64,000 nucleotides of DNA from Arenicella chitinivorans (GTDB lineage: Bacteria > Pseudomonadota > Gammaproteobacteria > Arenicellales > Arenicellaceae): NCBI RefSeq assembly GCF_014651515.1, contig NZ_BMXA01000009.1, positions 1 to 64,000 of the forward strand, in the 5' to 3' direction. The notes beneath the pieces were generated by a model, which ran no database searches, was not told the origin of the DNA, and saw nothing but the letters and a program-made list of their open reading frames with translations. Shown here one piece after another: positions 1 through 64,000 of the stretch (position 1 is its first letter; each line of letters begins with the position of its first letter). The position numbers and the translations under genes were made by a program.

Positions 1-76
1 TTCGGCTTGCCATAACCGCGCTGAGCTTCGATATCCGCCTGTCTCATAAGGCGCAACACTCGGTCTCCACACAAAA
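1..76 (-). pseudogene. IS3-family transposase OrfB fragment
   Basis: Read on the minus strand, this edge encodes CGDRVLRLMRQADIEAQRGY followed by GKPK. That resembles the segment between the N-terminal HTH and the DDE core of IS3-family OrfB transposases (pattern RV.RLM.Q..I.AQ.GY). The reading continues off the left edge. Upstream coding is lost where the 106-bp repeat starts at 77, so the gene is truncated at its 5' side. The assignment rests on about 24 residues and is therefore tentative. Confidence 0.45.
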
Positions 77-288
77 CACACAAAAGGACACCCATCATAA
101 GAATGACTTGAAAACACGTCTCCAGTCCCAACTTATCGCGCGAGCTTGATCAAGCTGCTTTGGGTAGATTTAGCACTTAAACCACACAAAAGGACACCCA
201 TCATAAGAATGACTTGAAAACACGTCTCCAGTCCCAACTTATCGCGCGAGCTTGATCAAGCTGCTTTGGGTAGATTTAGCACTTAAAC
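77..288. repeat. Perfect 106-bp tandem duplication
   Basis: Positions 77-182 and 183-288 are two adjacent identical copies of a 106-bp unit. Each contains GGACACCCATCATAA (86-100 and 192-206), the left-end sequence of the neighbouring REP-type transposase element. Exact identity points to recent duplication of the element's left end. The inner copy is homologous to a degraded copy that begins at 20859. Confidence 0.95.
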
Positions 289-1439
289 AGCAGAGTTGCG
301 GTCTTAGACAACAATTTCCATATTCAAGACGAGCGAAGGCCTCGCTTTAAGCGATCCGGTCGACTATTTGTGGATGCCTCAGCCTAACAGCTGGCGATGG
401 TTAACCGTCGAGGGGATTCGTTGATAGTGTTTGTCGGAACATACCTGCCTGACGATGTGCTCTGAACCGACCCAATGCTGGAACTGGGTCTCAAATTGGG
501 TCGTGAGCACTTGCCAGGCATCGGAATTCAGACCGAGTCGCTCTAGAATAGGCGGCAGCTCCGATGCAATCGCGCCACGTTTGTCTTGCCTCATAATTCG
601 GCCCGTCCAGTCGACAAGTTCGATATAGTCGGCTAACTTGAATGGCAGTCCGTTTCCATCGGCTCTGATGCCGGTGAAGTCTTCTAGATTCCTTTGGGTA
701 GCCTGGCTATTGAGTGAATCAATCCGGGCTTTGATACTGGTGTGATTCGATGTTTCAGGCGTTTTCGCCATCTTGGCTCGAATCGGGTTGAGATCAACGT
801 ACGCCATACAAGACAACAACGCGCGCTCATCCAGTAACGCTTGGCTCTTGAATCGCCCCTCCCAAAACCGGCCGGTGCAGTCGTCTTCTTTGTTCGCCTC
901 ACGCGCGATGAATTCATTCACGATGCGCATATACCACGAGATATCGCATAGCCTGGACCGCCACGTTTCGACGTCTTCCAACAAACGCTCATAGAGCACT
1001 GGATCAAGCGCATCCCCGTTCATAAAGCGTTGCGAAAGCACGCTTCCGGCGAACAATGAATGCCAACGACGAATCACCTCACGGTCCGACCACGCCTCGG
1101 CCAACTCGGGTTGAACTCGCAATACCACGTGGTAGTGGTTACTCATCACGGCGTACGCACACAGTTTGATGGCGAATGCGTTAGCGGTCTCATGCAATTT
1201 ATCTTCGAGCCATTGACGCCGATGTTCATAGCTGGTGCCTGAGTATCGATCGACACCACATAAATAGGCACGCCGAACGCAACGCGCTACACAGTGGTAA
1301 TACGGTGTGTCGGCCAACGACACAAGAGTGCTTCTTGGTAAGGTCATAACCATCCTTGTTTATTCATCCTTGAATAACTTTATTCTGTCAGGGAAGCGGG
1401 TTTATGACAAGATTGACAAGATGGTTATGATGGGTGTCC
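86..1439. mobile_element. REP-associated transposase element with inverted ends
   Basis: The left end carries GGACACCCATCATAA twice (86-100, 192-206). The right end carries the exact reverse complement, TTATGATGGGTGTCC, at 1425-1439. The only gene between them is the Y1 transposase. The same terminal sequence occurs at 9401-9415 and, with one mismatch, at 20859-20873, without a transposase gene. The boundaries are inferred from these ends. Whether the ends act as REP-like substrates of the transposase is an inference from the family. Confidence 0.7.
379..1347 (-). CDS. REP-associated tyrosine transposase (Y1/HUH)
   Basis: This is an IS200-like, RAYT-type single-strand transposase that would cut and join DNA at REP-like hairpins. 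The HUH metal-binding motif is seen as SNHYHVVL near residue 72. It is followed by the family segments GRFWEGRFKSQALLDE and the helix CMAYVDLNPIRAKMA, in which the tyrosine is the likely nucleophile. The length of 322 aa is normal for RAYT proteins with a C-terminal extension. An ATG six bases downstream of AAGG favours a start at 1347; an in-frame ATG at 1353 lies directly on the AAGG and is less likely. It appears intact. Its C-terminal codons and 3' flank recur as a relic at 20859-21111. Confidence 0.88.
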   Translation of the reverse strand: MTLPRSTLVSLADTPYYHCVARCVRRAYLCGVDRYSGTSYEHRRQWLEDKLHETANAFAIKLCAYAVMSNHYHVVLRVQPELAEAWSDREVIRRWHSLFAGSVLSQRFMNGDALDPVLYERLLEDVETWRSRLCDISWYMRIVNEFIAREANKEDDCTGRFWEGRFKSQALLDERALLSCMAYVDLNPIRAKMAKTPETSNHTSIKARIDSLNSQATQRNLEDFTGIRADGNGLPFKLADYIELVDWTGRIMRQDKRGAIASELPPILERLGLNSDAWQVLTTQFETQFQHWVGSEHIVRQVCSDKHYQRIPSTVNHRQLLG

Positions 1440-1601
1440 CAGAAAGACCTGATGATTACCGCACTTGCATCACTAACAAAATTTCAGCAATACAAAGATT
1501 TGATATGATGCATGGCAGCGTTCCGTTCATTGCCGCCATATTTTTGACAGTAGTCACTCCCCAGCGTTGAGTCAAACCCCCAAACTGAATAGAGTCACAT
1601 A

Positions 1602-2696
1602 ATGTATTCGCTATTAATCACTTTCTTCGTTCTTGCGATTTTCTTTTCTTTCTTGTGCTCACTATGGGAGGCGGTGCTGCTTAGTATTACGCCGACCTAC
1701 GCTCGTATTCAACAACAAAAAGGCACGGCTACTGGCAAGTATCTCAACGCGTTTAAGCAGGACATTGATCGTCCGTTATCCGCTATTTTGACGCTGAATA
1801 CGATTGCTCATACGGTAGGTGCAATTGGCGTCGGCGAGCAAGCTGCGGCAATATGGGCTGAAAGTAATCCACTGATTACTCGTTTGGTCGTGCCGGCCGC
1901 CATGACTCTGGCTGTTTTATTATTATCTGAGATTGTGCCCAAGACTATCGGCGCACTCTACTGGCGCAAGCTGGCAGGCTTTACCGTTGCTTCGCTACGA
2001 TTTCTGCTGGTTGTATTAGCGCCGCTGGTGTGGATGAGCCAGCTGCTAACAAAGTTACTCAAGACCGATGGCCACGGCGCTGTGCTGACACGGAATGATT
2101 TTTTGGCAATGACAGAAATGGGCGCTGAGGAAGGTGTGTTGGAGGCTATCGAATCGAAGATGCTAGGTAGCATGTTGCGCTTTCAAGGGATCACCGCGAG
2201 CGACGTAATGACTCCGCGCACGGTGGTATCGGCTACGCCCGAAGAACAAAGTATTGGCGACTATTACAACTCGCGTAAAAGTACTCAGTTTTCACGTATT
2301 CCTACCTTCACGCAGAACAATAAAGATCAAATTTCTGGTTATATTTTGAAAACGGACGTGATGGAAGCGATGATCGAAGGGCGTAAAAATGATTCCATGG
2401 CAAGCTTAAAACGCGAGATCATTGCCATTGATCAAAATTTTGCATTGACTGAGCTGTTTAATACTTTGATGCAACGCACAGAACACATCGCCGTGGTACT
2501 CGATGACTTCGGCGGTATGGCCGGTATTGTCACGATGGAAGACGTGATTGAGACCATGTTGGGTATGGAAATAATCGATGAGACCGATACCGCGACCGAC
2601 ATGCGAGTGCTCGCGCAAGGCCTTAGGAAAAAGCGAGCCAAATTACTGGGTGCTATCGACACGGCAGTCATCGACGACAGCTTGAGTAAAGACTGA
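1602..2696 (+). CDS. CNNM/CBS-domain membrane protein (HlyC/CorC-like)
   Basis: This is a CNNM (DUF21) transmembrane module followed by paired CBS domains, a family linked to Mg2+/Co2+ efflux and older 'hemolysin' annotations. Hydrophobic segments occupy about residues 1-30, 60-80, 95-115 and 125-150, with the typical LLLSEIVPKTIGALYW motif around residue 105. The CBS pair spans about residues 195-325 (DVMTPRTVVSATPEE and GMAGIVTMEDVIETMLG). At 364 aa it lacks the C-terminal CorC_HlyC domain found in longer members and ends in a basic tail. It stands alone, with only a weak ribosome site before the ATG. Its substrate cannot be read from sequence. Confidence 0.88.
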   Translation: MYSLLITFFVLAIFFSFLCSLWEAVLLSITPTYARIQQQKGTATGKYLNAFKQDIDRPLSAILTLNTIAHTVGAIGVGEQAAAIWAESNPLITRLVVPAAMTLAVLLLSEIVPKTIGALYWRKLAGFTVASLRFLLVVLAPLVWMSQLLTKLLKTDGHGAVLTRNDFLAMTEMGAEEGVLEAIESKMLGSMLRFQGITASDVMTPRTVVSATPEEQSIGDYYNSRKSTQFSRIPTFTQNNKDQISGYILKTDVMEAMIEGRKNDSMASLKREIIAIDQNFALTELFNTLMQRTEHIAVVLDDFGGMAGIVTMEDVIETMLGMEIIDETDTATDMRVLAQGLRKKRAKLLGAIDTAVIDDSLSKD

Positions 2697-2747
2697 CTGA
2701 GCCGGATAGCGACGGCAGATATGATTGATATAAACGCCGTAAGAAAA

Positions 2748-2903
2748 ATATACTAAGTTTTCCCACGGCTTCAAATTGGTCTTCTTCCAGTTGCCATAAG
2801 CCTTGCGGACTGTAACCACACGGTATCGTACTACCTCGCTGAGTATGTCGTCGAATCGGCAAGCTGGCGCTTTGTCCGCGTTAATAAACAGGGCTATTTT
2901 TTG
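2748..2903 (-). pseudogene. Remnant of NYN-domain (LabA-like) protein
   Basis: The minus-strand translation reads IALFINADKAPACRFDDILS and then EVVRYRVVTVRKAYGNWKKT, continuing to LKPWENLV. This closely follows the N-terminus of bacterial NYN-domain (LabA-type, PIN-like nuclease) proteins, pattern IA.FIDADNAP...FDDIL.EVA.YG.VT.RKAYGNWK.P.LKPWE. The catalytic DADNAP site is altered to NADKAP. The rest of the domain, normally about 100 further residues with DCDFTPL, is missing because the frame runs into unrelated sequence. I read it as a decayed 5' fragment. Confidence 0.65.
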
Positions 2904-3187
2904 TTGGGACTCTTCCTTATTATGTCCTACGATACCAGTGCTACTGCGATTAGAGCGGTAATTTCGAAGTGTGCTAAACCGCAGGGTAGAGGCGTTGCGT
3001 GCGCGTCTAATTAGGGCTGATGGGCCGTAATGGCCTGTAATGGCAACTTCAGGTAAATCTTCTATGCTATGACTGTTGCAGCATCGCATCAACCAAGGCA
3101 ACGGTATTCTGATTTAGTTAAAAGCGATGAAAACGTCTAACTAACAGGGTAGTTCGCCTGTTTTATTCAACACGGTGGTTATTTAAA

Positions 3188-3823
3188 ATGACACATAGAA
3201 CGATTAGAATGAAAACGATTGCAAGCCCCCAAAAAGCGGCACGCAAACACACAGCAAGGTACCTCAGCGCAGTGCTAAGCTTTATTATCGCGGTCCTACC
3301 TTTGGGCAGCTTCGCAGCCGATACCGTTAAAGAGAGGCGGCAGGCTTATTTACTTGAATGTTCTGAGTCGCTTGAGTCTACGGGCAGAAATAAGCGCGAC
3401 TCAGGGGATATTTGTAATTGCTTGGCCAAGGCGATTACGCAGACCTTGACCGAGGAAGAGTATCGAACCTTCCGTATGGGTGACTACTCTAGGGTGTTAG
3501 GGGCGGCAGATAAAGAGGCTGAGCAATTGGCGAAGTGTGGCGAGCTAGCAAAACAAACAGGGGTCGAGAATACCGCCGCGCTAAAAGCAAGCCAAACCTA
3601 TTCTAGCGCTGTTTGCACCACCTTTGGCGCAACGCTTACCTATTCATGCAAAAGGACTATCACGGGCGGACACGCTTGGTGCTTTATGCACAATAACTGG
3701 GGTTGGGACGACGGAGATATTCTCTGTACCGGTGCGCCTGCAGACTCTAGTTGTACCAGTGATACGGTCCAGTTTGGAATCATTCCAACTCTGCTACCAC
3801 CTACTTGTGAGTTCAGTAAATAG
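3188..3823 (+). CDS. Secreted hypothetical protein, Cys-rich
   Basis: I do not recognise the family. The protein has a basic N-terminus and a hydrophobic stretch (YLSAVLSFIIAVLPLGSFAA, about residues 25-44), so it is probably exported with cleavage after SFA-A. The mature part starts with a charged helical segment holding CxC (DICNCLAKAI), as in small secreted proteins with disulfides. It ends in a Cys/Trp-rich half (CKRTITGGHAWCFMHNNWGW). An in-frame ATG at 3209 is an alternative start and would shorten a long n-region; neither has a clear ribosome site. It is monocistronic. Confidence 0.6.
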   Translation: MTHRTIRMKTIASPQKAARKHTARYLSAVLSFIIAVLPLGSFAADTVKERRQAYLLECSESLESTGRNKRDSGDICNCLAKAITQTLTEEEYRTFRMGDYSRVLGAADKEAEQLAKCGELAKQTGVENTAALKASQTYSSAVCTTFGATLTYSCKRTITGGHAWCFMHNNWGWDDGDILCTGAPADSSCTSDTVQFGIIPTLLPPTCEFSK

Positions 3824-4268
3824 TGATTAGGTTGTTGTAAGCCGCACGAACCCAAAGAGCGGTGTCTGGCGACTAACAATCAAGGTTCGCTCGAATAAAA
3901 CGGGTATTTAGAAATCCTATCTATACCAACGCAGCCTGGCTGCAAATAGTCGGCGAACAGCATTGAATCCAAAATCTCTCAGCTCGTTGAGAGTTAGGCC
4001 ACCGCTCGGCTTGGCGTTAGTGAGGTATTCATAGAGGTCTTGCTGATGATCTACGGCTCTGTGGTGTCGTGGGCACTCGTTGCCTGAGGTGGTGGCACCA
4101 TAACCAGCAGGTAAAGATACCAATCAGTCAATCAGCCACGTAAGGTTACTTTTCGCGCGGATCACTATTTAGTGGAAGTATGAAGGCGGTTTCAATGAAC
4201 AGGCACCGCAAGCTTAGTAATTTACGCGCGCAGCGAACTCGTTCTTGAGCGGTCAAATCATTGCGTAA
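3824..4268. other. Gene-poor spacer before the tandem duplication
   Basis: No open frame here has convincing protein character. A 68-codon minus-strand frame (3917-4123) has no recognisable domain. The stretch ends exactly where the 5.1-kb duplicated unit begins (TCAGCGG at 4269). Confidence 0.5.
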
Positions 4269-4453
4269 TCAGCGGCGAAAATAGGAAAGGCTTTGGTTTT
4301 TTCAGCGGGTTTTCCTTAACGAACGCTCAGACTAAAGTACGATTGCCACAACTGAAAGGTAGCCGTAGTATTACACGCATTGAAAATATTAGACAATTGG
4401 CTGCAACGCGCAAGCGTAACTAGCCATGAATCTACTACACAGCCGAAATTACC

Positions 4454-7400
4454 ATGCCGCCATTAAACTGCATTAATAAAACCGCATTAGCTATGGCGAT
4501 TGGCCATGCATTGAGCACGCCACTGCAGGCTGCCACCATTGAGGTCACATCAAACGCTGATGACGGCACCAACTGCACTTTGCGTGAGGCAATTAATACC
4601 GTCAACAGTGGCTCTGATCAAACCAACGGTTGCAATATTGATGTTACTAACGACGCCTTGGGCAGCAACGACATTATTCAATTTGCCCCCAACGTGGCGG
4701 GGCAAACCATTACGCTGGCGGGTAGCGAATTAACGGTTACCAGTAGCGTGAGCATTAACCCCAATGGCGCTAACACCGGTACCTCCACCACGATTGACGC
4801 CAACAAAGCCTCACGGGTAATGAGCGTTACTAGCGGCACCGTGCAACTCGATCATTTGGTGATTAGCGGTGGTCTCGTAGAGAATGGTGGCGGCTTGTAC
4901 GCCACAGGTACGGCAAGCGTCAGTATCAGCAATAGCACGCTGTCGGGTAATTCGGCATTAGAGGGCGGCGGGTTGGTCGCCATAGATACGGCCAGCGTCA
5001 GTATCAGCAATAGCACGCTGTCGGGTAATTCCGCAGCTGGTGGCGGCGGCTTGGTCGCCCGAAACTCGTCAAGCGTCAGTATCAGCAATAGCACGCTGTC
5101 GGGTAATTCAGCCGGTTTTGATGGCGGCGGGTTGTACGCCAAAAATACAGCAAGCGTCAGTATCATCAATAGCACGCTGTCGGGTAATTCGGCTTTTTTG
5201 TGGGGCGGCGGCTTGGACGCCAAAAATACAGCAAGCGTCAGTATCAGCAATAGCACGCTGTCGGGTAATTCGGCTCGCTTTGGCGGCGGCGGATTGCAGG
5301 TCCAACACACGGCAAACGTCAGTATTAGCAATAGCATCATCGCTAATTCCGCAAGCGGTGCGTGTTTTAATGGGGGATCAGGTACAATAGCCATTGCCAC
5401 CGACAGTATCGTGGATGACACAAGCTGTAGTGGCGCGTCCTTTGCTAACCCACTGCTTGAGCCATTAGCCGACAATGGCGGCCCCACGTTAACCCATGCT
5501 TTGATGAGTGGTAGCCCAGCAATTAATCGAGCCACCGGAGCGGGTGCCACCAGTACCGACCAACGCGGTTTTGCGGCGGTCGGCACGCGCGACATTGGCG
5601 CGTTTGAATTTGGTGTGATGGATCCAAATGCCAAACTAAACCTAACCGTCACCAGCACCGCCGACGACAACGGCGCTGGGTGTACCCTGCGAGAAGCAAT
5701 CGCCACCACCAACGCGCGGGGTGATTTAGATAACGGGTGTTTTAATATTGGCTCACAACCTGATGATCACATTATTCAATTTGCGCCCAACGTGGCGGGG
5801 CAAACCATTACGCTGGCGGGCAGCGAATTAACGGTTACCGGTAGCGTGAGCATTAACCCCAATGGCGCTAACACCACGATTGACGCCAACCAAGCCTCAC
5901 GGGTGATGAGCGTTACTAGCGGCACCGTGCAACTCGATCATTTGGTGATCAGCGGGGGCAATGCACTTAATGGCGGCGGCTTGAACGCCACAGGTACGGC
6001 AAGCGTCAGTATCATCAATAGCACGCTGTCGGGTAATTCAGCTGATGGAGGCGGCGGCGGGTTGCTCCCCCGAGAGTCGGCCAGCGTCAGTATCAGCAAT
6101 AGCACGCTGTCTGGTAATTCGGCTCGCTTTGGCGGCGGCTTGACCGCAGTAGGTAGGTCAAGCGTCAGTATCATCAATAGCACGGTGTCGGGTAATTCAG
6201 CTGATAGTGATGGCGGCGGCTTGGACATCACAGCCTTGGCAAGCGTCAGTATCATCAATAGCACGGTGTCGGGTAATTCAGCTGGTTTTGATGGCGGCGG
6301 CTTGAGCGCCCAATCTATCTCAAGCGTCAGTATTATCAATAGCACGCTGTCGGGTAATTCGGCTGGTGATGACGGCGGCGGCTTGAACGCCCTATTCCAT
6401 ACAAGAGTCAGTATCATCAATAGCACGCTGTCGGGTAATTCGGCGAGTAATTCGCCTGGTGGTGGAGGCGGCGGCTTGCACGCCCGAGAAAGGGCAAGCT
6501 TCAATATCAGCAATAGCATCATCGCTAATTCCACAGGCGGTGCGTGTTTAAATAGGGGAACAGGCACAATAGCCATTGCCACCGACAGCATCGTGGATGA
6601 CTCAAGCTGTCGTGGCGCGACCGTTGCTGACCCACTGCTCGAGCCATTAGCCGACAATGGCGGCCCCACGTTAACCCATGCTTTGATGAGTGGTAGCCCA
6701 GCAATTAATCGAGCCACCGGAGCGGGTGCCACCAACACAGATCAACGCGGTTTTGCGGCTGTTGGCACGCGCGACGTTGGCGCGTTTGAATTTGGTGTGA
6801 TGGATCCAAATGCCAAACTAAACCTAACCGTCACCAGCACCGCCGACGACAACGGCGCTGGGTGTACCCTGCGAGAAGCAATCGCCACCACCAACGCGCG
6901 GGGTGATTTAGATAACGGGTGTTTTAATATTGGCTCACAACCTGATGATCACATTATTCAATTTGCCCCCAACGTGGCGGGGCAAACCATTACGCTGGCG
7001 GGCAGCGAATTAACGGTTACCGGTAGCGTGAGCATTAACCCCAATGGCGCTAGCACCACGATTGACGCCAACCAAGCCTCACGGGTAATGAGCGTTACTA
7101 GCGGCACCGTGCAACTCGATCATTTGGTGATTAGCGGTGGTAGCGCAAGCGTAGGCGCAACTCGAGGCGGCGGCTTGTACGCTGGAGACTGGTCAAGCGT
7201 CAGTATCAGCAATAGCACGCTGTCGGGTAATTCGGCTTCTGTTGGCGGCGGGTTGCACGCCCAAGACTCGGCAAGCGTCAGTATCAGCAATAGCACGCTG
7301 TCGGGTAATTCGGCTCGCTTTTACGGCGGCGGGTTGCACGCGCAAGACTCGGCAAGCGTCAGTATCAGCAATAGCACGCTGTCGGGTAATTCGGCTCATT

Positions 7401-8761
7401 CTCGTGGCGGCGGCTTGTACGCCGAATACTCGGCCAGCGTCAGTATCATTAATAGCACGCTGTCGGGTAATTCGGCGGTTTTTGGTGGCGGCGGGTTGGT
7501 CGCCACAGATACGGCAAGCGTCAGTATCAACAATAGCATCGTCGCTAATTCCGCAGGCGATGCGTGTGACGGTATAGGTATTATAGCGATTGCCACCGAC
7601 AGTATCGTGGATGACACAAGCTGTCGTGGCGCGACCGTTGCTGACCCACTGCTTGAGCCATTAGCCGACAATGGCGGCCCCACGTTAACTCATGCCTTGT
7701 TGAGCGGTAGCCCAGCGATCAACCCTGGTTCTAGTGTCAACCCCACCAGCACCGACCAACGCGGTTTTGCGGCGGTCGGCACGCGCGATGTTGGCGCGTT
7801 TGAGGCACAGCAGCTTAGCGTGTCAGTGTCACCAGACGTCATGCCTGAAAATGGCGGCGCGAGTACCGGCACCGTCACGCGCTCAGTGTTAATTGACCGA
7901 CCACTTGAGGTTAATCTTGCCAGTAGCGATCTAAGCTCAGCCATGGTGCCCACGAGCGTGGTGATTCCGGCGGGTGAGGCATCTGCCACGTTTGCGATTT
8001 CTGCGGTTGACGATACTCTGGCCGACGGCAATAGCATCAGCACCATTTCGGTGAATGCCATCGGCTATGTGGTTGGTTCCGCGACCGTAACCGTCGTTGA
8101 CAATGACACGCCCAGTTTAGGGTTAACACTCAACAGCTCATCAATCAGCGAGAGCGGCATAACGGTGGCGACTGTTAGCCGCAATACTCCGACTAACACC
8201 GCGCTTAACGTCAGCTTAAGCAGCAATAACCCGACTCGACTAGTAATCCCCGCCACGGTTGAGATTCCGGTCGGCGCGGCGTTTGTTAATTTCAATATCA
8301 CCGGCATCGATAACACCACACTCGATGCCGACCAATTGGTCACCATTACCGCCAGCGGCCTCGGCAGCGTAACAGCTAACTTGTTGGTGACCGACGACGA
8401 TGACGATGACACAGATGGCATCGCTGATAATGCTGACAACTGCCCAAGCACGCCTAACCCGAATCAAGACGATTTTGAGGGCGACGGGATAGGCGACGCA
8501 TGTGACAATGATATTGACGGTGATGGTATGTCAAACCAATACGAGCTCGACAACGGCTTAAACCCGCGTAATTCGTTCGACCGAGACGCCGATCCCGATG
8601 GTGATGGCTTTACTAATTTAGAAGAGTTTGAGTTTTCAACCGACCCGAATGTGCCGAACCCTGATGATGACAACAATGGCATTCCGGATGACGCACCAGT
8701 GGCTACGCCGCAACGCCGATTCCCACTCCCGGCTATCTTGCCGTTGTTATTAGACGAATAA
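4454..8761 (+). CDS. CSLREA/choice-of-anchor Q beta-helix surface protein, copy 1
   Basis: This is a 1435-aa exported protein. The signal peptide ends near residue 27 (STPLQA-AT). Three modules follow, each with a CSLREA motif (CTLREAI), a parallel beta-helix of ~22-24-residue repeats with core SVSISNSTLSGNSA plus GGGL (5, 6 and 4 repeats), and a choice-of-anchor Q ending (NGGPTLTHALMSGSPAIN to RDIGAFEFG). Two Calx-beta-like domains (about residues 1110-1310), an Asp-rich thrombospondin type 3 region and the C-terminus RRFPLPAILPLLLDE complete it. The likely role is a calcium-stabilised surface or secreted adhesin or polysaccharide-interacting protein; no catalytic site is evident. The terminal motif is not IPTL- or PEP-CTERM. 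The downstream small gene begins 18 bp later, suggesting co-transcription. Confidence 0.85.
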   Translation: MPPLNCINKTALAMAIGHALSTPLQAATIEVTSNADDGTNCTLREAINTVNSGSDQTNGCNIDVTNDALGSNDIIQFAPNVAGQTITLAGSELTVTSSVSINPNGANTGTSTTIDANKASRVMSVTSGTVQLDHLVISGGLVENGGGLYATGTASVSISNSTLSGNSALEGGGLVAIDTASVSISNSTLSGNSAAGGGGLVARNSSSVSISNSTLSGNSAGFDGGGLYAKNTASVSIINSTLSGNSAFLWGGGLDAKNTASVSISNSTLSGNSARFGGGGLQVQHTANVSISNSIIANSASGACFNGGSGTIAIATDSIVDDTSCSGASFANPLLEPLADNGGPTLTHALMSGSPAINRATGAGATSTDQRGFAAVGTRDIGAFEFGVMDPNAKLNLTVTSTADDNGAGCTLREAIATTNARGDLDNGCFNIGSQPDDHIIQFAPNVAGQTITLAGSELTVTGSVSINPNGANTTIDANQASRVMSVTSGTVQLDHLVISGGNALNGGGLNATGTASVSIINSTLSGNSADGGGGGLLPRESASVSISNSTLSGNSARFGGGLTAVGRSSVSIINSTVSGNSADSDGGGLDITALASVSIINSTVSGNSAGFDGGGLSAQSISSVSIINSTLSGNSAGDDGGGLNALFHTRVSIINSTLSGNSASNSPGGGGGGLHARERASFNISNSIIANSTGGACLNRGTGTIAIATDSIVDDSSCRGATVADPLLEPLADNGGPTLTHALMSGSPAINRATGAGATNTDQRGFAAVGTRDVGAFEFGVMDPNAKLNLTVTSTADDNGAGCTLREAIATTNARGDLDNGCFNIGSQPDDHIIQFAPNVAGQTITLAGSELTVTGSVSINPNGASTTIDANQASRVMSVTSGTVQLDHLVISGGSASVGATRGGGLYAGDWSSVSISNSTLSGNSASVGGGLHAQDSASVSISNSTLSGNSARFYGGGLHAQDSASVSISNSTLSGNSAHSRGGGLYAEYSASVSIINSTLSGNSAVFGGGGLVATDTASVSINNSIVANSAGDACDGIGIIAIATDSIVDDTSCRGATVADPLLEPLADNGGPTLTHALLSGSPAINPGSSVNPTSTDQRGFAAVGTRDVGAFEAQQLSVSVSPDVMPENGGASTGTVTRSVLIDRPLEVNLASSDLSSAMVPTSVVIPAGEASATFAISAVDDTLADGNSISTISVNAIGYVVGSATVTVVDNDTPSLGLTLNSSSISESGITVATVSRNTPTNTALNVSLSSNNPTRLVIPATVEIPVGAAFVNFNITGIDNTTLDADQLVTITASGLGSVTANLLVTDDDDDDTDGIADNADNCPSTPNPNQDDFEGDGIGDACDNDIDGDGMSNQYELDNGLNPRNSFDRDADPDGDGFTNLEEFEFSTDPNVPNPDDDNNGIPDDAPVATPQRRFPLPAILPLLLDE

Positions 8762-8779
8762 AAACGAGTAACAATAATA

Positions 8780-9109
8780 ATGAAGACCTCAAACAAACCA
8801 CGCCCAGAACAAGTCATTCGCCGCCGCCGTCACCTTGTTGGTGTCTCAACCGCAGCGCTGCTATCACCATTGTGGAGCAAGCCACTGATCAACGCGGTGA
8901 TTTTACCGGCTCACGCACAAACCAGTATGTGTGTTACCGATATTACGGTTGGCGGCCCGTTGGCGGGTAACGCTTCTGGTGCAACAAGCTGTCAAGCGGC
9001 GTGCGAAGCCGAAGCGAGTAGCCGCGGGGCGCTACTGTGCGACGTGCGCGAAACCGACACCGGCAACGGCAACGGCATCGATTGTGCGTGTGACCTTGAT
9101 TTGAGCTAG
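8780..9109 (+). CDS. Small exported Cys-rich protein, copy 1
   Basis: This 109-aa protein has a basic n-region with an RRRRHLVG twin-arginine-like motif. A hydrophobic stretch (VSTAALLSPLWSKPLINAVI) follows, ending in LPAHAQTS, a typical cleavage region. The mature part of ~60 residues holds six cysteines (C, SC, AC, LC, DC, AC), so disulfides are likely if it is periplasmic. It lies 18 bp after the large beta-helix gene and is duplicated with it, so the two probably work together. The SP-W-KP-AV-LPAHAQTS signature is familiar from small exported gammaproteobacterial proteins, but I know no function. Confidence 0.7.
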   Translation: MKTSNKPRPEQVIRRRRHLVGVSTAALLSPLWSKPLINAVILPAHAQTSMCVTDITVGGPLAGNASGATSCQAACEAEASSRGALLCDVRETDTGNGNGIDCACDLDLS

Positions 9110-9259
9110 CCGCTGCCTTACCGATGCTGGTCAACAAAACTGATCATGCAAACCAACAGAATGTAACGCCCTTGATGCATCGAGCCTTGCTGCGAAATAA
9201 GGTCCTGGTGTTGATGCTTGAGTTATAACGAAATAGAGAGAGAGAGGAATAAACCTGCA

Positions 9260-9386
9260 GAATAAACCTGGACAGCCATCTCTAAAGAGAGGTTTCGGGC
9301 TGCTTCAACTCGTACTTTATTGTTATTACTCTTAAGAGATTGTGAATCGCGCATGGTTACCAAATATATTGTTGCTGCCCAGGCCA
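9260..9386. repeat. Dispersed repeat, truncated copy A
   Basis: This is the first 127 bp of a 172-bp dispersed repeat found in full at 14475-14646 and 21163-21334. Here it breaks off at 9386 (CAGGCCA) and is followed after 14 bp by the transposon end at 9401-9415. The full copies end with TGGGTGTCC, which resembles the element's right end, so the repeat appears linked to the REP-type transposon family. Confidence 0.8.
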
Positions 9387-9424
9387 TTAAAAATATAAAA
9401 GGACACCCATCATAAGGTTAGGAT
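9387..9424. mobile_element. Transposon-end sequence at duplication junction
   Basis: The 38 bp separating the two duplicated units contain GGACACCCATCATAA (9401-9415), identical to the left end of the transposase element at 86-100 and 192-206. Its position exactly at the junction suggests that a REP-type end, or recombination between such ends, helped form the duplication. That link is inference. Confidence 0.7.
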
Positions 9425-9609
9425 TCAGCGGCGAAAATAGGAAAGGCTTTGGTTTTTTCAGCGGGTTTTCCTTAACGAACGCTCAGACTAAAGTACGATT
9501 GCCACAACTGAAAGGTAGCCGTAGTATTACAAGCATTGCGAATATTAGACAATTGGCTGCAACGCGCAAGCGTAACTCGCCATGAATCTACTACACAGCC
9601 GAAATTACC

Positions 9610-12600
9610 ATGCCGCCATTAAACTGCATTAATAAAACCGCATTAGCTATGGCGATTGGCCATGCATTGAGCACGCCACTGCAGGCTGCCACCATTGAGG
9701 TCACATCAAACGCTGATGACGGCACCAACTGCACTTTGCGGGAGGCAATTAATACCGTCAACAGTGGCTCTGATCAAAGCAACGGTTGCAATATTGATGT
9801 TACTAACGACGCCTTGGGCAGCAACGACATTATTCAATTTGCCCCCAACGTGGCCGGGCAAACCATTACGCTGGCGGGTAGCGAATTAACGGTTAGCAGT
9901 AGCGTGAGCATTAACCCCAATGGCGCTAGCACCACGATTGACGCCAACAAAGCCTCACGGGTAATGAGCGTTACTAGCGGCACCGTGCAACTCGATCATT
10001 TGGTGATTAGCGGTGGTCTCGTAGAGAATGGTGGCGGCTTGTACGCCACAGGTACGGCAAGCGTCAGTATCAGCAATAGCACGCTGTCGGGTAATTCCGC
10101 ATCTGATGGCGGCGGCTTGTATGCCACAGATACGTCAAGTGTCAGTATCGTCAATAGCACGCTGTCGGGTAATTCCGCAGCTGGTGGCGGCGGCTTGGTC
10201 GCCCGAAATTCGTCAAGCGTCAGTATCAGCAATAGCACGCTGTCGGGTAATTCGGCTGATTTTGGCGGCGGCTTGGACGCCCGAAACTCGTCAAGCGTCA
10301 GTATCAGCAATAGCACGCTGTCGGGTAATTCGGCTTTTTTGTGGGGCGGCGGCTTGGACGCCAAAAATACAGCAAGCGTCAGTATCAGCAATAGCACGCT
10401 GTCGGGTAATTCGGCTCTCTTTGACGGCGGCGGATTGCAGGTCCAACACACGGCAAACGTCAGTATTAGCAATAGCATCATCGCTAATTCCGCAGGCGGC
10501 GATGCGTGTGCCGGTTCAGGTATCGCGATTGCCACCGACAGCATCGTGGATGACTCAAGCTGTAGTGGCGCGACCGTTGTTGCTGACCTACTGCTTGAGC
10601 CATTAGCCGACAATGGCGGCCCCACGTTAACTCATGCCTTGTTGAGCGGTAGCCCAGCGATCAACCCTGGCTCTAGCGTCAACCCCACCAGCACCGACCA
10701 ACGCGGTTTTGCGGCGGTCGGCACGCGCGACATTGGCGCGTTTGAATTTGGTGCTATGGATCCAAATGCCAGGCTAAACCTAACCGTCACCAGCACCGCC
10801 GACGACAACGGCGCTGGGTGTACCCTGCGAGAAGCAATCGCCACCACCAACGCGCGGGGTGACTTAGATAACGGGTGCTTTAATATTGGCGAACAAACCG
10901 ATGATCACATTATTCAATTTGCCCCCAACGTGGCGGGGCAAACCATTACGCTGGCGGGCAGCCAATTAACGGTTACCAGTAGCGTGAGCATTAACCCCAA
11001 TGGCGCTAACACCGGTACTAGCACCGCCACTACCACCACGATTGACGCCAACCAAGCCTCACGGGTGATGAGCGTTACTAGCGGCACCGTGCAACTCGAT
11101 CATTTGGTGATCAGCGGGGGCAATGCACTTAATGGCGGCGGCTTGAACGCCACAGGTACGGCAAGCGTCAGTATCATCAATAGCACGCTGTCGGGTAATT
11201 TGGTTTTTAGGTATGGCGGCGGCTTGTTCGCCACAGATACGGTAAACGTCAGTATCAGTAATAGCACGCTGTCGGGTAATTCGACTTTTTCATATGGCGG
11301 CGGCTTGAACGCAGCAGGTACGTCAAGCGTCAGTATCATCAATAGCACGCTGTCGGGTAATTCGGCTGGTTTATATGGCAGCGGCTTGGACGTCCGAGAC
11401 ACGGCAAGCGTCAGTATCAGCAATAGCACGCTGTCGGGTAATTCGGCTGATTTTGGCGGCGGCTTGTACGCTGGAGACTCGTCAAGCGTCAGTATCATCA
11501 ATAGCACGCTGTCGGGTAATTCGGCTTCTGTTGGCGGCGGCTTGGGCGCTGGAGACTCGGCCAGCGTCAGTATCAGCAATAGCACGCTGTCGGGTAATTC
11601 GGCTCTCGCTGGCGGCGGGTTGTTAGCCCCAGGCACGGCAAGCGTCAGTATTAGCAACAGCATCATCGCTAATTCCGCAGGCGGCGATGCGTGTGCCGGT
11701 TCAGGTATCGCGATTGCAACCGACAGTATCGTGGATGAATCAAGCTGTAGTGGCGCGACCGTTGTTGCTGACCTACTGCTTGAGCCATTAGCCGACAATG
11801 GCGGCCCCACGTTAACCCATGCTTTGATGAGTGGTAGCCCAGCAATTAATCGAGCCACCGGAGCGGGTGCCACCAACACAGATCAACGCGGTTTTGCGGC
11901 TGTTGGCACGCGCGACGTTGGCGCGTTTGAATTTGGTGTGATGGATCCAAATGCCAAACTAAACCTAACCGTCACCAGCACCGCCGACGACAACGGCGCT
12001 GGGTGTACCCTGCGAGAAGCAATCGCCACCACCAACGCGCGGGGTGATTTAGATAACGGGTGTTTTAATATTGGCTCACAACCTGATGATCACATTATTC
12101 AATTTGCCCCCAACGTGGCGGGGCAAACCATTACGCTGGCGGGCAGCGAATTAGCCATTACCCGCAGCGTGAGCATTAATCCCAATGGCGCTAGCACCAC
12201 GATTGACGCCAACAAAGCCTCACGGGTAATGAGCGTTACTAGCGGCACCGTGCAACTCGATCATTTGGTGATTAGCGGTGGTAGCGCAAGCGTAGGCGCA
12301 ACTCGAGGCGGCGGCTTGTACGCTGGAGACTGGTCAAGCGTCAGTATCAGCAATAGCACGCTGTCGGGTAATTCGGCTTCTGTTGGCGGCGGCTTGTACG
12401 CTGGAACCTTGGCAAGCGTCAGTATCAGCAATAGCACGCTGTCGGGTAATTCGGCTCGCTTTTACGGCGGCGGGTTGCACGCCCAAGACTCGGCAAACGT
12501 CAGTATCAGCAATAGCACGCTGTCGGGTAATACCGCTCGTAATAGTGGCGGCGGCTTGTACGCCGAATACTCGGCCAGCGTCAGTATCATCAATAGCACG

Positions 12601-13980
12601 CTGTCGGGTAATTCGGCGGTTTTTGGTGGCGGCGGGTTGGTCGCCACAGATACGGCAAGCGTCAGTATCAGCAATAGCACGCTGTCGGGTAATTCGTCTG
12701 ATATTGGTGGCGGCGGGTTGTACGCTGGAGACTCGGCCAGCGTCAGTATCAACGATAGCATCGTCGCTAATTCCGCAGGCGATGCGTGTTTCGGTTCAGG
12801 TATAGCCATTGCAACCGACAGCATCGTGGATGACTCAAGCTGTCGTGGCGCGACTGTTGCTGACCCACTACTCGGCCCATTAGCCGACAATGGCGGCGCC
12901 ACGTTAACTCATGCCTTGTTGAGCGGTAGCCCAGCGATCAACCCTGACTCTAGTGTCAACCCCACCAGCACCGACCAACGCGGTTTTGCGGCGGTCGGCA
13001 CGCGCGACGTTGGCGCGTTTGAGGCTCAGCAGCTTAGCGTGTCAGTGTCACCAGACGTCATGCCTGAAAATGGCGGCGCGAGTACCGGCACCGTCACGCG
13101 CTCAGTGCTAATTGACCGACCACTTGAGGTTAATCTTGCCAGTAGCGACCTAAGTTCAGCCATGGTGCCCACGAGCGTGGTGATTCCGGCGGGTGAGGCA
13201 TCTGCCACGTTTGCGATTTCTGCGGTTGACGATACTCTGGCCGACGGCAATAGCATCAGCACCATTTCGGTGAATGCCATCGGCTATGTGGTTGGTTCCG
13301 CGACCGTAACCGTCGTTGACAATGACACGCCCAGTTTAGGGTTAACACTCAACAGCTCATCAATCAGCGAGAGCGGCATAACGGTGGCAACTGTTAGCCG
13401 CAATACTCCGACAAACACCGCGCTTAACGTCAGCTTAAGCAGCAATAACCCGACTCGACTAGTAATCCCCGCCACGGTTGAGATTCCGGTCGGCGCGGCG
13501 TTTGTTAATTTCAATATCACCGGCATCGATAACACCACACTCGATGCCGACCAATTGGTCACCATTACCGCCAGCGGCCTCGGCAGCGTAACAGCTAACT
13601 TGTTGGTGACCGACGACGATGACGATGACGCCGATGGCATCGCTGATAATGCTGACAACTGCCCAAGCACGCCTAACCCGAATCAAGACGATTTTGAGGG
13701 CGACGGGATAGGCGACGCATGTGACAATGATATTGACGGTGATGGTATGTCAAACCAATACGAGCTCGACAACGACTTAAACCCGCGTAATTCGTTTGAC
13801 CGCGACGCCGATCCCGATGGTGATGGCTTTACTAATTTAGAAGAGTTTGAGTTTTCGACCGACCCGAATGTGCCAAACCCTGATGATAATAACGATGGCA
13901 TTCCGGACGACGCACCAGTGGCTACGCCGCAACGCCGATTCCCACTCCCGGCTATCTTGCCGTTGTTATTAGACGAATAA
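9610..13980 (+). CDS. CSLREA/choice-of-anchor Q beta-helix surface protein, copy 2
   Basis: This 1456-aa paralogue of the protein at 4454-8761 has the same signal peptide, three CSLREA/beta-helix/choice-of-anchor Q modules, two Calx-beta-like domains, a TSP3 region and the terminus RRFPLPAILPLLLDE. The modules hold 5, 6 and 5 beta-helix repeats, one more than copy 1 in module 3 (an added SDIGGGGLYAGDSASVSI unit). Differences cluster in the short variable turns between the invariant SVSISNSTLSGNSA cores (for example ALEGGGL against ASDGGGL). In module 2 several repeats look replaced wholesale. The Calx-beta and TSP3 parts differ at only a few residues. A repeat-coded surface protein evolving by unit exchange is the best reading. 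Confidence 0.85.
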   Translation: MPPLNCINKTALAMAIGHALSTPLQAATIEVTSNADDGTNCTLREAINTVNSGSDQSNGCNIDVTNDALGSNDIIQFAPNVAGQTITLAGSELTVSSSVSINPNGASTTIDANKASRVMSVTSGTVQLDHLVISGGLVENGGGLYATGTASVSISNSTLSGNSASDGGGLYATDTSSVSIVNSTLSGNSAAGGGGLVARNSSSVSISNSTLSGNSADFGGGLDARNSSSVSISNSTLSGNSAFLWGGGLDAKNTASVSISNSTLSGNSALFDGGGLQVQHTANVSISNSIIANSAGGDACAGSGIAIATDSIVDDSSCSGATVVADLLLEPLADNGGPTLTHALLSGSPAINPGSSVNPTSTDQRGFAAVGTRDIGAFEFGAMDPNARLNLTVTSTADDNGAGCTLREAIATTNARGDLDNGCFNIGEQTDDHIIQFAPNVAGQTITLAGSQLTVTSSVSINPNGANTGTSTATTTTIDANQASRVMSVTSGTVQLDHLVISGGNALNGGGLNATGTASVSIINSTLSGNLVFRYGGGLFATDTVNVSISNSTLSGNSTFSYGGGLNAAGTSSVSIINSTLSGNSAGLYGSGLDVRDTASVSISNSTLSGNSADFGGGLYAGDSSSVSIINSTLSGNSASVGGGLGAGDSASVSISNSTLSGNSALAGGGLLAPGTASVSISNSIIANSAGGDACAGSGIAIATDSIVDESSCSGATVVADLLLEPLADNGGPTLTHALMSGSPAINRATGAGATNTDQRGFAAVGTRDVGAFEFGVMDPNAKLNLTVTSTADDNGAGCTLREAIATTNARGDLDNGCFNIGSQPDDHIIQFAPNVAGQTITLAGSELAITRSVSINPNGASTTIDANKASRVMSVTSGTVQLDHLVISGGSASVGATRGGGLYAGDWSSVSISNSTLSGNSASVGGGLYAGTLASVSISNSTLSGNSARFYGGGLHAQDSANVSISNSTLSGNTARNSGGGLYAEYSASVSIINSTLSGNSAVFGGGGLVATDTASVSISNSTLSGNSSDIGGGGLYAGDSASVSINDSIVANSAGDACFGSGIAIATDSIVDDSSCRGATVADPLLGPLADNGGATLTHALLSGSPAINPDSSVNPTSTDQRGFAAVGTRDVGAFEAQQLSVSVSPDVMPENGGASTGTVTRSVLIDRPLEVNLASSDLSSAMVPTSVVIPAGEASATFAISAVDDTLADGNSISTISVNAIGYVVGSATVTVVDNDTPSLGLTLNSSSISESGITVATVSRNTPTNTALNVSLSSNNPTRLVIPATVEIPVGAAFVNFNITGIDNTTLDADQLVTITASGLGSVTANLLVTDDDDDDADGIADNADNCPSTPNPNQDDFEGDGIGDACDNDIDGDGMSNQYELDNDLNPRNSFDRDADPDGDGFTNLEEFEFSTDPNVPNPDDNNDGIPDDAPVATPQRRFPLPAILPLLLDE

Positions 13981-13998
13981 AAACGAGTAACAATAATA

Positions 13999-14322
13999 AT
14001 GAAGACCTCAAACGAACCACGCCCAGAACAAGTCATTCGCCGCCGCCGTCACCTTATTGGTGTCTCAACCGCAGCGCTGCTATCACCATTGTGGAGCAAG
14101 CCACTGATCAACGCGGTGGTTTTACCGGCTCACGCACAAACCAGTATGTGTGTTACCGATATTACGGTTGGCGGCCCGTTGGCGGGTAACGCTTCTGGGG
14201 CAACAAGCTGTCAAGCGGCGTGCGAAGCCGAAGCGAGTAGCCGCGGGGCGCTACTTTGCGACGTGCGCGAAACCGACACCGGCAACGGCATCGATTGTGC
14301 GTGTGACCTTGATTTGAGCTAG
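13999..14322 (+). CDS. Small exported Cys-rich protein, copy 2
   Basis: This 107-aa paralogue of the gene at 8780-9109 again lies 18 bp after the large gene. It has the same RRRRHL twin-arginine-like start, LPAHAQTS cleavage region and six cysteines. It differs by a few substitutions (K to E at residue 6, V to I, I to V) and by loss of one GN pair (GNGID against GNGNGID), an in-frame 6-bp change. Preservation of the frame in both copies supports it being a real gene. Confidence 0.7.
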   Translation: MKTSNEPRPEQVIRRRRHLIGVSTAALLSPLWSKPLINAVVLPAHAQTSMCVTDITVGGPLAGNASGATSCQAACEAEASSRGALLCDVRETDTGNGIDCACDLDLS

Positions 14323-14474
14323 CCGCTGCCTTACCGATGCTGGTCAACAAAACTGGTCATGCAAACCAACAGAATGTAACGCCCTTGATGCATCGAGCCT
14401 TGCTGCGAAATAAGGTCCTGGTGTTGATGCTTGAGTTATAACGAAATAGAGAGAGAGAGAGGAATAAACCTGCA

Positions 14475-14646
14475 GAATAAACCTGGACAGCCATCTCTAA
14501 AGAGAGGCTTCGGGCTGCTTCAACTCGTACTTTATTGTTATTACTCTTAAGAGATTGTGAATCGCGCATGGTTACCAAATATATTTTTGCTGCCCAGGCC
14601 AATTTGGTATCAAGGATCAAGTATTGAGTGGGTGTCCACGCATCCA
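14475..14646. repeat. Dispersed 172-bp repeat, copy B
   Basis: Nearly identical to 21163-21334 over 172 bp, and over its first 127 bp to 9260-9386. It ends in TGGGTGTCC (14629-14637) followed by ACGCATCCA. Minus-strand frames in both full copies give a shared peptide starting DAWTPTQYLILDTKLAWAAK, but different start contexts and no known domain argue against a gene. The region 14647-14826 beyond it holds no recognisable gene. Confidence 0.85.
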
Positions 14647-14826
14647 GGTGCTCATCGTCAAATAATAACAAGAAACTCGTCAGTGATTTAATTGCCGCGC
14701 TGGCCATCCGCCAGCAGTAGTCTTGGTATCAGCATCTCGGTGTGGTATAGCGCAGGCGTGACCGAATAACCATGTGGTTATCGTCACTCGGTCACGCCAG
14801 GTGCGAACAGTAATCACTTGAAGAAC

Positions 14827-17800
14827 TTAGTACACCTTCAATGCACCTGGGAGAGAGTCATAATACGCTAACCGAGATTCTATATAGCTTACTAAATTTG
14901 CGTAATTATTCACTACCTGTGGAAGAAGATCTGACGCAGGCGGGTTATACGATAAGCTTGGGTTCTGCTGATACATAGCCCGATAACAAATCATAGCCGC
15001 TAGAAAGTACACCGTCGGTACACCGTGTGGCGCATCATCTTCATATAATTGTTCAAACGATACACCATTCATATACGGTTCATTGGTAATAATATCGGCA
15101 ATAATTGGGCCCACAGGTATAGTTCGCACGTTGTAGTCTGGACGCTGCGCGGCAATTAGGTTCTGGTACTCAACATGCCAATCATAGTAATGACCAGTAC
15201 TGGTGTATTGATTGTATGTAGCGAAATCGTTGTCGCTCATCTGGTTACCGTTTTGCACCATAATGCCGAGCATCGACGGTTCAGGCCAGTGCATATACAG
15301 CATGATGTCTGTACTCGGTTCTTCTTGCTCCACAAAATCAAGTACTCGGTACGTATCGCTCAGATACTGATTTGGTGTGAGGTACTCTTGCTCAAAATTA
15401 CTCGGCATAAATAGGGTATGCGTGTAATCACGCCCACCAAAGCCATCGGTTGCCCACCACGGCCACGGATTTTCGTCGGTGTTGTTAGTCGGATAATCGA
15501 ACACGGCATCAGGGTTGGGCGGAATCGATGTATAACTTAGCTGACCGAATTGACCGTTACCTCCAGCAATAGTGTTACTCGCCTGAGCCAATAGACCCAA
15601 CCAATAGCCGGCATTCTTTTCACCATGATTGAATAAAGAGTGGCCAAACACAAAATACGTGACTTGGTCTAGATTGCTCGCCTCCTCAAGTGTGGTCACA
15701 GACAACGCCATTGAGACAGCTGAACGGTTATCAGCCTCGTCTATTGCCATTACCGTCAATGAATAGGTGGTCGATGGATCTAACGAATTAATTGATGCGC
15801 TGGTAGTAGTACTGCTGGACACTTCTGAGCCGTTAACAAAAACTGCATAGCGGCTTACACCAACATTATCGCTGGCAGCATTCCATGAAAATGTAACCGA
15901 GTTCGAGGTCACAGTGTCAGCGTTCAAGCCCGTTGGGGCGGTCGGTGGTTGAGTATCGCTGCCAGGCGCAAAAACCTCATCGTCATCAATATACATGTCA
16001 CGATCGATGGAACTAATAAAAGTAATTAAGTCGGCTTCTTGCGTGCCACTGAAGCTTTGCTGATGCGCGCCACGATCGAAAACATCACTTAATGTCGCCG
16101 CAGAACCGTCATGAAAATAGGGCGCACTTTGCCACAATTCTATGAGTGACGGTGTACGAATCGCGGTTAGTAGTCCACCGAGCCGACTACCTGAATCACT
16201 GGTGATTGTGCCCACATCGTGTGACCGTCCATCACGGAACGCATTACCACTATGACAAGACGCGCAACCGCGCTCATTGAATTCGATTTGCCCACGCAAT
16301 GCAGCCGGTGTGAGTTCGCCAACATAAGTTCGATACGGCGACCGACTCACGGTTTTTTTGCCGAGACTGGCCACGTACGCCGCCAATGCATCTAAGTCAG
16401 GTGAACGGTTACTCGTGGCAAAATCGAGTGGTGACTGCCCAGTGAATGTGACGCCATCAATTAGACCCGTACCCGCATTGAGTTGCTCAATTTGCAATTC
16501 AAAATCTTGCACTTCGTCAAAGTTAGAAGACCAATGCAGATTACCAAAACGTGTTCCACTGGTGCCATTTAGCGATAGAGTGTTGCGTAAGCCTTCGCCC
16601 AGTGCCGAAATATCCCAAACACGCCCATCCCCGCCGCTGTCAACATGGCAACTCGAACAACTCATGTAGCCTTCTGGGCCCATTTCTGGCATTGACGAAT
16701 GGTAGAACACTTGCTTGCCACGTAATTGCTCAGCTGTCATTAGCTCATCCGACACCGTGTTGATGGTGACCACCCGAGGATTGATGTTGCCATCGTGCAA
16801 GTACTCGGCTACGTCAATAGCCGACACGGTTCGCCCCGTAAAATCCTTCACATATAGCGTGCGCAAGGTTGTACACATACTCTGTGGTGCTGACCCTGCC
16901 GGAAACAGCGCACCGGTGTTGCGCGTGGCGTTGTCGACTTTAACTAAATTGTTACCTTGCAAAGACACAACTCGGTCTTGGCCACTTACCAAAAACGTTA
17001 CTGCCGAGGGGTCAGCCGCATTATCAAAATCGATCGTTCCCTCTCGTGTGAACGGATCAACATTGGCATCTCGATTATTCACCAGGTCTAGTCGAATCAA
17101 CATAGGGCGAACAGTGTTATCGTCATCCAGTGGTTCGCCACTGCGGGTCAACCCTCGATCGGTATTGGACTTAACCGCTGAGACCAGCGCTTCCTGGCCA
17201 TCTGGCGTAATAACAATCCCAGACAACAAATTGGGTACACCCGATCCGTGATCAATGTCGTCTTGCACGGTCACTTTATTTACCCGAATAGTACGAGTAA
17301 GCGTCATGTCTCGACTGGTATTTACGTCATACACCTCAGCGTAATCGGTTGCCGATATTTGACGCGTTACCAGTAAGCGATTACCGGTCATGGCCATAGC
17401 ATTTGGTGTGGGACCGACAAATAGTCGCGCGTCAATCGCTCGATTCGCTACGTCTATTTTTATAACTTCACCGGAACCGTAGAGCGCCACATAGAGAAAC
17501 TCATCGCTGCTTAGCGACGCTATAGGTTGACTACCGTGACCAGAATCAAGGCTAAATACAGGATTGCGAGTGATCGCGTCGTAAAACACTATTTTGTCAT
17601 CGCGGCGAAAAGTAATCGCGTACAGCTCACCGACCCGAGTAATTGAAGTCGGGTTTTCATAGTTTAGATACAACTCCTCGGTAACCGAACTGCTGAGCCG
17701 TTGGGTGGTTGCATCAAGCGTTGTATCAATCACCGTGACACTGTCATTATCTGGATTAACTACCCAAAGGTTGTTGTCTTCAGACTCTGGTCGACAACTT

Positions 17801-19764
17801 AGCTGACTGGACTGATTGGGGTAGTAAGGCGTACCAGGATAGGTTGGGGCAGGATCGTCATCACCCGGATCAACGGGGCCGCCATCGCTTACCTCCTCGC
17901 CAGTAGTAAAACTGAACGAGTACGGCAGCATAGTGTTACCCATAAAGTCTTGTATACCAACGATGTCTACTCGATAGGTTGTGTCTTCGAGAAGCTCTGA
18001 ATCCGGCCAGATCGATATCGTACCGGTATGGTTTTTCTGTTGTCTAAATGAAATTTCTGTGACCACATCGCCAGCGTTATCGAGTTGCGTTACCGTTACT
18101 GCATCCACCGCCGTTTCAGTGCGTAATGTTTCTGGAATATGAAAATGAATCAAGCCGTCGATCGGGTAATTCACTTGCCCGTCAAGCGGTCTATGCCCAG
18201 ACACATACGGTGCAGTGGTGTCGGGCTGGTCGGAGGTCACGAAAAAGCACATGCCTTGCTCGTTTATGTTTTCATTCCTCTGCCTGCTTTGCAGCGTATA
18301 CAGTGCGCCAGTGACGATGTTGCGTATAGTGTCTCCGACGGCCAAAGTATTGCCTGCAGACTCGCCATGCGTCGTTGAAATTATCGAATGCCCGGTACCC
18401 TTATTTATGACCGGGTTAAACCCAACTCCATTTTGATTCACATGCCACTGCATGTTGGTCATCGAACCGCCGCTGTAAGTGATCTCGGAGTCTGTGACAC
18501 CCCAATCATAACCACCTAGAATACCGACTTGCCCTAGCGGTCTAAAATACTGACTGCCATCACACCCATTTTGAATATCGTCAAACCTAAACACGATGTC
18601 TTGGAACTCCTGATCGCTAATCACGTCGTCGGCATAGGCTTGCTCACAGCGGTCAATATCAACCCGAAAGTGATCGACATAGGCGTACTGATCCTGAAAG
18701 TTGACGTACATCGGATCACTGGATTCATCGCCATCAGTGGGATCGTTTTTATCTTTGTCGAAATACAGCTCACAGGTGAGTTCAGGGTTTGTGGGATCGG
18801 TAAAATCAACCACGAACATAGCAGGATAGTTGCGCCGAGGTTCTGTCTCTCTCTGTCTCGCTGCCCACACCATTTTATTGGTTCCATAAGGCTCTGCCCA
18901 ATAGCCACCAATCCCGACCATGTTGCCATCTGGCTCGGTAAGGCGGGGCTGAAAACTGCTTAGCAATCTTGGCTTGATGCCTTGTTTAAATCCAGCCGTA
19001 TCGTAGATTGCAATGCCGGTTGAACGTTGGTCTGACGCCATCACCAACAAATTACCTAACCAAGAGCCAAAACCGGTAACACCACCACTTTCTGATAGAT
19101 GGTCCCACGACACATACGGCACACCGGTCCACCATGGCTCGCTCTCAGAGTAGTCTTCAGGGTTATGATCTGGATGGCCCTCATAGACAAAGTGATCTGC
19201 ATTTCGGATCGTAAGATCACCACCTGGCGCACTACCGTAATCCCAAAATGTTCTAACGAAGTAGGGGGAAAACATCATCGTGTAATTGAATGCTTCGCGC
19301 CCAAAAGTGTACAGATCTTTTGTATCTGCCTGCGCATTAGAATCAACGCCGTTTGGGTTATAAGTCATGTAGGCACCGGGGTCTTCTTCACTTCCGCCCC
19401 TGGTATATAGATAGCTCTCGCCTTCGTAAAAACGCGTTACTGTACCGTGGGCGCCAATAGGTTGGCCGCCGCCGCAGGTTTCACATGAGATCTCACGAAT
19501 TAACTGCGGATCCAATAAGTTGCTAATGTCCCAAACCGTGTCTTTCCAACGCCATTCGACCCCAACAGAAGTACTTCCAGGTCCTTCCGGCAGATTGACC
19601 AATAGCGGCCCAACAATACTCAAGTTAGCGGTGCGCCCACGCTCGGTACCGCGCTTGATGATGAAATCGCCTTCTGATCCATAATCTCGGTTTGGAGGGT
19701 AGCTTGCTGCAAACGACGAGCTAGAGAAAATCAATAATACTAATATTGCTGCTGCCTTATTCAT
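14827..19764 (-). CDS. Giant exported multidomain di-haem cytochrome/SGNH-like protein
   Basis: This 1645-aa protein has a signal peptide (residues 1-20, ending SSSSFAA). The order is: an N-terminal propeller-like region to about 510 (LVIVD-type character); an SbsA-like Ig domain (about 513-625, from DTTAPYVSGHRPLDGQ to FTTGEE); a YVTN-type beta-propeller (about 665-1000); a cytochrome c peroxidase/MauG-like di-haem region with CSSCH near 1034 and CASCH near 1165, plus the typical RTPSLIELWQSAPYFHDGSA; an FN3 domain (about 1268-1355); and a C-terminal domain starting FVFGHSLFNHGE that resembles SGNH/GDSL-type hydrolases. It should be periplasmic or surface-exposed, with redox chemistry likely. 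The substrate is unknown. It overlaps the upstream gene by 4 bp (ATGA), so the two are translationally coupled. Confidence 0.8.
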   Translation of the reverse strand: MNKAAAILVLLIFSSSSFAASYPPNRDYGSEGDFIIKRGTERGRTANLSIVGPLLVNLPEGPGSTSVGVEWRWKDTVWDISNLLDPQLIREISCETCGGGQPIGAHGTVTRFYEGESYLYTRGGSEEDPGAYMTYNPNGVDSNAQADTKDLYTFGREAFNYTMMFSPYFVRTFWDYGSAPGGDLTIRNADHFVYEGHPDHNPEDYSESEPWWTGVPYVSWDHLSESGGVTGFGSWLGNLLVMASDQRSTGIAIYDTAGFKQGIKPRLLSSFQPRLTEPDGNMVGIGGYWAEPYGTNKMVWAARQRETEPRRNYPAMFVVDFTDPTNPELTCELYFDKDKNDPTDGDESSDPMYVNFQDQYAYVDHFRVDIDRCEQAYADDVISDQEFQDIVFRFDDIQNGCDGSQYFRPLGQVGILGGYDWGVTDSEITYSGGSMTNMQWHVNQNGVGFNPVINKGTGHSIISTTHGESAGNTLAVGDTIRNIVTGALYTLQSRQRNENINEQGMCFFVTSDQPDTTAPYVSGHRPLDGQVNYPIDGLIHFHIPETLRTETAVDAVTVTQLDNAGDVVTEISFRQQKNHTGTISIWPDSELLEDTTYRVDIVGIQDFMGNTMLPYSFSFTTGEEVSDGGPVDPGDDDPAPTYPGTPYYPNQSSQLSCRPESEDNNLWVVNPDNDSVTVIDTTLDATTQRLSSSVTEELYLNYENPTSITRVGELYAITFRRDDKIVFYDAITRNPVFSLDSGHGSQPIASLSSDEFLYVALYGSGEVIKIDVANRAIDARLFVGPTPNAMAMTGNRLLVTRQISATDYAEVYDVNTSRDMTLTRTIRVNKVTVQDDIDHGSGVPNLLSGIVITPDGQEALVSAVKSNTDRGLTRSGEPLDDDNTVRPMLIRLDLVNNRDANVDPFTREGTIDFDNAADPSAVTFLVSGQDRVVSLQGNNLVKVDNATRNTGALFPAGSAPQSMCTTLRTLYVKDFTGRTVSAIDVAEYLHDGNINPRVVTINTVSDELMTAEQLRGKQVFYHSSMPEMGPEGYMSCSSCHVDSGGDGRVWDISALGEGLRNTLSLNGTSGTRFGNLHWSSNFDEVQDFELQIEQLNAGTGLIDGVTFTGQSPLDFATSNRSPDLDALAAYVASLGKKTVSRSPYRTYVGELTPAALRGQIEFNERGCASCHSGNAFRDGRSHDVGTITSDSGSRLGGLLTAIRTPSLIELWQSAPYFHDGSAATLSDVFDRGAHQQSFSGTQEADLITFISSIDRDMYIDDDEVFAPGSDTQPPTAPTGLNADTVTSNSVTFSWNAASDNVGVSRYAVFVNGSEVSSSTTTSASINSLDPSTTYSLTVMAIDEADNRSAVSMALSVTTLEEASNLDQVTYFVFGHSLFNHGEKNAGYWLGLLAQASNTIAGGNGQFGQLSYTSIPPNPDAVFDYPTNNTDENPWPWWATDGFGGRDYTHTLFMPSNFEQEYLTPNQYLSDTYRVLDFVEQEEPSTDIMLYMHWPEPSMLGIMVQNGNQMSDNDFATYNQYTSTGHYYDWHVEYQNLIAAQRPDYNVRTIPVGPIIADIITNEPYMNGVSFEQLYEDDAPHGVPTVYFLAAMICYRAMYQQNPSLSYNPPASDLLPQVVNNYANLVSYIESRLAYYDSLPGALKVY

Positions 19765-20333
19765 TTCAGCACCTCCACTGTGGCTGGTAAGCTGAACACA
19801 CTGCTACCGTCTAACTCATAGCATTCAATCAACACTTGATAGGTTCCCGAATCGCCAACATTAGGCATATAGAACTCACCGGAATGAGAAAAAAATTGCT
19901 CGGGGCGCCTACCTTGCACGCCATATAGAACTCGGCATTCATCGGGCGACGCAGCAAGCCAGCGCAAATACAGGCTGCCCACAGTACTGTCTGTATCAAC
20001 AATCACCAGCGAGTCAGCAACGGCTGGATCTGGGTCGCGATTATCACCAATTCCATCATTGTCGTCGTCAACTGATTCAGTTGGATCATCTGGAAACGCA
20101 TCAAATTGGTCTGGGACGCCGTCCTTATCATGATCTGATAGTGCGTTAGTGCCGCTCGCACTCAATAACCGCAAGTGAACTGGGTCTCTGAAGCGATGGT
20201 CGTGTGTAACCGTTGACTGTGCATAGGCCGTGCCAGTTAGGAACAAAAAACTAACACAGACTTTAATCGGAATATTAGAGGAGCCGCGTTGAGCTATCGA
20301 TGATCGTGGTTTACGTGCATATGTGATTTTCAT
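19761..20333 (-). CDS. Secreted TSP3-repeat protein upstream of the giant cytochrome
   Basis: This 190-aa protein has a basic n-region and signal peptide (VCVSFLFLTGTAYA-QS). The mature part contains calcium-binding thrombospondin type 3-like repeats (DHDKDGVPDQFDAFPDDP and VDDDNDGIGDNRDPDP, about residues 67-105). It ends in a beta-rich domain of ~75 residues that I do not recognise. The start has AAGGA five bases upstream. Its stop overlaps the start of the 1645-aa gene by 4 bp, so it is the first gene of a two-gene operon and is probably a partner of the large protein. Confidence 0.75.
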   Translation of the reverse strand: MKITYARKPRSSIAQRGSSNIPIKVCVSFLFLTGTAYAQSTVTHDHRFRDPVHLRLLSASGTNALSDHDKDGVPDQFDAFPDDPTESVDDDNDGIGDNRDPDPAVADSLVIVDTDSTVGSLYLRWLAASPDECRVLYGVQGRRPEQFFSHSGEFYMPNVGDSGTYQVLIECYELDGSSVFSLPATVEVLK

Positions 20334-20858
20334 AGGAATCCTTTTGTGATAACAATTTTACCCAACCTTGAGCTTGCACTCCGTAACCAAAGAATTTCAA
20401 CGCCTTAAGTCTGCTGAACACATCGACAGCCGCAGTCGGATACCGGACAAATATCGAAAACTGGTGGCAAAGAAACATTATTTAGAACAAAACTCCAAGA
20501 ACAGAATTTGACCAACGTATTTGGTATGGTGCTGTCCGAAAATTCTATTTACTCAGACTGGGGCTTTCAATTCCCGTTTAGGGAGTGATAGGCAAACGTC
20601 TAACTATGAGAGCTTCAACCTAACCCTCTTGGTCCATTGCGGATGCAGGTACGCACTGATGACGGCAGCAAGAAATAAACAGAAATAAATGGACTCATAT
20701 GGATACCTCCATACTGTCAAGCCAAGCAGCGGCCTGACTCTCGCGCAGTGAGCCATTAGCTTGGATTAAACACGAATTGCCGACGATCAGAGGGCGAGTT
20801 GAGGATGGCTTAAGACAAGAAATAAAGAGAAATAAAAAATAAAAGGAAAAAAATAAAA
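20334..20858. other. Intergenic region without recognisable genes
   Basis: About 525 bp between the TSP3 gene and the transposon relic. It should hold the promoter of the leftward operon, but no strong -35/-10 pair stands out. No frame shows protein character. Confidence 0.4.
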
Positions 20859-21334
20859 GGACGCCCATCATAAGCGTGGCATCAGAAAACGTCACCAGTC
20901 CCAACTTTGCGCGCGAGATTGATCCCTTTGTGTTGTTTAAAATTGACGCCTAAGTAGTAGGGAAGGGGTTTTAGGCAGCCATTTCCAGATTCAAGACATG
21001 CGAAGGCCTCGCTTTACGCGATCCGGTCATCGACATAGGTGCCTGAGCCTAGCAGCTGGCGATGAAAACCTTCGAAGGGATTCGTTGATAGTGTTTGTCG
21101 GAACATACCTGTATAGCATAAACGGCCAGCTACCTTCGAAAGAGAGGCATCGGACTGTAGAGGAATAAACCTGGACAGCCATCTCTAAAGAGAGGTTTCG
21201 GGCTGCTTCAACTCGTACTTTAGTGTTATTACTCTTAAGAGATTGTGAATCGCGCATGGTTACCAAATATATTTTTGCTGCCCAGGCCAATTTGGTATCA
21301 AGGATCAAGTATTGAGTGGGTGTCCACGCATCCA
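20859..21334. mobile_element. Degenerate non-autonomous relic of the REP-type element
   Basis: It begins with GGACGCCCATCATAA (20859-20873, one mismatch to the active-looking end). It then matches 192-447, the 3' flank and last ~23 codons of the transposase gene, with many substitutions and indels up to GGAACATACCTG (21111). From 21163 it continues as the 172-bp dispersed repeat, which contains TGGGTGTCC at 21317-21325. It therefore looks like an internal-deletion derivative (about 470 bp) with both ends and no transposase. Confidence 0.75.
21163..21334. repeat. Dispersed 172-bp repeat, copy C
   Basis: Same length as 14475-14646 and nearly identical, including the terminal TGGGTGTCCACGCATCCA. 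Here it is fused to the degenerate transposase 3' end starting at 20859, which is the best evidence that the repeat is the other half of a transposon derivative. Confidence 0.85.
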
Positions 21335-21907
21335 CAGGCAAGGAAAATATACTCAACTCTTTCAAACCCGTAGAGCTAACGAAATAGACATGGAACAGCT
21401 CCAAACATGGGCAGGCATTATCGAAAAATAGGCCACGAGCTTCACCTAATGGGTGTTTTCGTGGTCATCCCGAGAATTTGATCAGATTAAACACTCCAAT
21501 GGTAACCATCCTGCATATACTAACGTTGTTAATCAAAAATTTTTCAGTTACCGAACAACGCTGCTGCAACAATGAAGCAAATGAAAGATCTACACACATT
21601 CTTAAGAAAAGGGGTCGAAAAAATTAGAGATGAGGGGAAGGTTCAACGCTTAAACGACTACTCCAAATCTTTAGGGTATTAAGTATGAGTTCATATTACC
21701 TAATAGTGCCTGTTTCGGACCCTCTGGTGACTGGCGTAGATAACTTCGGTGTGCAAGTTCACTGGTAAGGCCTGAGTTTACTCGACATATAAAATGCCGG
21801 ACATTGATTCGTTCATTGAACATTTTCAGTAAAAAGTAAATAATCAATCATATAAAAGTAACTGCGTTAAGCATTACTGATAGATGTACCATAACTGAGG
21901 TTAGCTG
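21335..21907. other. Intergenic region with two short frames
   Basis: No family was recognised. Two short plus-strand frames follow each other: 21572-21682 (36 codons, MKQMKDLHTFLRKGVEKIRD and on to SLGY) and 21685-21768 (27 codons, MSSYYLIVPVSDPLVTGV and on to VQVHW). They could be small genes or a broken gene. Neither has a strong ribosome site, so I do not call them as CDS. The 3' part should contain the promoter of the MarR gene. Confidence 0.3.
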
Positions 21908-22444
21908 ATGCAAGAAGTATCCAACGAAGATGCTCCAAGAGATTTTTTGGAGCTTTTTTTCCCCATTCACTATTCCGTTGGGATGACGATAGAGGACACT
22001 CTGCGAAGTGGCGTGCTCACCCGTCAGCAAACTATTATTTTGTGGTTGATTCGAGCGAAAGGCGTTGACGGCAAAAAGATGAGCCGCAAAGAAATTGTTA
22101 AGTCGATGTCTTATTGGTTCGAATTGACTAATTCAGCAATTTCCAAGGCGTTAAGGTCGTTAGCAAAGCCGCCGTTAGGCTTCTTGTTGATTACTGAAGA
22201 TCCCGCATCGGGGCGAGAGAAGATAATCCAGCTGACCCCAAAGGGGGAGAAGTTTTTATTGCAAATGGTCGAGAACGGGCGTTTATTGGTCAAGCATATA
22301 ACCGATGAGCTGACCGAGGATGAGATCAAGAATGGTCTTCATTTCTTTCGTCGTGTTAGCGAAATATTCGATCGGGAAGTCGAACAAAAACGTGATTTGC
22401 CTGGGTCAATTATGATTAAACCTTCGGTTAAAAAGAAGGTCTGA
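21908..22444 (+). CDS. MarR-type winged-helix regulator
   Basis: This 178-aa DNA-binding protein has a MarR-like winged helix (about residues 35-130). Helices ILWLIRAKGVDGKKMSRKEI and LTNSAISKALRSLAKPP (recognition helix) are followed by the wing ITEDPASGREKIIQLTPKGE. A helical C-terminus probably serves for dimerisation. It lies 560 bp upstream of, and in the same direction as, the P450 catabolic cluster, so it is the obvious candidate regulator. The palindrome TGTCC-TAT-GGACA in the P450 promoter is a plausible site for it. The ligand is unknown. Confidence 0.78.
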   Translation: MQEVSNEDAPRDFLELFFPIHYSVGMTIEDTLRSGVLTRQQTIILWLIRAKGVDGKKMSRKEIVKSMSYWFELTNSAISKALRSLAKPPLGFLLITEDPASGREKIIQLTPKGEKFLLQMVENGRLLVKHITDELTEDEIKNGLHFFRRVSEIFDREVEQKRDLPGSIMIKPSVKKKV

Positions 22445-22945
22445 TGCTGTTGAAATAGCAAGCAACGTCGTAATTCATTCCGGCCTATTTAGTGGCAATA
22501 AGTCTAATTTTGCAATACTGACACTGAAATACACATAACCAAATCTTAGATGGTAGTGACACCTTGGTTGCGTTCGCAGCACGCTCACCGATTTTATACT
22601 GCTTTACCTATCGTTCAACGGAATAGGGAACTCGTTTGATGTTCCGGGTCACATGGAGTGTGGTCGAGATCTAGTCTTGCCGAGATTGCGTTCAAATAAT
22701 CCACTGTATTCAGTCGCCATAGGATGAACGTTAGAGCGTAAACCCTACTCGGTGCTTCGTTCTCAAATTTTATTCTGCGCGCTACGTTCATTGATTCCTC
22801 ATAAGCGAACGAAGGCCTTCAAAATTGAACTCTTACCAGCTGAGTTGAGTTTAGTTGCTTCACGTTGAGTGCTTTTTTACACCTCGGGTTGTCAGTATTT
22901 TATCGCAGAGCAATCAAATAAATATCCTAAGTTAAATAAGATGTA
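22445..22945. other. Intergenic region upstream of P450 promoter
   Basis: About 500 bp with no frame of protein character and no repeat recognised elsewhere in the window. Its 3' end leads into the promoter of the P450 gene. Confidence 0.4.
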
Positions 22946-22974
22946 TTGACAATAGTGTCCTATGGACATAATCT
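22946..22974 (+). promoter_or_regulatory. P450 promoter with embedded palindrome
   Basis: A perfect -35 TTGACA (22946-22951) is followed by CATAAT (22967-22972, 15-bp spacer) or TAATCT (22969-22974, 17-bp spacer) as -10. The palindrome TGTCC-TAT-GGACA (22956-22968) fills the spacer, the classic place for a repressor. The P450 start codon is 37 bp downstream, with AAGG six bases before it. Binding by the MarR protein at 21908 is inference. Confidence 0.55.
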
Positions 22975-23008
22975 GTGGCGTGTAGATATTATGCTTTCAA
23001 GGTAAACA

Positions 23009-24256
23009 ATGCAGAGAATCAACGACGATAACTCAGTTCAAGAAATTGATGTTCAAGGGCTTCTTAGTCCAGAGGTCATCGCTAACCCATATCCTTACTA
23101 TGCGAAGCTAAGGGAACAGCCTCCGCAATTTGGACTGAAGGATTTCCCGCCCGGTACTGTCCCAGACCAAGATCAGCCTCACCCGGCTTGGGCACTGGTC
23201 AAGTACCAAGATGTTGCGTTGGCGGCCAGTGATCATGAATCGTTCTCGTCGAGAGACCCAATGCAGGAGGCTTCCTCGGCACCGACATTAATGTTGGTAA
23301 ATCATGACCGTCCGCGTCATACCGAATTGCGCGGTATTGCTCAGCAAGCGTTCACTCCGAAGCGTATCGAGCAAAGCCTTGCAGGCTGGGTTAAAGAGAC
23401 CGTAGTAAAAATGATTGCAGATTTGCCATCCGGCGAAATCGATTTTATGACAAGCTTTGCACCTGACCTTCCTGCTCGATTAATGACGCGCCTTATTGGG
23501 ACTCCGGAAGAGGATTATGTATCGCTGCGCCGTTGGTCGAATGCTTTCATGGTCACCTCTGATTTTACCATTGAGGAACGCAATCAGTGTAATCAAGAAA
23601 TCGCAGCCTATTACACAGACGCTGTGAATCAGCGCTATACGGATATCGAAGCGGGGTTGGAGACTCCCGATGATCTCATGACGGCCTTTATAAAGGCGGA
23701 GCATGAAGGTTCTAAGCTTACCCGTGAAGAAGTTGTTCGATTTTGTTTAACACTCGTGGTTGCCGGTGCGGAAACAACTGGATACTTGTTGGGCAACATC
23801 GTTTGTACATTGGCGCAGGAGCCGGAGTTTTTTGATTTACTAAAGCAAGATAGACACTTAATCCGACCGTTTATTGAAGAAAGTTTGCGTCGCGATGGGC
23901 CACCACAAAGGTTATTTCGCGTTGCCGTAAAGGACACGGATATTGGTGGCGTCACCATTAAGCAGGGCGACTGGGTGGCACTTTTTTACGCTGCCGCAAA
24001 TAGAGACCCAAGTGTGTTCGAAGAGCCAGATAGGTTTGTCATTGGGCGAAGCAATATCAACAAACAGCTCACATTCGGCCGGGGAATCCACCATTGTATG
24101 GGGGCTAGAATCGCCAGGCTAGAAGCCGAAACAATGATTAATTGCTTGCTAGATTCCTGTTCTAGGATCGATTTGGGCAGCAGGCCCATGGTAAGGCAGA
24201 CAGGTGGGCTACTCAATTATGGGCTCGATTCCTGCCCGGTAATTTTGGTCCCCTAG
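23009..24256 (+). CDS. Cytochrome P450 (class I, bacterial)
   Basis: This 415-aa soluble monooxygenase has all signatures in place. The I-helix oxygen-binding motif AGAETT is near residues 253-258, the K-helix ExxR (EESLRR) near 290, and the haem loop FGRGIHHCMGARIARLE carries the ligand Cys363. The N-terminus has no membrane anchor. The ferredoxin (31059) and ferredoxin reductase (31429) of the same cluster are the expected electron donors. With an aldehyde dehydrogenase and CoA ligase nearby, the likely chemistry is hydroxylation of a terminal or allylic methyl group of a hydrophobic substrate. This is comparable in gene content to the P450terp (CYP108) and linalool (CYP111) systems. The exact CYP family and substrate cannot be fixed here. 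Confidence 0.93.
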   Translation: MQRINDDNSVQEIDVQGLLSPEVIANPYPYYAKLREQPPQFGLKDFPPGTVPDQDQPHPAWALVKYQDVALAASDHESFSSRDPMQEASSAPTLMLVNHDRPRHTELRGIAQQAFTPKRIEQSLAGWVKETVVKMIADLPSGEIDFMTSFAPDLPARLMTRLIGTPEEDYVSLRRWSNAFMVTSDFTIEERNQCNQEIAAYYTDAVNQRYTDIEAGLETPDDLMTAFIKAEHEGSKLTREEVVRFCLTLVVAGAETTGYLLGNIVCTLAQEPEFFDLLKQDRHLIRPFIEESLRRDGPPQRLFRVAVKDTDIGGVTIKQGDWVALFYAAANRDPSVFEEPDRFVIGRSNINKQLTFGRGIHHCMGARIARLEAETMINCLLDSCSRIDLGSRPMVRQTGGLLNYGLDSCPVILVP

Positions 24257-24437
24257 GCAATTATATTGCGGGCATATTTGAGAGTTTTTTAGCAGGTCGT
24301 TGACTGAGTTGATGATCTACTAAAAGGCCTGCTCAATCGGAGTCTTTAACATAAAAGTGTCACAGGTTAACCATGTCTTTAGGTTAGTTATAAGGTGTGA
24401 TAATTCTAATAAAAGTACCAAGTGGAGGATGAATACA

Positions 24438-26885
24438 ATGAAGTATAGGTTGCTCAAAACAATAGCTACAGCAACAGCGTGGTTTAGTAAATCATTAGTG
24501 TCAATAAGTGTAGTGAGTTTTTCTGCTGTTCTGTCCGCGCAAGATGAAGTGGTGTCGATCAATGCCTTAGAAGAAATTGTAGTTACCGCTACTCGTAGGA
24601 CCAGCACCTTACAAAATGAAGGGATCACCGCATCCGCGCTTACCGCCGATGCTCTAAAAGGCAGGTCGGTGACGGCTATCGAAGATGCGTCAACTTCTTT
24701 GCCGGGAGTTCATATCGCTTCTTATCAAGGTGATACATCTATTTACATTCGCGGTATCGGGACCCCAGCGATTATCGCAGGCAATGATAGTTCAACCGCG
24801 GTTTACGTCGATGATGTTTATTATTCAAGAGCCGCAGCGGTTGGTCCCGCATTTTTTGATGTCGAGCGAGTGGAGGTTCTTAGAGGCCCGCAAGGGACGC
24901 TTTATGGGCGTAATGCCACTGGGGGCGCGGTAAATATCGTTCCCAAGAAACCTACTGAAGAATTCGAAGGCGACATTCAAGTGATTACGGGAAACTATGG
25001 TCATCTGGGAGTGTCTGGCGCGGTGAGTGGCTCATTGAGCGACGGTTTGCGTGCACGCCTAGCGCTCAAGGCAGAAAACAGAGACGGGTATACCACATTG
25101 ATTCGGCCTGCAGGGTCAAGCTTACGCGACAACGAAAAAGCGGAAGATAAAAAAGACCTGTCGATGCGTTTGGCGTTAGAAGCTGACTTAGGTGAAAACA
25201 CAACTCTAAGTCTGGTTGGTGATTACTATAAGGCCGATGATAAAGCGAACGTATTTCATTACTCTAGTGCCGGATATGCCGAAGAGGTCGAAAACTGGTA
25301 CGCGACGCGCGAAGGATCACAGGCAGTACCATTCTTTCTGTTTAGAGAACAAGGACGAACAACCGCTTCGAAGTCCAGGGATGTGTATAGTGACGTCGAC
25401 TACTGGCGTAAAACTGAAATAAAAGGATTAACCGCCAAGTTAGATTCAGATATCGGCGGTTACAACTTAAAAGTAATTGCAAACTATAAGGACACTAACC
25501 CGAGCTTACAGAACGAATTTGATCTTTCAGATGCGTTTGTAAATGTATATCAACGTGAAGAAGATCATCAACAACAGAGTCTTGAATTTCAGCTTTCAGG
25601 TGACGCAGGCGACCGTTTAAGCTGGATATTTGGTGGCTCTGCATTTCATGAAGAGAACAAGATAACCAACAATATCTTTGGCGACTTTTGGGAGCCAATT
25701 CTTATTCAGGGATTAACCGACCTACAAAGTCTCGGCGTCATACCAACGTTTCCAATTGATTTACCGCAGACGCCTCTATGTTGTGATTTGCATCTTAGCG
25801 GTCAACAAGAAACTGACGCGTGGGCCAGCTATATCGATTTCAACTACGAGCTATCTGACCAACTGACGCTGAAATTTGGTGGTCGCTACAGTTCCGAAGA
25901 ACGAGATGGTTCACAGTTATTCGAATTGGCCATCCTATCACCAACGGGTGGCGAAAGTACTCGCTTTGCTCCTAATGTGGCGCTTTTTCCAGATGCGGTA
26001 AGCGACTCTAGAGACGGCGTGATACCCGATCCTTTTGGTTTCGTAGTAGCGCCGGTAAATGGCCCGGCTGAATTCTCGTCATTTACGCCGATGTTCGGCG
26101 TTGACTATAGAGCAACCGATGACGTGCTTGTTTACGCGGCAATTCAAAAAGGCTTTAAAAGCGGCGGTTACAACATTGGCAGCACCCAGAGAGACCCTTT
26201 TGAGCCAGAAGAAATCTGGTCCTATGAGGCGGGCTTAAAGTCAGAATTGGCTGACGGCAGAGTCCGCCTGAATATGGCGGCTTTCTACTACGATTATACA
26301 AACTTACAGGCGCAAGAGAGCGTTGATAATCAACCGATTATACGCAACGTGGGCAAGGCGGAAGTCAAGGGAGTCGAGTTAGAAACGGCAGCATTAGTTA
26401 GTGACTCTTTTAGAATTGACGGCTCTATTACTTACGTGGATGCACAGTTCACAGAAGGTGTTTTAACCGAGCCATTAAGACCTGCGCCACTGACTCAAGA
26501 TCCGGGATCGTTTTTGGTTGATCTGGATGGAAAGCAATTACCTCGTTCACCAGAATGGAAGGTGAATGTCGGCGCGCAGTGGGATCTACCGATAAATGAT
26601 AAGGGTGATTTATCTTTGAGGCTCGACTACAGCTGGCAAAGCAAAATTTACTACACGGTATTTAATATCGACGCAGCCTCTGAAGATGCTTACGGCATTG
26701 TCAATGCACGTGTGAACTGGGCACCTTCGAATTCGAATTGGAGCGTTGCGATATTCGGTAAGAACTTAAGTGATGAACTCTATTTTAGCAATATGATTTT
26801 GACCGGCACTGTCTACGGGGCCGAGTTTGTGGGTTCCTTGGGCGCACCGAGAACCTTTGGTGCGGAATTTAACTACCAGTTTTGA
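24438..26885 (+). CDS. TonB-dependent receptor of the P450 cluster
   Basis: This is an 815-aa outer-membrane receptor. The signal peptide ends near AVLSA-QD. A TonB-box-like segment (EEIVVTATRR) is followed by the plug domain with ERVEVLRGPQGTLYGRNATG, and then a long beta-barrel ending in an aromatic residue (FNYQF), as expected for BAM recognition. The start at 24438 is chosen because GGAGG (24424-24428) lies nine bases upstream; an ATG at 24429 sits directly on it, and the longer frame from 24357 lacks a site. Its place between the P450 and the activation enzymes suggests it imports the substrate across the outer membrane. It is of the non-siderophore type common in marine gammaproteobacteria and sphingomonads. 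Confidence 0.92.
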   Translation: MKYRLLKTIATATAWFSKSLVSISVVSFSAVLSAQDEVVSINALEEIVVTATRRTSTLQNEGITASALTADALKGRSVTAIEDASTSLPGVHIASYQGDTSIYIRGIGTPAIIAGNDSSTAVYVDDVYYSRAAAVGPAFFDVERVEVLRGPQGTLYGRNATGGAVNIVPKKPTEEFEGDIQVITGNYGHLGVSGAVSGSLSDGLRARLALKAENRDGYTTLIRPAGSSLRDNEKAEDKKDLSMRLALEADLGENTTLSLVGDYYKADDKANVFHYSSAGYAEEVENWYATREGSQAVPFFLFREQGRTTASKSRDVYSDVDYWRKTEIKGLTAKLDSDIGGYNLKVIANYKDTNPSLQNEFDLSDAFVNVYQREEDHQQQSLEFQLSGDAGDRLSWIFGGSAFHEENKITNNIFGDFWEPILIQGLTDLQSLGVIPTFPIDLPQTPLCCDLHLSGQQETDAWASYIDFNYELSDQLTLKFGGRYSSEERDGSQLFELAILSPTGGESTRFAPNVALFPDAVSDSRDGVIPDPFGFVVAPVNGPAEFSSFTPMFGVDYRATDDVLVYAAIQKGFKSGGYNIGSTQRDPFEPEEIWSYEAGLKSELADGRVRLNMAAFYYDYTNLQAQESVDNQPIIRNVGKAEVKGVELETAALVSDSFRIDGSITYVDAQFTEGVLTEPLRPAPLTQDPGSFLVDLDGKQLPRSPEWKVNVGAQWDLPINDKGDLSLRLDYSWQSKIYYTVFNIDAASEDAYGIVNARVNWAPSNSNWSVAIFGKNLSDELYFSNMILTGTVYGAEFVGSLGAPRTFGAEFNYQF

Positions 26886-26948
26886 TCCTAACCTAGAGTT
26901 GAATATTCTGCGGTACGTCGTGGCATATATTTAGCTCGACAATGACAA

Positions 26949-26970
26949 AACCCGCTGCTTGCGGCGGGTA
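26949..26970 (+). terminator. Possible hairpin terminator/attenuator after the receptor gene
   Basis: CCCGC at 26951 pairs with the GCGGG of GGCGGG ending at 26968, with A-rich sequence before and AAGTTTAATT after it. The stem is short and the T-tract broken, so partial termination between receptor and downstream genes is the most that can be claimed. Confidence 0.4.
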
Positions 26971-27018
26971 AGTTTAATTATTGAGAACGAATCTCGTATC
27001 CATTTTAAGGGTGAACAA

Positions 27019-27435
27019 ATGAGCAAAACAGCATTGCAGGCAGCACAAGAAATGTACGACACGATTTTGGCCGGTGATTTTGCTGGTCTTTATGAGCGCA
27101 TGCGCGAGGACTGCGTAATTGAATTCTACGGTCCGACAACTATTCCTTATGCCGGTATCTATACTGGAAGAGATAAATGCATGGAGTTTTTTGATCATGT
27201 GCAGAATGATGTCGTGATTCATCAATTTACTCAACACGAGTACATAGCAAACGACAAACAGGTCGCCGTTGTTGGACATCTAAAGCTCGAAGCGGTTTCT
27301 ACTGGACGTGTTTATGATACCGAATACGCTCACATCATTGATGTTGAAGATGGTCTATGGGTTCGCTTTCGCGATTTTGCAGATACCGCGACAGTAGCGC
27401 ACGCATTTCTCGATACTCAAACCCCGCATGTATAA
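27019..27435 (+). CDS. SnoaL/NTF2-like protein
   Basis: This 138-aa single-domain protein has the SnoaL/NTF2-like fold pattern: an N-terminal helix with LAGDFAGLYERMREDCVIEF, the GIYTGRDKCMEFF segment and a beta-rich end (YDTEYAHIIDVEDGLWVRFR). Members include epoxide hydrolases, ketosteroid isomerases and polyketide cyclases, but also non-enzymes, so the function is open. In this catabolic setting an isomerase or hydratase role is possible. The start at 27019 is supported by AAGGG seven bases upstream; the longer frame from 26959 has none. It lies 42 bp before the CoA ligase and probably shares its transcript. Confidence 0.75.
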   Translation: MSKTALQAAQEMYDTILAGDFAGLYERMREDCVIEFYGPTTIPYAGIYTGRDKCMEFFDHVQNDVVIHQFTQHEYIANDKQVAVVGHLKLEAVSTGRVYDTEYAHIIDVEDGLWVRFRDFADTATVAHAFLDTQTPHV

Positions 27436-27477
27436 AACAAGAGCACTGATTCAAACGAGATTATCTTGGAGACCTCA

Positions 27478-29124
27478 ATGCACGGTTTAATGCAAAATAG
27501 GCAGCTGCTAGTTTCGTCAATGGTACGCTACGCGCAACAATACCACTCCGATGTCGACGTTGTCACAGCGATAGGCGCAGACGCTAGTATCAGAACCAAC
27601 TATGGTCAAGTCATCGCGCGAGCAGGACAATTGGCCAACAGCCTAGCAAAGCAGGGCATCAAACAAGGTGATTGCATCGGCACACTGGCGTGGAATAACC
27701 ATCGACACCTGGAACTGTACTACGCCGTGCCGAGCATGGGGGCTGTACTGAATACGATCAACCCTCGTCTGCATTCCGATCAAATTCGTTATATTGTTAA
27801 TCACGCGCATGATAAATACCTGTTCGTAGATCTCGATTTCTTACCATTAGTTGAAAAAGTACATGTTGATATAGCGCAGATTAAAGGCATCGTAGTACTG
27901 TGCTCAGAACAACAAATGCCTGACATCCATTGGTGTGATGCTATCTGTTATGAATCGCTCATAGCGCAAGAATCGGCTGACTTTGACTGGCCCGAGTTCG
28001 ATGAAGATACCGCCGCAAGCTTATGCTATACGTCAGGCACGACCGGCGACCCGAAAGGTGTTCTGTACAGTCATCGAAGTCTGGTTCTTCATTCTATTGC
28101 GACGTGTATGAAAGATTGCATGAACATTGGTGCTGAGGATGTCATTATGCCCATTGTTCCGATGTTCCACGTTAATGCTTGGGGCATTCCTTATTCCGCG
28201 GCTATTGCCGGTAGCAAACTGGTTTTACCTGGTTCAGATATGTCGGGTAAAAATGTCTATCGTCTTTTAAATGAAGAACATTGTACGCTGACGCTCGGGG
28301 TGCCCACAATATGGCAATTACTCGTCGACTACGCTGCAACTTTGCCGCTGAATGAAACATCACGTTTACCAATCAGGGAGTTTGTTATTGGTGGATCTGC
28401 GGCCTCTGAGCAATTGATAACATCCTTAGAAAGCCTGTTTGACGCCACCGTTCTTCACGTATGGGGAATGACAGAAACTAGTCCCATGGGTACCGTTAGC
28501 CGCCCATCTCCAAAACACCGACGCCTCTCTAAAGAAGAGCTGTTGGCGATTAAGCTCAAGCAGGGTAAGCCACCATTCGGCGTTGAGGCGAAAATTGTTG
28601 ATGATGATGGCATTGAGTTACCCTGGAATGGTGACACCTGCGGGCAACTTTTGGTGCGCGGTCCTTGGGTTGCTAAAGCTTACTATCGAAAAGAAGATAT
28701 GCGTGTATTGAGTGATGATGGTTTTTTTAACACCGGCGATATTTCTACTATCAGCGCAGACGGCTGGATGAATATTGTTGATCGTGCCAAAGACGTTATC
28801 AAATCAGGTGGCGAATGGATTTCCTCTATTGACCTTGAGAATGTGGCGGCCGCACACCCTGATATTAGCCAAGCAGCGGTAATTGGTATACACCACCCAA
28901 AATGGCAAGAAAGGCCTTTACTCGTATGTGTAGCAAGCGAAGGTGCAAATCCAAATAAAAACGATGTGCTGTCCTTTATGAAGGACAAAATTGCTAAATG
29001 GTGGCTGCCGAACGACGTGGTGTTTGTGGATGAATTGCCCTATAACGCGACCGGCAAAATACATAAAAAGAATTTGCGAGAATCATTCAACGATTATCGT
29101 TTTCCAGCTGGAGCAGTAAAGTGA
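27478..29124 (+). CDS. Medium/long-chain acyl-CoA ligase (AlkK-like)
   Basis: This 548-aa AMP-forming acid-CoA ligase activates a carboxylic acid with ATP and CoA. Visible motifs are the P-loop YTSGTTGDPKG (about residues 184-194), GMTETSPMGTV (A5 region), GFFNTGDIST (A7) and DRAKDVIKSGGEWISS (A8). The C-terminal catalytic lysine lies in LPYNATGKIHKKNLR. The overall pattern is that of AlkK/FadD3-like ligases for medium-chain or cyclic acids. The start at 27478 is supported by GGAG six bases upstream; a TTG at 27466 overlaps that site. The stop overlaps the GTG of the aldehyde dehydrogenase (GTGA), so the two enzymes are coupled. Confidence 0.9.
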   Translation: MHGLMQNRQLLVSSMVRYAQQYHSDVDVVTAIGADASIRTNYGQVIARAGQLANSLAKQGIKQGDCIGTLAWNNHRHLELYYAVPSMGAVLNTINPRLHSDQIRYIVNHAHDKYLFVDLDFLPLVEKVHVDIAQIKGIVVLCSEQQMPDIHWCDAICYESLIAQESADFDWPEFDEDTAASLCYTSGTTGDPKGVLYSHRSLVLHSIATCMKDCMNIGAEDVIMPIVPMFHVNAWGIPYSAAIAGSKLVLPGSDMSGKNVYRLLNEEHCTLTLGVPTIWQLLVDYAATLPLNETSRLPIREFVIGGSAASEQLITSLESLFDATVLHVWGMTETSPMGTVSRPSPKHRRLSKEELLAIKLKQGKPPFGVEAKIVDDDGIELPWNGDTCGQLLVRGPWVAKAYYRKEDMRVLSDDGFFNTGDISTISADGWMNIVDRAKDVIKSGGEWISSIDLENVAAAHPDISQAAVIGIHHPKWQERPLLVCVASEGANPNKNDVLSFMKDKIAKWWLPNDVVFVDELPYNATGKIHKKNLRESFNDYRFPAGAVK

Positions 29125-30575
29125 CGACACCAGCGATAGCAGATGCCTTGGCGATGGATATGAACAAAGCACTTCAACGCCAGAAGCAGGCTAACCTCAA
29201 AGCTGCCTATGCTCCGGCAAGCGTACGCGAAGACCGTCTTGATAGGCTGATCGACCTGATTACTCGATTCGAGGAGCCCATCTGTGAAGCCTTGATGTCT
29301 GACTATGGGTACCGCTCTATAGACCAAATTCGGTTCGCGGAAGTAGTGACCACACTCAAACCCCTGAAAACGGCTAAACGAAAATTACAGCGGTGGATGA
29401 GGCCTGAGCGTCGTACAACTGGACTGCCATTTAATTTGGCCGGTGGGCGTTCTGAGGTGATTTATCAGCCGCTCGGATCAGTTGGCATAATTAGTCCTTG
29501 GAATTTTCCTATAAACCTGACGTTCTCGCCCTTAGCTGGAGTGATTGCCGCGGGCAACCGAGCCATGATTAAGCCTTCAGAATTGACACCGGCGACCTCC
29601 AGTTTGATGGATCAGATGATCAAAGAGTCTTTTGATCCAGAAGAAATTACGGTGGTTACTGGTGGCCCGGAAACCGGAAAAGCATTTAGCCAGCTTCCCT
29701 TTGACCATCTTATCTACACCGGTGGGGAGGCGGTTGCCAAACACATTATGCGCGCAGCCGCTGAAAATTTAGTACCCCTGACCCTGGAGCTTGGCGGTAA
29801 GTCGCCCGTGGTAATAAGTGATAGTGCGAAACTACCACTTGCCGCAAAGCGTATCTTATTTGGCAAACTCTTCAACGCTGGTCAAATCTGCTTAGCTCCG
29901 GACACTGTTTTTGTGCCCGAAAAACGATTGGAAGAATTCATTAAGCAAATGAAGCTGGCGGCGCACGAAATTTTTCCGCAAGAAAAAAAACACCACGACT
30001 ACGTGGCTGTGATTAATGCAAACCATGCAGGGCGAATAAATGGCTACCTTGCCAACGCGGTTAATAACGGTGCGGACGTTATTTCTCTTGGTCCAACGGA
30101 TTGTAACCAAGCAGAGTTAGAACAAGGTCTAAATAATATAGTCCCCATTACCTTGGTGGTTAACCCCAACGAGGAAGCGGACATAAACAAGGACGAAATT
30201 TTTGGCCCCTTGCTATTGGTTAAAACCTACAGTGATTTTGATCACGTTATTGACCACATTAACCTGAATCCGAAACCTCTGGCGCTTTATTACTTTGGCC
30301 GTAATAAAAATGAGCAACAACGACTGTTGCTTGAAACCAGCTCGGGAGGCATGACGATTAATGACGTAATTATGCATTACACCATCGATGATTTGCCTTT
30401 TGGCGGCGTTGGTGCCAGCGGCATGGGCGCTTATCATGGGTTTGATGGCTTTAAGCAATTTTCACATGCGCGTTCTGTTTACCGTCAATCTCCATTTGAT
30501 GTCGGTGCAATGTTGCGACCTCCCTACGAAGCCAAGTTCAAGGTGATGAACAAGTTACTGAGATTAATCAGCTAA
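29121..30575 (+). CDS. Aldehyde dehydrogenase, coniferyl-aldehyde-dehydrogenase-like
   Basis: This 484-aa NAD(P)-dependent aldehyde dehydrogenase has PWNFPINLTFSPLAGVIAAG for cofactor binding, the general base Glu in LTLELGGKSP (about residue 222) and the nucleophile Cys in NAGQICLAPD (about residue 257). The overall pattern and the hydrophobic C-terminal part fit the CalB/ALDH3-like group that includes coniferyl aldehyde dehydrogenase and fatty aldehyde dehydrogenases. It starts with GTG overlapping the ligase stop. It would oxidise the aldehyde formed after P450 hydroxylation to the acid used by the ligase. No alcohol dehydrogenase is present in the cluster. Confidence 0.9.
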   Translation: MTTPAIADALAMDMNKALQRQKQANLKAAYAPASVREDRLDRLIDLITRFEEPICEALMSDYGYRSIDQIRFAEVVTTLKPLKTAKRKLQRWMRPERRTTGLPFNLAGGRSEVIYQPLGSVGIISPWNFPINLTFSPLAGVIAAGNRAMIKPSELTPATSSLMDQMIKESFDPEEITVVTGGPETGKAFSQLPFDHLIYTGGEAVAKHIMRAAAENLVPLTLELGGKSPVVISDSAKLPLAAKRILFGKLFNAGQICLAPDTVFVPEKRLEEFIKQMKLAAHEIFPQEKKHHDYVAVINANHAGRINGYLANAVNNGADVISLGPTDCNQAELEQGLNNIVPITLVVNPNEEADINKDEIFGPLLLVKTYSDFDHVIDHINLNPKPLALYYFGRNKNEQQRLLLETSSGGMTINDVIMHYTIDDLPFGGVGASGMGAYHGFDGFKQFSHARSVYRQSPFDVGAMLRPPYEAKFKVMNKLLRLIS

Positions 30576-30628
30576 TCATGAATATAAACTTTACTTAATT
30601 CGATCATATTTCAGTAGGGAACTACGGC

Positions 30629-31012
30629 ATGACATATAGAAACTTTGTGCGTCGCACGGCAGTAATAGATTTTGGGTTGTTTGTTGTTCTCGCTTTGCCA
30701 TATGTCAGTATTTATGTTCTTGGATTACTTTTCTCTTTAGGGGAGAGGTTGGGTGATCTTAGAGCTCTGCCTGAGCTCAGCGATCCGTTCGTCATGTTGT
30801 CGATCAATTTGATTGGTGTATTTGGTCTATTCACTGTGTGGTTAAGGGGGCAAGGGACATTGGAAAACGTTGGGCCTGCGATCGGAGTTCTGAAGATTTT
30901 TGCAGCGGGTCTATTTGCTTTTTCCGTATTTAGTGGGGCACCACTGATCTTATTGGTGTTTACGCTCACTGACGCCATCACTGGTATGCGATTACTGCTT
31001 AAACGCAACTGA
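30629..31012 (+). CDS. Small four-helix membrane protein
   Basis: This 127-aa protein has about four hydrophobic helices: FGLFVVLALPYVSIYVLGLL, MLSINLIGVFGLFTVW, IGVLKIFAAGLFAFSVF and PLILLVFTLTDAITG. A basic end (LLLKRN) and an arginine-rich start place both ends in the cytoplasm. I do not recognise a specific family. It lies between the aldehyde dehydrogenase and the ferredoxin in the same direction, with a GTAGGGA site before the ATG, so it belongs to the operon. It may help membrane passage of the substrate or products, but this is a guess. Confidence 0.65.
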   Translation: MTYRNFVRRTAVIDFGLFVVLALPYVSIYVLGLLFSLGERLGDLRALPELSDPFVMLSINLIGVFGLFTVWLRGQGTLENVGPAIGVLKIFAAGLFAFSVFSGAPLILLVFTLTDAITGMRLLLKRN

Positions 31013-31058
31013 CACGAATCGATAAAATTAAGAACTTAGAACGAGATAGGAATAGGGT

Positions 31059-31379
31059 ATGCCTCTTATAAAATATGTCGAACATAATGGCACTGAACAT
31101 CAAATTCAGGTGAGCAACGGCCAATCGGTAATGGAAGGCGCGATCGACAATATGGTCGATGGCATCGCCGGCGAGTGCGGAGGTAGCTGCAGTTGCGCAA
31201 CCTGTCATTGTTACGTACACGAAGATTGGGTTGCAAAGGTAGGAGGTCCAAACGAGATTGAGGAAGGTGTGTTGGAGTGTGCTGCCGATCCTAGGGCGAA
31301 CAGTCGATTGAGTTGCCAGATAACGGTGACTGATGAGCTTGATGGGTTAGTGATTCTGTTACCAGAGTCGCAGTACTAG
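31059..31379 (+). CDS. [2Fe-2S] ferredoxin, adrenodoxin type
   Basis: This 106-aa electron carrier has cluster ligands Cys40, Cys46, Cys49 and Cys86, with the exact C-x5-C-x2-C-x36-C spacing of the adrenodoxin/putidaredoxin/terpredoxin class. The motifs are GECGGSCSCATCHCYV and SRLSCQI. Extra cysteines at 44, 51 and 74 are not ligands in the usual pattern. It is expected to pass electrons from the reductase at 31429 to the P450 at 23009. It lies 46 bp after the membrane protein and 49 bp before the reductase. Confidence 0.93.
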   Translation: MPLIKYVEHNGTEHQIQVSNGQSVMEGAIDNMVDGIAGECGGSCSCATCHCYVHEDWVAKVGGPNEIEEGVLECAADPRANSRLSCQITVTDELDGLVILLPESQY

Positions 31380-31428
31380 GCTTGCCTGCTGGTTCGACAA
31401 TTATAAACTACCTTAATCCGCTGTCTAA

Positions 31429-32667
31429 ATGCTTAAAAACACCAAGCAAGCCATTATCATAGGTGGTAGCCACGCCGCCGCTCAACTTTCAATTTCACTA
31501 CGACAAGAGCGCTGGGAAGGTGAGATTCTGGTCGTCAGTGATGATTCACAATTCCCTTATCATCGACCGCCGCTGTCTAAAGATTATCTAAGTGGCGACA
31601 CCAGCGCTGAGCAGTTGTTTATTCGTCCCGCCTCAGTGTATCGAGACAAGCAGATCGAGTTTCTGCTGAACACTCGAGTAGAGAAAATTGATCGCATCAA
31701 TAAATCCGTCACCTTATCTAACGGCGAAGCACGTCAATACGACAAGCTTGCTTTGTGCACCGGTGCGCGGACGAGACAATTAGCGATTCCTGGCGTGGCG
31801 CTAAACGGTGTTCATTACTTGAGAGACCTAACCGATGCAGAAGCCATAAAGCAGGCCATACAGTCCAACGGCAAAGCCGTGATTATCGGCGGTGGTTATA
31901 TCGGTTTAGAGACGGCGGCGCTTTTGCGTAAAATCGGTATAGACGTGTGTGTCCTCGAGGCCATGGGTCGAGTTCTTCAGCGCGTGACGGCTGAGGAGGT
32001 ATCCGCCTTCTACCACAGAGTTCATACTGAAGAGGGCGTTGAAATCAAGACCGGTGTGTTCGCGACCGAAATTGTTGGTAATGATTGTGTCGAAGGTGTC
32101 GTTTGCAGTAATGGAGAACAGATCGATGCTAATTTAGTAATTATAGGTGTTGGTGTTATACCCAATACTGAACTTGCTGAAGGCATCGGCTTAGACGTCG
32201 ACGATGGTGTCATCGTCAATGAGTTTGCACAGACTAGCGATGAGCATATCGTGGCATCGGGAGACTGCGCAGCCCATCTTAATTTGATCTATGGACGCCG
32301 TATTCGTTTAGAGTCCGTTCCCAATGCTATTGAGCAATCGAAAACTGCAGCTGCCTCGATGTGTGATAGGGAGAAAGTCTACAATGCCTTACCTTGGTTC
32401 TGGTCAAATCAATATGATCTTCGACTCCAAATTGCAGGCTTAAATCAGGGTTTCGACCGAGTGGTATTCCGTGGTGATGTCGAATCCAGTCGCAGTTTTG
32501 TAGCGTGGTACCTAAAACAAGGCTCGATTGTTGCTGCCGACTGTGTGAATCGTCCAGCAGAGTTCATATTGGCCAAAAAATTGATTTCAAGCGAGAAACA
32601 ATTGCCTATCGCAGACCTCGCAAACGACAGTATCGACGCGAAAACTCTGCTGTTGGCGCTCGCCTAA
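31429..32667 (+). CDS. FAD-dependent ferredoxin reductase
   Basis: This 412-aa NAD(P)H:ferredoxin reductase belongs to the putidaredoxin/rhodocoxin reductase group. The FAD-binding dinucleotide motif is IIIGGSHAAAQLSISL, with Ser-His in the usual glycine/alanine-rich loop. The NAD-binding motif is VIIGGGYIGLETAALLRK (about residues 146-163). The second FAD contact is HIVASGDCA (about 277-285). The C-terminal domain has WFWSNQYDLRLQIAGL, typical of the family. It completes the three-component class I P450 system and is the last gene of the cluster. Confidence 0.93.
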   Translation: MLKNTKQAIIIGGSHAAAQLSISLRQERWEGEILVVSDDSQFPYHRPPLSKDYLSGDTSAEQLFIRPASVYRDKQIEFLLNTRVEKIDRINKSVTLSNGEARQYDKLALCTGARTRQLAIPGVALNGVHYLRDLTDAEAIKQAIQSNGKAVIIGGGYIGLETAALLRKIGIDVCVLEAMGRVLQRVTAEEVSAFYHRVHTEEGVEIKTGVFATEIVGNDCVEGVVCSNGEQIDANLVIIGVGVIPNTELAEGIGLDVDDGVIVNEFAQTSDEHIVASGDCAAHLNLIYGRRIRLESVPNAIEQSKTAAASMCDREKVYNALPWFWSNQYDLRLQIAGLNQGFDRVVFRGDVESSRSFVAWYLKQGSIVAADCVNRPAEFILAKKLISSEKQLPIADLANDSIDAKTLLLALA

Positions 32668-32985
32668 TGCCGTGCCGCAAGGAGAGGAGCGCTTTTTAAG
32701 CGACAATTTTGTTGTAACCGCTTCTTTATCTCGCGTGTTTACCGCATCAGCCCTTGTTCGGTGTAGGCGATAGCTTCAACACTGATTATAACGGATTAAT
32801 CACGTTGACCCGGCGCAGCATCAAAAGAGGTCGGTGACGGAATTCCCGCAAACCAGCGACACATTTTGGTGCGCCAGTCAGAGCCAACTCTCCCTAATGA
32901 TTTTAGGGCCACAAGTCAGCGAAGGAGCTCGCAGACTTTACGACTACGAGGCGCTCTCTATGCATGAGCGCCTCGATTTTAAATC
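32668..32985. terminator. Intergenic region with convergent terminator hairpin
   Basis: Between the reductase and the convergent hydrolase lies a 10-bp perfect stem, CGAGGCGCTC (32947-32956) with GAGCGCCTCG (32966-32975), and a 9-base loop. On the plus strand it is followed by ATTTTAAAT, so it can end the P450 operon. It may also serve the hydrolase on the other strand, where the following bases are less T-rich. Nothing else is seen in this stretch. Confidence 0.65.
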
Positions 32986-33930
32986 TTACTCACGACGCAA
33001 GAACTGATTTACGTGGTCTGAGAATTGATCGGCATATTGAAACAAGAATGCATGTCCGGCATCAGGGTAGATCACCAGATTACTGTTGGGTATTTGGCGA
33101 TGAAGTACCATTGAGTTAGTCACTGGAAAAGCTATATCAGAGTCGCCATTGGCAATTAAGACGGGAAGGTCGATTCCGGCAAGTTGCTCGTACCAATTCC
33201 CTTTATTGGCCATGTATGCACGCGCGCCGATCGCCTGAGGCATAATAATTTCGGGGCTTGTTTTCGTCTCAACTCCACGTTGATGGACTTGCTCAAAGCG
33301 TTCTTGTGATTCTTGAGCGGCCTTTACGCCAACAACCGTTGTCGTGTAGAAAAGGTAAGCCATATCGGCCGCGGAGTTCTGCGGCTTTGTTGCGACCGCG
33401 GTCCATTCATCGGGTGCTAAGTGAACACTTTTGTCGCCAGCTGGTGGGGTCGTTCCAGCCAAAATGAGTTTGTTTACGCGGTTAGGGTGCTTTATTGCTA
33501 ACACCTGGGCTGTCATGCCACCCAGAGACCAGCCAAGAATATTTGCTTGCTCGATCTTTAACGCGTCCATAAAGCTGACGACAAAATCAGCAGCACCACC
33601 CAGGGTATTGGGGATTTCTCCTTCGCTTGTCCCCACACCGAGGCTGTCAAATATGACAACTTGGTTTGACGCAGACAATGCGGCTAAAAGTGCTGGATCC
33701 CAATCGGCTAAGCTACCACGAAAACGCTGTAACAAGATCAGGGGCGTGCCTTGGCCAATTATTTTGTAACTAATCTTTGATCCATTGACCACAATAGTAT
33801 TGGGTTGTATTTGGTTGCTGGACTCCCCAATACGCGTTGGATTTGCGGTGCTTGCGCAACTGGATAAGCCTAGAATAAACAGTATACAAGCGGCCATTCG
33901 TATTTTTCTCATACATCGATTCATTTCCAC
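32986..33930 (-). CDS. Lipoprotein alpha/beta hydrolase
   Basis: This 314-aa alpha/beta-hydrolase fold protein has the nucleophile elbow GWSLGGMT (about residues 140-147), the acid in the strand NGDSDIAFPV and the histidine in YPDAGHAFLFQ. The N-terminus is a lipoprotein signal (ILFILGLSSC, lipobox LSSC), so the enzyme is membrane-anchored outside the cytoplasm. A GTG start at 33930 is preferred because AGGAGG stands seven bases before it; the ATG at 33924 is the alternative. It diverges from the tautomerase gene across a region with palindromic operators, and probably hydrolyses an ester or lactone for the same pathway. Confidence 0.85.
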   Translation of the reverse strand: MEMNRCMRKIRMAACILFILGLSSCASTANPTRIGESSNQIQPNTIVVNGSKISYKIIGQGTPLILLQRFRGSLADWDPALLAALSASNQVVIFDSLGVGTSEGEIPNTLGGAADFVVSFMDALKIEQANILGWSLGGMTAQVLAIKHPNRVNKLILAGTTPPAGDKSVHLAPDEWTAVATKPQNSAADMAYLFYTTTVVGVKAAQESQERFEQVHQRGVETKTSPEIIMPQAIGARAYMANKGNWYEQLAGIDLPVLIANGDSDIAFPVTNSMVLHRQIPNSNLVIYPDAGHAFLFQYADQFSDHVNQFLRRE

Positions 33931-33973
33931 AATTCAGCCTCCTAAGGCGTTCTTTGACTAATCTTCAAGCATA

Positions 33974-34035
33974 ATATTGCAGGTGTAATACTATTGCAAT
34001 AGGATGCGAAGTCTTTTATATTGCATGTGTAATAT
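33974..34035. promoter_or_regulatory. Palindromic operator cluster between divergent genes
   Basis: Two near-identical imperfect palindromes, ATATTGCAGGTGTAATA (33974-33990) and ATATTGCATGTGTAATAT (34018-34035), start 44 bp apart, about four helical turns. A perfect 12-bp palindrome, CTATTGCAATAG (33991-34002), directly abuts the first. Half-site ATATTRCA fits a TetR-type operator. The likely binder is the TetR protein encoded at 35382 at the end of the rightward operon, giving joint control of the hydrolase and the tautomerase-SDR-TetR genes. Confidence 0.65.
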
Positions 34036-34079
34036 AAAACCATTAACGTCTACAAAACTTTAAAAAGAGGAACATTACG

Positions 34080-34508
34080 ATGCCATTATGGAACTTTTAC
34101 CACCCAGTTGATGCATACACGCCTGAGGATAAAAAAGCGCTCGCAGAGAAGGTCACCGAGATCTACGCGCGGTTTATGCCAAAATTTTACGTTGGGGTCG
34201 TATTTCAAGAAATCGAAGCAGAGTCGTTCTATATAGGCGGCGAGCCTCGAGATAATTTTGTTCGTATATGGATTGACCATATTGCGCGAGATTTTCCTGA
34301 CGAGGAGGCGAGTACGCGATTCATCAATGCGGTCAATCAAGTGATCGCGCCTTGGGTCAAAGATCGAGGTCTTGATTGGGAGTTTCATGTCGATGAAACC
34401 CCTTTTTCGATGTGGTCGATTCAAGGTTATTTCCCACCGCGAGAGGGCACAAAGGACGAGGCTCGCTGGATAGCGGAGAATAAGGCGTCACCTCGGACCA
34501 ACAGCTAA
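34080..34508 (+). CDS. cis-CaaD-like tautomerase
   Basis: This 142-aa protein is of the tautomerase superfamily, cis-CaaD branch (Tautomerase_cis). Pro2, the N-terminal proline after Met removal, is the catalytic base or acid. The N-terminus MPLWNFYHPVDAYTPEDKKA and the segments FYVGVVFQEI, YIGGEPRDNFVRIWIDHIAR and WEFHVDETPFSMWSIQGYFPP match the family pattern, with candidate catalytic arginine and glutamate residues. Substrates in the family range from halogenated acrylates to unknown enols, so a dehalogenase claim is not justified. An AGAGGA site lies eight bases upstream. It is first in an operon with the SDR and TetR. Confidence 0.82.
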   Translation: MPLWNFYHPVDAYTPEDKKALAEKVTEIYARFMPKFYVGVVFQEIEAESFYIGGEPRDNFVRIWIDHIARDFPDEEASTRFINAVNQVIAPWVKDRGLDWEFHVDETPFSMWSIQGYFPPREGTKDEARWIAENKASPRTNS

Positions 34509-34550
34509 ACGCTCGTTGCCATAAACCTAAATTTCAAATAGGAAAAAAAT

Positions 34551-35348
34551 ATGCGTAATTCAAATAAAGACGGGCTCGCGGTGGTTACGGGTGCGTCTTC
34601 TGGTATTGGCGCTGTTTATGCCGATCGGCTGGCAGCACTCGGTCACCCATTATTGCTAATCGCCAGAAGAGCGAATCGTCTAGAGGCATTGGCCGCGCAA
34701 CTACAAAATCAGCACAACATCGATGTCGAAACGCTGGCGCTCGATCTCACCAGTGCCGATGATCTGCGGACGTTAGAGGAAAGACTCGAGTCGGATAACG
34801 TGGAAGTGTTAGTTAACAATGCAGGCGGTGGTGGGCTGGGTCCTTTGTCTTCCACTAATGGCGATAAGATGGAGGCTCTAGTTCGACTGAACATTGTCGC
34901 TGCGACGCGTCTTTCTCAAGCCGCGCTTGGTGGCTTTCGTCAACGGGGCAAGGGCACTTTGATTAACCTCGGATCCATCATCGCATTTTGGCCAAGTGCG
35001 ACGGCGGCGGTATACAGTGGCACAAAGAACTATATTCTCAACTTTACACGCAGTGTTGCCATGGAATTTGAAGACACCGACATTCGCATTCAAGTTGTCA
35101 TGCCTGGCCCAGTTCGGACCGAGTTCTTTTCGTCGCAAGGGATGAGTGATTCCGTATTCCCAGACGAGTATTATATTACAGCAGATCAACTGGTTGACGC
35201 GGCGCTGGCTGGACTCGAACAAGGTGAAATAGTTACCAATCCGACCATGGAAGACCCTAAAATATGGGAAGATATGGAACGTGCTCGCGCTAATTATTTT
35301 GCATCCGTCAGCTCTGGCAAGGTCGCGTCGCGCTATTTATCAACTTAG
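34551..35348 (+). CDS. Short-chain dehydrogenase/reductase
   Basis: This 265-aa classical SDR has the NAD(P)-binding TGASSGIG (about residues 11-18) and the NNAGGGG strand motif. The catalytic Ser lies in INLGSIIAFWP, and the catalytic YSGTK has its Tyr near 155. An arginine-rich segment after beta2 (ARRANR) suggests NADP(H) preference. It begins 42 bp after the tautomerase with AGGA in front, and would oxidise or reduce an alcohol/ketone in the same pathway. The substrate is not predictable. Confidence 0.88.
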   Translation: MRNSNKDGLAVVTGASSGIGAVYADRLAALGHPLLLIARRANRLEALAAQLQNQHNIDVETLALDLTSADDLRTLEERLESDNVEVLVNNAGGGGLGPLSSTNGDKMEALVRLNIVAATRLSQAALGGFRQRGKGTLINLGSIIAFWPSATAAVYSGTKNYILNFTRSVAMEFEDTDIRIQVVMPGPVRTEFFSSQGMSDSVFPDEYYITADQLVDAALAGLEQGEIVTNPTMEDPKIWEDMERARANYFASVSSGKVASRYLST

Positions 35349-35381
35349 AATTAACGCACTTTTACGTGCTTAGTAAAATGT

Positions 35382-35975
35382 ATGAGATATCAGGAAACAC
35401 ATCGAGAAGAGACACGGCGTAGGCTGATATCTCAAGCATCCATTCGGCTCCGCCGAGATGGACTTAATGCCGTGGGGCTGCGAACCTTGGTCGCGGATGC
35501 CGGTGTCACTCATGGCGCCTTCTACGCGCACTTCTCATCTAAGAGTAAACTGGTCGAGGCCGCCATCGAGGAAGCGCTAAACGAAACCTGTCAATTGCTG
35601 GCTGAAGAGGTAAGACATGCTGCGCCTGACAACCAGCTCGAGGCGTTTGTGTCGGCCTATCTTAGTGAACAACATTGGAAGTCACTCGACCATGGTTGTA
35701 TTGTGGCGGCACTCGCCCCAGAGATTGCGCGCGAAGATGCTGCGCTGCGGCAAGCCCTGACGCGAGGCAGCGAGCCTATATTCTCTCTATTACAGAATCT
35801 GCTTCCCAGCGGTGGTGATTCAGCGAGCAGGGCTGCACGCGCAGCAACCATATTCGCAGGAATGGTCGGCGCATTGCAATTGGCTCGTTTGCACAAGGAT
35901 CCAGAGACCGTTAAGCCAATGCTAGCTGCCGCACGAGGCAATGCCATGGTCGCTGCCGCGCAAACTTGGACGTGA
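35382..35975 (+). CDS. TetR-family transcriptional regulator
   Basis: This 197-aa protein has an N-terminal TetR helix-turn-helix: RRRLISQASIRLRRDGLNAV and then LRTLVADAGVTHGAFYAHFS, about residues 10-55, with the typical FYAHF. The ligand-binding half resembles the AcrR-type TetR_C domains with DHGCIVAALAPEIAREDA. It is the last gene after the tautomerase and SDR (33-bp gap), and is the natural candidate for binding the palindromes at 33974-34035. The operators sit in front of its own operon, so autoregulation is expected. Confidence 0.85.
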   Translation: MRYQETHREETRRRLISQASIRLRRDGLNAVGLRTLVADAGVTHGAFYAHFSSKSKLVEAAIEEALNETCQLLAEEVRHAAPDNQLEAFVSAYLSEQHWKSLDHGCIVAALAPEIAREDAALRQALTRGSEPIFSLLQNLLPSGGDSASRAARAATIFAGMVGALQLARLHKDPETVKPMLAAARGNAMVAAAQTWT

Positions 35976-36125
35976 AAATGATCCACCGCTAACCGCCAGT
36001 ATTGCTCCAAGCCAGCATTCGGGTCAGGTTTTGACCCGATTCATCAACAGGGTGTGCGTTGGGAGTTGTTCTTCTGACGTCACCTGTTTGTCAAAAGGCA
36101 GGCCACACTACGAATATGTGATTAA

Positions 36126-37493
36126 CTAGGGGGCCGGTTTCAACAACAGTGTTAAAAAAATATTGTCATAATCTGCGTCGCTTTGGAAAAGGTGCGAGGC
36201 CACACTCGATCGGCTTAGTTCATACCCTGCTGGTCTAGAGATATATTGCGTTGCATTTTCCCAAGCTGCTGAACAATTGTTGCACTTTACCCGGATGGTC
36301 CAGCCGAGAGTACTGCTGTCGGTGGGAACACCGATTTCAAAAGGAATCATTGCGTCGCCAGCCTCTGGATAGTAGTAGAATGAGAATACCGTAGGGAAAT
36401 CAAAACCGGATGTGGCTTGTTCCACTGAAACGACTATTTGCTCTTCGCCGCTTGCAACTTCAGTGCCGGGAAAGTCGATACCGCCCGAATAGCTGTCGGC
36501 CGGTTCAAGTGTGATAGGTACATTCACGCTTGTATTCACGTCATAGCTGGTCGCGCCAAAAAAGTCCGTGGTCCCCGTCGTGTTGCTCCAGAATCCACCG
36601 GTCGTAACGTCAATCTCAGCACACCCTTTGAGACATTCGTATTCTAGGTCTCGTGTGACACCATCGCCACTAATCAGAAACGGAAATTCATAGTCAACTT
36701 CGGTCTCGCCGGCAGGAATCGTGACTTTTGCCGAACTGGTTTGAAGGCTCGAGCCACCGAAGTCAATCGCTACCGGGAAGGTCCTAATGTCAACTTCCAG
36801 ACCGCCTGCTGGCGCCACAACACCGCTAGGTAGCCTGAGTTTTCCGAACACTTTGGCTGTCTCTGGTGCAGTGGTTGTTTGATCATCAACTAAAAGTAAG
36901 CCCAAGATTGATGGAATGACTTGAATCGCGCTCGCTTGAGAGTCGGTTGACTCGTTGCTTGTATCAAAGCATCTCCACGGTTTAACGTTGTTCCCTGACT
37001 CGATTCGGAAATGATCGAATAAGACTTCAGAGATGGGGCCGCTGGAATGGTCGAAGATAATAGCCCACTGGAAAGACCCGACGTTGCGAGTAAGATAATA
37101 CGAACGAGTACACCACTGATTATTTGTGTCCTCGAGTTGCTTGGTAATTAACCCTTGCGGGGAACCGAAGATCAAATCAAGCGTTTCCACTTTGGCGGCG
37201 TTGAACTTGTTGTACTTGTAGTCAAAAGTGATTGTGACAAAGTCATCAACGAAATACCCGCCTGTTACCCCACCATTTTGATCTTGGCTCGGTAGTACTT
37301 GAAGCGAAGAAACACCAAAGGTGACGTCGTCGCGTCGTGTTTGGTATCGATCCGAAAATGGTTGGTAGGTGGCTAAATCTAATATTTTGGCAATAAGGTC
37401 GTTTTCGAACTGCGCCGCACTGGGCATGGAGAATCCAAGCCAAAACAGCGCGATGAAATACACGCACGAGGCCCGCGAAGAACATGAAAACAT
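36126..37493 (-). CDS. Exported protein with beta-sandwich domains
   Basis: This 455-aa protein has a signal peptide (about residues 1-27, GFSMPSAA-QF). I do not recognise a family. The N-terminal ~170 residues look like a beta-sandwich that may bind a ligand (WCTRSYYLTRNVGSFQWAII). A motif IPSILGLLLVDD follows at about 193-204 and resembles the C-terminal motif of the CSLREA and DUF7933-type proteins elsewhere in the window. The rest has Calx-beta-like or Ig-like repeats (VTIPAGETEVDYEFPF) with cysteine pairs (CLKGC, CNNC). It is monocistronic. Confidence 0.6.
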   Translation of the reverse strand: MFSCSSRASCVYFIALFWLGFSMPSAAQFENDLIAKILDLATYQPFSDRYQTRRDDVTFGVSSLQVLPSQDQNGGVTGGYFVDDFVTITFDYKYNKFNAAKVETLDLIFGSPQGLITKQLEDTNNQWCTRSYYLTRNVGSFQWAIIFDHSSGPISEVLFDHFRIESGNNVKPWRCFDTSNESTDSQASAIQVIPSILGLLLVDDQTTTAPETAKVFGKLRLPSGVVAPAGGLEVDIRTFPVAIDFGGSSLQTSSAKVTIPAGETEVDYEFPFLISGDGVTRDLEYECLKGCAEIDVTTGGFWSNTTGTTDFFGATSYDVNTSVNVPITLEPADSYSGGIDFPGTEVASGEEQIVVSVEQATSGFDFPTVFSFYYYPEAGDAMIPFEIGVPTDSSTLGWTIRVKCNNCSAAWENATQYISRPAGYELSRSSVASHLFQSDADYDNIFLTLLLKPAP

Positions 37494-37739
37494 AATGAAG
37501 TTCCTAATGCTTGTCAGTCGTTTGACTGGATTTAGATGACGATCCCAACGTGGCGCGCGAGTCTAACAACTTTCCGCGTGAAAGCAAATCAGTACGGATC
37601 AGTTGACTCGAGACCATTTGAAACCAACACGGCCGCCACCTTTGGTTCTGGGTGTGATGACTTTCAAGCGCTTTAGATTAGGTTTCGAAATCAGCTACAC
37701 TAGCTGAACTCTGCCAAAACCAACTATTTTCAACGCCGC

Positions 37740-38384
37740 ATGACCTTGACTAAAGAATTATTTTTTCCAACCCCGATTTACTTCATTGATGTCGAGGACG
37801 CAGAGGCGTTAAACGCATTTTTAAAGACGCGTATTTATAGTTGGCGTGAGCAGGATGCCACTGGTGTGCAGCGCTCCAATGTGCGTCAAGTTGGTGCGTG
37901 GCATAGTACCACGACGATGTCGTCGCGCCCGGAGTTTGCGTCGTTTGTGGATCTCGTGTCAGCGCAAGTTCAGCAGGTTTTTGGGGATCAATTGTACGCA
38001 GCAGATTCACATCCTTTTTGCTTGAACATGTGGGCAAATATTAATCCACGGCAAGGTTACAACCGAAGTCATGTGCACCCAGGATCATTATGGAGTGGTG
38101 TGTACTACGTGCAGGCACCAGAGAATTGTGGACAGCTTATTTTTCAGGATCCGCGTGCACAGGTTTCGGTGATGGCACCATCACTGAACGAGTCTCGTGA
38201 GCGTGGCGCGGAGCATTGGCCTGAGGTGTATCATCGAGCAGTGGAGGGCAGGTTGATTCTGTTCCCGTCATGGTTACGTCATGAAGTCGAACCCAATATG
38301 TCGCCATTAACTAGCCCAGACAGTGATCGAGTCAGCATTAGCTTCAATTACGGTCAGCAATTAGTGCGGAGCAAAGGTGGTTAA
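37740..38384 (+). CDS. Putative 2OG-Fe(II) oxygenase (TIGR02466-like)
   Basis: This 214-aa protein matches the pattern of the TIGR02466 / 2OG-FeII_Oxy_5 family. The N-terminus is LFFPTPIYFIDVED. The metal motif region is YNRSHVHPGSLWSGVYYVQ, and the distal histidine with the arginine for 2-oxoglutarate lies in LILFPSWLRHEVEPN and DRVSISFN. The family is often found with TPR, sulfotransferase and TonB-receptor genes; here it is a single gene next to a secreted protein and a DUF6807 gene. Its substrate is unknown. Confidence 0.82.
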   Translation: MTLTKELFFPTPIYFIDVEDAEALNAFLKTRIYSWREQDATGVQRSNVRQVGAWHSTTTMSSRPEFASFVDLVSAQVQQVFGDQLYAADSHPFCLNMWANINPRQGYNRSHVHPGSLWSGVYYVQAPENCGQLIFQDPRAQVSVMAPSLNESRERGAEHWPEVYHRAVEGRLILFPSWLRHEVEPNMSPLTSPDSDRVSISFNYGQQLVRSKGG

Positions 38385-38583
38385 TACACCGGCCACCACA
38401 CGTGATTTATCCAACTTGCGTGGCCAACCTCGTCACCGGCAGACACTAGTGTCTCCAAAACCTACAGATAGCACGAATTGGTTGCTTAGGCATACCGGTT
38501 ACAAACGCTCCATGTTACACATACAAAAGTTCAAAATGTCGTGACCACACTAGGATTACTGGGCATGATGAGCCAAGGTTGAG

Positions 38584-39645
38584 TCACCAGGGCATCCCGA
38601 CAAACTCCTCAAACCACGTGTTGATGGTTGCGTCGTCCAAAGTAAGACCACTGGTAATGATAAGCTGATTTCTAAACGTTCGTTGTTCAGACTTATTAAG
38701 TCTAAAGTTGAGGTTTTCTTTCCCTTCGGTGTAAACGCCACTGCCGAGGTTGTTAACCGCGAACAGTCCGTAGTCGCGAGCCATCCAATGTGGCGGATGA
38801 TTAATATTTTCTGGAGAATCAAAAATTAGAATGCTGATTGGTTCACGCTCTACGAAGCCGCTTAGCTTCATCCAGCTGGCACGTTTACCCCATACTTCCG
38901 GGTAACCCTCTAGCCCTCGACTGTTTAAATACCGTCCGCTGACCTGCGAATTATCAAGCAACGCTTCGTTGGTCTCTTTAAGGTTGAGGTCTAACAGTAT
39001 CGCTGGTTTGGCGCTGGCGATTTCGAGTTCTCGCGCAACGCGAATTGCAAACAATCCCTCTTTGGAATCATGGAATACAATATCTTGGTTGGACGCGGTT
39101 ACTGTCGTGGTATGCGTAAGGACACGGCGGTGTATATCGCCACTAAACTCATAGTGAGTTGTCTCTTCAAGCAGTACTTGGCCATTGTCATCAATCCAAT
39201 CTTTGGCAACCACCAGCGTGCCGACAGCGCCGGAGCTCGATTCCAGTACGGATTTATGCTTAATCTGACCATATCGAACACCGGGTTTAGGCGGCGTACG
39301 ACCGGCGTTCCAAAAATCAATTCCATTAACGTCACCATGATTGAACCAAATACCAAAATGGTGCGTGTGATCAATGCGTTCTCCGGCTCTGGGTGCGATC
39401 GGAAAGCCGCGCGTAATGGTTTGGCCACTGGCACTGAGTACAGGGAACAACACTGGTTTCTTAAGCTCAGTACCGTCGTACACATAAGAAGTAAAATAGG
39501 CCCCGTTTACGACCACATCCACCTTTTGCTCAGACTGATTGTGCGTGATCAGCACTTGCGCATTTAGCGGACCGCACAGGCCGCACAGAAATAGGGCGGT
39601 GAACATACCGCTAACACAAAATTTCAACCTGAGTATACGACTCAT
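38584..39645 (-). CDS. DUF6807 (PmoA-like) secreted protein
   Basis: This 353-aa protein has a signal peptide (LFLCGLCGPLNA-QV). The mature part has the hallmark DHTHHFGIWFNHGDVNG and IDFWN of the DUF6807 family, sometimes labelled 'PmoA' although unrelated to methane monooxygenase activity. Later FDSPENINHPPHWMARDYG and LNFRLNKSEQRTFRNQLII also fit. The conserved His cluster suggests metal or ligand binding. The family is common with sugar-degradation genes in Planctomycetes and Bacteroidetes. Here it stands alone, so no pathway is assigned. Confidence 0.78.
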   Translation of the reverse strand: MSRILRLKFCVSGMFTALFLCGLCGPLNAQVLITHNQSEQKVDVVVNGAYFTSYVYDGTELKKPVLFPVLSASGQTITRGFPIAPRAGERIDHTHHFGIWFNHGDVNGIDFWNAGRTPPKPGVRYGQIKHKSVLESSSGAVGTLVVAKDWIDDNGQVLLEETTHYEFSGDIHRRVLTHTTTVTASNQDIVFHDSKEGLFAIRVARELEIASAKPAILLDLNLKETNEALLDNSQVSGRYLNSRGLEGYPEVWGKRASWMKLSGFVEREPISILIFDSPENINHPPHWMARDYGLFAVNNLGSGVYTEGKENLNFRLNKSEQRTFRNQLIITSGLTLDDATINTWFEEFVGMPW

Positions 39646-39809
39646 AGCATAGGTCTTTCTAGACCTAACTTCGGCTTGCTAAATAGGGTAGTTCGACAGA
39701 CATCAGCGCAGACTGCATTTTAGAAAAACAGAGCACAAAGGCGTATGTTTGCACATTGCGGCCGGTAGCTCGATATTTCAGGTCTCGTGGTGCTCGTTCC
39801 ACCGCGCAC

Positions 39810-41045
39810 TTAAACGGTTGGATCGGACTCATAAAAGGTGACGATAATGCTCGCGTCTTCGCCGGGTTTTCCGAGCGTGTCTACCACGGCCACTTCACCA
39901 ACTTCACCGGCGCGGCCACCTCGCCCGCCCGCCGCTCCAGCGCCACCTTCGCCGTAGACAAGTGTGGATCCGGAGAGCGCGCCTTCGGTGTACAAATAGT
40001 TTGCACCACCAGCTCCGCCACCACCGCTGCCACCGCTACCAGCGCCACCGCCGCCGCCGGCTCCAAAAAAACCCGCACTTTGATGACCAGCGCCGCCGCC
40101 ACCGCCAGCACCGCCGGTATCAAATACAGATTCGGCACTCGTATTGCTTGCACCAAGTCCACCAACAGTGCCTTCTCCTGCATCACCGGTAAGCCCTGGG
40201 ACGTTGCCTGCGCCGCGTCCACCCAAGGAGTCTTGGGAGGTGTAAGGAAACCCTTCGTTGTAGACTACGTTGCCACCGGCACCACCAGAAAAGAAGTTCG
40301 GTTTACCATTCTCGCCCCCTCGATCAATCGATTCGTTATCGTAAGTGCCGCCTTGGCCACCTTTGCCGCCAGAAAAATTACCGCTCTCTCCGACGTAACC
40401 ACCGCCAGCGCCGCCACCGCCGCCTGCGACAACATAGGGTTCGGTATTTCGCCACACAGCAGCATAGCCGCCACCGCCACCTCCGGACGTGCCGCCGTAA
40501 TTAAATTCAGAAGGGTTTACGAAAACTGTTCCACCACCATCACCGCCGTCAAAATCCCCGCCAGGGGCAGTGTCACCGGGTTCGGTTGCAATTCCGCCGC
40601 CGCGACCAACTCGTGCAGTCAGCACGTCACTGTCGGAAAACTGTGAGCCGATATCATAGATCGCCCGAACTGCACCGCCGTAACCACCGGATGCGCCAGC
40701 GGCTAATTCAGAAGCCTCGGTTGTCAGAGATGGTGCGCCAGCACCACCGGCTCCGTTGGCGACAATTTCAATAAAATTGGCATTAGCAGGAATACAAATT
40801 TCTTGCGGTGTGTCGGCTGCTGCTGCCGGCGAATAGGTGTCAGCAGACGAGAGCTGCGTCGGACACTCGCCATCATCATCAAGAAGCAAGGAAATAACGG
40901 AAGGTAGGGCGTCGGTATTGGCTTGCGCTGACTTTACGAAAGTAACTGCACCGGAGCCGGTAACCACCACTTGCTTGAGAAACTTGCGCCGTTGGTCACG
41001 CTCAGATTCGCTTAACTCAATGTTATTGTCTTTTTTCTTGGTCAC
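39810..41045 (-). CDS. Tat-type exported glycine-rich protein
   Basis: This 411-aa protein has a twin-arginine-like signal (QRRKFLKQVVVTGSGAV, cleavage near SAQA). Right after it comes DALPSVISLLLDDDGE, a motif like the C-terminal LLLD motif of other secreted proteins in the window. Then follow a short Cys-containing linker and ~300 residues very rich in Gly (GGGGGAGGG blocks), with the start pattern IPANANFIEIVANGAGGAG seen in glycine-rich, phage-tail-like adhesive domains. A GTG start at 41045 is preferred, as AGGAG stands seven bases upstream; the frame open to 41090 has no site. It follows the cupin-type oxygenase gene by 58 bp on the same strand. Confidence 0.72.
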   Translation of the reverse strand: MTKKKDNNIELSESERDQRRKFLKQVVVTGSGAVTFVKSAQANTDALPSVISLLLDDDGECPTQLSSADTYSPAAAADTPQEICIPANANFIEIVANGAGGAGAPSLTTEASELAAGASGGYGGAVRAIYDIGSQFSDSDVLTARVGRGGGIATEPGDTAPGGDFDGGDGGGTVFVNPSEFNYGGTSGGGGGGYAAVWRNTEPYVVAGGGGGAGGGYVGESGNFSGGKGGQGGTYDNESIDRGGENGKPNFFSGGAGGNVVYNEGFPYTSQDSLGGRGAGNVPGLTGDAGEGTVGGLGASNTSAESVFDTGGAGGGGGAGHQSAGFFGAGGGGGAGSGGSGGGGAGGANYLYTEGALSGSTLVYGEGGAGAAGGRGGRAGEVGEVAVVDTLGKPGEDASIIVTFYESDPTV

Positions 41046-41103
41046 CGCAATTCTCCTGTTTGCTTGGGAGCATTCATGGGGGAGCTCCATTAACGTAAGT
41101 AGA

Positions 41104-41853
41104 TCAATCCATTCTAACGAAAAGGTCAGTAAATGGAATGCGACTTCGGTCCATTTTTTGTGCGTTTTTCAACGTATAGAAGGGAATACTGATCGAAATT
41201 CGGGGGCCAGAGACCTGAACCACTCTATGAAAGGTGCCGGGAGGCATGTACAACAGGCTGCCTTGTTTGAGCGTAAACTCAGATGCAACGCTCAAATATT
41301 CCTGCGTTTGCTCTTGGGTCATGGCACGCATGTGACTCGGAATCTCTTGTTTTGGTTCAAAAATTTGCCATACCGCGTCACCATGCGATTGCAACAAAAT
41401 TTTGTGCTGCGGCAGATCGCGGTGCACGTTATAGGAGTTTCCGCTCTCGTTGGTGGACACATACAGGTGGACATCTGCGTGCATGCTCTGGTCGCCGAAA
41501 AAATCTTCCAATTCGGTGCATAAGCGGGCGATTCCGGGCGTGATTTGCGACGAATTAGGCATCATGAAACTGAAACCATCACGGAGATCTTGAGTAAACG
41601 CGGCTTTTTTGAGTGCGGCCGGTGTCCAGGCACAATTCGAGTCTAAGTTCGGCGCGCGTGCGCCATCTTTGATTACTTGCACGAATTGGTTGGCATTGCA
41701 GCCATCGTTTAAGCGGCGTTCGATGTCGTCTGGGCTGACCAATCCGTCAAATTTAGTGGGCTCACCTTCAACAACCAGACATTTACCTTGGTCGAAATGC
41801 TGGCGAAACTCGGCCAGTGAAAGCGGCTGAAAGATTGCTTCAAACAATTGCAT
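41104..41853 (-). CDS. Cupin/JmjC-type 2OG oxygenase
   Basis: This 249-aa protein resembles the bacterial ribosomal oxygenase (RoxA/Cupin_4) and JmjC-like hydroxylase group. The metal motif HxD is seen in NSYNVHRDLPQHKILLQS, with Lys for 2-oxoglutarate nearby, and the distal His in LYMPPGTFHRVVQVSG. Members hydroxylate protein side chains. It lies just upstream of, and probably co-transcribed with, the Gly-rich exported protein, which is therefore a candidate substrate; this is inference. The ATG at 41853 is used; the frame also opens with a TTG at 41862, and neither has an ideal ribosome site. Confidence 0.78.
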   Translation of the reverse strand: MQLFEAIFQPLSLAEFRQHFDQGKCLVVEGEPTKFDGLVSPDDIERRLNDGCNANQFVQVIKDGARAPNLDSNCAWTPAALKKAAFTQDLRDGFSFMMPNSSQITPGIARLCTELEDFFGDQSMHADVHLYVSTNESGNSYNVHRDLPQHKILLQSHGDAVWQIFEPKQEIPSHMRAMTQEQTQEYLSVASEFTLKQGSLLYMPPGTFHRVVQVSGPRISISIPFYTLKNAQKMDRSRIPFTDLFVRMD

Positions 41854-42052
41854 AACGTACAACGTTCCTAGCGACGTAACTCATGAAACGCTAAGCATAC
41901 TCAATTGCGATCTCGAACACACCACGGGATTCCCCGATTCTTGGCGAAACATATCGTTTTGTATTCTTGCTAAGAATCCAGATTAATTTGAGCTGGATCA
42001 AGGTGGTGGCAATTCGTTTTGGTATGGTGTTAGCCCATATTCGAGGTTTGCT

Positions 42053-43474
42053 ATGACACAACTTACACATTCACACTTAGGTAAAATCACCTTTCTTGGC
42101 GCAGCCCTTGAAGTTACCGGCTCTTGCCATCTTTTAGAGGTTAATGATCTGCGCATTTTGCTGGATTGCGGAATGCACCAGGGCGGCTCGGCATTTCGTC
42201 GCAACAGTGGTGAATTTGACTTCGATCCGTCCAGTATCGATATGGTGGTGCTGTCGCACGCACATTTGGATCATTCCGGCGCACTACCGTTATTGGTAGC
42301 GCAGGGGTTCAGCGGACCAATTTTCTGTACCGAAGGTACCAGCAAACTGTTGCCCATTTTGCTCGAAGATGCCTTTCATTTGTATGAACGGGATGTGTTT
42401 CATCGCAACACACGCCTAAAGCGTGCTGGAAAACAAATGCTGGAATTGCAATACCATCTCAGTGACGTCGAGCAGGTACTATCCTTAGTGAAAACCAGTC
42501 GGTATCAACAGCCAGTTCAAATTGGTGATGGGACTCAGCTGCAGTTTTACGATGCGGGCCACATTCTTGGGTCATCTATCGTTGAGCTATTCGTCACGCA
42601 GGGAGAGGTTAGCAAGACTCTGGTGTTCTCCGGTGACCTAGGTAACCCCGACACATCGTTGATGTATGATCCCGTCAAACTCAAGCAGGCCGATATTGTG
42701 TTGATGGAGTCGACCTATGGGGATCGAAATCATCGAAGTCACACAGCAACGTTGGCCGAGTTTGAGGGGATTATCGAGGCAGCGGGCTGCGAAGACGGCA
42801 ATATTCTGATCCCAGCGTTTGCGGTCGGCCGTACCCAGGAGCTATTGTTTGCCCTAGGTTGCCTTTACCAAGAAGGCAAATTAGACGGTTGGCAGGTATT
42901 TTTGGATAGCCCTATGGCGAAAGCCGTCACCGATGTCTACAACCAGTGCTTATCACGATTGGATCGCAAAGATACAGCCGTGATGCGGCAGTACGGTAGT
43001 TTGTCGCTCCAAGCGTTTCTGCCGTGTTTAACCGTGTCTGAATCGGTAGAGGACTCTATCCTGATCAACGACAGGAAGTCTAAGGCAATCATCATTGCCG
43101 GTAGCGGGATGTGTACCGGAGGACGAATACGGCATCACTTTAAACAGCGCATTTGGCGGCAAAATACGCATATTATTTTTGTTGGCTTCCAAGCCGCTGG
43201 CACGATTGGACGAAAGTTAGTTGAGGGCGAAAAACGGATGAAGTTTTTTGGCGAGGAGATGGTAATCAATGCACAGGTACACACAGTCGGAGGTTTCTCG
43301 GCACACGCGGGCCAGGATGAGTTAGTCGAATGGGCGAATGCGTTTACAGGGAAACCAAAGTTTTGCCTCGTCCACGGCGAGCAAAAAGCCGTTGTGGCGC
43401 TCAGGGATGCGTTGCTAACTCGCGCCGATATCGATGCAGAGATCGCCGTGAAAGGCGCGAGTGTCTACTTTTGA
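42053..43474 (+). CDS. Metallo-beta-lactamase/beta-CASP ribonuclease-like protein
   Basis: This 473-aa protein of the MBL-fold, beta-CASP, RMMBL architecture (Ysh1/CPSF73-like COG1236) has Zn motif 2 HAHLDHSG (about residues 70-77). Motif 3 lies in the DAGHILGSS region and motif 4 is FSGDLGNPD. The beta-CASP segment is IPAFAVGRTQELLFAL and GSGMCTGGRIRHHF. The RMMBL end is VGGFSAHAGQDELVEWA with LVHGEQKA. Such proteins act as RNA endo- or exonucleases in bacteria and archaea. It is complete and stands alone. Confidence 0.9.
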   Translation: MTQLTHSHLGKITFLGAALEVTGSCHLLEVNDLRILLDCGMHQGGSAFRRNSGEFDFDPSSIDMVVLSHAHLDHSGALPLLVAQGFSGPIFCTEGTSKLLPILLEDAFHLYERDVFHRNTRLKRAGKQMLELQYHLSDVEQVLSLVKTSRYQQPVQIGDGTQLQFYDAGHILGSSIVELFVTQGEVSKTLVFSGDLGNPDTSLMYDPVKLKQADIVLMESTYGDRNHRSHTATLAEFEGIIEAAGCEDGNILIPAFAVGRTQELLFALGCLYQEGKLDGWQVFLDSPMAKAVTDVYNQCLSRLDRKDTAVMRQYGSLSLQAFLPCLTVSESVEDSILINDRKSKAIIIAGSGMCTGGRIRHHFKQRIWRQNTHIIFVGFQAAGTIGRKLVEGEKRMKFFGEEMVINAQVHTVGGFSAHAGQDELVEWANAFTGKPKFCLVHGEQKAVVALRDALLTRADIDAEIAVKGASVYF

Positions 43475-43513
43475 CGTGACTGGTTTAGCAACTTATTTAA
43501 AACGTATTTTGCT

Positions 43514-44827
43514 TCAAGCCAGCGACGCAATTTGTGCCAAAGCCTGATCAATCTCGGTCTCATTATTCAACAGGCTCGGGGCAAATCGGGCATAGCTTTG
43601 TCGATAGGGCGTACTGCTCATGATGATGCCTTTGCGATGCATTTGTTTGACTACCGCTTCCGGCGCAAGCCCCTCCACATCGAAGCAGACGAGACCGGAC
43701 GACAATTCTGACGACATCGGCGTGTAAAGCTTGACGTGCGGCATGTTTGCTAACCCCTCCTTGGTCTGACTATTTAATTGGTGAATGCGCCGTTGAACAT
43801 GGGCTTTGCCAAGCTGCAAATGCAAGTTAAACGCGGCTGGTAGTGCCCACCGATGTTCAAACGAGTGAAACCCGCCCGGTGACATATGTTCACCGATGGC
43901 CACTTGATCTAACGTGGAGTTACCTAACCACACATCGTAAGACCGACTGAAGCTGGGAATTACTGCTTCTGAACGGGCCCAAGCTTTGTCGTTCCCCCAA
44001 ACCAAGCCGGTACCGCGTGGTCCAAATATCCATTTGTGTGTGCCTGCGATAAAGAAATCGCAGCCGAGCTCACTGATGTCTTGGTCTTCAATTCCGAAAC
44101 CGTGCACGCCATCCACGCAAAACAAAATTTGGTCTTGCGCTGCACGTTTTGCGTTTAGCTTTTGAATGACGTCCGCCATGGCGCGAATCGGTAGTTTCAC
44201 GCCCGTGGAAGAGTGTACCCAGGTGACGGCAACCACGCTGGTTTTAGCAGAGATGCCTTGTCTTAGCCGTGTCAATATCGTGTCGAGATCAGCCTGTGAT
44301 GGCGCATCGTATAAACTAATTTGACGGACGTTTGCGCCGGTGCGAGCGGCGCGGTGCGCCAACGACATGTCGGTGGAGTAATGGTCGTGTGTTGTCTGTA
44401 CAATTTCTTGCCCTGGCGCAAGCTTAAGCCCGCTATAAACCATTGCTAAGCCCATTGTGGTGCTGTCGGTCAGAGCAATTTGTGACCCAGTGCCCCCCAT
44501 GTAGCGGGCAGCGGCGTCGGCGATTTCGGCGTCGATCGTTTGATAATGCGCGTGCCAATAATCTGCTGGATTGTTATCAAATTCTCGTCGATGGTGTTCA
44601 ATCGCAGCCGTTACTGGACGTGGATGCGATGCCAGTAAAAAGGTTGCAAGTTGAATGTAGTCACGTGTCAGCGGAAAGAGGTCCCGTAAAGCACTCCAGT
44701 CTGCCGGATCGATCGGGTCGGAAGCATCTAAGTGTCCGCTGCCAGCATCGCCAGCGTGTGCCGAACCAGCAGCTAGGGTGGCACCAAAGGCCACGCCTGA
44801 GATGCCTAAGAATTTGCGTCGTTGCAT
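43514..44827 (-). CDS. Tat-exported class V aminotransferase-fold protein
   Basis: This 437-aa PLP enzyme is of aminotransferase class V, similar to isopenicillin N epimerase and cysteine desulfurase-like proteins. It has a twin-arginine signal (MQRRKFLGISGVAFGATLAAG, cleavage near SAHA). The PLP lysine lies in FIAGTHKWIFGPRGTGLVW (about residue 264) and the cofactor aspartate in ILFCVDGVHGFG. AGGAG stands six bases before the ATG. Export of a PLP enzyme via Tat fits, as the cofactor is loaded before transport. The reaction cannot be inferred. Confidence 0.85.
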   Translation of the reverse strand: MQRRKFLGISGVAFGATLAAGSAHAGDAGSGHLDASDPIDPADWSALRDLFPLTRDYIQLATFLLASHPRPVTAAIEHHRREFDNNPADYWHAHYQTIDAEIADAAARYMGGTGSQIALTDSTTMGLAMVYSGLKLAPGQEIVQTTHDHYSTDMSLAHRAARTGANVRQISLYDAPSQADLDTILTRLRQGISAKTSVVAVTWVHSSTGVKLPIRAMADVIQKLNAKRAAQDQILFCVDGVHGFGIEDQDISELGCDFFIAGTHKWIFGPRGTGLVWGNDKAWARSEAVIPSFSRSYDVWLGNSTLDQVAIGEHMSPGGFHSFEHRWALPAAFNLHLQLGKAHVQRRIHQLNSQTKEGLANMPHVKLYTPMSSELSSGLVCFDVEGLAPEAVVKQMHRKGIIMSSTPYRQSYARFAPSLLNNETEIDQALAQIASLA

Positions 44828-44900
44828 GGTTTCTCCTCGCTTACACAGTGTCGTTTGTTTGACAATAGACTATTAAAAGCGAGAGGTAAAGCAGACTATG

Positions 44901-45662
44901 CTATGGCGCGACAAGACGACGTAGTTTGCGGCTCGGAACCAATCGCCATTCCCAAGCTGGCTTGGTTGGCACCTGCATACTCTCAGTCAGCATGATAAAA
45001 GTGAGTAGCAGCATCACTGGCTGATGTGCCACCACAAAGACCGTTGACAGCAGCATGAGTGCCCAACATGAGCCGACACACCAGAAACCATGCCAAAGAC
45101 CAAAGCGCACAGCATCAAGATAGCTTCCAATCCCGTACGCGCGCAGCGCTGGATGCAGATGGTTGCGATTCAAGCACTGTTGCTTAGACGGTGAACATTG
45201 CCATACTAGGGCAAGCGTCAGTACAAGCATGATCAGCCCGGCTGGTGTGTCACTGAACGCCTGTCTAAGCGCCCGTGCGCCGAACAACAACAACGTGCCA
45301 GCGAGTATCCAGAGGTAAAGATATGTCATTAAAAACAAGGCTATCAGCGCAGCACGTTTATTGCGGAAACTTCGCTGTGCAAGGTGTGTGAGCGGGGCGA
45401 TTAAGGTGGGGAACATCATTGCGACAATCATAATTGCCCAACCAAACATGCTTGCACCGGTGAGCAGCGTCAGTGGCGACGTAAAACCAGACTGCGCGAT
45501 CAAAACACCATTAATACACATCGCACCGGCGAGTGATTCGGTGGCGCCTGTAAATTCGACCGGATCGGTTCGTGACCATAGGGTCAAATATACCCAAGCT
45601 ACCGCACTCAAGCACAACACGCCGCAGCTAATGCGGCGGCGTGTCTGGATGACATCAGTCAT
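44901..45662 (-). CDS. DUF2182 membrane protein
   Basis: This 253-aa integral membrane protein is of the DUF2182 family (predicted metal-binding, COG5486). About six helices carry the family motifs MMFPTLIAPLTHL, CSPSKQQCLNRNH, and GLWHGFWCVGSCWALML. The conserved Cys and His suggest copper or other metal handling. Its start overlaps the stop of the tyrosinase gene by 4 bp (ATGA), so it is co-translated with that copper enzyme. A role in copper delivery or membrane association of the tyrosinase is the simplest hypothesis. Confidence 0.85.
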   Translation of the reverse strand: MTDVIQTRRRISCGVLCLSAVAWVYLTLWSRTDPVEFTGATESLAGAMCINGVLIAQSGFTSPLTLLTGASMFGWAIMIVAMMFPTLIAPLTHLAQRSFRNKRAALIALFLMTYLYLWILAGTLLLFGARALRQAFSDTPAGLIMLVLTLALVWQCSPSKQQCLNRNHLHPALRAYGIGSYLDAVRFGLWHGFWCVGSCWALMLLSTVFVVAHQPVMLLLTFIMLTESMQVPTKPAWEWRLVPSRKLRRLVAP

Positions 45663-47194
45663 GAGCTGCTTTCGCGGTATACACCAATCCGACCAACGCT
45701 AATTTCTTCGCCGTTTGTAATCGACTTATCGGGTTGAATACGAACATCCAGTGAATCGGCGCCGAGACCTTGCTCAAGATGCAGCGCATCGATTATCTCA
45801 GTAATATCCAACTCTAGGTCCAGTCCAGAGCCGCCGTGTTCGCCTTCTTTGAGGCTTGCTCGTCGTAATCCAAACAAGGCGATACTGCCTGCCAACTTGC
45901 CGTTGACATAGACTATAAGTTTATTCGCATCGCGCTTGCCACGAACATTTTCCAGTTGTAAATAGGTGCGATCTGGAGCTTGATCAACCGCGGCGCTCGC
46001 TAGGGTTTTCAGCAGTGTATTTTTGACGGCGGGATTGAGCTTGACCGCGGCTCGAACACCAGCGCTGCCAATGGTAAGCGTGTGGTCGTGCGCGCCAAGT
46101 AGTTCTGAGTCAGGTTTGTTGGTATCAGATGCCATTGTTGTTACCTCTGCGTGGTTAATACCAAATCTGGCAAGCCGTTTTTGCACGGGTGACAGCACGT
46201 CGGTCGTGTCGATATCGGCGCTGAGTCCTTCGTAAGTATAGTCAACCTTACTCATGGCATCGACTTCCTGCGGCGTAAATACCCAAGCGGTTGAACCCGG
46301 TTTGGGCATGACGAATTCTCGATTACCGGTCGCGGCAGGGCCCTTAAGCCATCTCGCAGATGTTGGGTTTTTATTGCCGTTTGCATTCCAAACAGCCCAT
46401 AGGCGATCAATATTGCAATGATGCAGGTAAAAAATCGGGTCTAAGGCTGCCAGGCCTGGATCAGACATCAGGCCCCCAATACCATTCCCTGGTGCATCTC
46501 CACCAACGTCAACATGCACTTGATTGTGCGGATTGTTTTCCAGATTACCGGATTGGCCACCACCATGCCAGAAATCGGTCTCTGGGCCACCAAAGCCGGG
46601 GCGTGGTGTGTTTGGGCTGCTGCCGGTGTAGACATCATTCGTTAGACAATCCTGATTAACAGGCGGAATCTCGACGTAAATATTTCCGTCGCTCTTTGGG
46701 CCGAAACGTGCAGTAACAAAAAGAGGGTTATCTTCGCCATCCGGTAACGTCTGTTCAGTAAACGCAGGCGGAATGTGATACTCATTTCCAGGCCCCAGGT
46801 AATTCCAATAGGGCAGCGACCAAGATTGCGGTCCGCCAAGACTTACAATCGCCTCACGCAACTGCAATTCAAGTGCAATGAGATACCCTCGGTGCCAAGG
46901 CAAAAAATACCATGATTGATGCTGACATTGGTTCCAGTATTGTTTTAATACATCGCTTGAGGGCAGCGGTGATGTCGGTACGCTAGGCGCAGGTGGGATG
47001 TAAGCCCAACCTGGGTAGCCGGACTCTGTTCCGGACACATATTCGCCATGAATGGCGGCAAAAAACCACCAGCTGTTTGGGTCGTCTAGCGTGCGGGATT
47101 GCATAACCCCCACACCTTTTGCGTACCAATATAAATCTTGATTATCGAAAGTACCGTTGGAATTCCACGCGTTAGAACGAGTGTACGCTGTCAT
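45659..47194 (-). CDS. Tyrosinase/polyphenol oxidase family protein
   Basis: This 511-aa type-3 copper enzyme oxidises phenols or catechols to quinones. CuA ligands are His49 (AAIHGEY), His92 and His101 (CQHQSWYFLPWHRGYL). CuB ligands are His223 and His227 (NPHNQVHVDVGG), and His258 or His259 in DPIFYLHHCNIDRLWAVW. Cys90-x-His92 has the spacing of the thioether Cys-His pair of fungal tyrosinases. After the catalytic domain comes a plant-PPO-like linker (KVDYTYEGL, cf. the KVDYxY motif) and a beta-rich C-terminal domain ending SVGRIGVYRE. No signal peptide is seen. A strong ribosome site (AGGAAGGA) precedes the ATG. It is the first gene of an operon with DUF2182. Confidence 0.92.
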   Translation of the reverse strand: MTAYTRSNAWNSNGTFDNQDLYWYAKGVGVMQSRTLDDPNSWWFFAAIHGEYVSGTESGYPGWAYIPPAPSVPTSPLPSSDVLKQYWNQCQHQSWYFLPWHRGYLIALELQLREAIVSLGGPQSWSLPYWNYLGPGNEYHIPPAFTEQTLPDGEDNPLFVTARFGPKSDGNIYVEIPPVNQDCLTNDVYTGSSPNTPRPGFGGPETDFWHGGGQSGNLENNPHNQVHVDVGGDAPGNGIGGLMSDPGLAALDPIFYLHHCNIDRLWAVWNANGNKNPTSARWLKGPAATGNREFVMPKPGSTAWVFTPQEVDAMSKVDYTYEGLSADIDTTDVLSPVQKRLARFGINHAEVTTMASDTNKPDSELLGAHDHTLTIGSAGVRAAVKLNPAVKNTLLKTLASAAVDQAPDRTYLQLENVRGKRDANKLIVYVNGKLAGSIALFGLRRASLKEGEHGGSGLDLELDITEIIDALHLEQGLGADSLDVRIQPDKSITNGEEISVGRIGVYRESSS

Positions 47195-47420
47195 TGTTTA
47201 TCCTTCCTGCTTCCTAGCAATTGAGTTCAGTTTGAGAGGGATGACTCGCTGGACATGCGATACGTAAAAACAAGTCGTCGTGCCTAGTGCTGGATCGGAA
47301 TCCATCCGTATCCCCCCGAATACCAATGCGACATCAAATTCAGATGCCGCCAATCCACAATAGGTCATAGTCGGCTCACGCCTCAATTGGACTAATGTCT
47401 AATTTTCCAGTGCAATAAAA

Positions 47421-47450
47421 AGCCGCCGAAACCCAATGATTTCGACGGCT
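47421..47450 (-). terminator. Rho-independent terminator of the large surface-protein gene
   Basis: AGCCG-C-CGAAA (47421-47431) pairs with TTTCG-A-CGGCT (47440-47450), with one internal mismatch and an 8-base loop. On the minus strand it is followed by TTTTATTGCA. It lies 26 bp after the stop at 47477. Confidence 0.8.
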
Positions 47451-47476
47451 GAATTTAGAACTAAAGGTTATTGCGA

Positions 47477-50400
47477 TTAGATGGGCGTGTTATCCAGCAA
47501 CAATTGGAACAGAATGCTTGGAATTGAATTGCGACGGCGCTGATCTACTTCATCTGGCACGCCATTTCCGTCGACATCGGCATCCGGTGAGTTCGGGTCT
47601 GTTCCAAACTGAAATTCCTGCAGATTGGTAAACCCGTCGTTGTCGTTATCGGCTTGCTGATCGAACGAGTTGAATGGGTCGAGACCATTGGCATTCTCGA
47701 AAGCGTCTGGCATTCCATCACCATCATCGTCGTCATCGCAAACATTGCCAATGTCGTCTGAATCTAAGTCGGCCTGATTCGCGTTCGGCGTGCGAGGACA
47801 GTTATCAACCGCGTTCAAGACGCCATCATTGTCTGTGTCGTCGTCTACCAGCAAGCTCGCATTGGCAGGGCCGCTGTTGCCCGACGAAGAAGTTAGATCT
47901 CCGGAGGTATTAACGAAATTTCCCCCAACTGAGGACGTTACAGCAATCTGTAGCGTACAGATGGCACCATCGGTGACGGTGCCATCGGTCAGGCTGATCG
48001 TACTGCTGCCGGATGTTGCAGTGACTGTGCCGCTACAGGTATTGATAAGATTAGCTGGTGTTGCAATCACTAAGCCTGTCGGCATGACATCGGTAAACGC
48101 GAGTGACGTGGCCGCGACTGGGCTGGCGCCGTTGTCGATCGTGAACACCAAGGTAGATACCTCGTCTGTATTGATCGCACTTGGCGTGAACGCTTTGCTA
48201 AATAACAGCGATGGCGGCACAACAACCAGGTCTTTTGTCGCCGCGTCGGCGGCGTAATCGCCACTCGCCGTTAAGGTGCTTGTTGTGTTCCGATAACTAC
48301 CGGGGAAAGTGGAGACAGGAACCGTTATGGTCACCTCAATTGTACATGTGGATTGCGCAGCAACTGAGGCATCTCGCACTGCTATGTTTGATGCTGCTGT
48401 CACAGACGGAGTGCCGCAGTTGCTTACAATTGCTGTACCGTCGGCAGCTAGCCCGGTCACAACGGCATCCAAGTCATCAGTGAACGCCAAACCGCTGATC
48501 GCCACTGTTTCTCGGTTCTCAATGACAAACGTCAAGGTCGTAGTCTCTCCAGCCTGCGGTGCCGGTGAGCCAAATACTTTAGTAAATCCAATATCTCGTA
48601 CTGTGAGCGTGGCGGTGGCAGTGCCACTATTGCCTAACGACGAGGTGAGATCACCGGATGTATTTAAGTACGTGCCTGCGACAGCAGCCGAAACTTCAAC
48701 TGAGACAGTACAACTTGAACTGGCTGATACCGTGCCACCCGAATAGGTGACTACCGCACCTCCAGCAAGTGCGGTGATCGTTCCACCGGTACAGCTGGTA
48801 GAAACATTCGGCGTTGCAGCGACTACCATGCCTGTCGGCAGGTTATCAGTGAAATCGATGCTGCTCGCGGAAAAGGTACTGCCCGAATTATCGATTGTGA
48901 ATTGAAGCACACTGGGGATCCCAACCGACACAAACTCCGGGGAGAATGTCTTGTTAAAACTCGGTACCAGGGTGACCGTCACGTCGTCTGTGGCTTCTTG
49001 CGCAATCACTAGACCATTCGAGGTTAACGGAGACGTGGTATTTTGAATCTCAACTTCACTCTCTATGAGGGGTAATTGAAAGTCCACTGTAAAACTACAT
49101 GTGCCACCGTTTGCTGCGACAGAGCCACCAGAAAACGCCAGAAAACTCGTTCCTGTCAGGGATGATCCAGGGCCGCATACGTCGATTAACGGCGTATTGG
49201 TTGCCACTAATCCAGTCAAAACATCATTTAGATCATCCGTAAAACTAAGCTGGTTCACCGGGTCAGTAGCGTGGTTATTGGTGATGGTAAATGTCATCGC
49301 CCCAGAACCGCCACTGATGAAAAATGGCTCAGCGAAGCTCTTGCTAAACGTGACATCATAGTCGGTAACGGTAATTCTGGCTGACGCAGGCTCTCCGTTG
49401 ACAGCCAACCCTGACACCGTGCCAGATACGTCTGACGTAGTGTTGGTAAAATTACCCGTTCCAACGAGAGGCGGCACACCAAGATTGATGGTGAGGGTAC
49501 AGCTGCTGTTGGCCAACAATGTACCGTCAGAAACTTCTAGAACCCCGTTCATCGACGTGGCAAAAGAGTAGGGGGCATCTTCACATGTGCTCATGGCCGC
49601 ATCCACACCTTCGAATGTGAAGCCCGGCAAATGTGTGTTGATGTCATCTGAAAAGGCAACTGACTGAACATCTTGAGTTGTACTCAAATTGCTAACCATA
49701 AACTGCATTTGTACAGGTGAATCCAGCTGTACGGTCTGATTAGAAAAAGACTTCTGCAACTGAATAAACGTCGAGTCCACCAATAACAGATCCCGTGCAG
49801 GCAGAGCCGTGACGTTACTCCCATCAATCGTTGCCGTTAACATCGACGTTTGACTCAGATAACTGCCGTTTGGCGTTGCAGCAGGGGTTGAAACAGTCAC
49901 TTCGATGTTGCAACTGCTATCAGGCGCTAGCGTTCCACCCGAAAAAAACAACAGGGTAGTGCCTGACAAGGTACCGCCACACCCATTCGTTTGTGGTGGA
50001 AGCGTAAAAGTCAAACCAGGGATGACGTTGCCTAAAGCGAACCCAAATGACATGTTAGATGCCGCATTGACGTCGTCGTTGTTGGTCACTGTAAAACGCA
50101 GTGTACTGGAGCCTCCGGCGATTACAGGGTCGTCCAAGTAAATCTTGCTGAATACAAGTGGGGAAATCGCAATTGTGGCGCTGGCCGGCGACGATTGTAC
50201 AGATTCTCCATTCAACGTCGCAGAGAGATTTGTGGTGCTGTTGGTATACACACCATGGCTAGTCTCGGGGGGAACATCAAGCGTAACAGCAAAGGTGCAG
50301 CTCTCGCCAATCGTAAGTTCGCCATCGGTTAAGGTCAATACGCCATTAACGTGCGTCAGCGAGGAGCCTTCGCCGCATGCAGGACCTGTGGGCAAGGTTA

Positions 50401-52285
50401 TACCGAGACCGGTTATCCCCAGATTATTTAAATCATCTTCAAAAGTGATGGCCTCCGCATCAGGACCAGATTCACCAGGATGGTTGATCGTATATTCTAA
50501 GGTGGTCGACTCACCGGCAGAGATCGTTTCATCAGTAAATGCTTTCTGCAGCCGTGGTGCAGCCAAGATCTGCATGCTAACAGCTGCTGGCGGCGCACCA
50601 ATGGGATTGGCAGTTAGTACAGATGAAACGTTACTGTAAATACCCGTCGGGGTTGATAACGGAATATTGAAATTAAGAACGATTTCGCAGCTTTCTCCCG
50701 ACGCAAGACTCGCATTGGAGACATTGAGGTTCGAAACTCCACTTACTTCGTTGAAAAAAATCACAGAACTTGCCCCGCAGTCCCCACTCTGGGGTATCGG
50801 CGCCACCCGGTTGGAAGTAATACTTGGAAGGAAAGCACCAACCGCATCGGTAAACGAGATGTCGGTGAGGGGATTATTCGGGTCTGTATTGGTGATTTTA
50901 TAAACTAAGCTATTCGAATCGCCTGGTATTACCTGTGTTTGAGTGAGGCTCTTAGTAAACAAAGGCGCATACTGTACTTGCAGCGTGTCTGTGGCGATAT
51001 TCCCTACCACAGCACTACCATCTAACTGCGCACTTACTGGGCTGGTTGCGACACTGTAACTACCAGGGGTCGCATTCGAGGGCGAGGTGAACTGTGCAGT
51101 TATTCGGCAATTCGCAGTGGCTGCGACGGAGACAGCTGATAGAGATAGGGTACTGCTTCCTGCCCCAGACACGATACCGCCACAGGTGTTGGATACCACG
51201 TTATCAAACACGATGCCGGCGATTCCAGGTGCTACGTTCAGGTCAGAGCTAAATGCGACGTCGATGGCTGCGGTGTTTCGCGTAGTGTTACGAATGACGT
51301 ATTCGACAACACCACTAGCGCCGGGAGCAAGTGGGTCGTCCAGAAACTGTACGGTTAATGAAACTGGCGTGATACTGACTTCGAGGATATTAACCGCCAT
51401 ACCGACTGCGTTATTAACACCACCACCTAAGGTTGTCACGAGCAAATCATCAGACACATTCAAGTAAGTTCCAGGGCTGGTGACAAGTACGTCAATCGCG
51501 ATCTCGCAAGTCTCCCCGCTCTCAAGAAATGGTGGTTGAACTGAAGCCGTAGTGCTGTAAGAAAATGTGTTACTGCCTGGTGTTGCGGACACAAATGGGC
51601 TGACTCCCTGACAGGTCGTCGCTAAATTGCTTGGTGAGGCGATCACCATACCATCCGGCAATGTATCTCTTAAGTTGATGGCGGCAACATCTTCGATACC
51701 GTTTAAATTGTCTATTAGAAATGTCAGGCGGGACTTCGTCTCCGCAGCAAGTGGCACGGAGGCGGGCGAAAAATATTTGGAAAATGACGGGAGTTGATCA
51801 CTGATTGATAAACCAACTGATTGAGACATGGAAAATCCAGCACTGGTACTGACTGTGGTCTCTGGAAGGGTGTATTGGCCAGGGATTCCAGAAATGTAAA
51901 CTTCAAATGTGCAGGTTCCGTTGGCGCCAAGCTGATAATCGACAGCGGAAAACTGATTACCACCAGGGGACGCACTCAGACTCGATGACTGGGTGGCAGC
52001 ACACGAAGTCTCCATCACCACAGGAGCACTGATCACAACACCTGCCGGGAAAGAATCTGTAAAACCAATCTCGGTGATTGGTGTTGCAGTGTTATTGATG
52101 ACCGTATAATTAACGGTGGTAATTCCGTTCGCGCTGGGAGTCGTATTAGAAACCTGTTTGTTAAAGGTAACCGGGGTTTGCGCAAATACAGCCCCGCTCC
52201 AAAGTAGTGTGGATAAAACAGCGAAAAACGTTAATGCGTTAACGTTAAGAATCCTACTCACACGTCGACTTGATGTGCATTTCAT
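47477..52285 (-). CDS. Giant DUF11/DUF7933-type repeat surface protein
   Basis: This 1602-aa exported protein has a signal peptide ending SGAVFA-QT. About eleven ~130-residue repeats follow, each with the pattern F.K.F....I..G....L.FTI.N...........FTD.LP.GL..., a cysteine pair and GTC.F.V, as in DUF11/DUF7933 beta-sandwich repeats. After residue ~1480 come thrombospondin type 3 repeats (DNCPRTPNANQADLDSDD) and the C-terminus RRRNSIPSILFQLLLDNTPI. That end closely parallels the end of the CSLREA proteins at 4454 and 9610. The ATG at 52285 has AGGGGA six bases upstream and is preferred to the ATG at 52312. A filamentous or adhesive surface role is likely, unproven. Confidence 0.82.
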   Translation of the reverse strand: MKCTSSRRVSRILNVNALTFFAVLSTLLWSGAVFAQTPVTFNKQVSNTTPSANGITTVNYTVINNTATPITEIGFTDSFPAGVVISAPVVMETSCAATQSSSLSASPGGNQFSAVDYQLGANGTCTFEVYISGIPGQYTLPETTVSTSAGFSMSQSVGLSISDQLPSFSKYFSPASVPLAAETKSRLTFLIDNLNGIEDVAAINLRDTLPDGMVIASPSNLATTCQGVSPFVSATPGSNTFSYSTTASVQPPFLESGETCEIAIDVLVTSPGTYLNVSDDLLVTTLGGGVNNAVGMAVNILEVSITPVSLTVQFLDDPLAPGASGVVEYVIRNTTRNTAAIDVAFSSDLNVAPGIAGIVFDNVVSNTCGGIVSGAGSSTLSLSAVSVAATANCRITAQFTSPSNATPGSYSVATSPVSAQLDGSAVVGNIATDTLQVQYAPLFTKSLTQTQVIPGDSNSLVYKITNTDPNNPLTDISFTDAVGAFLPSITSNRVAPIPQSGDCGASSVIFFNEVSGVSNLNVSNASLASGESCEIVLNFNIPLSTPTGIYSNVSSVLTANPIGAPPAAVSMQILAAPRLQKAFTDETISAGESTTLEYTINHPGESGPDAEAITFEDDLNNLGITGLGITLPTGPACGEGSSLTHVNGVLTLTDGELTIGESCTFAVTLDVPPETSHGVYTNSTTNLSATLNGESVQSSPASATIAISPLVFSKIYLDDPVIAGGSSTLRFTVTNNDDVNAASNMSFGFALGNVIPGLTFTLPPQTNGCGGTLSGTTLLFFSGGTLAPDSSCNIEVTVSTPAATPNGSYLSQTSMLTATIDGSNVTALPARDLLLVDSTFIQLQKSFSNQTVQLDSPVQMQFMVSNLSTTQDVQSVAFSDDINTHLPGFTFEGVDAAMSTCEDAPYSFATSMNGVLEVSDGTLLANSSCTLTINLGVPPLVGTGNFTNTTSDVSGTVSGLAVNGEPASARITVTDYDVTFSKSFAEPFFISGGSGAMTFTITNNHATDPVNQLSFTDDLNDVLTGLVATNTPLIDVCGPGSSLTGTSFLAFSGGSVAANGGTCSFTVDFQLPLIESEVEIQNTTSPLTSNGLVIAQEATDDVTVTLVPSFNKTFSPEFVSVGIPSVLQFTIDNSGSTFSASSIDFTDNLPTGMVVAATPNVSTSCTGGTITALAGGAVVTYSGGTVSASSSCTVSVEVSAAVAGTYLNTSGDLTSSLGNSGTATATLTVRDIGFTKVFGSPAPQAGETTTLTFVIENRETVAISGLAFTDDLDAVVTGLAADGTAIVSNCGTPSVTAASNIAVRDASVAAQSTCTIEVTITVPVSTFPGSYRNTTSTLTASGDYAADAATKDLVVVPPSLLFSKAFTPSAINTDEVSTLVFTIDNGASPVAATSLAFTDVMPTGLVIATPANLINTCSGTVTATSGSSTISLTDGTVTDGAICTLQIAVTSSVGGNFVNTSGDLTSSSGNSGPANASLLVDDDTDNDGVLNAVDNCPRTPNANQADLDSDDIGNVCDDDDDGDGMPDAFENANGLDPFNSFDQQADNDNDGFTNLQEFQFGTDPNSPDADVDGNGVPDEVDQRRRNSIPSILFQLLLDNTPI

Positions 52286-52519
52286 TGCGGTCCCCTGAGA
52301 CTTGTTTTTCATTGTCCGGCGATTTTTATTATTAACCTGACATTTCTAGTTTGTCCCCGAACACTCGGAATTCAGGGGAGTGACTACAACTATATGTCTG
52401 ACCCGATACTATTTTTATTTTAGCACTGATTTTTTACTACTGGCCTTTAGTCTGAAAAAAAAACGCGAATCTCTAAGAATGTGGCAATCAAAAACGAGCG
52501 ATGTCAATGGACGCATGTA

Positions 52520-54508
52520 CTATAGTGAGTCGAGGAATCGTAGGTGGTTCGCGTATCGACCAATGATGTCCATACGAATTTGAGCCTTAGTCCAACCCAT
52601 GACACAGTAGCCTTGGCCGCCCTCGCTTAGGTGGACTTCGGCCTGAACCATACTCTCAATCGAATTCAGTTCTGAATCAGAGTTGGTTTTTTGTCCACTG
52701 GAATTCACTTCGGCGCAGATCACGCGATAAACAAAGTTCACCTGGTTACTTTGGAGTACAACGAGCGAGATCTCGCCGCTTTCACTTATCTGATCCTTGA
52801 TCTGGCATTCAACGCCGTGTGATTGAACTTCGTGTGCAAAGTCATTCATCGCCGGTTTAACATTGGCTTTGAGGAATCGTTTTACGTCGCTAGGCTCCGG
52901 AAAACTCAACAAACCGTTGATCTGATCACGCCAATCTTCGGTCTGCGCTTGCATAATCCCAGGCGGTAAGTTTACTTCGACCTCTCGTTTTGAAACATCG
53001 GCTCTCAATGCTTTGAAAAAACCATAAATAGCCCATAGTAGCGCTGCTGAGAAGGGGAGTGCCCCAGCAATTGAGGCTGTTTGCAAAGCCGAGAGCCCAC
53101 CAGCATACAACAGTACGGTCGTCACTAATGCGATTGCAATAGTCCATAGCACACGCTGCGGGATCGCGGTATTGGTGGCACCTTTTGAGGACAACATGTT
53201 CAAAACCAACGCACCGCTGTCTGCTGATGTCACAAAGAATACCACCACCATCAGCAATGAAATTCCTGACAGTAGTGACGACATAGGCAGGCTCTCAAGA
53301 AAATTGAACAAAGCGACCGCTTGATCTTGCTGTACGATTTCACCAAGGTTAGCCATCTCACCGGTACTTATCAGGTCGATCGCGCTGTTTCCGAATGCGC
53401 TCATCCAAAAGAGGTTGAAGACGCAAGGAACCAACATGGCACCAAACACAAACTCCCGAATTGTTCGCCCCTTCGAAATACGAGCAATAAAAATGCCGAC
53501 AAAAGGCGCCCACGAGAGCCACCAGCCCCAATAGAGAATTGTCCAACCACCGAGCCAGTCAGTTGGATCATAAGCGTATAGGTTGAACGTTTTGGATACA
53601 ATCTCTGACAAATAATCGCCAATGTTTTGCATAAACGTTTGAAAAATCAGAATTGTTGGGCCTGCGAGCACCACGCCTATGAGAAGCAATGCAGCGAGCG
53701 TCATATTGAACTCAGACAGACGCTTGATCCCTGCATCCAGACCCATGATGACAGACACGGTTGCCAGCGCCATTGTGCCAATAATGAGTAAGACTTGTAC
53801 CTGCGGACTGATCGGTACACCGAACAAATGTCCCAAGCCTGAGTTTATTTGGATGACGCCCAGGCCTAGACTCGTTGCGATACCGCAGATTGTTCCTAAA
53901 ATCGCAAAGACATCAACTGCGGTACCCCAAGGTCCATAGATGCGCTCGCCGATTAATGGGTAGAGTGCTGATCGCAAGGTAAGCGGCAAACCGTGCCGGT
54001 GTGCAAAATAGCCTAATATCAGCGCCACAATTGCGTAAATTGACCAGGCGTGTAAGCCCCAGTGGAAAAAAGTCAGGCGCATGGCTTCGCGTGCGGCTTC
54101 TATGGTTGCACCGTCGCCTTTGGGCGGAGACATAAAGTGCATCACCGGCTCGGCCACACCGTAAAACATTAAGCCAATCCCCATGCCGGCGGAGAACAAC
54201 ATTGCAAACCAAGACAGGTTGGAGTATTCGGGCTCGGAGTGATCTAACCCTAACTTAATATCGCCGGCTCGGGAAAACCCGAGAAACGTCACGCACACCA
54301 AAATAATGGCCGCCACCAATACATAGTACCAACTCGCATACTGAACGATTCCGGCCTGCAAACTGGCGAATAGCTTGCCGCTGTGTTCTGGATTTAGCCC
54401 GGCGTAGCCAACTAAACAACCAAGCATCGCCAGGGAGATAGTAAAGACTGGCTTGTCGACCGATAAGCCCAGTAGGGTGTTTTTGTGACTTGATTCTTTG
54501 TTATTCAT
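52520..54508 (-). CDS. BCCT-family osmolyte transporter
   Basis: This 662-aa betaine/choline/carnitine-type carrier has twelve predicted helices. The glycine-rich TM3 motif is FSAGMGIGLMFYGVAEP, the BetP-like GMGIG form rather than the GMGID of choline-specific BetT. The family signature is WTILYWGWWLSWAPFVGIF with ARISKGRTIREFVFG. The long C-terminal cytoplasmic domain (about residues 500-662), ending GYCVMGWTKAQIRMDIIGRY, is like that of BetT/BetS proteins that sense osmotic state. It starts 21 bp after the TPR-sulfotransferase gene and probably shares its transcript. Confidence 0.9.
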   Translation of the reverse strand: MNNKESSHKNTLLGLSVDKPVFTISLAMLGCLVGYAGLNPEHSGKLFASLQAGIVQYASWYYVLVAAIILVCVTFLGFSRAGDIKLGLDHSEPEYSNLSWFAMLFSAGMGIGLMFYGVAEPVMHFMSPPKGDGATIEAAREAMRLTFFHWGLHAWSIYAIVALILGYFAHRHGLPLTLRSALYPLIGERIYGPWGTAVDVFAILGTICGIATSLGLGVIQINSGLGHLFGVPISPQVQVLLIIGTMALATVSVIMGLDAGIKRLSEFNMTLAALLLIGVVLAGPTILIFQTFMQNIGDYLSEIVSKTFNLYAYDPTDWLGGWTILYWGWWLSWAPFVGIFIARISKGRTIREFVFGAMLVPCVFNLFWMSAFGNSAIDLISTGEMANLGEIVQQDQAVALFNFLESLPMSSLLSGISLLMVVVFFVTSADSGALVLNMLSSKGATNTAIPQRVLWTIAIALVTTVLLYAGGLSALQTASIAGALPFSAALLWAIYGFFKALRADVSKREVEVNLPPGIMQAQTEDWRDQINGLLSFPEPSDVKRFLKANVKPAMNDFAHEVQSHGVECQIKDQISESGEISLVVLQSNQVNFVYRVICAEVNSSGQKTNSDSELNSIESMVQAEVHLSEGGQGYCVMGWTKAQIRMDIIGRYANHLRFLDSL

Positions 54509-54529
54509 CTTGCGGTATTTATCAACTGT

Positions 54530-56506
54530 CTACGTGTTTTCGAGTGCGTGAACCAAAGGATCTAGCCAAGGCGCATAGTGCCGCCATTGGTCAAGGCCAT
54601 CAGTGTTAATGGGGCGACGTACTTGTTCTGAACTGGCTGTGCGTACAGCACGTTGAGTAGCATGAAAGTCCAAACAGGCGGTTTCAAAAGGGAGACCACA
54701 ATAGTGCAGGATACGACGTACTTGGCCTTCGAGATCGTTAACCACGTCTTCGTATTGCACATGCAATATTGAATCCGGAAATACCCGTCGCCAATGCGTC
54801 ATCAGTTCCTCATAGTCACGGTAATAGCGGCCGATGTCGTGCAAACTGTAGCTAAATTCTTGGCCTTCAGCGAATAATTGTTTAAAACCGCTGAAGCAAC
54901 ACGCCATGGGGTCTCGACGAGCATCAATAATTTTGGCATTGGGCAGAATGGCTTTGATTAGTCCAATATGACGAAAATTATTTGGCATCTTGTCGATGAA
55001 GTAGTGCGCGCCCGCTCGGTGTACCCGCGTGTCGTCTAAGTACTGTTGACCAAAAGCGACCCGTTGCTCCTCGGTCAGTGTTGCGAGCACAGCGGGGTAG
55101 TGCGATTCGTTGCTTAGTCTGTCCCCACGTCGCAGGCTGTGCGCAAGAGCCAGTATATTAGGAAGCTCAAGCGTGCCATCCACTTGGCTATGTGATGACA
55201 GAATTTGTTCTAACAAGGTGGACCCTGAACGTGGCAACCCAACGATAAAAATGGGGTCTGCTGCCGGACATCCGCCGCGGGCAATACGGTCAGCATAGCT
55301 TGCATTGCAAACATGTTGTATCGCACGAAACTCGTCTGCCATTTGCTGTGCATCATAACGGCTTTGAAGTCGTTTTAGTTCATTGCCTTTTGCGTAGTGC
55401 CTAAATGAGGCTTCGTATTCATCGCGATCTTCATGGGCTTTGCCCAGTGCAAAATGCAGATAAATCTGATCTGCCGAAACCAACAATGGATCGGATTGTA
55501 ATGATTGCATGGCGTTGAAGTCATCGCGCGTGAACCGCACGGTCTTCAAATTAGCCAGAGAGTACCAAGCCTCGCAATGGCGTGAATTGGCGGCGAGTGC
55601 ACGTCGGTAGTTGTCTACCGCCGCAGCTTGATTACCCATGGTTTTGAATGCATGACCTTGAGACGTCAGGGTGGCGGGTTCGTCGGGTAGCGCTTGCAAC
55701 ACGCGATCAAAGTTTTCGATTGCGGTCGGGTAATCACCAACCTGCATGCTTTCGATGGCAAACAATGAACGAAACTGCGGATTACTCGGGAATCGCTCCG
55801 TTAGGGAACGTGCTTGCTCTAAGGCGCGTTGGTGTTTTTGACGTTTGCGTAGAACCTGAATGTAATCAACGGTGACCTCGACATGACCTTGATCCAATTG
55901 CAATGCGCTTTCAAGTAAGAATTCCGCGTCTTCCAATATCCCGAGTCGAACACCAATGTCCGCTAATTGGCGCATGCCTTCGACGTGCGTTGGGTTTGTC
56001 TGTAAAAACCGACGGCATAATTGCTCCGCTTTGAGCAATTTACCTTGCGCACGCAATTCGATTACGTGCAGTAACGGTGTCGGCAATGCGGCAATTCTTT
56101 TGGTTTGTAGGGCTACCGATTCAGCCTGGGCGTTGAGCTTTAGTTGTGCTAATAACTTGATTTGTGCGCGCCAGCTCGGGATGAGTGCCGGATTTAGTTG
56201 CGTCGCGCGGGCGTACGCTTCCAGCGCTCGCCGCGGTTCCCCTACGGCGACCAATAAGTGCCCTTGTTCCTGCATGCCGCGACTATGGTCCGGCGACAAT
56301 CGCTTCAAGGAGCCGAGCGATTCAAGCGCGGCATCATAATTTGCGAGGTAACGACAGCATACCGCGGTCAGATAGTGTAATTCGGGATCATCAGGCGATT
56401 CCTCCAAAAGTGCTGCAAGTGAGGCTCGTGCGGCTTCGAATTCGCCTGCACGCATATGCACTTCAATGTCGCTGAGCTTGGAGCTTTTGGTATTGAGCGT
56501 ATTCAA
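54530..56506 (-). CDS. TPR-repeat sulfotransferase-family protein
   Basis: This 658-aa protein has an N-terminal array of about ten TPR repeats (residues ~20-390; for example PDDPELHYLTAVCCRYLANY and ALEAYARATQLNPALIPSW). A C-terminal sulfotransferase domain with the 5'-phosphosulfate loop PIFIVGLPRSGSTLLEQILS (about 418-437) and the conserved YEDVVNDLEGQVRRIL follows. Such proteins transfer sulfate from PAPS or are inactive relatives, and often accompany TonB receptors. The frame opens with a TTG at 56506; the first ATG is at residue 18 (VHMRAGEF), and the start is not certain. It follows the TonB receptor by 76 bp with a hairpin between. Confidence 0.87.
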   Translation of the reverse strand: MNTLNTKSSKLSDIEVHMRAGEFEAARASLAALLEESPDDPELHYLTAVCCRYLANYDAALESLGSLKRLSPDHSRGMQEQGHLLVAVGEPRRALEAYARATQLNPALIPSWRAQIKLLAQLKLNAQAESVALQTKRIAALPTPLLHVIELRAQGKLLKAEQLCRRFLQTNPTHVEGMRQLADIGVRLGILEDAEFLLESALQLDQGHVEVTVDYIQVLRKRQKHQRALEQARSLTERFPSNPQFRSLFAIESMQVGDYPTAIENFDRVLQALPDEPATLTSQGHAFKTMGNQAAAVDNYRRALAANSRHCEAWYSLANLKTVRFTRDDFNAMQSLQSDPLLVSADQIYLHFALGKAHEDRDEYEASFRHYAKGNELKRLQSRYDAQQMADEFRAIQHVCNASYADRIARGGCPAADPIFIVGLPRSGSTLLEQILSSHSQVDGTLELPNILALAHSLRRGDRLSNESHYPAVLATLTEEQRVAFGQQYLDDTRVHRAGAHYFIDKMPNNFRHIGLIKAILPNAKIIDARRDPMACCFSGFKQLFAEGQEFSYSLHDIGRYYRDYEELMTHWRRVFPDSILHVQYEDVVNDLEGQVRRILHYCGLPFETACLDFHATQRAVRTASSEQVRRPINTDGLDQWRHYAPWLDPLVHALENT

Positions 56507-56526
56507 TGCGGAGTACTCAAAATAGA

Positions 56527-56551
56527 GAATGCCCCAAAACTCGGGGCATTC
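56527..56551 (-). terminator. Hairpin between TonB receptor and sulfotransferase genes
   Basis: GAATGCCCC (56527-56535) pairs perfectly with GGGGCATTC (56543-56551) across a 7-base loop. On the minus strand TCTATTTTGAG follows. It can terminate the receptor transcript fully or in part before the sulfotransferase and BCCT genes. Confidence 0.7.
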
Positions 56552-56582
56552 TAATCAATTTGGCTGTCAGTTTGTTATTAGT

Positions 56583-59168
56583 CTAAAAGCTGTATGAAAA
56601 TCGAATACCGGTTGTGCGGGGTCGAGCATAAGAAACACGATGACGATCATTAACGAAGTTACGTGACAATTCGGCACGTTCGTCAGTTAGGTTATCAATA
56701 TACACTTCAGCTGACCATTTTTCGGTGGAAACGCCAGCCGTGACACCGAACATGGTCCAGCTATCGATCTGCGCACGGTTAATCGTAATGATATCCGAGT
56801 AGGACTTATCTGAATGGGCGACATGTGGCATAACGTGCGCCACTTTATCCCCGTCGAGGTTCCACTCGTAACGTGCCAGCAAATTTGCCTGAAAGCCAGG
56901 TGCAAACGCCAATTCATCACCTTGGCGAACATCATTGGTTGGCGTCAGTACCTCAGTGATTTCAGAATCGAGCACCGATGCGGCACCGCGCACGGTCAGG
57001 CCAGCCAGATCGGGAAGCCAGATGAACTCAGTTTCAAGTCCGGTTACTTCAGCATTAGCCGCGTTATCGGAGAAGAACAGATTGGTGATACTTGGATCTA
57101 AGATGGTGGTTTGGAGGTTTTCGATTTGCACATGAAAAACACTACCGTTGAGACGTAAAGCACCAGCCATTAAGTCAGTTTTCCAACCCAATTCATAATT
57201 TACAACTTCGTCGGTATCCAGCGCGTATGGCACGCTGAAAGTGCCCGCTGGATTCGACGCGCCACCCGGTCGATTCAACAGACCAGGGCGAAACCCTTCG
57301 GAAATTGTGGCGTAATAGAGTTGATTCGCGTCTGGTGTCCAATTACCGGTTAATTTGAAGATTGTGCCGTCGGTTTTGGCTTTGTCCGGCGCATTCAGTG
57401 CGGCGATAACCACTGCTGGCGTGTTCTCGTCGACGGTGTCCGCCGTATACGTGATCTGCGCGCTCGGATCACAGGTGCCGCGGAAGGTTATCTGTCCGTC
57501 GCCGTTATAAAGATCGCTAATGTCCGTGCCAAATGCATCTACGTCATCTTGAAACAGATTGCAGAACGACGAGTTGGCACTGCCTTCAAAATCAACTTCG
57601 ATGTCGTAGTATCGCGCACCAACGGTTAGTGCAAATTGATCGGATACGTCCCAAGTTACCTCACCAAAAGCCCCAATTTGCTCATCGGTTCGCTGAACAT
57701 CATTTCTGAAAATGACGCCAGCCGGGAAGGGGCCCGCGTCGGAGATAAATCCAGTTGTGAACGGGAAATTGGGTGAAAAGCCAGTTTGTACACCATAGCC
57801 ATCGACAAATTCAGAACCGCGATAGGTGAAATCGTTTCGTTCTTTAAGCTCTAAATCACTGTAAAACGCACCGACGGTCGCACGAACCGCGTGTTCTTCT
57901 GAGGTGCTGATTCGTAACTCATGGGTTTGCACGGTCGTTTCAGTAAGGCTGTCGACCAACATGTTCGGTGCCTGACAGGTGCCGCTCGGTGCGGCATCCC
58001 CTGGGTACGACACGGAGGAATCACAAATGTAGTAAGGTAGGTATTGACCAACGAACATGTAATCAGCGTAATCGACGACTTGATCTGTGGTTCGATCAGT
58101 GTAGGCGCCGGTATAAACAACCTCTAGCTCGGCGATGCGACCCTGCAGTGTCCAACTCGTATTGTCAAAACTGTCCTCAATGCGATCATCTTCGTAGCGT
58201 TGAATTTGCAGATCATCCAAATCCGGATCTGCGAAAAAGACACCATCTGAATCAAGGTCCTGTGTCGCATGTGAGACTAACAGACTCCATTCATCATTGA
58301 GATCGATCAGGCCACTGAGGCGCCCACCGGTGTAGGTGCTTTCATTGAAATTCTCTTCGACCAGCGCCGAATTATCCGCGTTGATAAAATTGACATTACT
58401 CAGGTCAGCGGTTGATTGAAAGCCAGCGCGGGCGCTATTAACGGGTACGCCATTGGCTCGGATCGTACCAACAGGTCTGAATCGCGCGCTTTCAGAAACA
58501 TTGAGCAAGCCCGGAGTGTTATCGATGTAGCCACCTTGGGTGTCACGATATACCACGCCGCGCAGAGTAAAGTTTTCACTGACAGGGAAGTTCAACATTG
58601 CTTCAATGTTGTGGCTGTCATCACCTGACTTGGTGGTGGCATAGCCGGCTTTAATACTCCCATACTGTCCAGTCGGATCCGGCTTGTTGGTGATCAAGCG
58701 TACTGTTCCAGCCTGTGAGCTGGCACCAAACAGCGTGCCTTGAGGACCGCTGAGCACTTCCACGCGGCGCATGTCTGCAGTGTAGACATCCAAATTACGG
58801 CCCGGTTGCGCAAGTGGTTGTTCATCAAGGTAAAGCGCTACATTCGGAGCCAATCCAGCAACGCCCGCAGTCGTCAGATTGGGCGTGGTCGAGGCGACCC
58901 CGCGAATGTAAATCGTGTTTTGACCGGGGCCGCTGCCACCTGCCGTCACGCCGGGCAGTTGCACCAAGTAATCGGAAAAGTTGCTGATGCCTAGCTGCTC
59001 TAAAGATTCCTCGCTAACCGCAGACACCGCGATCGGAATATCTTGTGTGCTTGCTGTACGTTTGGTCGCAGTGACCACAACTTCTTCGATAACTTTGCCA
59101 TTTTGTGCGTTTGCCGTTGCGGCACTCGCCATGGCCACAGCAAGTGCAATTTTCTTTTTATTGAGCAT
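56583..59168 (-). CDS. TonB-dependent receptor beside CosR-like regulator
   Basis: This 861-aa outer-membrane receptor has a signal peptide (VAMASAATANA-QN). TonB-box-like EEVVVTATKR is followed by a plug with IPIAVSAVSEESLEQLGISN and VEVLSGPQGTLFGASSQAGT. The beta-barrel ends in a terminal Phe (GIRFSYSF). The plug has the Ser-Gly-Pro-Gln-Gly variant of the usual RGPQGTLYG. It is divergent from the MarR gene at 59485, with a perfect 9-bp inverted repeat 37 bp upstream of its start. The sulfotransferase and BCCT genes follow it. The substrate is unknown; control by an osmotic-type regulator would suggest an osmolyte-related compound. Confidence 0.9.
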   Translation of the reverse strand: MLNKKKIALAVAMASAATANAQNGKVIEEVVVTATKRTASTQDIPIAVSAVSEESLEQLGISNFSDYLVQLPGVTAGGSGPGQNTIYIRGVASTTPNLTTAGVAGLAPNVALYLDEQPLAQPGRNLDVYTADMRRVEVLSGPQGTLFGASSQAGTVRLITNKPDPTGQYGSIKAGYATTKSGDDSHNIEAMLNFPVSENFTLRGVVYRDTQGGYIDNTPGLLNVSESARFRPVGTIRANGVPVNSARAGFQSTADLSNVNFINADNSALVEENFNESTYTGGRLSGLIDLNDEWSLLVSHATQDLDSDGVFFADPDLDDLQIQRYEDDRIEDSFDNTSWTLQGRIAELEVVYTGAYTDRTTDQVVDYADYMFVGQYLPYYICDSSVSYPGDAAPSGTCQAPNMLVDSLTETTVQTHELRISTSEEHAVRATVGAFYSDLELKERNDFTYRGSEFVDGYGVQTGFSPNFPFTTGFISDAGPFPAGVIFRNDVQRTDEQIGAFGEVTWDVSDQFALTVGARYYDIEVDFEGSANSSFCNLFQDDVDAFGTDISDLYNGDGQITFRGTCDPSAQITYTADTVDENTPAVVIAALNAPDKAKTDGTIFKLTGNWTPDANQLYYATISEGFRPGLLNRPGGASNPAGTFSVPYALDTDEVVNYELGWKTDLMAGALRLNGSVFHVQIENLQTTILDPSITNLFFSDNAANAEVTGLETEFIWLPDLAGLTVRGAASVLDSEITEVLTPTNDVRQGDELAFAPGFQANLLARYEWNLDGDKVAHVMPHVAHSDKSYSDIITINRAQIDSWTMFGVTAGVSTEKWSAEVYIDNLTDERAELSRNFVNDRHRVSYARPRTTGIRFSYSF

Positions 59169-59484
59169 GTAGCGTAAAAACTCCCGGTCTTTTTTAATTC
59201 AGCGTCAATTCAATAATATTTTGAATTGAAACTATTATCTAATTGATGTTATGAAACGTAATTTGGCGCGAATGCTAACATTTATTGCGGTTGATCACAA
59301 AAAGACACATGGCTTTCCATCATTTTTTGTTGGTTTAGTGCTTTTAATTGAAAGTATCTCGCCGTAGGGGTCTCGCACTTAGGCATTGATCGGTAAATGG
59401 GCGTGTTTATCCGCTTTACCCGGAGATACTTTTGAACGTATTCTCCAACTTGGATTCATTGAGATTTTTTGAGAATAGATTGCC
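59169..59484. promoter_or_regulatory. Divergent promoter region with perfect inverted repeat
   Basis: This region separates the TonB receptor (leftward) from the MarR gene (rightward). TCAATTCAA (59205-59213) and TTGAATTGA (59221-59229) are perfect 9-bp inverted arms around TAATATT. AT-rich sequence follows, with further AATTGA motifs at 59241 and AATTGAAAG near 59347. This is a strong candidate operator for the MarR protein. Confidence 0.6.
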
Positions 59485-59985
59485 GTGAATAAAGCTGAAG
59501 AGGTTCTTATTGCTCTGCGCCGCGTGATTAGAGCAACTGACATCCACTCAAGATACCTTGCAAAAACCATAGGTTTGACATCCCCCCAAATACTGCTGCT
59601 GCAAACCATTGAAGCGAACAAGGATAAGAAGATCAGCGAGTTGGCACAACAAATGAGCGTAAGTCAGTCGACGGCAACCAATATCTTGGCGCGCTTAGAA
59701 AGCCGCGGATTGGTGCGCCGACAACGCTCGACTGACGACAAACGAAAAGTACACGTAAGCCTCACGGAACAGGGGCGACAAATTCTTGCGAGTGCGCCCA
59801 TTCCGCTACAAGACAAATTCACTGTGCAGTTCGAACAGCTGCAGGAATGGGAGCAATCAATGATAATCTCCGCAATTCAACGCGTGGCCAGCATGATGGA
59901 TGCGACTGAGATTGACGCGTCGCCATTATTGCATCTGGGGAATATCGAGGACTCCGCGAGCAAAGAAAGTGATAAAAGTGCTTAA
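59485..59985 (+). CDS. MarR-family regulator, CosR/EctR-like
   Basis: This 166-aa protein has LRRVIRATDIHSRYLAKTIG, LTSPQILLLQTIE, the recognition helix VSQSTATNILARLESRGLVR and wing RQRSTDDKRKVHVSLTEQG. The tail has FEQLQEWEQSMIISAIQRVA and EIDASPLLHLG, which closely follows the pattern of CosR/EctR regulators of ectoine and compatible-solute genes. It starts with GTG. Divergent from a TonB receptor whose downstream neighbours include a BCCT carrier, it probably controls osmolyte acquisition. No ectoine biosynthesis genes are in the window. Confidence 0.85.
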   Translation: MNKAEEVLIALRRVIRATDIHSRYLAKTIGLTSPQILLLQTIEANKDKKISELAQQMSVSQSTATNILARLESRGLVRRQRSTDDKRKVHVSLTEQGRQILASAPIPLQDKFTVQFEQLQEWEQSMIISAIQRVASMMDATEIDASPLLHLGNIEDSASKESDKSA

Positions 59986-59996
59986 CGGTCTGAATA

Positions 59997-61145
59997 TTAG
60001 TTCGGCAGATACTCTTCAGAATGTAGTTCCACGATTTGCAGTTTGCCATTTTCAATCGCCCAGATCGCGCGGTCTCGGGTATGCATTTTTATCGGGCGTT
60101 TGGAACCCGGTTCGATATATTCCGTTACCGAGTTGTAGCTGAGTTCGCCACGCCCGTCGTCCAATAACGCGAAGCCGTCTACTGTTTGATTCACGCGATA
60201 CTTAGACCTCTCGTTTAAAACCGCAGCCAACCCCATTTTATACAGCCCATATTTAACGGGGATAGGTTTAGGGAAGTCGTCATCTAAAACTGACGTTTGG
60301 CCGCACAAGTTCTTAGAGAAATGCTTGAGTGAGCCATCTAAATCAAAGTTTCGCTCACAGACCGAGATATCGTCGAATGCGGCCAATACGTCGTCTTCGT
60401 TGATAGATTCTGCTTTGAAGGCCTCTTTTTGGGGATCTTGTGACGCCTTGGAGGATGCCTTGAACATCGAAAATAGTTCGGTGATTGCACTGACCATCTC
60501 TTTGACATCTTCTTTGCCTAAGGCCGGTTCAACGCCTTGAGATACCGGATCATCATCGTAGGCTCGGTCGTGCAGCGCATCAACCCAGTCATCATAATCG
60601 TCGTCGGATAGTTCGGCTGGTTCCACCTCGCGCGATTCATTTAAAAATCCCACTCTGATCTTGGTCGGCATGTCCTCGTGCCACCAACGATAGACGGTCG
60701 CCAATAGACGGGCGTCTTCGTCGTCGTCCTCCCAAGGTTGGTCGTCATACCGAACCACACGACCGTCAAAGATCTTAAACCAGAATTCCCAGGGGTCATC
60801 ATCGCCCGCGCCCCAACCTTGAACATGGACTTCCGGACACAAATCGTTTACCAACTTGACTGTCAGGCCAGTGATGTAATCGCCGCTACCGCCGTTAATA
60901 AAATACACCACACCATAACCGCTGTGTTTGGTAATCGATTCCGGACACAGGTCTGCACCATGATCTTGTGCCAATTTATCAACGAACGAAGCCAGAATGT
61001 CGCGACCACCGTCCGGGTTCAGCTTGTTGGCCAATGCGTAGGCATCTTCTAACTCCGCATCAATTAACTTAAACAGTTTGAGTAGTTGTCCTTGTTTACG
61101 ACTGCTTGGGTGTTTGAAATAAATCGTGGATTGAATTTCCGCCAT
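59997..61145 (-). CDS. Uncharacterised acidic cytoplasmic protein
   Basis: This 382-aa protein has no signal peptide or membrane segment. I do not recognise the family. The N-terminal ~180 residues (MAEIQSTIYFKHPSSRKQGQ and on) have a compact alpha/beta character with GYGVVYFINGGSGDYITGL and WGAGDDDPWEFWFKIFDGRV. A very acidic linker follows (SDDDYDDWVDALHDRAYDDD). The C-terminal ~130 residues, from DDVLAAFDDISVCERNFDLD to AIWAIENGKLQIVELHSEEY, resemble a SnoaL/NTF2-like domain. The start at 61145 is chosen because AGGAGG stands seven bases before it. It converges with the MarR gene (11-bp gap). Confidence 0.65.
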   Translation of the reverse strand: MAEIQSTIYFKHPSSRKQGQLLKLFKLIDAELEDAYALANKLNPDGGRDILASFVDKLAQDHGADLCPESITKHSGYGVVYFINGGSGDYITGLTVKLVNDLCPEVHVQGWGAGDDDPWEFWFKIFDGRVVRYDDQPWEDDDEDARLLATVYRWWHEDMPTKIRVGFLNESREVEPAELSDDDYDDWVDALHDRAYDDDPVSQGVEPALGKEDVKEMVSAITELFSMFKASSKASQDPQKEAFKAESINEDDVLAAFDDISVCERNFDLDGSLKHFSKNLCGQTSVLDDDFPKPIPVKYGLYKMGLAAVLNERSKYRVNQTVDGFALLDDGRGELSYNSVTEYIEPGSKRPIKMHTRDRAIWAIENGKLQIVELHSEEYLPN

Positions 61146-61294
61146 GCCATGACCTCCTTGTGATAACACATTGATAGAGTAGGTGAGTATTGTGCCATAA
61201 GTGGCTGGAAAAGAAGCGTATTTTTTTTCTGGTTATGGACTCTTTTTCGGCTCGATGAATCCGAGATTGCAAGCGGATGACACTATGAGAGTGA

Positions 61295-61323
61295 TTGTCA
61301 TATAACCATCATCGACACGTCAC
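61295..61323 (+). promoter_or_regulatory. PhoB-box-like direct repeats
   Basis: TTGTCATATAACCATCAT (61295-61312) matches the E. coli-type PhoB box CTGTCATAAAACTGTCAT at 14 of 18 positions. TCA triplets recur at exact 11-bp phase (61298, 61309, 61320), the repeat length bound by PhoB dimers. It lies 66-94 bp before the start of the TonB receptor that precedes a PhoD-type phosphatase gene, so phosphate control makes sense. Confidence 0.6.
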
Positions 61324-61388
61324 ATCATCGTAATCAGGCAGCCTGAGACTCGGTTTTCCCCCATAACAATCCCCTAATTTATCGACTC

Positions 61389-63737
61389 ATGTTATTCCGA
61401 ACTAAAGCACTGATGTTGGCGGTCTTAACCGCGACTGCAAGCTCTGCTGCGCAGGCTGATACCAACGAAATTGAAGAAATTGTCGTTGTTACTAAGAAAA
61501 AAATATTCGCCAACCAATCAACCACCGGCGTGATGCAGGAACAGCAAAATCCCATCACATCGGTTCTTGCCACGATTGACAATTTACCCGGCGTGAACAT
61601 CACAGAGGGCGATGCCTTTGGTTTCGATGACTGGTCGACAACCATTAATCTTCGCGGTTTTCAGAACAGCTTGTCAGAGCAACAGGTTGGTATCACTATT
61701 GATGGCTTGCCAAATGGAGAGTCGAATTATGGCGGTGGCTCAAAGGCCAATCGATTCATTGACTCCTCGAATCTGCAAGGGGTCAATGTCTCTCAAGGCA
61801 CGGCGGATATTGGTTCTCGCTCACTCGAGGCATTGGGCGGCACACTGGATTTTCGTACCCGTGACCCGCGCGATCAGGCGACGCCGAGTGTACAGGTGTC
61901 GGCTGGGAGTCATGACGCGCTGCGGTATGCGGTAAGTTACGACACCGGTGCGATCTTCAACGACAGCACACATGCCTATATTTCAGCGTCGCATCAGGAG
62001 GCTACCGATTGGATTTCTCAGGCGGCTGAAAATGAGCGCGACCATTTAGCGCTAAAATTTGTTTCCCAGTTCGACCGCACGAGTTTAACGGGCTATCTGA
62101 GTTACGATGATACGCAGGAAGATAATTATCAGCGAATCACGCTTGGGGAATTCGAAGCCGACCCAAGCACCGACCGATTGATAGCGGACTGGACTGGCAT
62201 CCCCTATGTTGATCAAGTACATCGCCGAGGCTGGTCGACGTTACGCGAGAATATCTTTGGTTATCTCAAACTTGAAACCACGTTTGACAGCGGCCTTGAT
62301 GTCACAGCCAGCCTCTATACGCACAAGAACGAAGGCCGAGGCGACTGGGTACCTCCGCAAATTGTGGACGTCATCGATGACCAAGGTGGTCCACAATCTG
62401 AAATTACCGGCGGAGTGACCGCATTTGGCGACCCCATTGTTGGTGCTATTTACTTTGTTGACGCACAGGGTAATGCCCTGACAGCTCGTGCGGGTTGTGA
62501 ATCCAGTATCACGTTTCCGTATGGTGGTGCTGGGGCTGAGTTTGATCCAGCCTGTTATCCCGCTGATGCCATTGCCGTACAATCGTACCGTCATACGCAC
62601 TATGAGAAAGATCGGCTTGGCCTCACCGCAGACTTTACTTACGCCCTAGATTTGGGCGGCGTTGCCAATGAGCTACGCGGGGGTTTTTGGTATGAAGATC
62701 AAGCCCGAAAAGAATGGCGTGACTGGCACAAAATCACAGACACTCGTGTTGGCCCTGAGTTCAATGCTCAACCATATTATGTTCAGTACGATCGCGAGTA
62801 TCCGCGTGAGGTTCTAAATTACTTTTTGGAAGACAGCATTAACCTTGATTCGGTCACGATCACGCTGGGTGTACGCCAATTCTTCGTGGATGTCGAGCGC
62901 CAAGACAATTTCAATGCAGCCAACGAAAGTCGCTTGAATTCAGATTCCGATGTTTTGTTTTCCGGTGGCTTCCGCTGGGATCTGCCAATCGCAGGTGCAG
63001 AGCTGTTTGCTGGGTATTCGGAGAACTTCAAAGCACTTAATGACCTGGTGTTGGAGCGTGATGCAGTCGACAGTTCAAACATCGAGCCCGAAACTTCTGA
63101 AAATCTTGAGATTGGGGTTCGCTACGACGGCGACGTGTTGCGTGGCAGTTTCGCTTACTTCAACACCACGTTTGATAATCGGCTGGAGTTTTTTGGTGCG
63201 CAGGAAGCCGGTAATATTCCTAATTACACGATCGGCACCGATGGTCGCTATGACAACGTAGGTGGCATTGAGACTGACGGCTTTGAGATTTCTGGTACCT
63301 ATTTAGCCAGTGACACATTGTCGTTGTACAGTGCTTTCACGTACATTGATGCGTCGTATGTCGGCACCGGATTAGGCGCAGCAGCCGATGCCGCGCTAGG
63401 GGTATTTCCTGACAATCAAGTCGTCAATACACCCGAGACTTCATGGGTATTCTCCGCGGATTGGGCTAACGAGGATTATCGTGCTGGCATCAGTGCAAAG
63501 CGTGTTGATGATCGTTTTATTGATCGCGCCAATACTCAGGTGGCAGAGGCCTACACCACAGCAGATTTATACCTAGGTGCCAAGGGCAGCGCCATCAGTG
63601 ATGAGTTAAGCGGTTTGGATTTCGGTTTGGTGGTAAACAATCTGTTTGATGAGTCGTATCTTGGCGGTATTTCTGGGTTTGGTGCCTGGTTAGGGGCCGC
63701 TCGTACGACAGTCGTCACAGTTTCCGCCGACTTCTGA
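61389..63737 (+). CDS. TonB-dependent receptor, probable Pho-regulated
   Basis: This 782-aa outer-membrane receptor has a signal peptide (LTATASSAAQA-DT). TonB-box-like EEIVVVTKKK is followed by a plug of ~130 residues (TVLATIDNLPGVN-like, NLRGFQNSLSEQQVGITIDG) and a barrel ending VTVSADF with a terminal Phe. The spacing to the plug motifs differs from the RGPQGTLYG type: here VSQGTADIGSRSLEALGGTL, a second class of receptors. A PhoB-like box lies upstream and a PhoD-type phosphatase begins 91 bp downstream, so import of a phosphate ester or another phosphorus compound is the favoured reading. Confidence 0.88.
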   Translation: MLFRTKALMLAVLTATASSAAQADTNEIEEIVVVTKKKIFANQSTTGVMQEQQNPITSVLATIDNLPGVNITEGDAFGFDDWSTTINLRGFQNSLSEQQVGITIDGLPNGESNYGGGSKANRFIDSSNLQGVNVSQGTADIGSRSLEALGGTLDFRTRDPRDQATPSVQVSAGSHDALRYAVSYDTGAIFNDSTHAYISASHQEATDWISQAAENERDHLALKFVSQFDRTSLTGYLSYDDTQEDNYQRITLGEFEADPSTDRLIADWTGIPYVDQVHRRGWSTLRENIFGYLKLETTFDSGLDVTASLYTHKNEGRGDWVPPQIVDVIDDQGGPQSEITGGVTAFGDPIVGAIYFVDAQGNALTARAGCESSITFPYGGAGAEFDPACYPADAIAVQSYRHTHYEKDRLGLTADFTYALDLGGVANELRGGFWYEDQARKEWRDWHKITDTRVGPEFNAQPYYVQYDREYPREVLNYFLEDSINLDSVTITLGVRQFFVDVERQDNFNAANESRLNSDSDVLFSGGFRWDLPIAGAELFAGYSENFKALNDLVLERDAVDSSNIEPETSENLEIGVRYDGDVLRGSFAYFNTTFDNRLEFFGAQEAGNIPNYTIGTDGRYDNVGGIETDGFEISGTYLASDTLSLYSAFTYIDASYVGTGLGAAADAALGVFPDNQVVNTPETSWVFSADWANEDYRAGISAKRVDDRFIDRANTQVAEAYTTADLYLGAKGSAISDELSGLDFGLVVNNLFDESYLGGISGFGAWLGAARTTVVTVSADF

Positions 63738-63828
63738 GCTGTTGGCTGTATGATGAAATTAGACCGCGGGCACAGAAGGCGCGCGGTCAAATAATGCCAG
63801 CAATGCACACACTACCAAACACTGACTT

Positions 63829-64000
63829 ATGCATCGACGAACCGTATTAACCGCGATCGCCAGCGCTGTATTGGCAGCTTGCGGACACCGCACACCACAT
63901 TTGCCTGCCACGAACACAGAGCTAGACGGTATTTCAAACTCAACGATCTTCCAGCACGGCGTTGCCAGTGGCGACCCGGATCAAACCAGTGTGGTTATTT
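63829..64000 (+). CDS. PhoD-type alkaline phosphatase, 5' part
   Basis: This reading frame starts at the ATG at 63829 and runs off the window: 57 codons are visible. MHRRTVLTAIASAVLAACGH is a twin-arginine-like and lipoprotein signal (lipobox LAAC). IFQHGVASGDPDQTSVVI is the typical start of the PhoD N-terminal domain (F.HGVASGDP). PhoD-type enzymes are Ca/Fe-dependent phosphomono- or diesterases exported by Tat. Its pairing with the TonB receptor and PhoB-like box fits phosphate scavenging. No ribosome site is strong. The remaining ~450 residues lie outside. Confidence 0.8.
   Translation, partial: MHRRTVLTAIASAVLAACGHRTPHLPATNTELDGISNSTIFQHGVASGDPDQTSVVI

Follow-up and report, generated by a model that had tools for sequence, protein, structure and literature searches.

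A short, portable peptide tag, separate from the TSP3-type linker that precedes some of its copies, lies at protein ends in the genus of Arenicella chitinivorans. It spans 12–15 residues with the rough consensus [ILV]-P-[PSA]-[IV]-[IL]-x-L-L-L-x-[DE]-[DE], is biased towards the ends of mostly signal-bearing proteins of unrelated families, shows less amino-acid change than its surroundings and occurs in two genera. We propose, with a probability of roughly 45%, that it acts as a portable address tag on exported proteins, which would dock after inner-membrane export and would most likely be read by the T2SS; the helical form of the tag, its docking and the T2SS as receptor are the parts of this model that we infer.

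The window and its five tagged proteins

The window, that is, the whole stretch of DNA analysed here, comprises 64,000 nt of A. chitinivorans (GCF_014651515.1, NZ_BMXA01000009.1, positions 1 to 64,000, forward strand). All five motif copies that a first-pass annotation had placed in it, in P0001, P0002, P0003, P0004 and P0005, were found (Table 1), and a profile of four window peptides (A1) recovered all five at E ≤ 1e-5, other matches being weaker. The P0003 protein and its tag stand as annotated, but its ORF reaches 52312, the position 52285 given for it being a later in-frame ATG. The ends of P0001, P0002 and P0003, which had been read as a shared C-terminal module, do align, the last ~127 residues of P0001 having 97% and 56% identity to the same region of P0002 and P0003, respectively; this module nevertheless consists of two things, a TSP3 linker and a separate tag of 12–15 residues. 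The RR given as the start of the motif is absent from most tag peptides. The copy in P0004 does lie inside its protein, in a linker ahead of a C-terminal domain, whereas that in P0005, also described as internal, begins just behind a Tat-type signal recognised by eye and so probably marks the mature N-terminus. Several further exported-looking proteins of the window, among them P0006 and P0007, carry no tag, which weighs against the model proposed above.

Table 1. Tagged proteins, tags and linkers of the window, and further tag copies in the A. chitinivorans genome (window positions, or contig:position)
Feature	Position	Strand	Description
P0001	4454..8761	+	CSLREA / choice-of-anchor Q protein, 1435 aa, C-terminal tag
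P0001 linker	8378..8722	+	TSP3-type acidic linker ahead of tag (carrier, outside the tag itself)
P0001 tag	8726..8758	+	C-terminal, LPAILPLLLDE, directly abutting stop codon
P0002	9610..13980	+	CSLREA protein, 1456 aa, near tandem copy of P0001, C-terminal tag
P0002 tag	13945..13977	+	C-terminal, LPAILPLLLDE
P0004	36126..37493	-	455 aa, tag between N-terminal part and C-terminal domain
P0004 tag	36882..36917	-	Linker, IPSILGLLLVDD, six residues ahead of domain (residues 211-455)
P0005	39810..41090	-	Glycine-rich, 426 aa, tag just past Tat-type signal
P0005 signal	40920..40991	-	Tat-type, RRKFLKQVVVTGSGAVTFVKSAQA, assigned by eye
P0005 tag	40872..40907	-	N-terminal, LPSVISLLLDDD, 4 residues past Tat-type signal
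P0003	47477..52312	-	DUF7933/DUF11 repeat protein, 1611 aa, C-terminal tag
P0003 linker	47537..47875	-	TSP3-type linker ahead of tag
P0003 tag	47489..47524	-	C-terminal, IPSILFQLLLDN, 3 residues short of stop
Own-genome copy	C7:3207		C-terminal, after TSP3, 179-aa frame, no visible signal
Own-genome copy	C2:786953		C-terminal, after TSP3
Own-genome copy	C1:15033		C-terminal
Own-genome copies	C6:198494, C6:213576, C2:89470, C2:602811		Just past signal peptide seen by eye

TSP3 and the tag are separable, because TSP3 relatives elsewhere lack the tag and few tagged proteins contain TSP_3. No tag was present in the 60 C-terminal residues of 23 TSP3 relatives from named genomes of several phyla, several of whose frames end at the locus edge, and TSP3 was rejected as a part of the signal on the basis of the C-termini examined. 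Pfam TSP_3 matched 4 of the 74 tagged proteins scanned, a count that leaves out 15 others for length, including the three long proteins of the window in which TSP3 is present. An open frame of 12792 aa (G000:C1, ~1181700-1185040) also gave weak matches to the TSP3 module.

Several other features of the window were recorded. The P0001 and P0002 genes are near tandem copies ~5156 bp apart, both made of internal repeats, and each is followed by a gene for a small protein (8780-9109 and 13999-14322, +) with the Tat-like signal RRRRHLxGVSTAALLSPLWSKPLINAVxLPAHAQ, a similar one being found at L030 4067-4606 (-). A two-gene unit at 14827-20333 (-) encodes a 190-aa TSP3-like protein and a large MauG/RoxA-like protein; by eye the unit seems to occur twice in the genome, the second copy lying at L031 1390-5750 (-), and its small protein is tagged in the L031 copy and untagged in the window copy (P0007). 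A catabolic-looking cluster (23009-32667, +) includes a P450, a TonB receptor, a SnoaL-like protein, an AMP-binding enzyme, an aldehyde dehydrogenase and a ferredoxin-reductase-like protein, and a tyrosinase gene adjoins a PpoB2-type copper chaperone gene (44901-47194, -). The gene at 52520-54508 had no confirmed match among viral contigs, the P0003 C-terminus had none in a plasmid collection, and a DNA pattern for LLLDD in a single codon choice gave 0 matches, which is uninformative.

Position, carriers and taxonomic range of the tag

Outside the window, searches of the A. chitinivorans genome with the TSP3 module and the eight-row profile A3 revealed further tag copies (Table 1). The A3 HMM, built from 8 seeds of this genome only, gave 64 matches at E ≤ 1 in 17 congeneric genomes (G001-G017), at least one per genome; no rows were dropped, and all 64 contexts were retrieved and sorted by fixed rules. 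Eight matches fell in ORFs under 100 aa. The 56 in ORFs of at least 100 aa comprised 29 at the C-terminus, where the mean chance was 6.7%, 21 within 95 aa of the start and 6 internal ones. The acidic end was present in 28 C-terminal matches and absent from one. An acidic residue past LLL was found in 17 of the start-proximal matches; the other four lack it and belong to a single antiporter-like family. Of the 17, 14 have a Sec or Tat signal recognisable by eye ahead of the tag, one has none visible, and the remaining two, an orthologous pair, were ambiguous by eye. The internal matches were four members of a cytochrome-like family, a thioredoxin-like protein and a proline-rich linker (L165), all named by eye. 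The first-pass annotation had anticipated a C-terminal bias as opposed to random placement: matches in the sister species are indeed biased to protein ends, and to the C-terminus in particular, but 17 of the 46 acidic terminal matches lie near the N-terminus and a few copies sit in linkers. Tags are present in 17 of the 18 genus genomes, including that of A. chitinivorans, since all matches in G016 (81% complete) were judged to be chance.

Across 21 genomes of the family, the forward profile A4 yielded 106 matches at E ≤ 1 compared with 11 for a reversed-motif HMM; the two models differ in row number, and A4 contains 26 seeds from the same genomes and the reversed model none, so that about 80 of the forward matches are non-seeds. 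Family members outside the genus contributed two forward matches, in ORFs of 37 and 40 aa. For reading, 92 of the 106 rows were taken on, one of them later than the others; the 14 left out were the two from outside the genus, four cytochrome-like, one antiporter, one real tag (L220) and six unread. The other 91 rows gave 84 accepted tags, the remaining 7 being set aside, partly by eye, and these 84 feed the position, export, logo and cluster counts given below. Separately from these rows, a few minus-strand or clipped contexts, such as L059, L060, L064 and L065, were left out. Variants such as ITPIINYLLFSD suggest that the lists at E ≤ 1 are incomplete.

Among the 84 kept tags, 54 are C-terminal and the others N-terminal or in linkers; tags at chain ends often lie behind Pro/Gly/Ser-rich linkers. 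LLL ends 0-12 residues ahead of the stop in the 54 C-terminally tagged proteins, and in 21 proteins it starts 8-26 residues (median 12) past the cleavage site assigned by a heuristic that over-calls. A logo comparison of the 84 kept tags and six peptides added by hand showed conserved columns common to N- and C-terminal copies ([ILV], P/other, P/S/A, I/V, I/L, x, L, L, L, L/D, D/E, D/E), the two sets differing at -1, which is mostly S in N-terminal and mixed in C-terminal copies, and at -7. Four residues separate the most variable column (-1) from +3, a spacing that would suit one side of a helix; a strand would alternate. AlphaFold2 predicted a short helix at 249-256, past a linker, for the C-terminal tag of lipase L130, the pLDDT being under 50 at residues 243-248 and 250-252; for a DUF1800 protein the mean pLDDT was 32. 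In the proposed model, the tag would probably be a short helix, hydrophobic on one face and acidic at its end.

Among tagged ORFs whose 5' end is complete, 49 of 77 passed a strict signal-peptide heuristic, versus 70 of 264 other ORFs at the same loci; this heuristic misses many signals visible by eye and replaced an earlier one that was positive in 153 of 278 control ORFs. Most tagged ORFs missed by the heuristic have a signal by eye, but at least three (G008:C24, G000:C7 and G002:C64) show none, so the expectation of signal peptides in all matches holds for most of them. Signals of the Tat type were recognised by eye in the tagged proteins P0005, L121, L204 and L214. For N-terminal tags, none of the 21 cleavage sites assigned by the over-calling heuristic had a cysteine at +1, the lipobox mark of bacterial lipoprotein sorting.

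With the tag masked, 81 tagged proteins fell into 42 clusters (blastp E ≤ 1e-5 over at least 50 aa; 3 ORFs under 100 aa left out), 17 of them tagged only N-terminally, 21 only C-terminally and none at both ends; the largest holds 11 proteins, joined partly by TSP3. This spread agrees with the earlier proposal of a portable signal on unrelated exported proteins and goes well beyond the paralogues of the window. Carrier scans with Pfam and NCBIfam covered 74 proteins between 120 and 1000 aa long; length excluded 15 of the 84, and 5 extras were added. Pfam identified GDSL lipases (8 of 74), M35/HRXXH, S8, reprolysin and trypsin peptidases, DUF1800 (4), CARDB (6), Spondin_N, FG-GAP and others, and similarity to PlaA, PlaC, CpaA and Mep72 was found among the best 25 of 86 NCBIfam families, for which cut-offs are not given. 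PlaA, PlaC and CpaA are T2SS substrates. In the N-terminally or linker-tagged proteins, some of whose frames are incomplete, neither a second tag nor a GlyGly-CTERM-like C-terminal tail was seen.

The same domain can be tagged on either side. In P0004 the tag precedes the domain at residues 211-455, and in L175 and L190, from other species, it follows that domain at the C-terminus, the domain lying after the signal; identity is 32% over 250 and 245 positions, with E-values of 3e-34 and 2e-37 from two-sequence comparisons. Of 12 DUF1800 loci retrieved, four of them already noted, 10 place a tag or variant between the signal and the domain, nine recognised by pattern and L274 by eye; L275 lacks a tag and L271 was unreadable by pattern. 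Among 13 tagged orthologue or paralogue pairs, pS was 0.63 in the tag, 0.61 in the flanks and 0.58 in the rest, and pN was 0.14, 0.25 and 0.23, respectively. The lower amino-acid change in the tag is only supportive, because the pairs were chosen as both tagged, two proteins were used twice and one DUF1800 pair showed the opposite trend (tag pN 0.42).

For the class-wide and second-genus searches we used profile A5, whose peptides were picked by eye, so that both searches lean towards the motif. Of 369 genomes spread evenly over the class, 13 had a match at E ≤ 0.1: four of the source genus, two of another genus (G183 and G297; family f135, related at the level of the class only) and seven others. 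Six of the seven, found in short ORFs, in an RNase G-like protein or at an internal site, were judged to be chance, and the seventh, L226, has an in-frame stop. In G183 and G297, 7 of 8 matches at E ≤ 1 were terminal: the tag lies just past the signal in L223 and L235, some 30 residues past it in L227 and L242, which are probably orthologues, and at the C-terminus in L251, L252 and L253, the last without the acidic end; L239 has it at residue 20 of a 54-aa frame whose 5' end is missing. The tag is therefore present in two genera of different families and, at E ≤ 0.1, in no other among the 369 genomes.

T2SS and rhombosortase as candidate partners

Of the genomes scanned for GspD (TIGR02517), 16 of the 19 with tags and 9 of the 17 without had a match over the cut-off, G018-G033 having been called untagged from the A3 search. 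Within the genus this holds for 15 of 18 genomes, namely 14 of the 17 that are tagged plus the untagged G016, and it also holds for both genomes of the second genus. The tagged genomes without a full GspD were G001 and G006, which have partial matches, and G010, which has none (85% complete, 310 contigs). In the three untagged family members, G018, from sister genus g2, was over the cut-off and G019 and G020 were not. Since untagged genomes also encode GspD, the T2SS alone does not explain the tag; as a partner it is compatible, not diagnostic. Other arrangements of these genes were seen: in addition to the thrC-gspDEFG cluster, G003 and G005 each carry another GspD with its own T2SS-like cluster (L263 and L264), and in the second tagged genus a gspC-like gene and gspD are immediately preceded upstream by a gene that is RCC1-like by eye (L259 and L260). 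RCC1-like proteins are tagged in the source genus, and the one at L259/L260 shows no tag.

Three of the 18 genus genomes (G000, G007 and the untagged G016) had a rhombosortase (TIGR03902) match over the cut-off, as did the untagged G018 and G032; G003 and G008 were just under it, and the tagged G183 and G297 had no match. Lower-scoring matches, which are general rhomboids, were seen in 34 of 36 genomes and equally in all 14 control genomes. We rejected rhombosortase as the partner because its presence does not follow that of the tag. At L031 6038-8877 (-), beside a tagged gene, a rhombosortase gene over the cut-off adjoins a gene for a protein with a GlyGly-CTERM-like tail. With rhombosortase and GspD tested, no dedicated processing or secretion gene of the kind suggested to accompany the motif was found, and no receptor for the tag was identified.

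Interpretation of the tag

None of the known signals compared here matches the tag. Searches of NCBIfam and Pfam, with the same 10 tagged pieces, and of PDB sequences gave no match, which led us to reject a known family from these three sources; two of the pieces matched TSP3-type parts of NCBIfam models, under the cut-offs. Searches of the open-licence literature on sorting signals, T2SS signals, LLLDD strings and choice-of-anchor proteins returned no description of it. Signals of the PEP-CTERM and IPTL-CTERM type are tripartite, with a TM helix and a basic end, and occur only at the C-terminus. Like these and MYXO-CTERM, the tag follows variable bodies, such as the choice-of-anchor type in the CSLREA proteins; unlike them, it is not tripartite, and no CTERM model of NCBIfam matched at E ≤ 10 in any of the 10 pieces. 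The earlier distinction from IPTL- and PEP-CTERM, made from the missing TM helix and basic tail, is thus confirmed, and the same observations, together with the distribution of rhombosortase, speak against the suggested anchoring where this would be of the sortase or rhombosortase type. GlyGly-CTERM resembles the tag as a short signal on varied exported gammaproteobacterial proteins, some of them T2SS cargo, and A. chitinivorans itself encodes a rhombosortase together with a protein that by eye is GlyGly-CTERM-like (L031). The tag differs from it in having a short hydrophobic core followed by D/E in place of a Gly/Ser motif, TM-length helix and basic tail, in its occurrence at either end and in the two tagged genomes that have no rhombosortase match. 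The SVAGG GlyGly-CTERM model appeared in 2 of 74 carriers (best E 0.018, among the best 25 of 86 families).

In the reading we favour, a flexible linker would tether this short helix, which could function at the start or end of the mature protein as well as between two domains. Recognition would most likely follow the crossing of the inner membrane, because proteins with Sec-type and Tat-type signals are both tagged. The T2SS takes folded Sec and Tat substrates and would for this reason be the most likely reader, the tag recruiting the extracellular enzymes and surface proteins of the genus; we know of no common T2SS substrate signal. A more specific form of the proposal, a position-independent linear signal by which the T2SS or an adaptor would read one short helix at either end of exoproteins in two genera, is tentative, with the odds somewhat against it. 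T2SS substrate recognition is called unresolved in a review (PMC10128026), and two reports describe the Pel3 signal as composite loops (PMC7949064) and the VesB signal as a graftable Ig-fold (PMC12369372). The tag would share with both the recognition of exported folded proteins, and it differs in being one linear peptide on many proteins, where each of theirs belongs to a single protein and consists of loops or a folded domain. A linear T2SS tag would be new.

The main rival, unlikely as we judge it, is that the tag serves retention rather than secretion, as a ligand holding secreted proteins to a scaffold, an outer-membrane receptor or the matrix. Its location at chain ends, often behind the Pro/Gly/Ser-rich stretches, and the surface-type repeat proteins among the carriers (CSLREA, DUF11/DUF7933, choice_anch_Q) would suit such docking, as would the failure of the T2SS distribution to account for that of the tag; many carriers, however, look like exoenzymes of the soluble kind, such as GDSL lipases and peptidases of families S8 and M35, and no scaffold was found.

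Two further explanations appear quite improbable, and about equally so. In one, tag helices would pack together or with a shell, clustering cargo outside the cytoplasm in the manner of encapsulation peptides, described as short terminal amphipathic helices on disordered linkers (PMC12339742). The encapsulation peptide of bacterial microcompartments is the nearest known concept: it too is portable between proteins, and the tag would have a similar design if it forms the predicted short terminal helix behind a linker, with a hydrophobic face and charge; the cargo of encapsulation peptides is cytoplasmic, whereas most tag carriers have an export signal, the tag is shorter and has an acidic end, and the tagged enzymes share no obvious pathway. 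In the other, a periplasmic protease would recognise the tag as a processing site or pro-segment and remove it on maturation. Such segments do lie right after the signal peptide or at the C-terminus, but the linker copies would imply that a protein is cut in two, and rhombosortase does not track with the tag. Finally, chance hydrophobic stretches, signal-peptide leftovers or alignment bias do account for some HMM matches (the antiporter-like LPAILFLLLSG, the cytochrome-like GSVPSIYQLLLP and the RNase G-like PSVIDLLLDEE, all named by eye, and ORFs under 100 aa), but such an origin is highly implausible for the tag in view of the terminal enrichment in non-seed species, the reversed-HMM control, the logo common to both ends and the restriction to two genera at E ≤ 0.1.

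If the T2SS does read it, a natural 12-residue tag on dozens of unrelated exoproteins would make T2SS cargo choice testable with simple fusions. Even with another receptor, a tag of the export compartment that occurs at either end and in linkers allows the tagged exoproteome of the genus to be listed.
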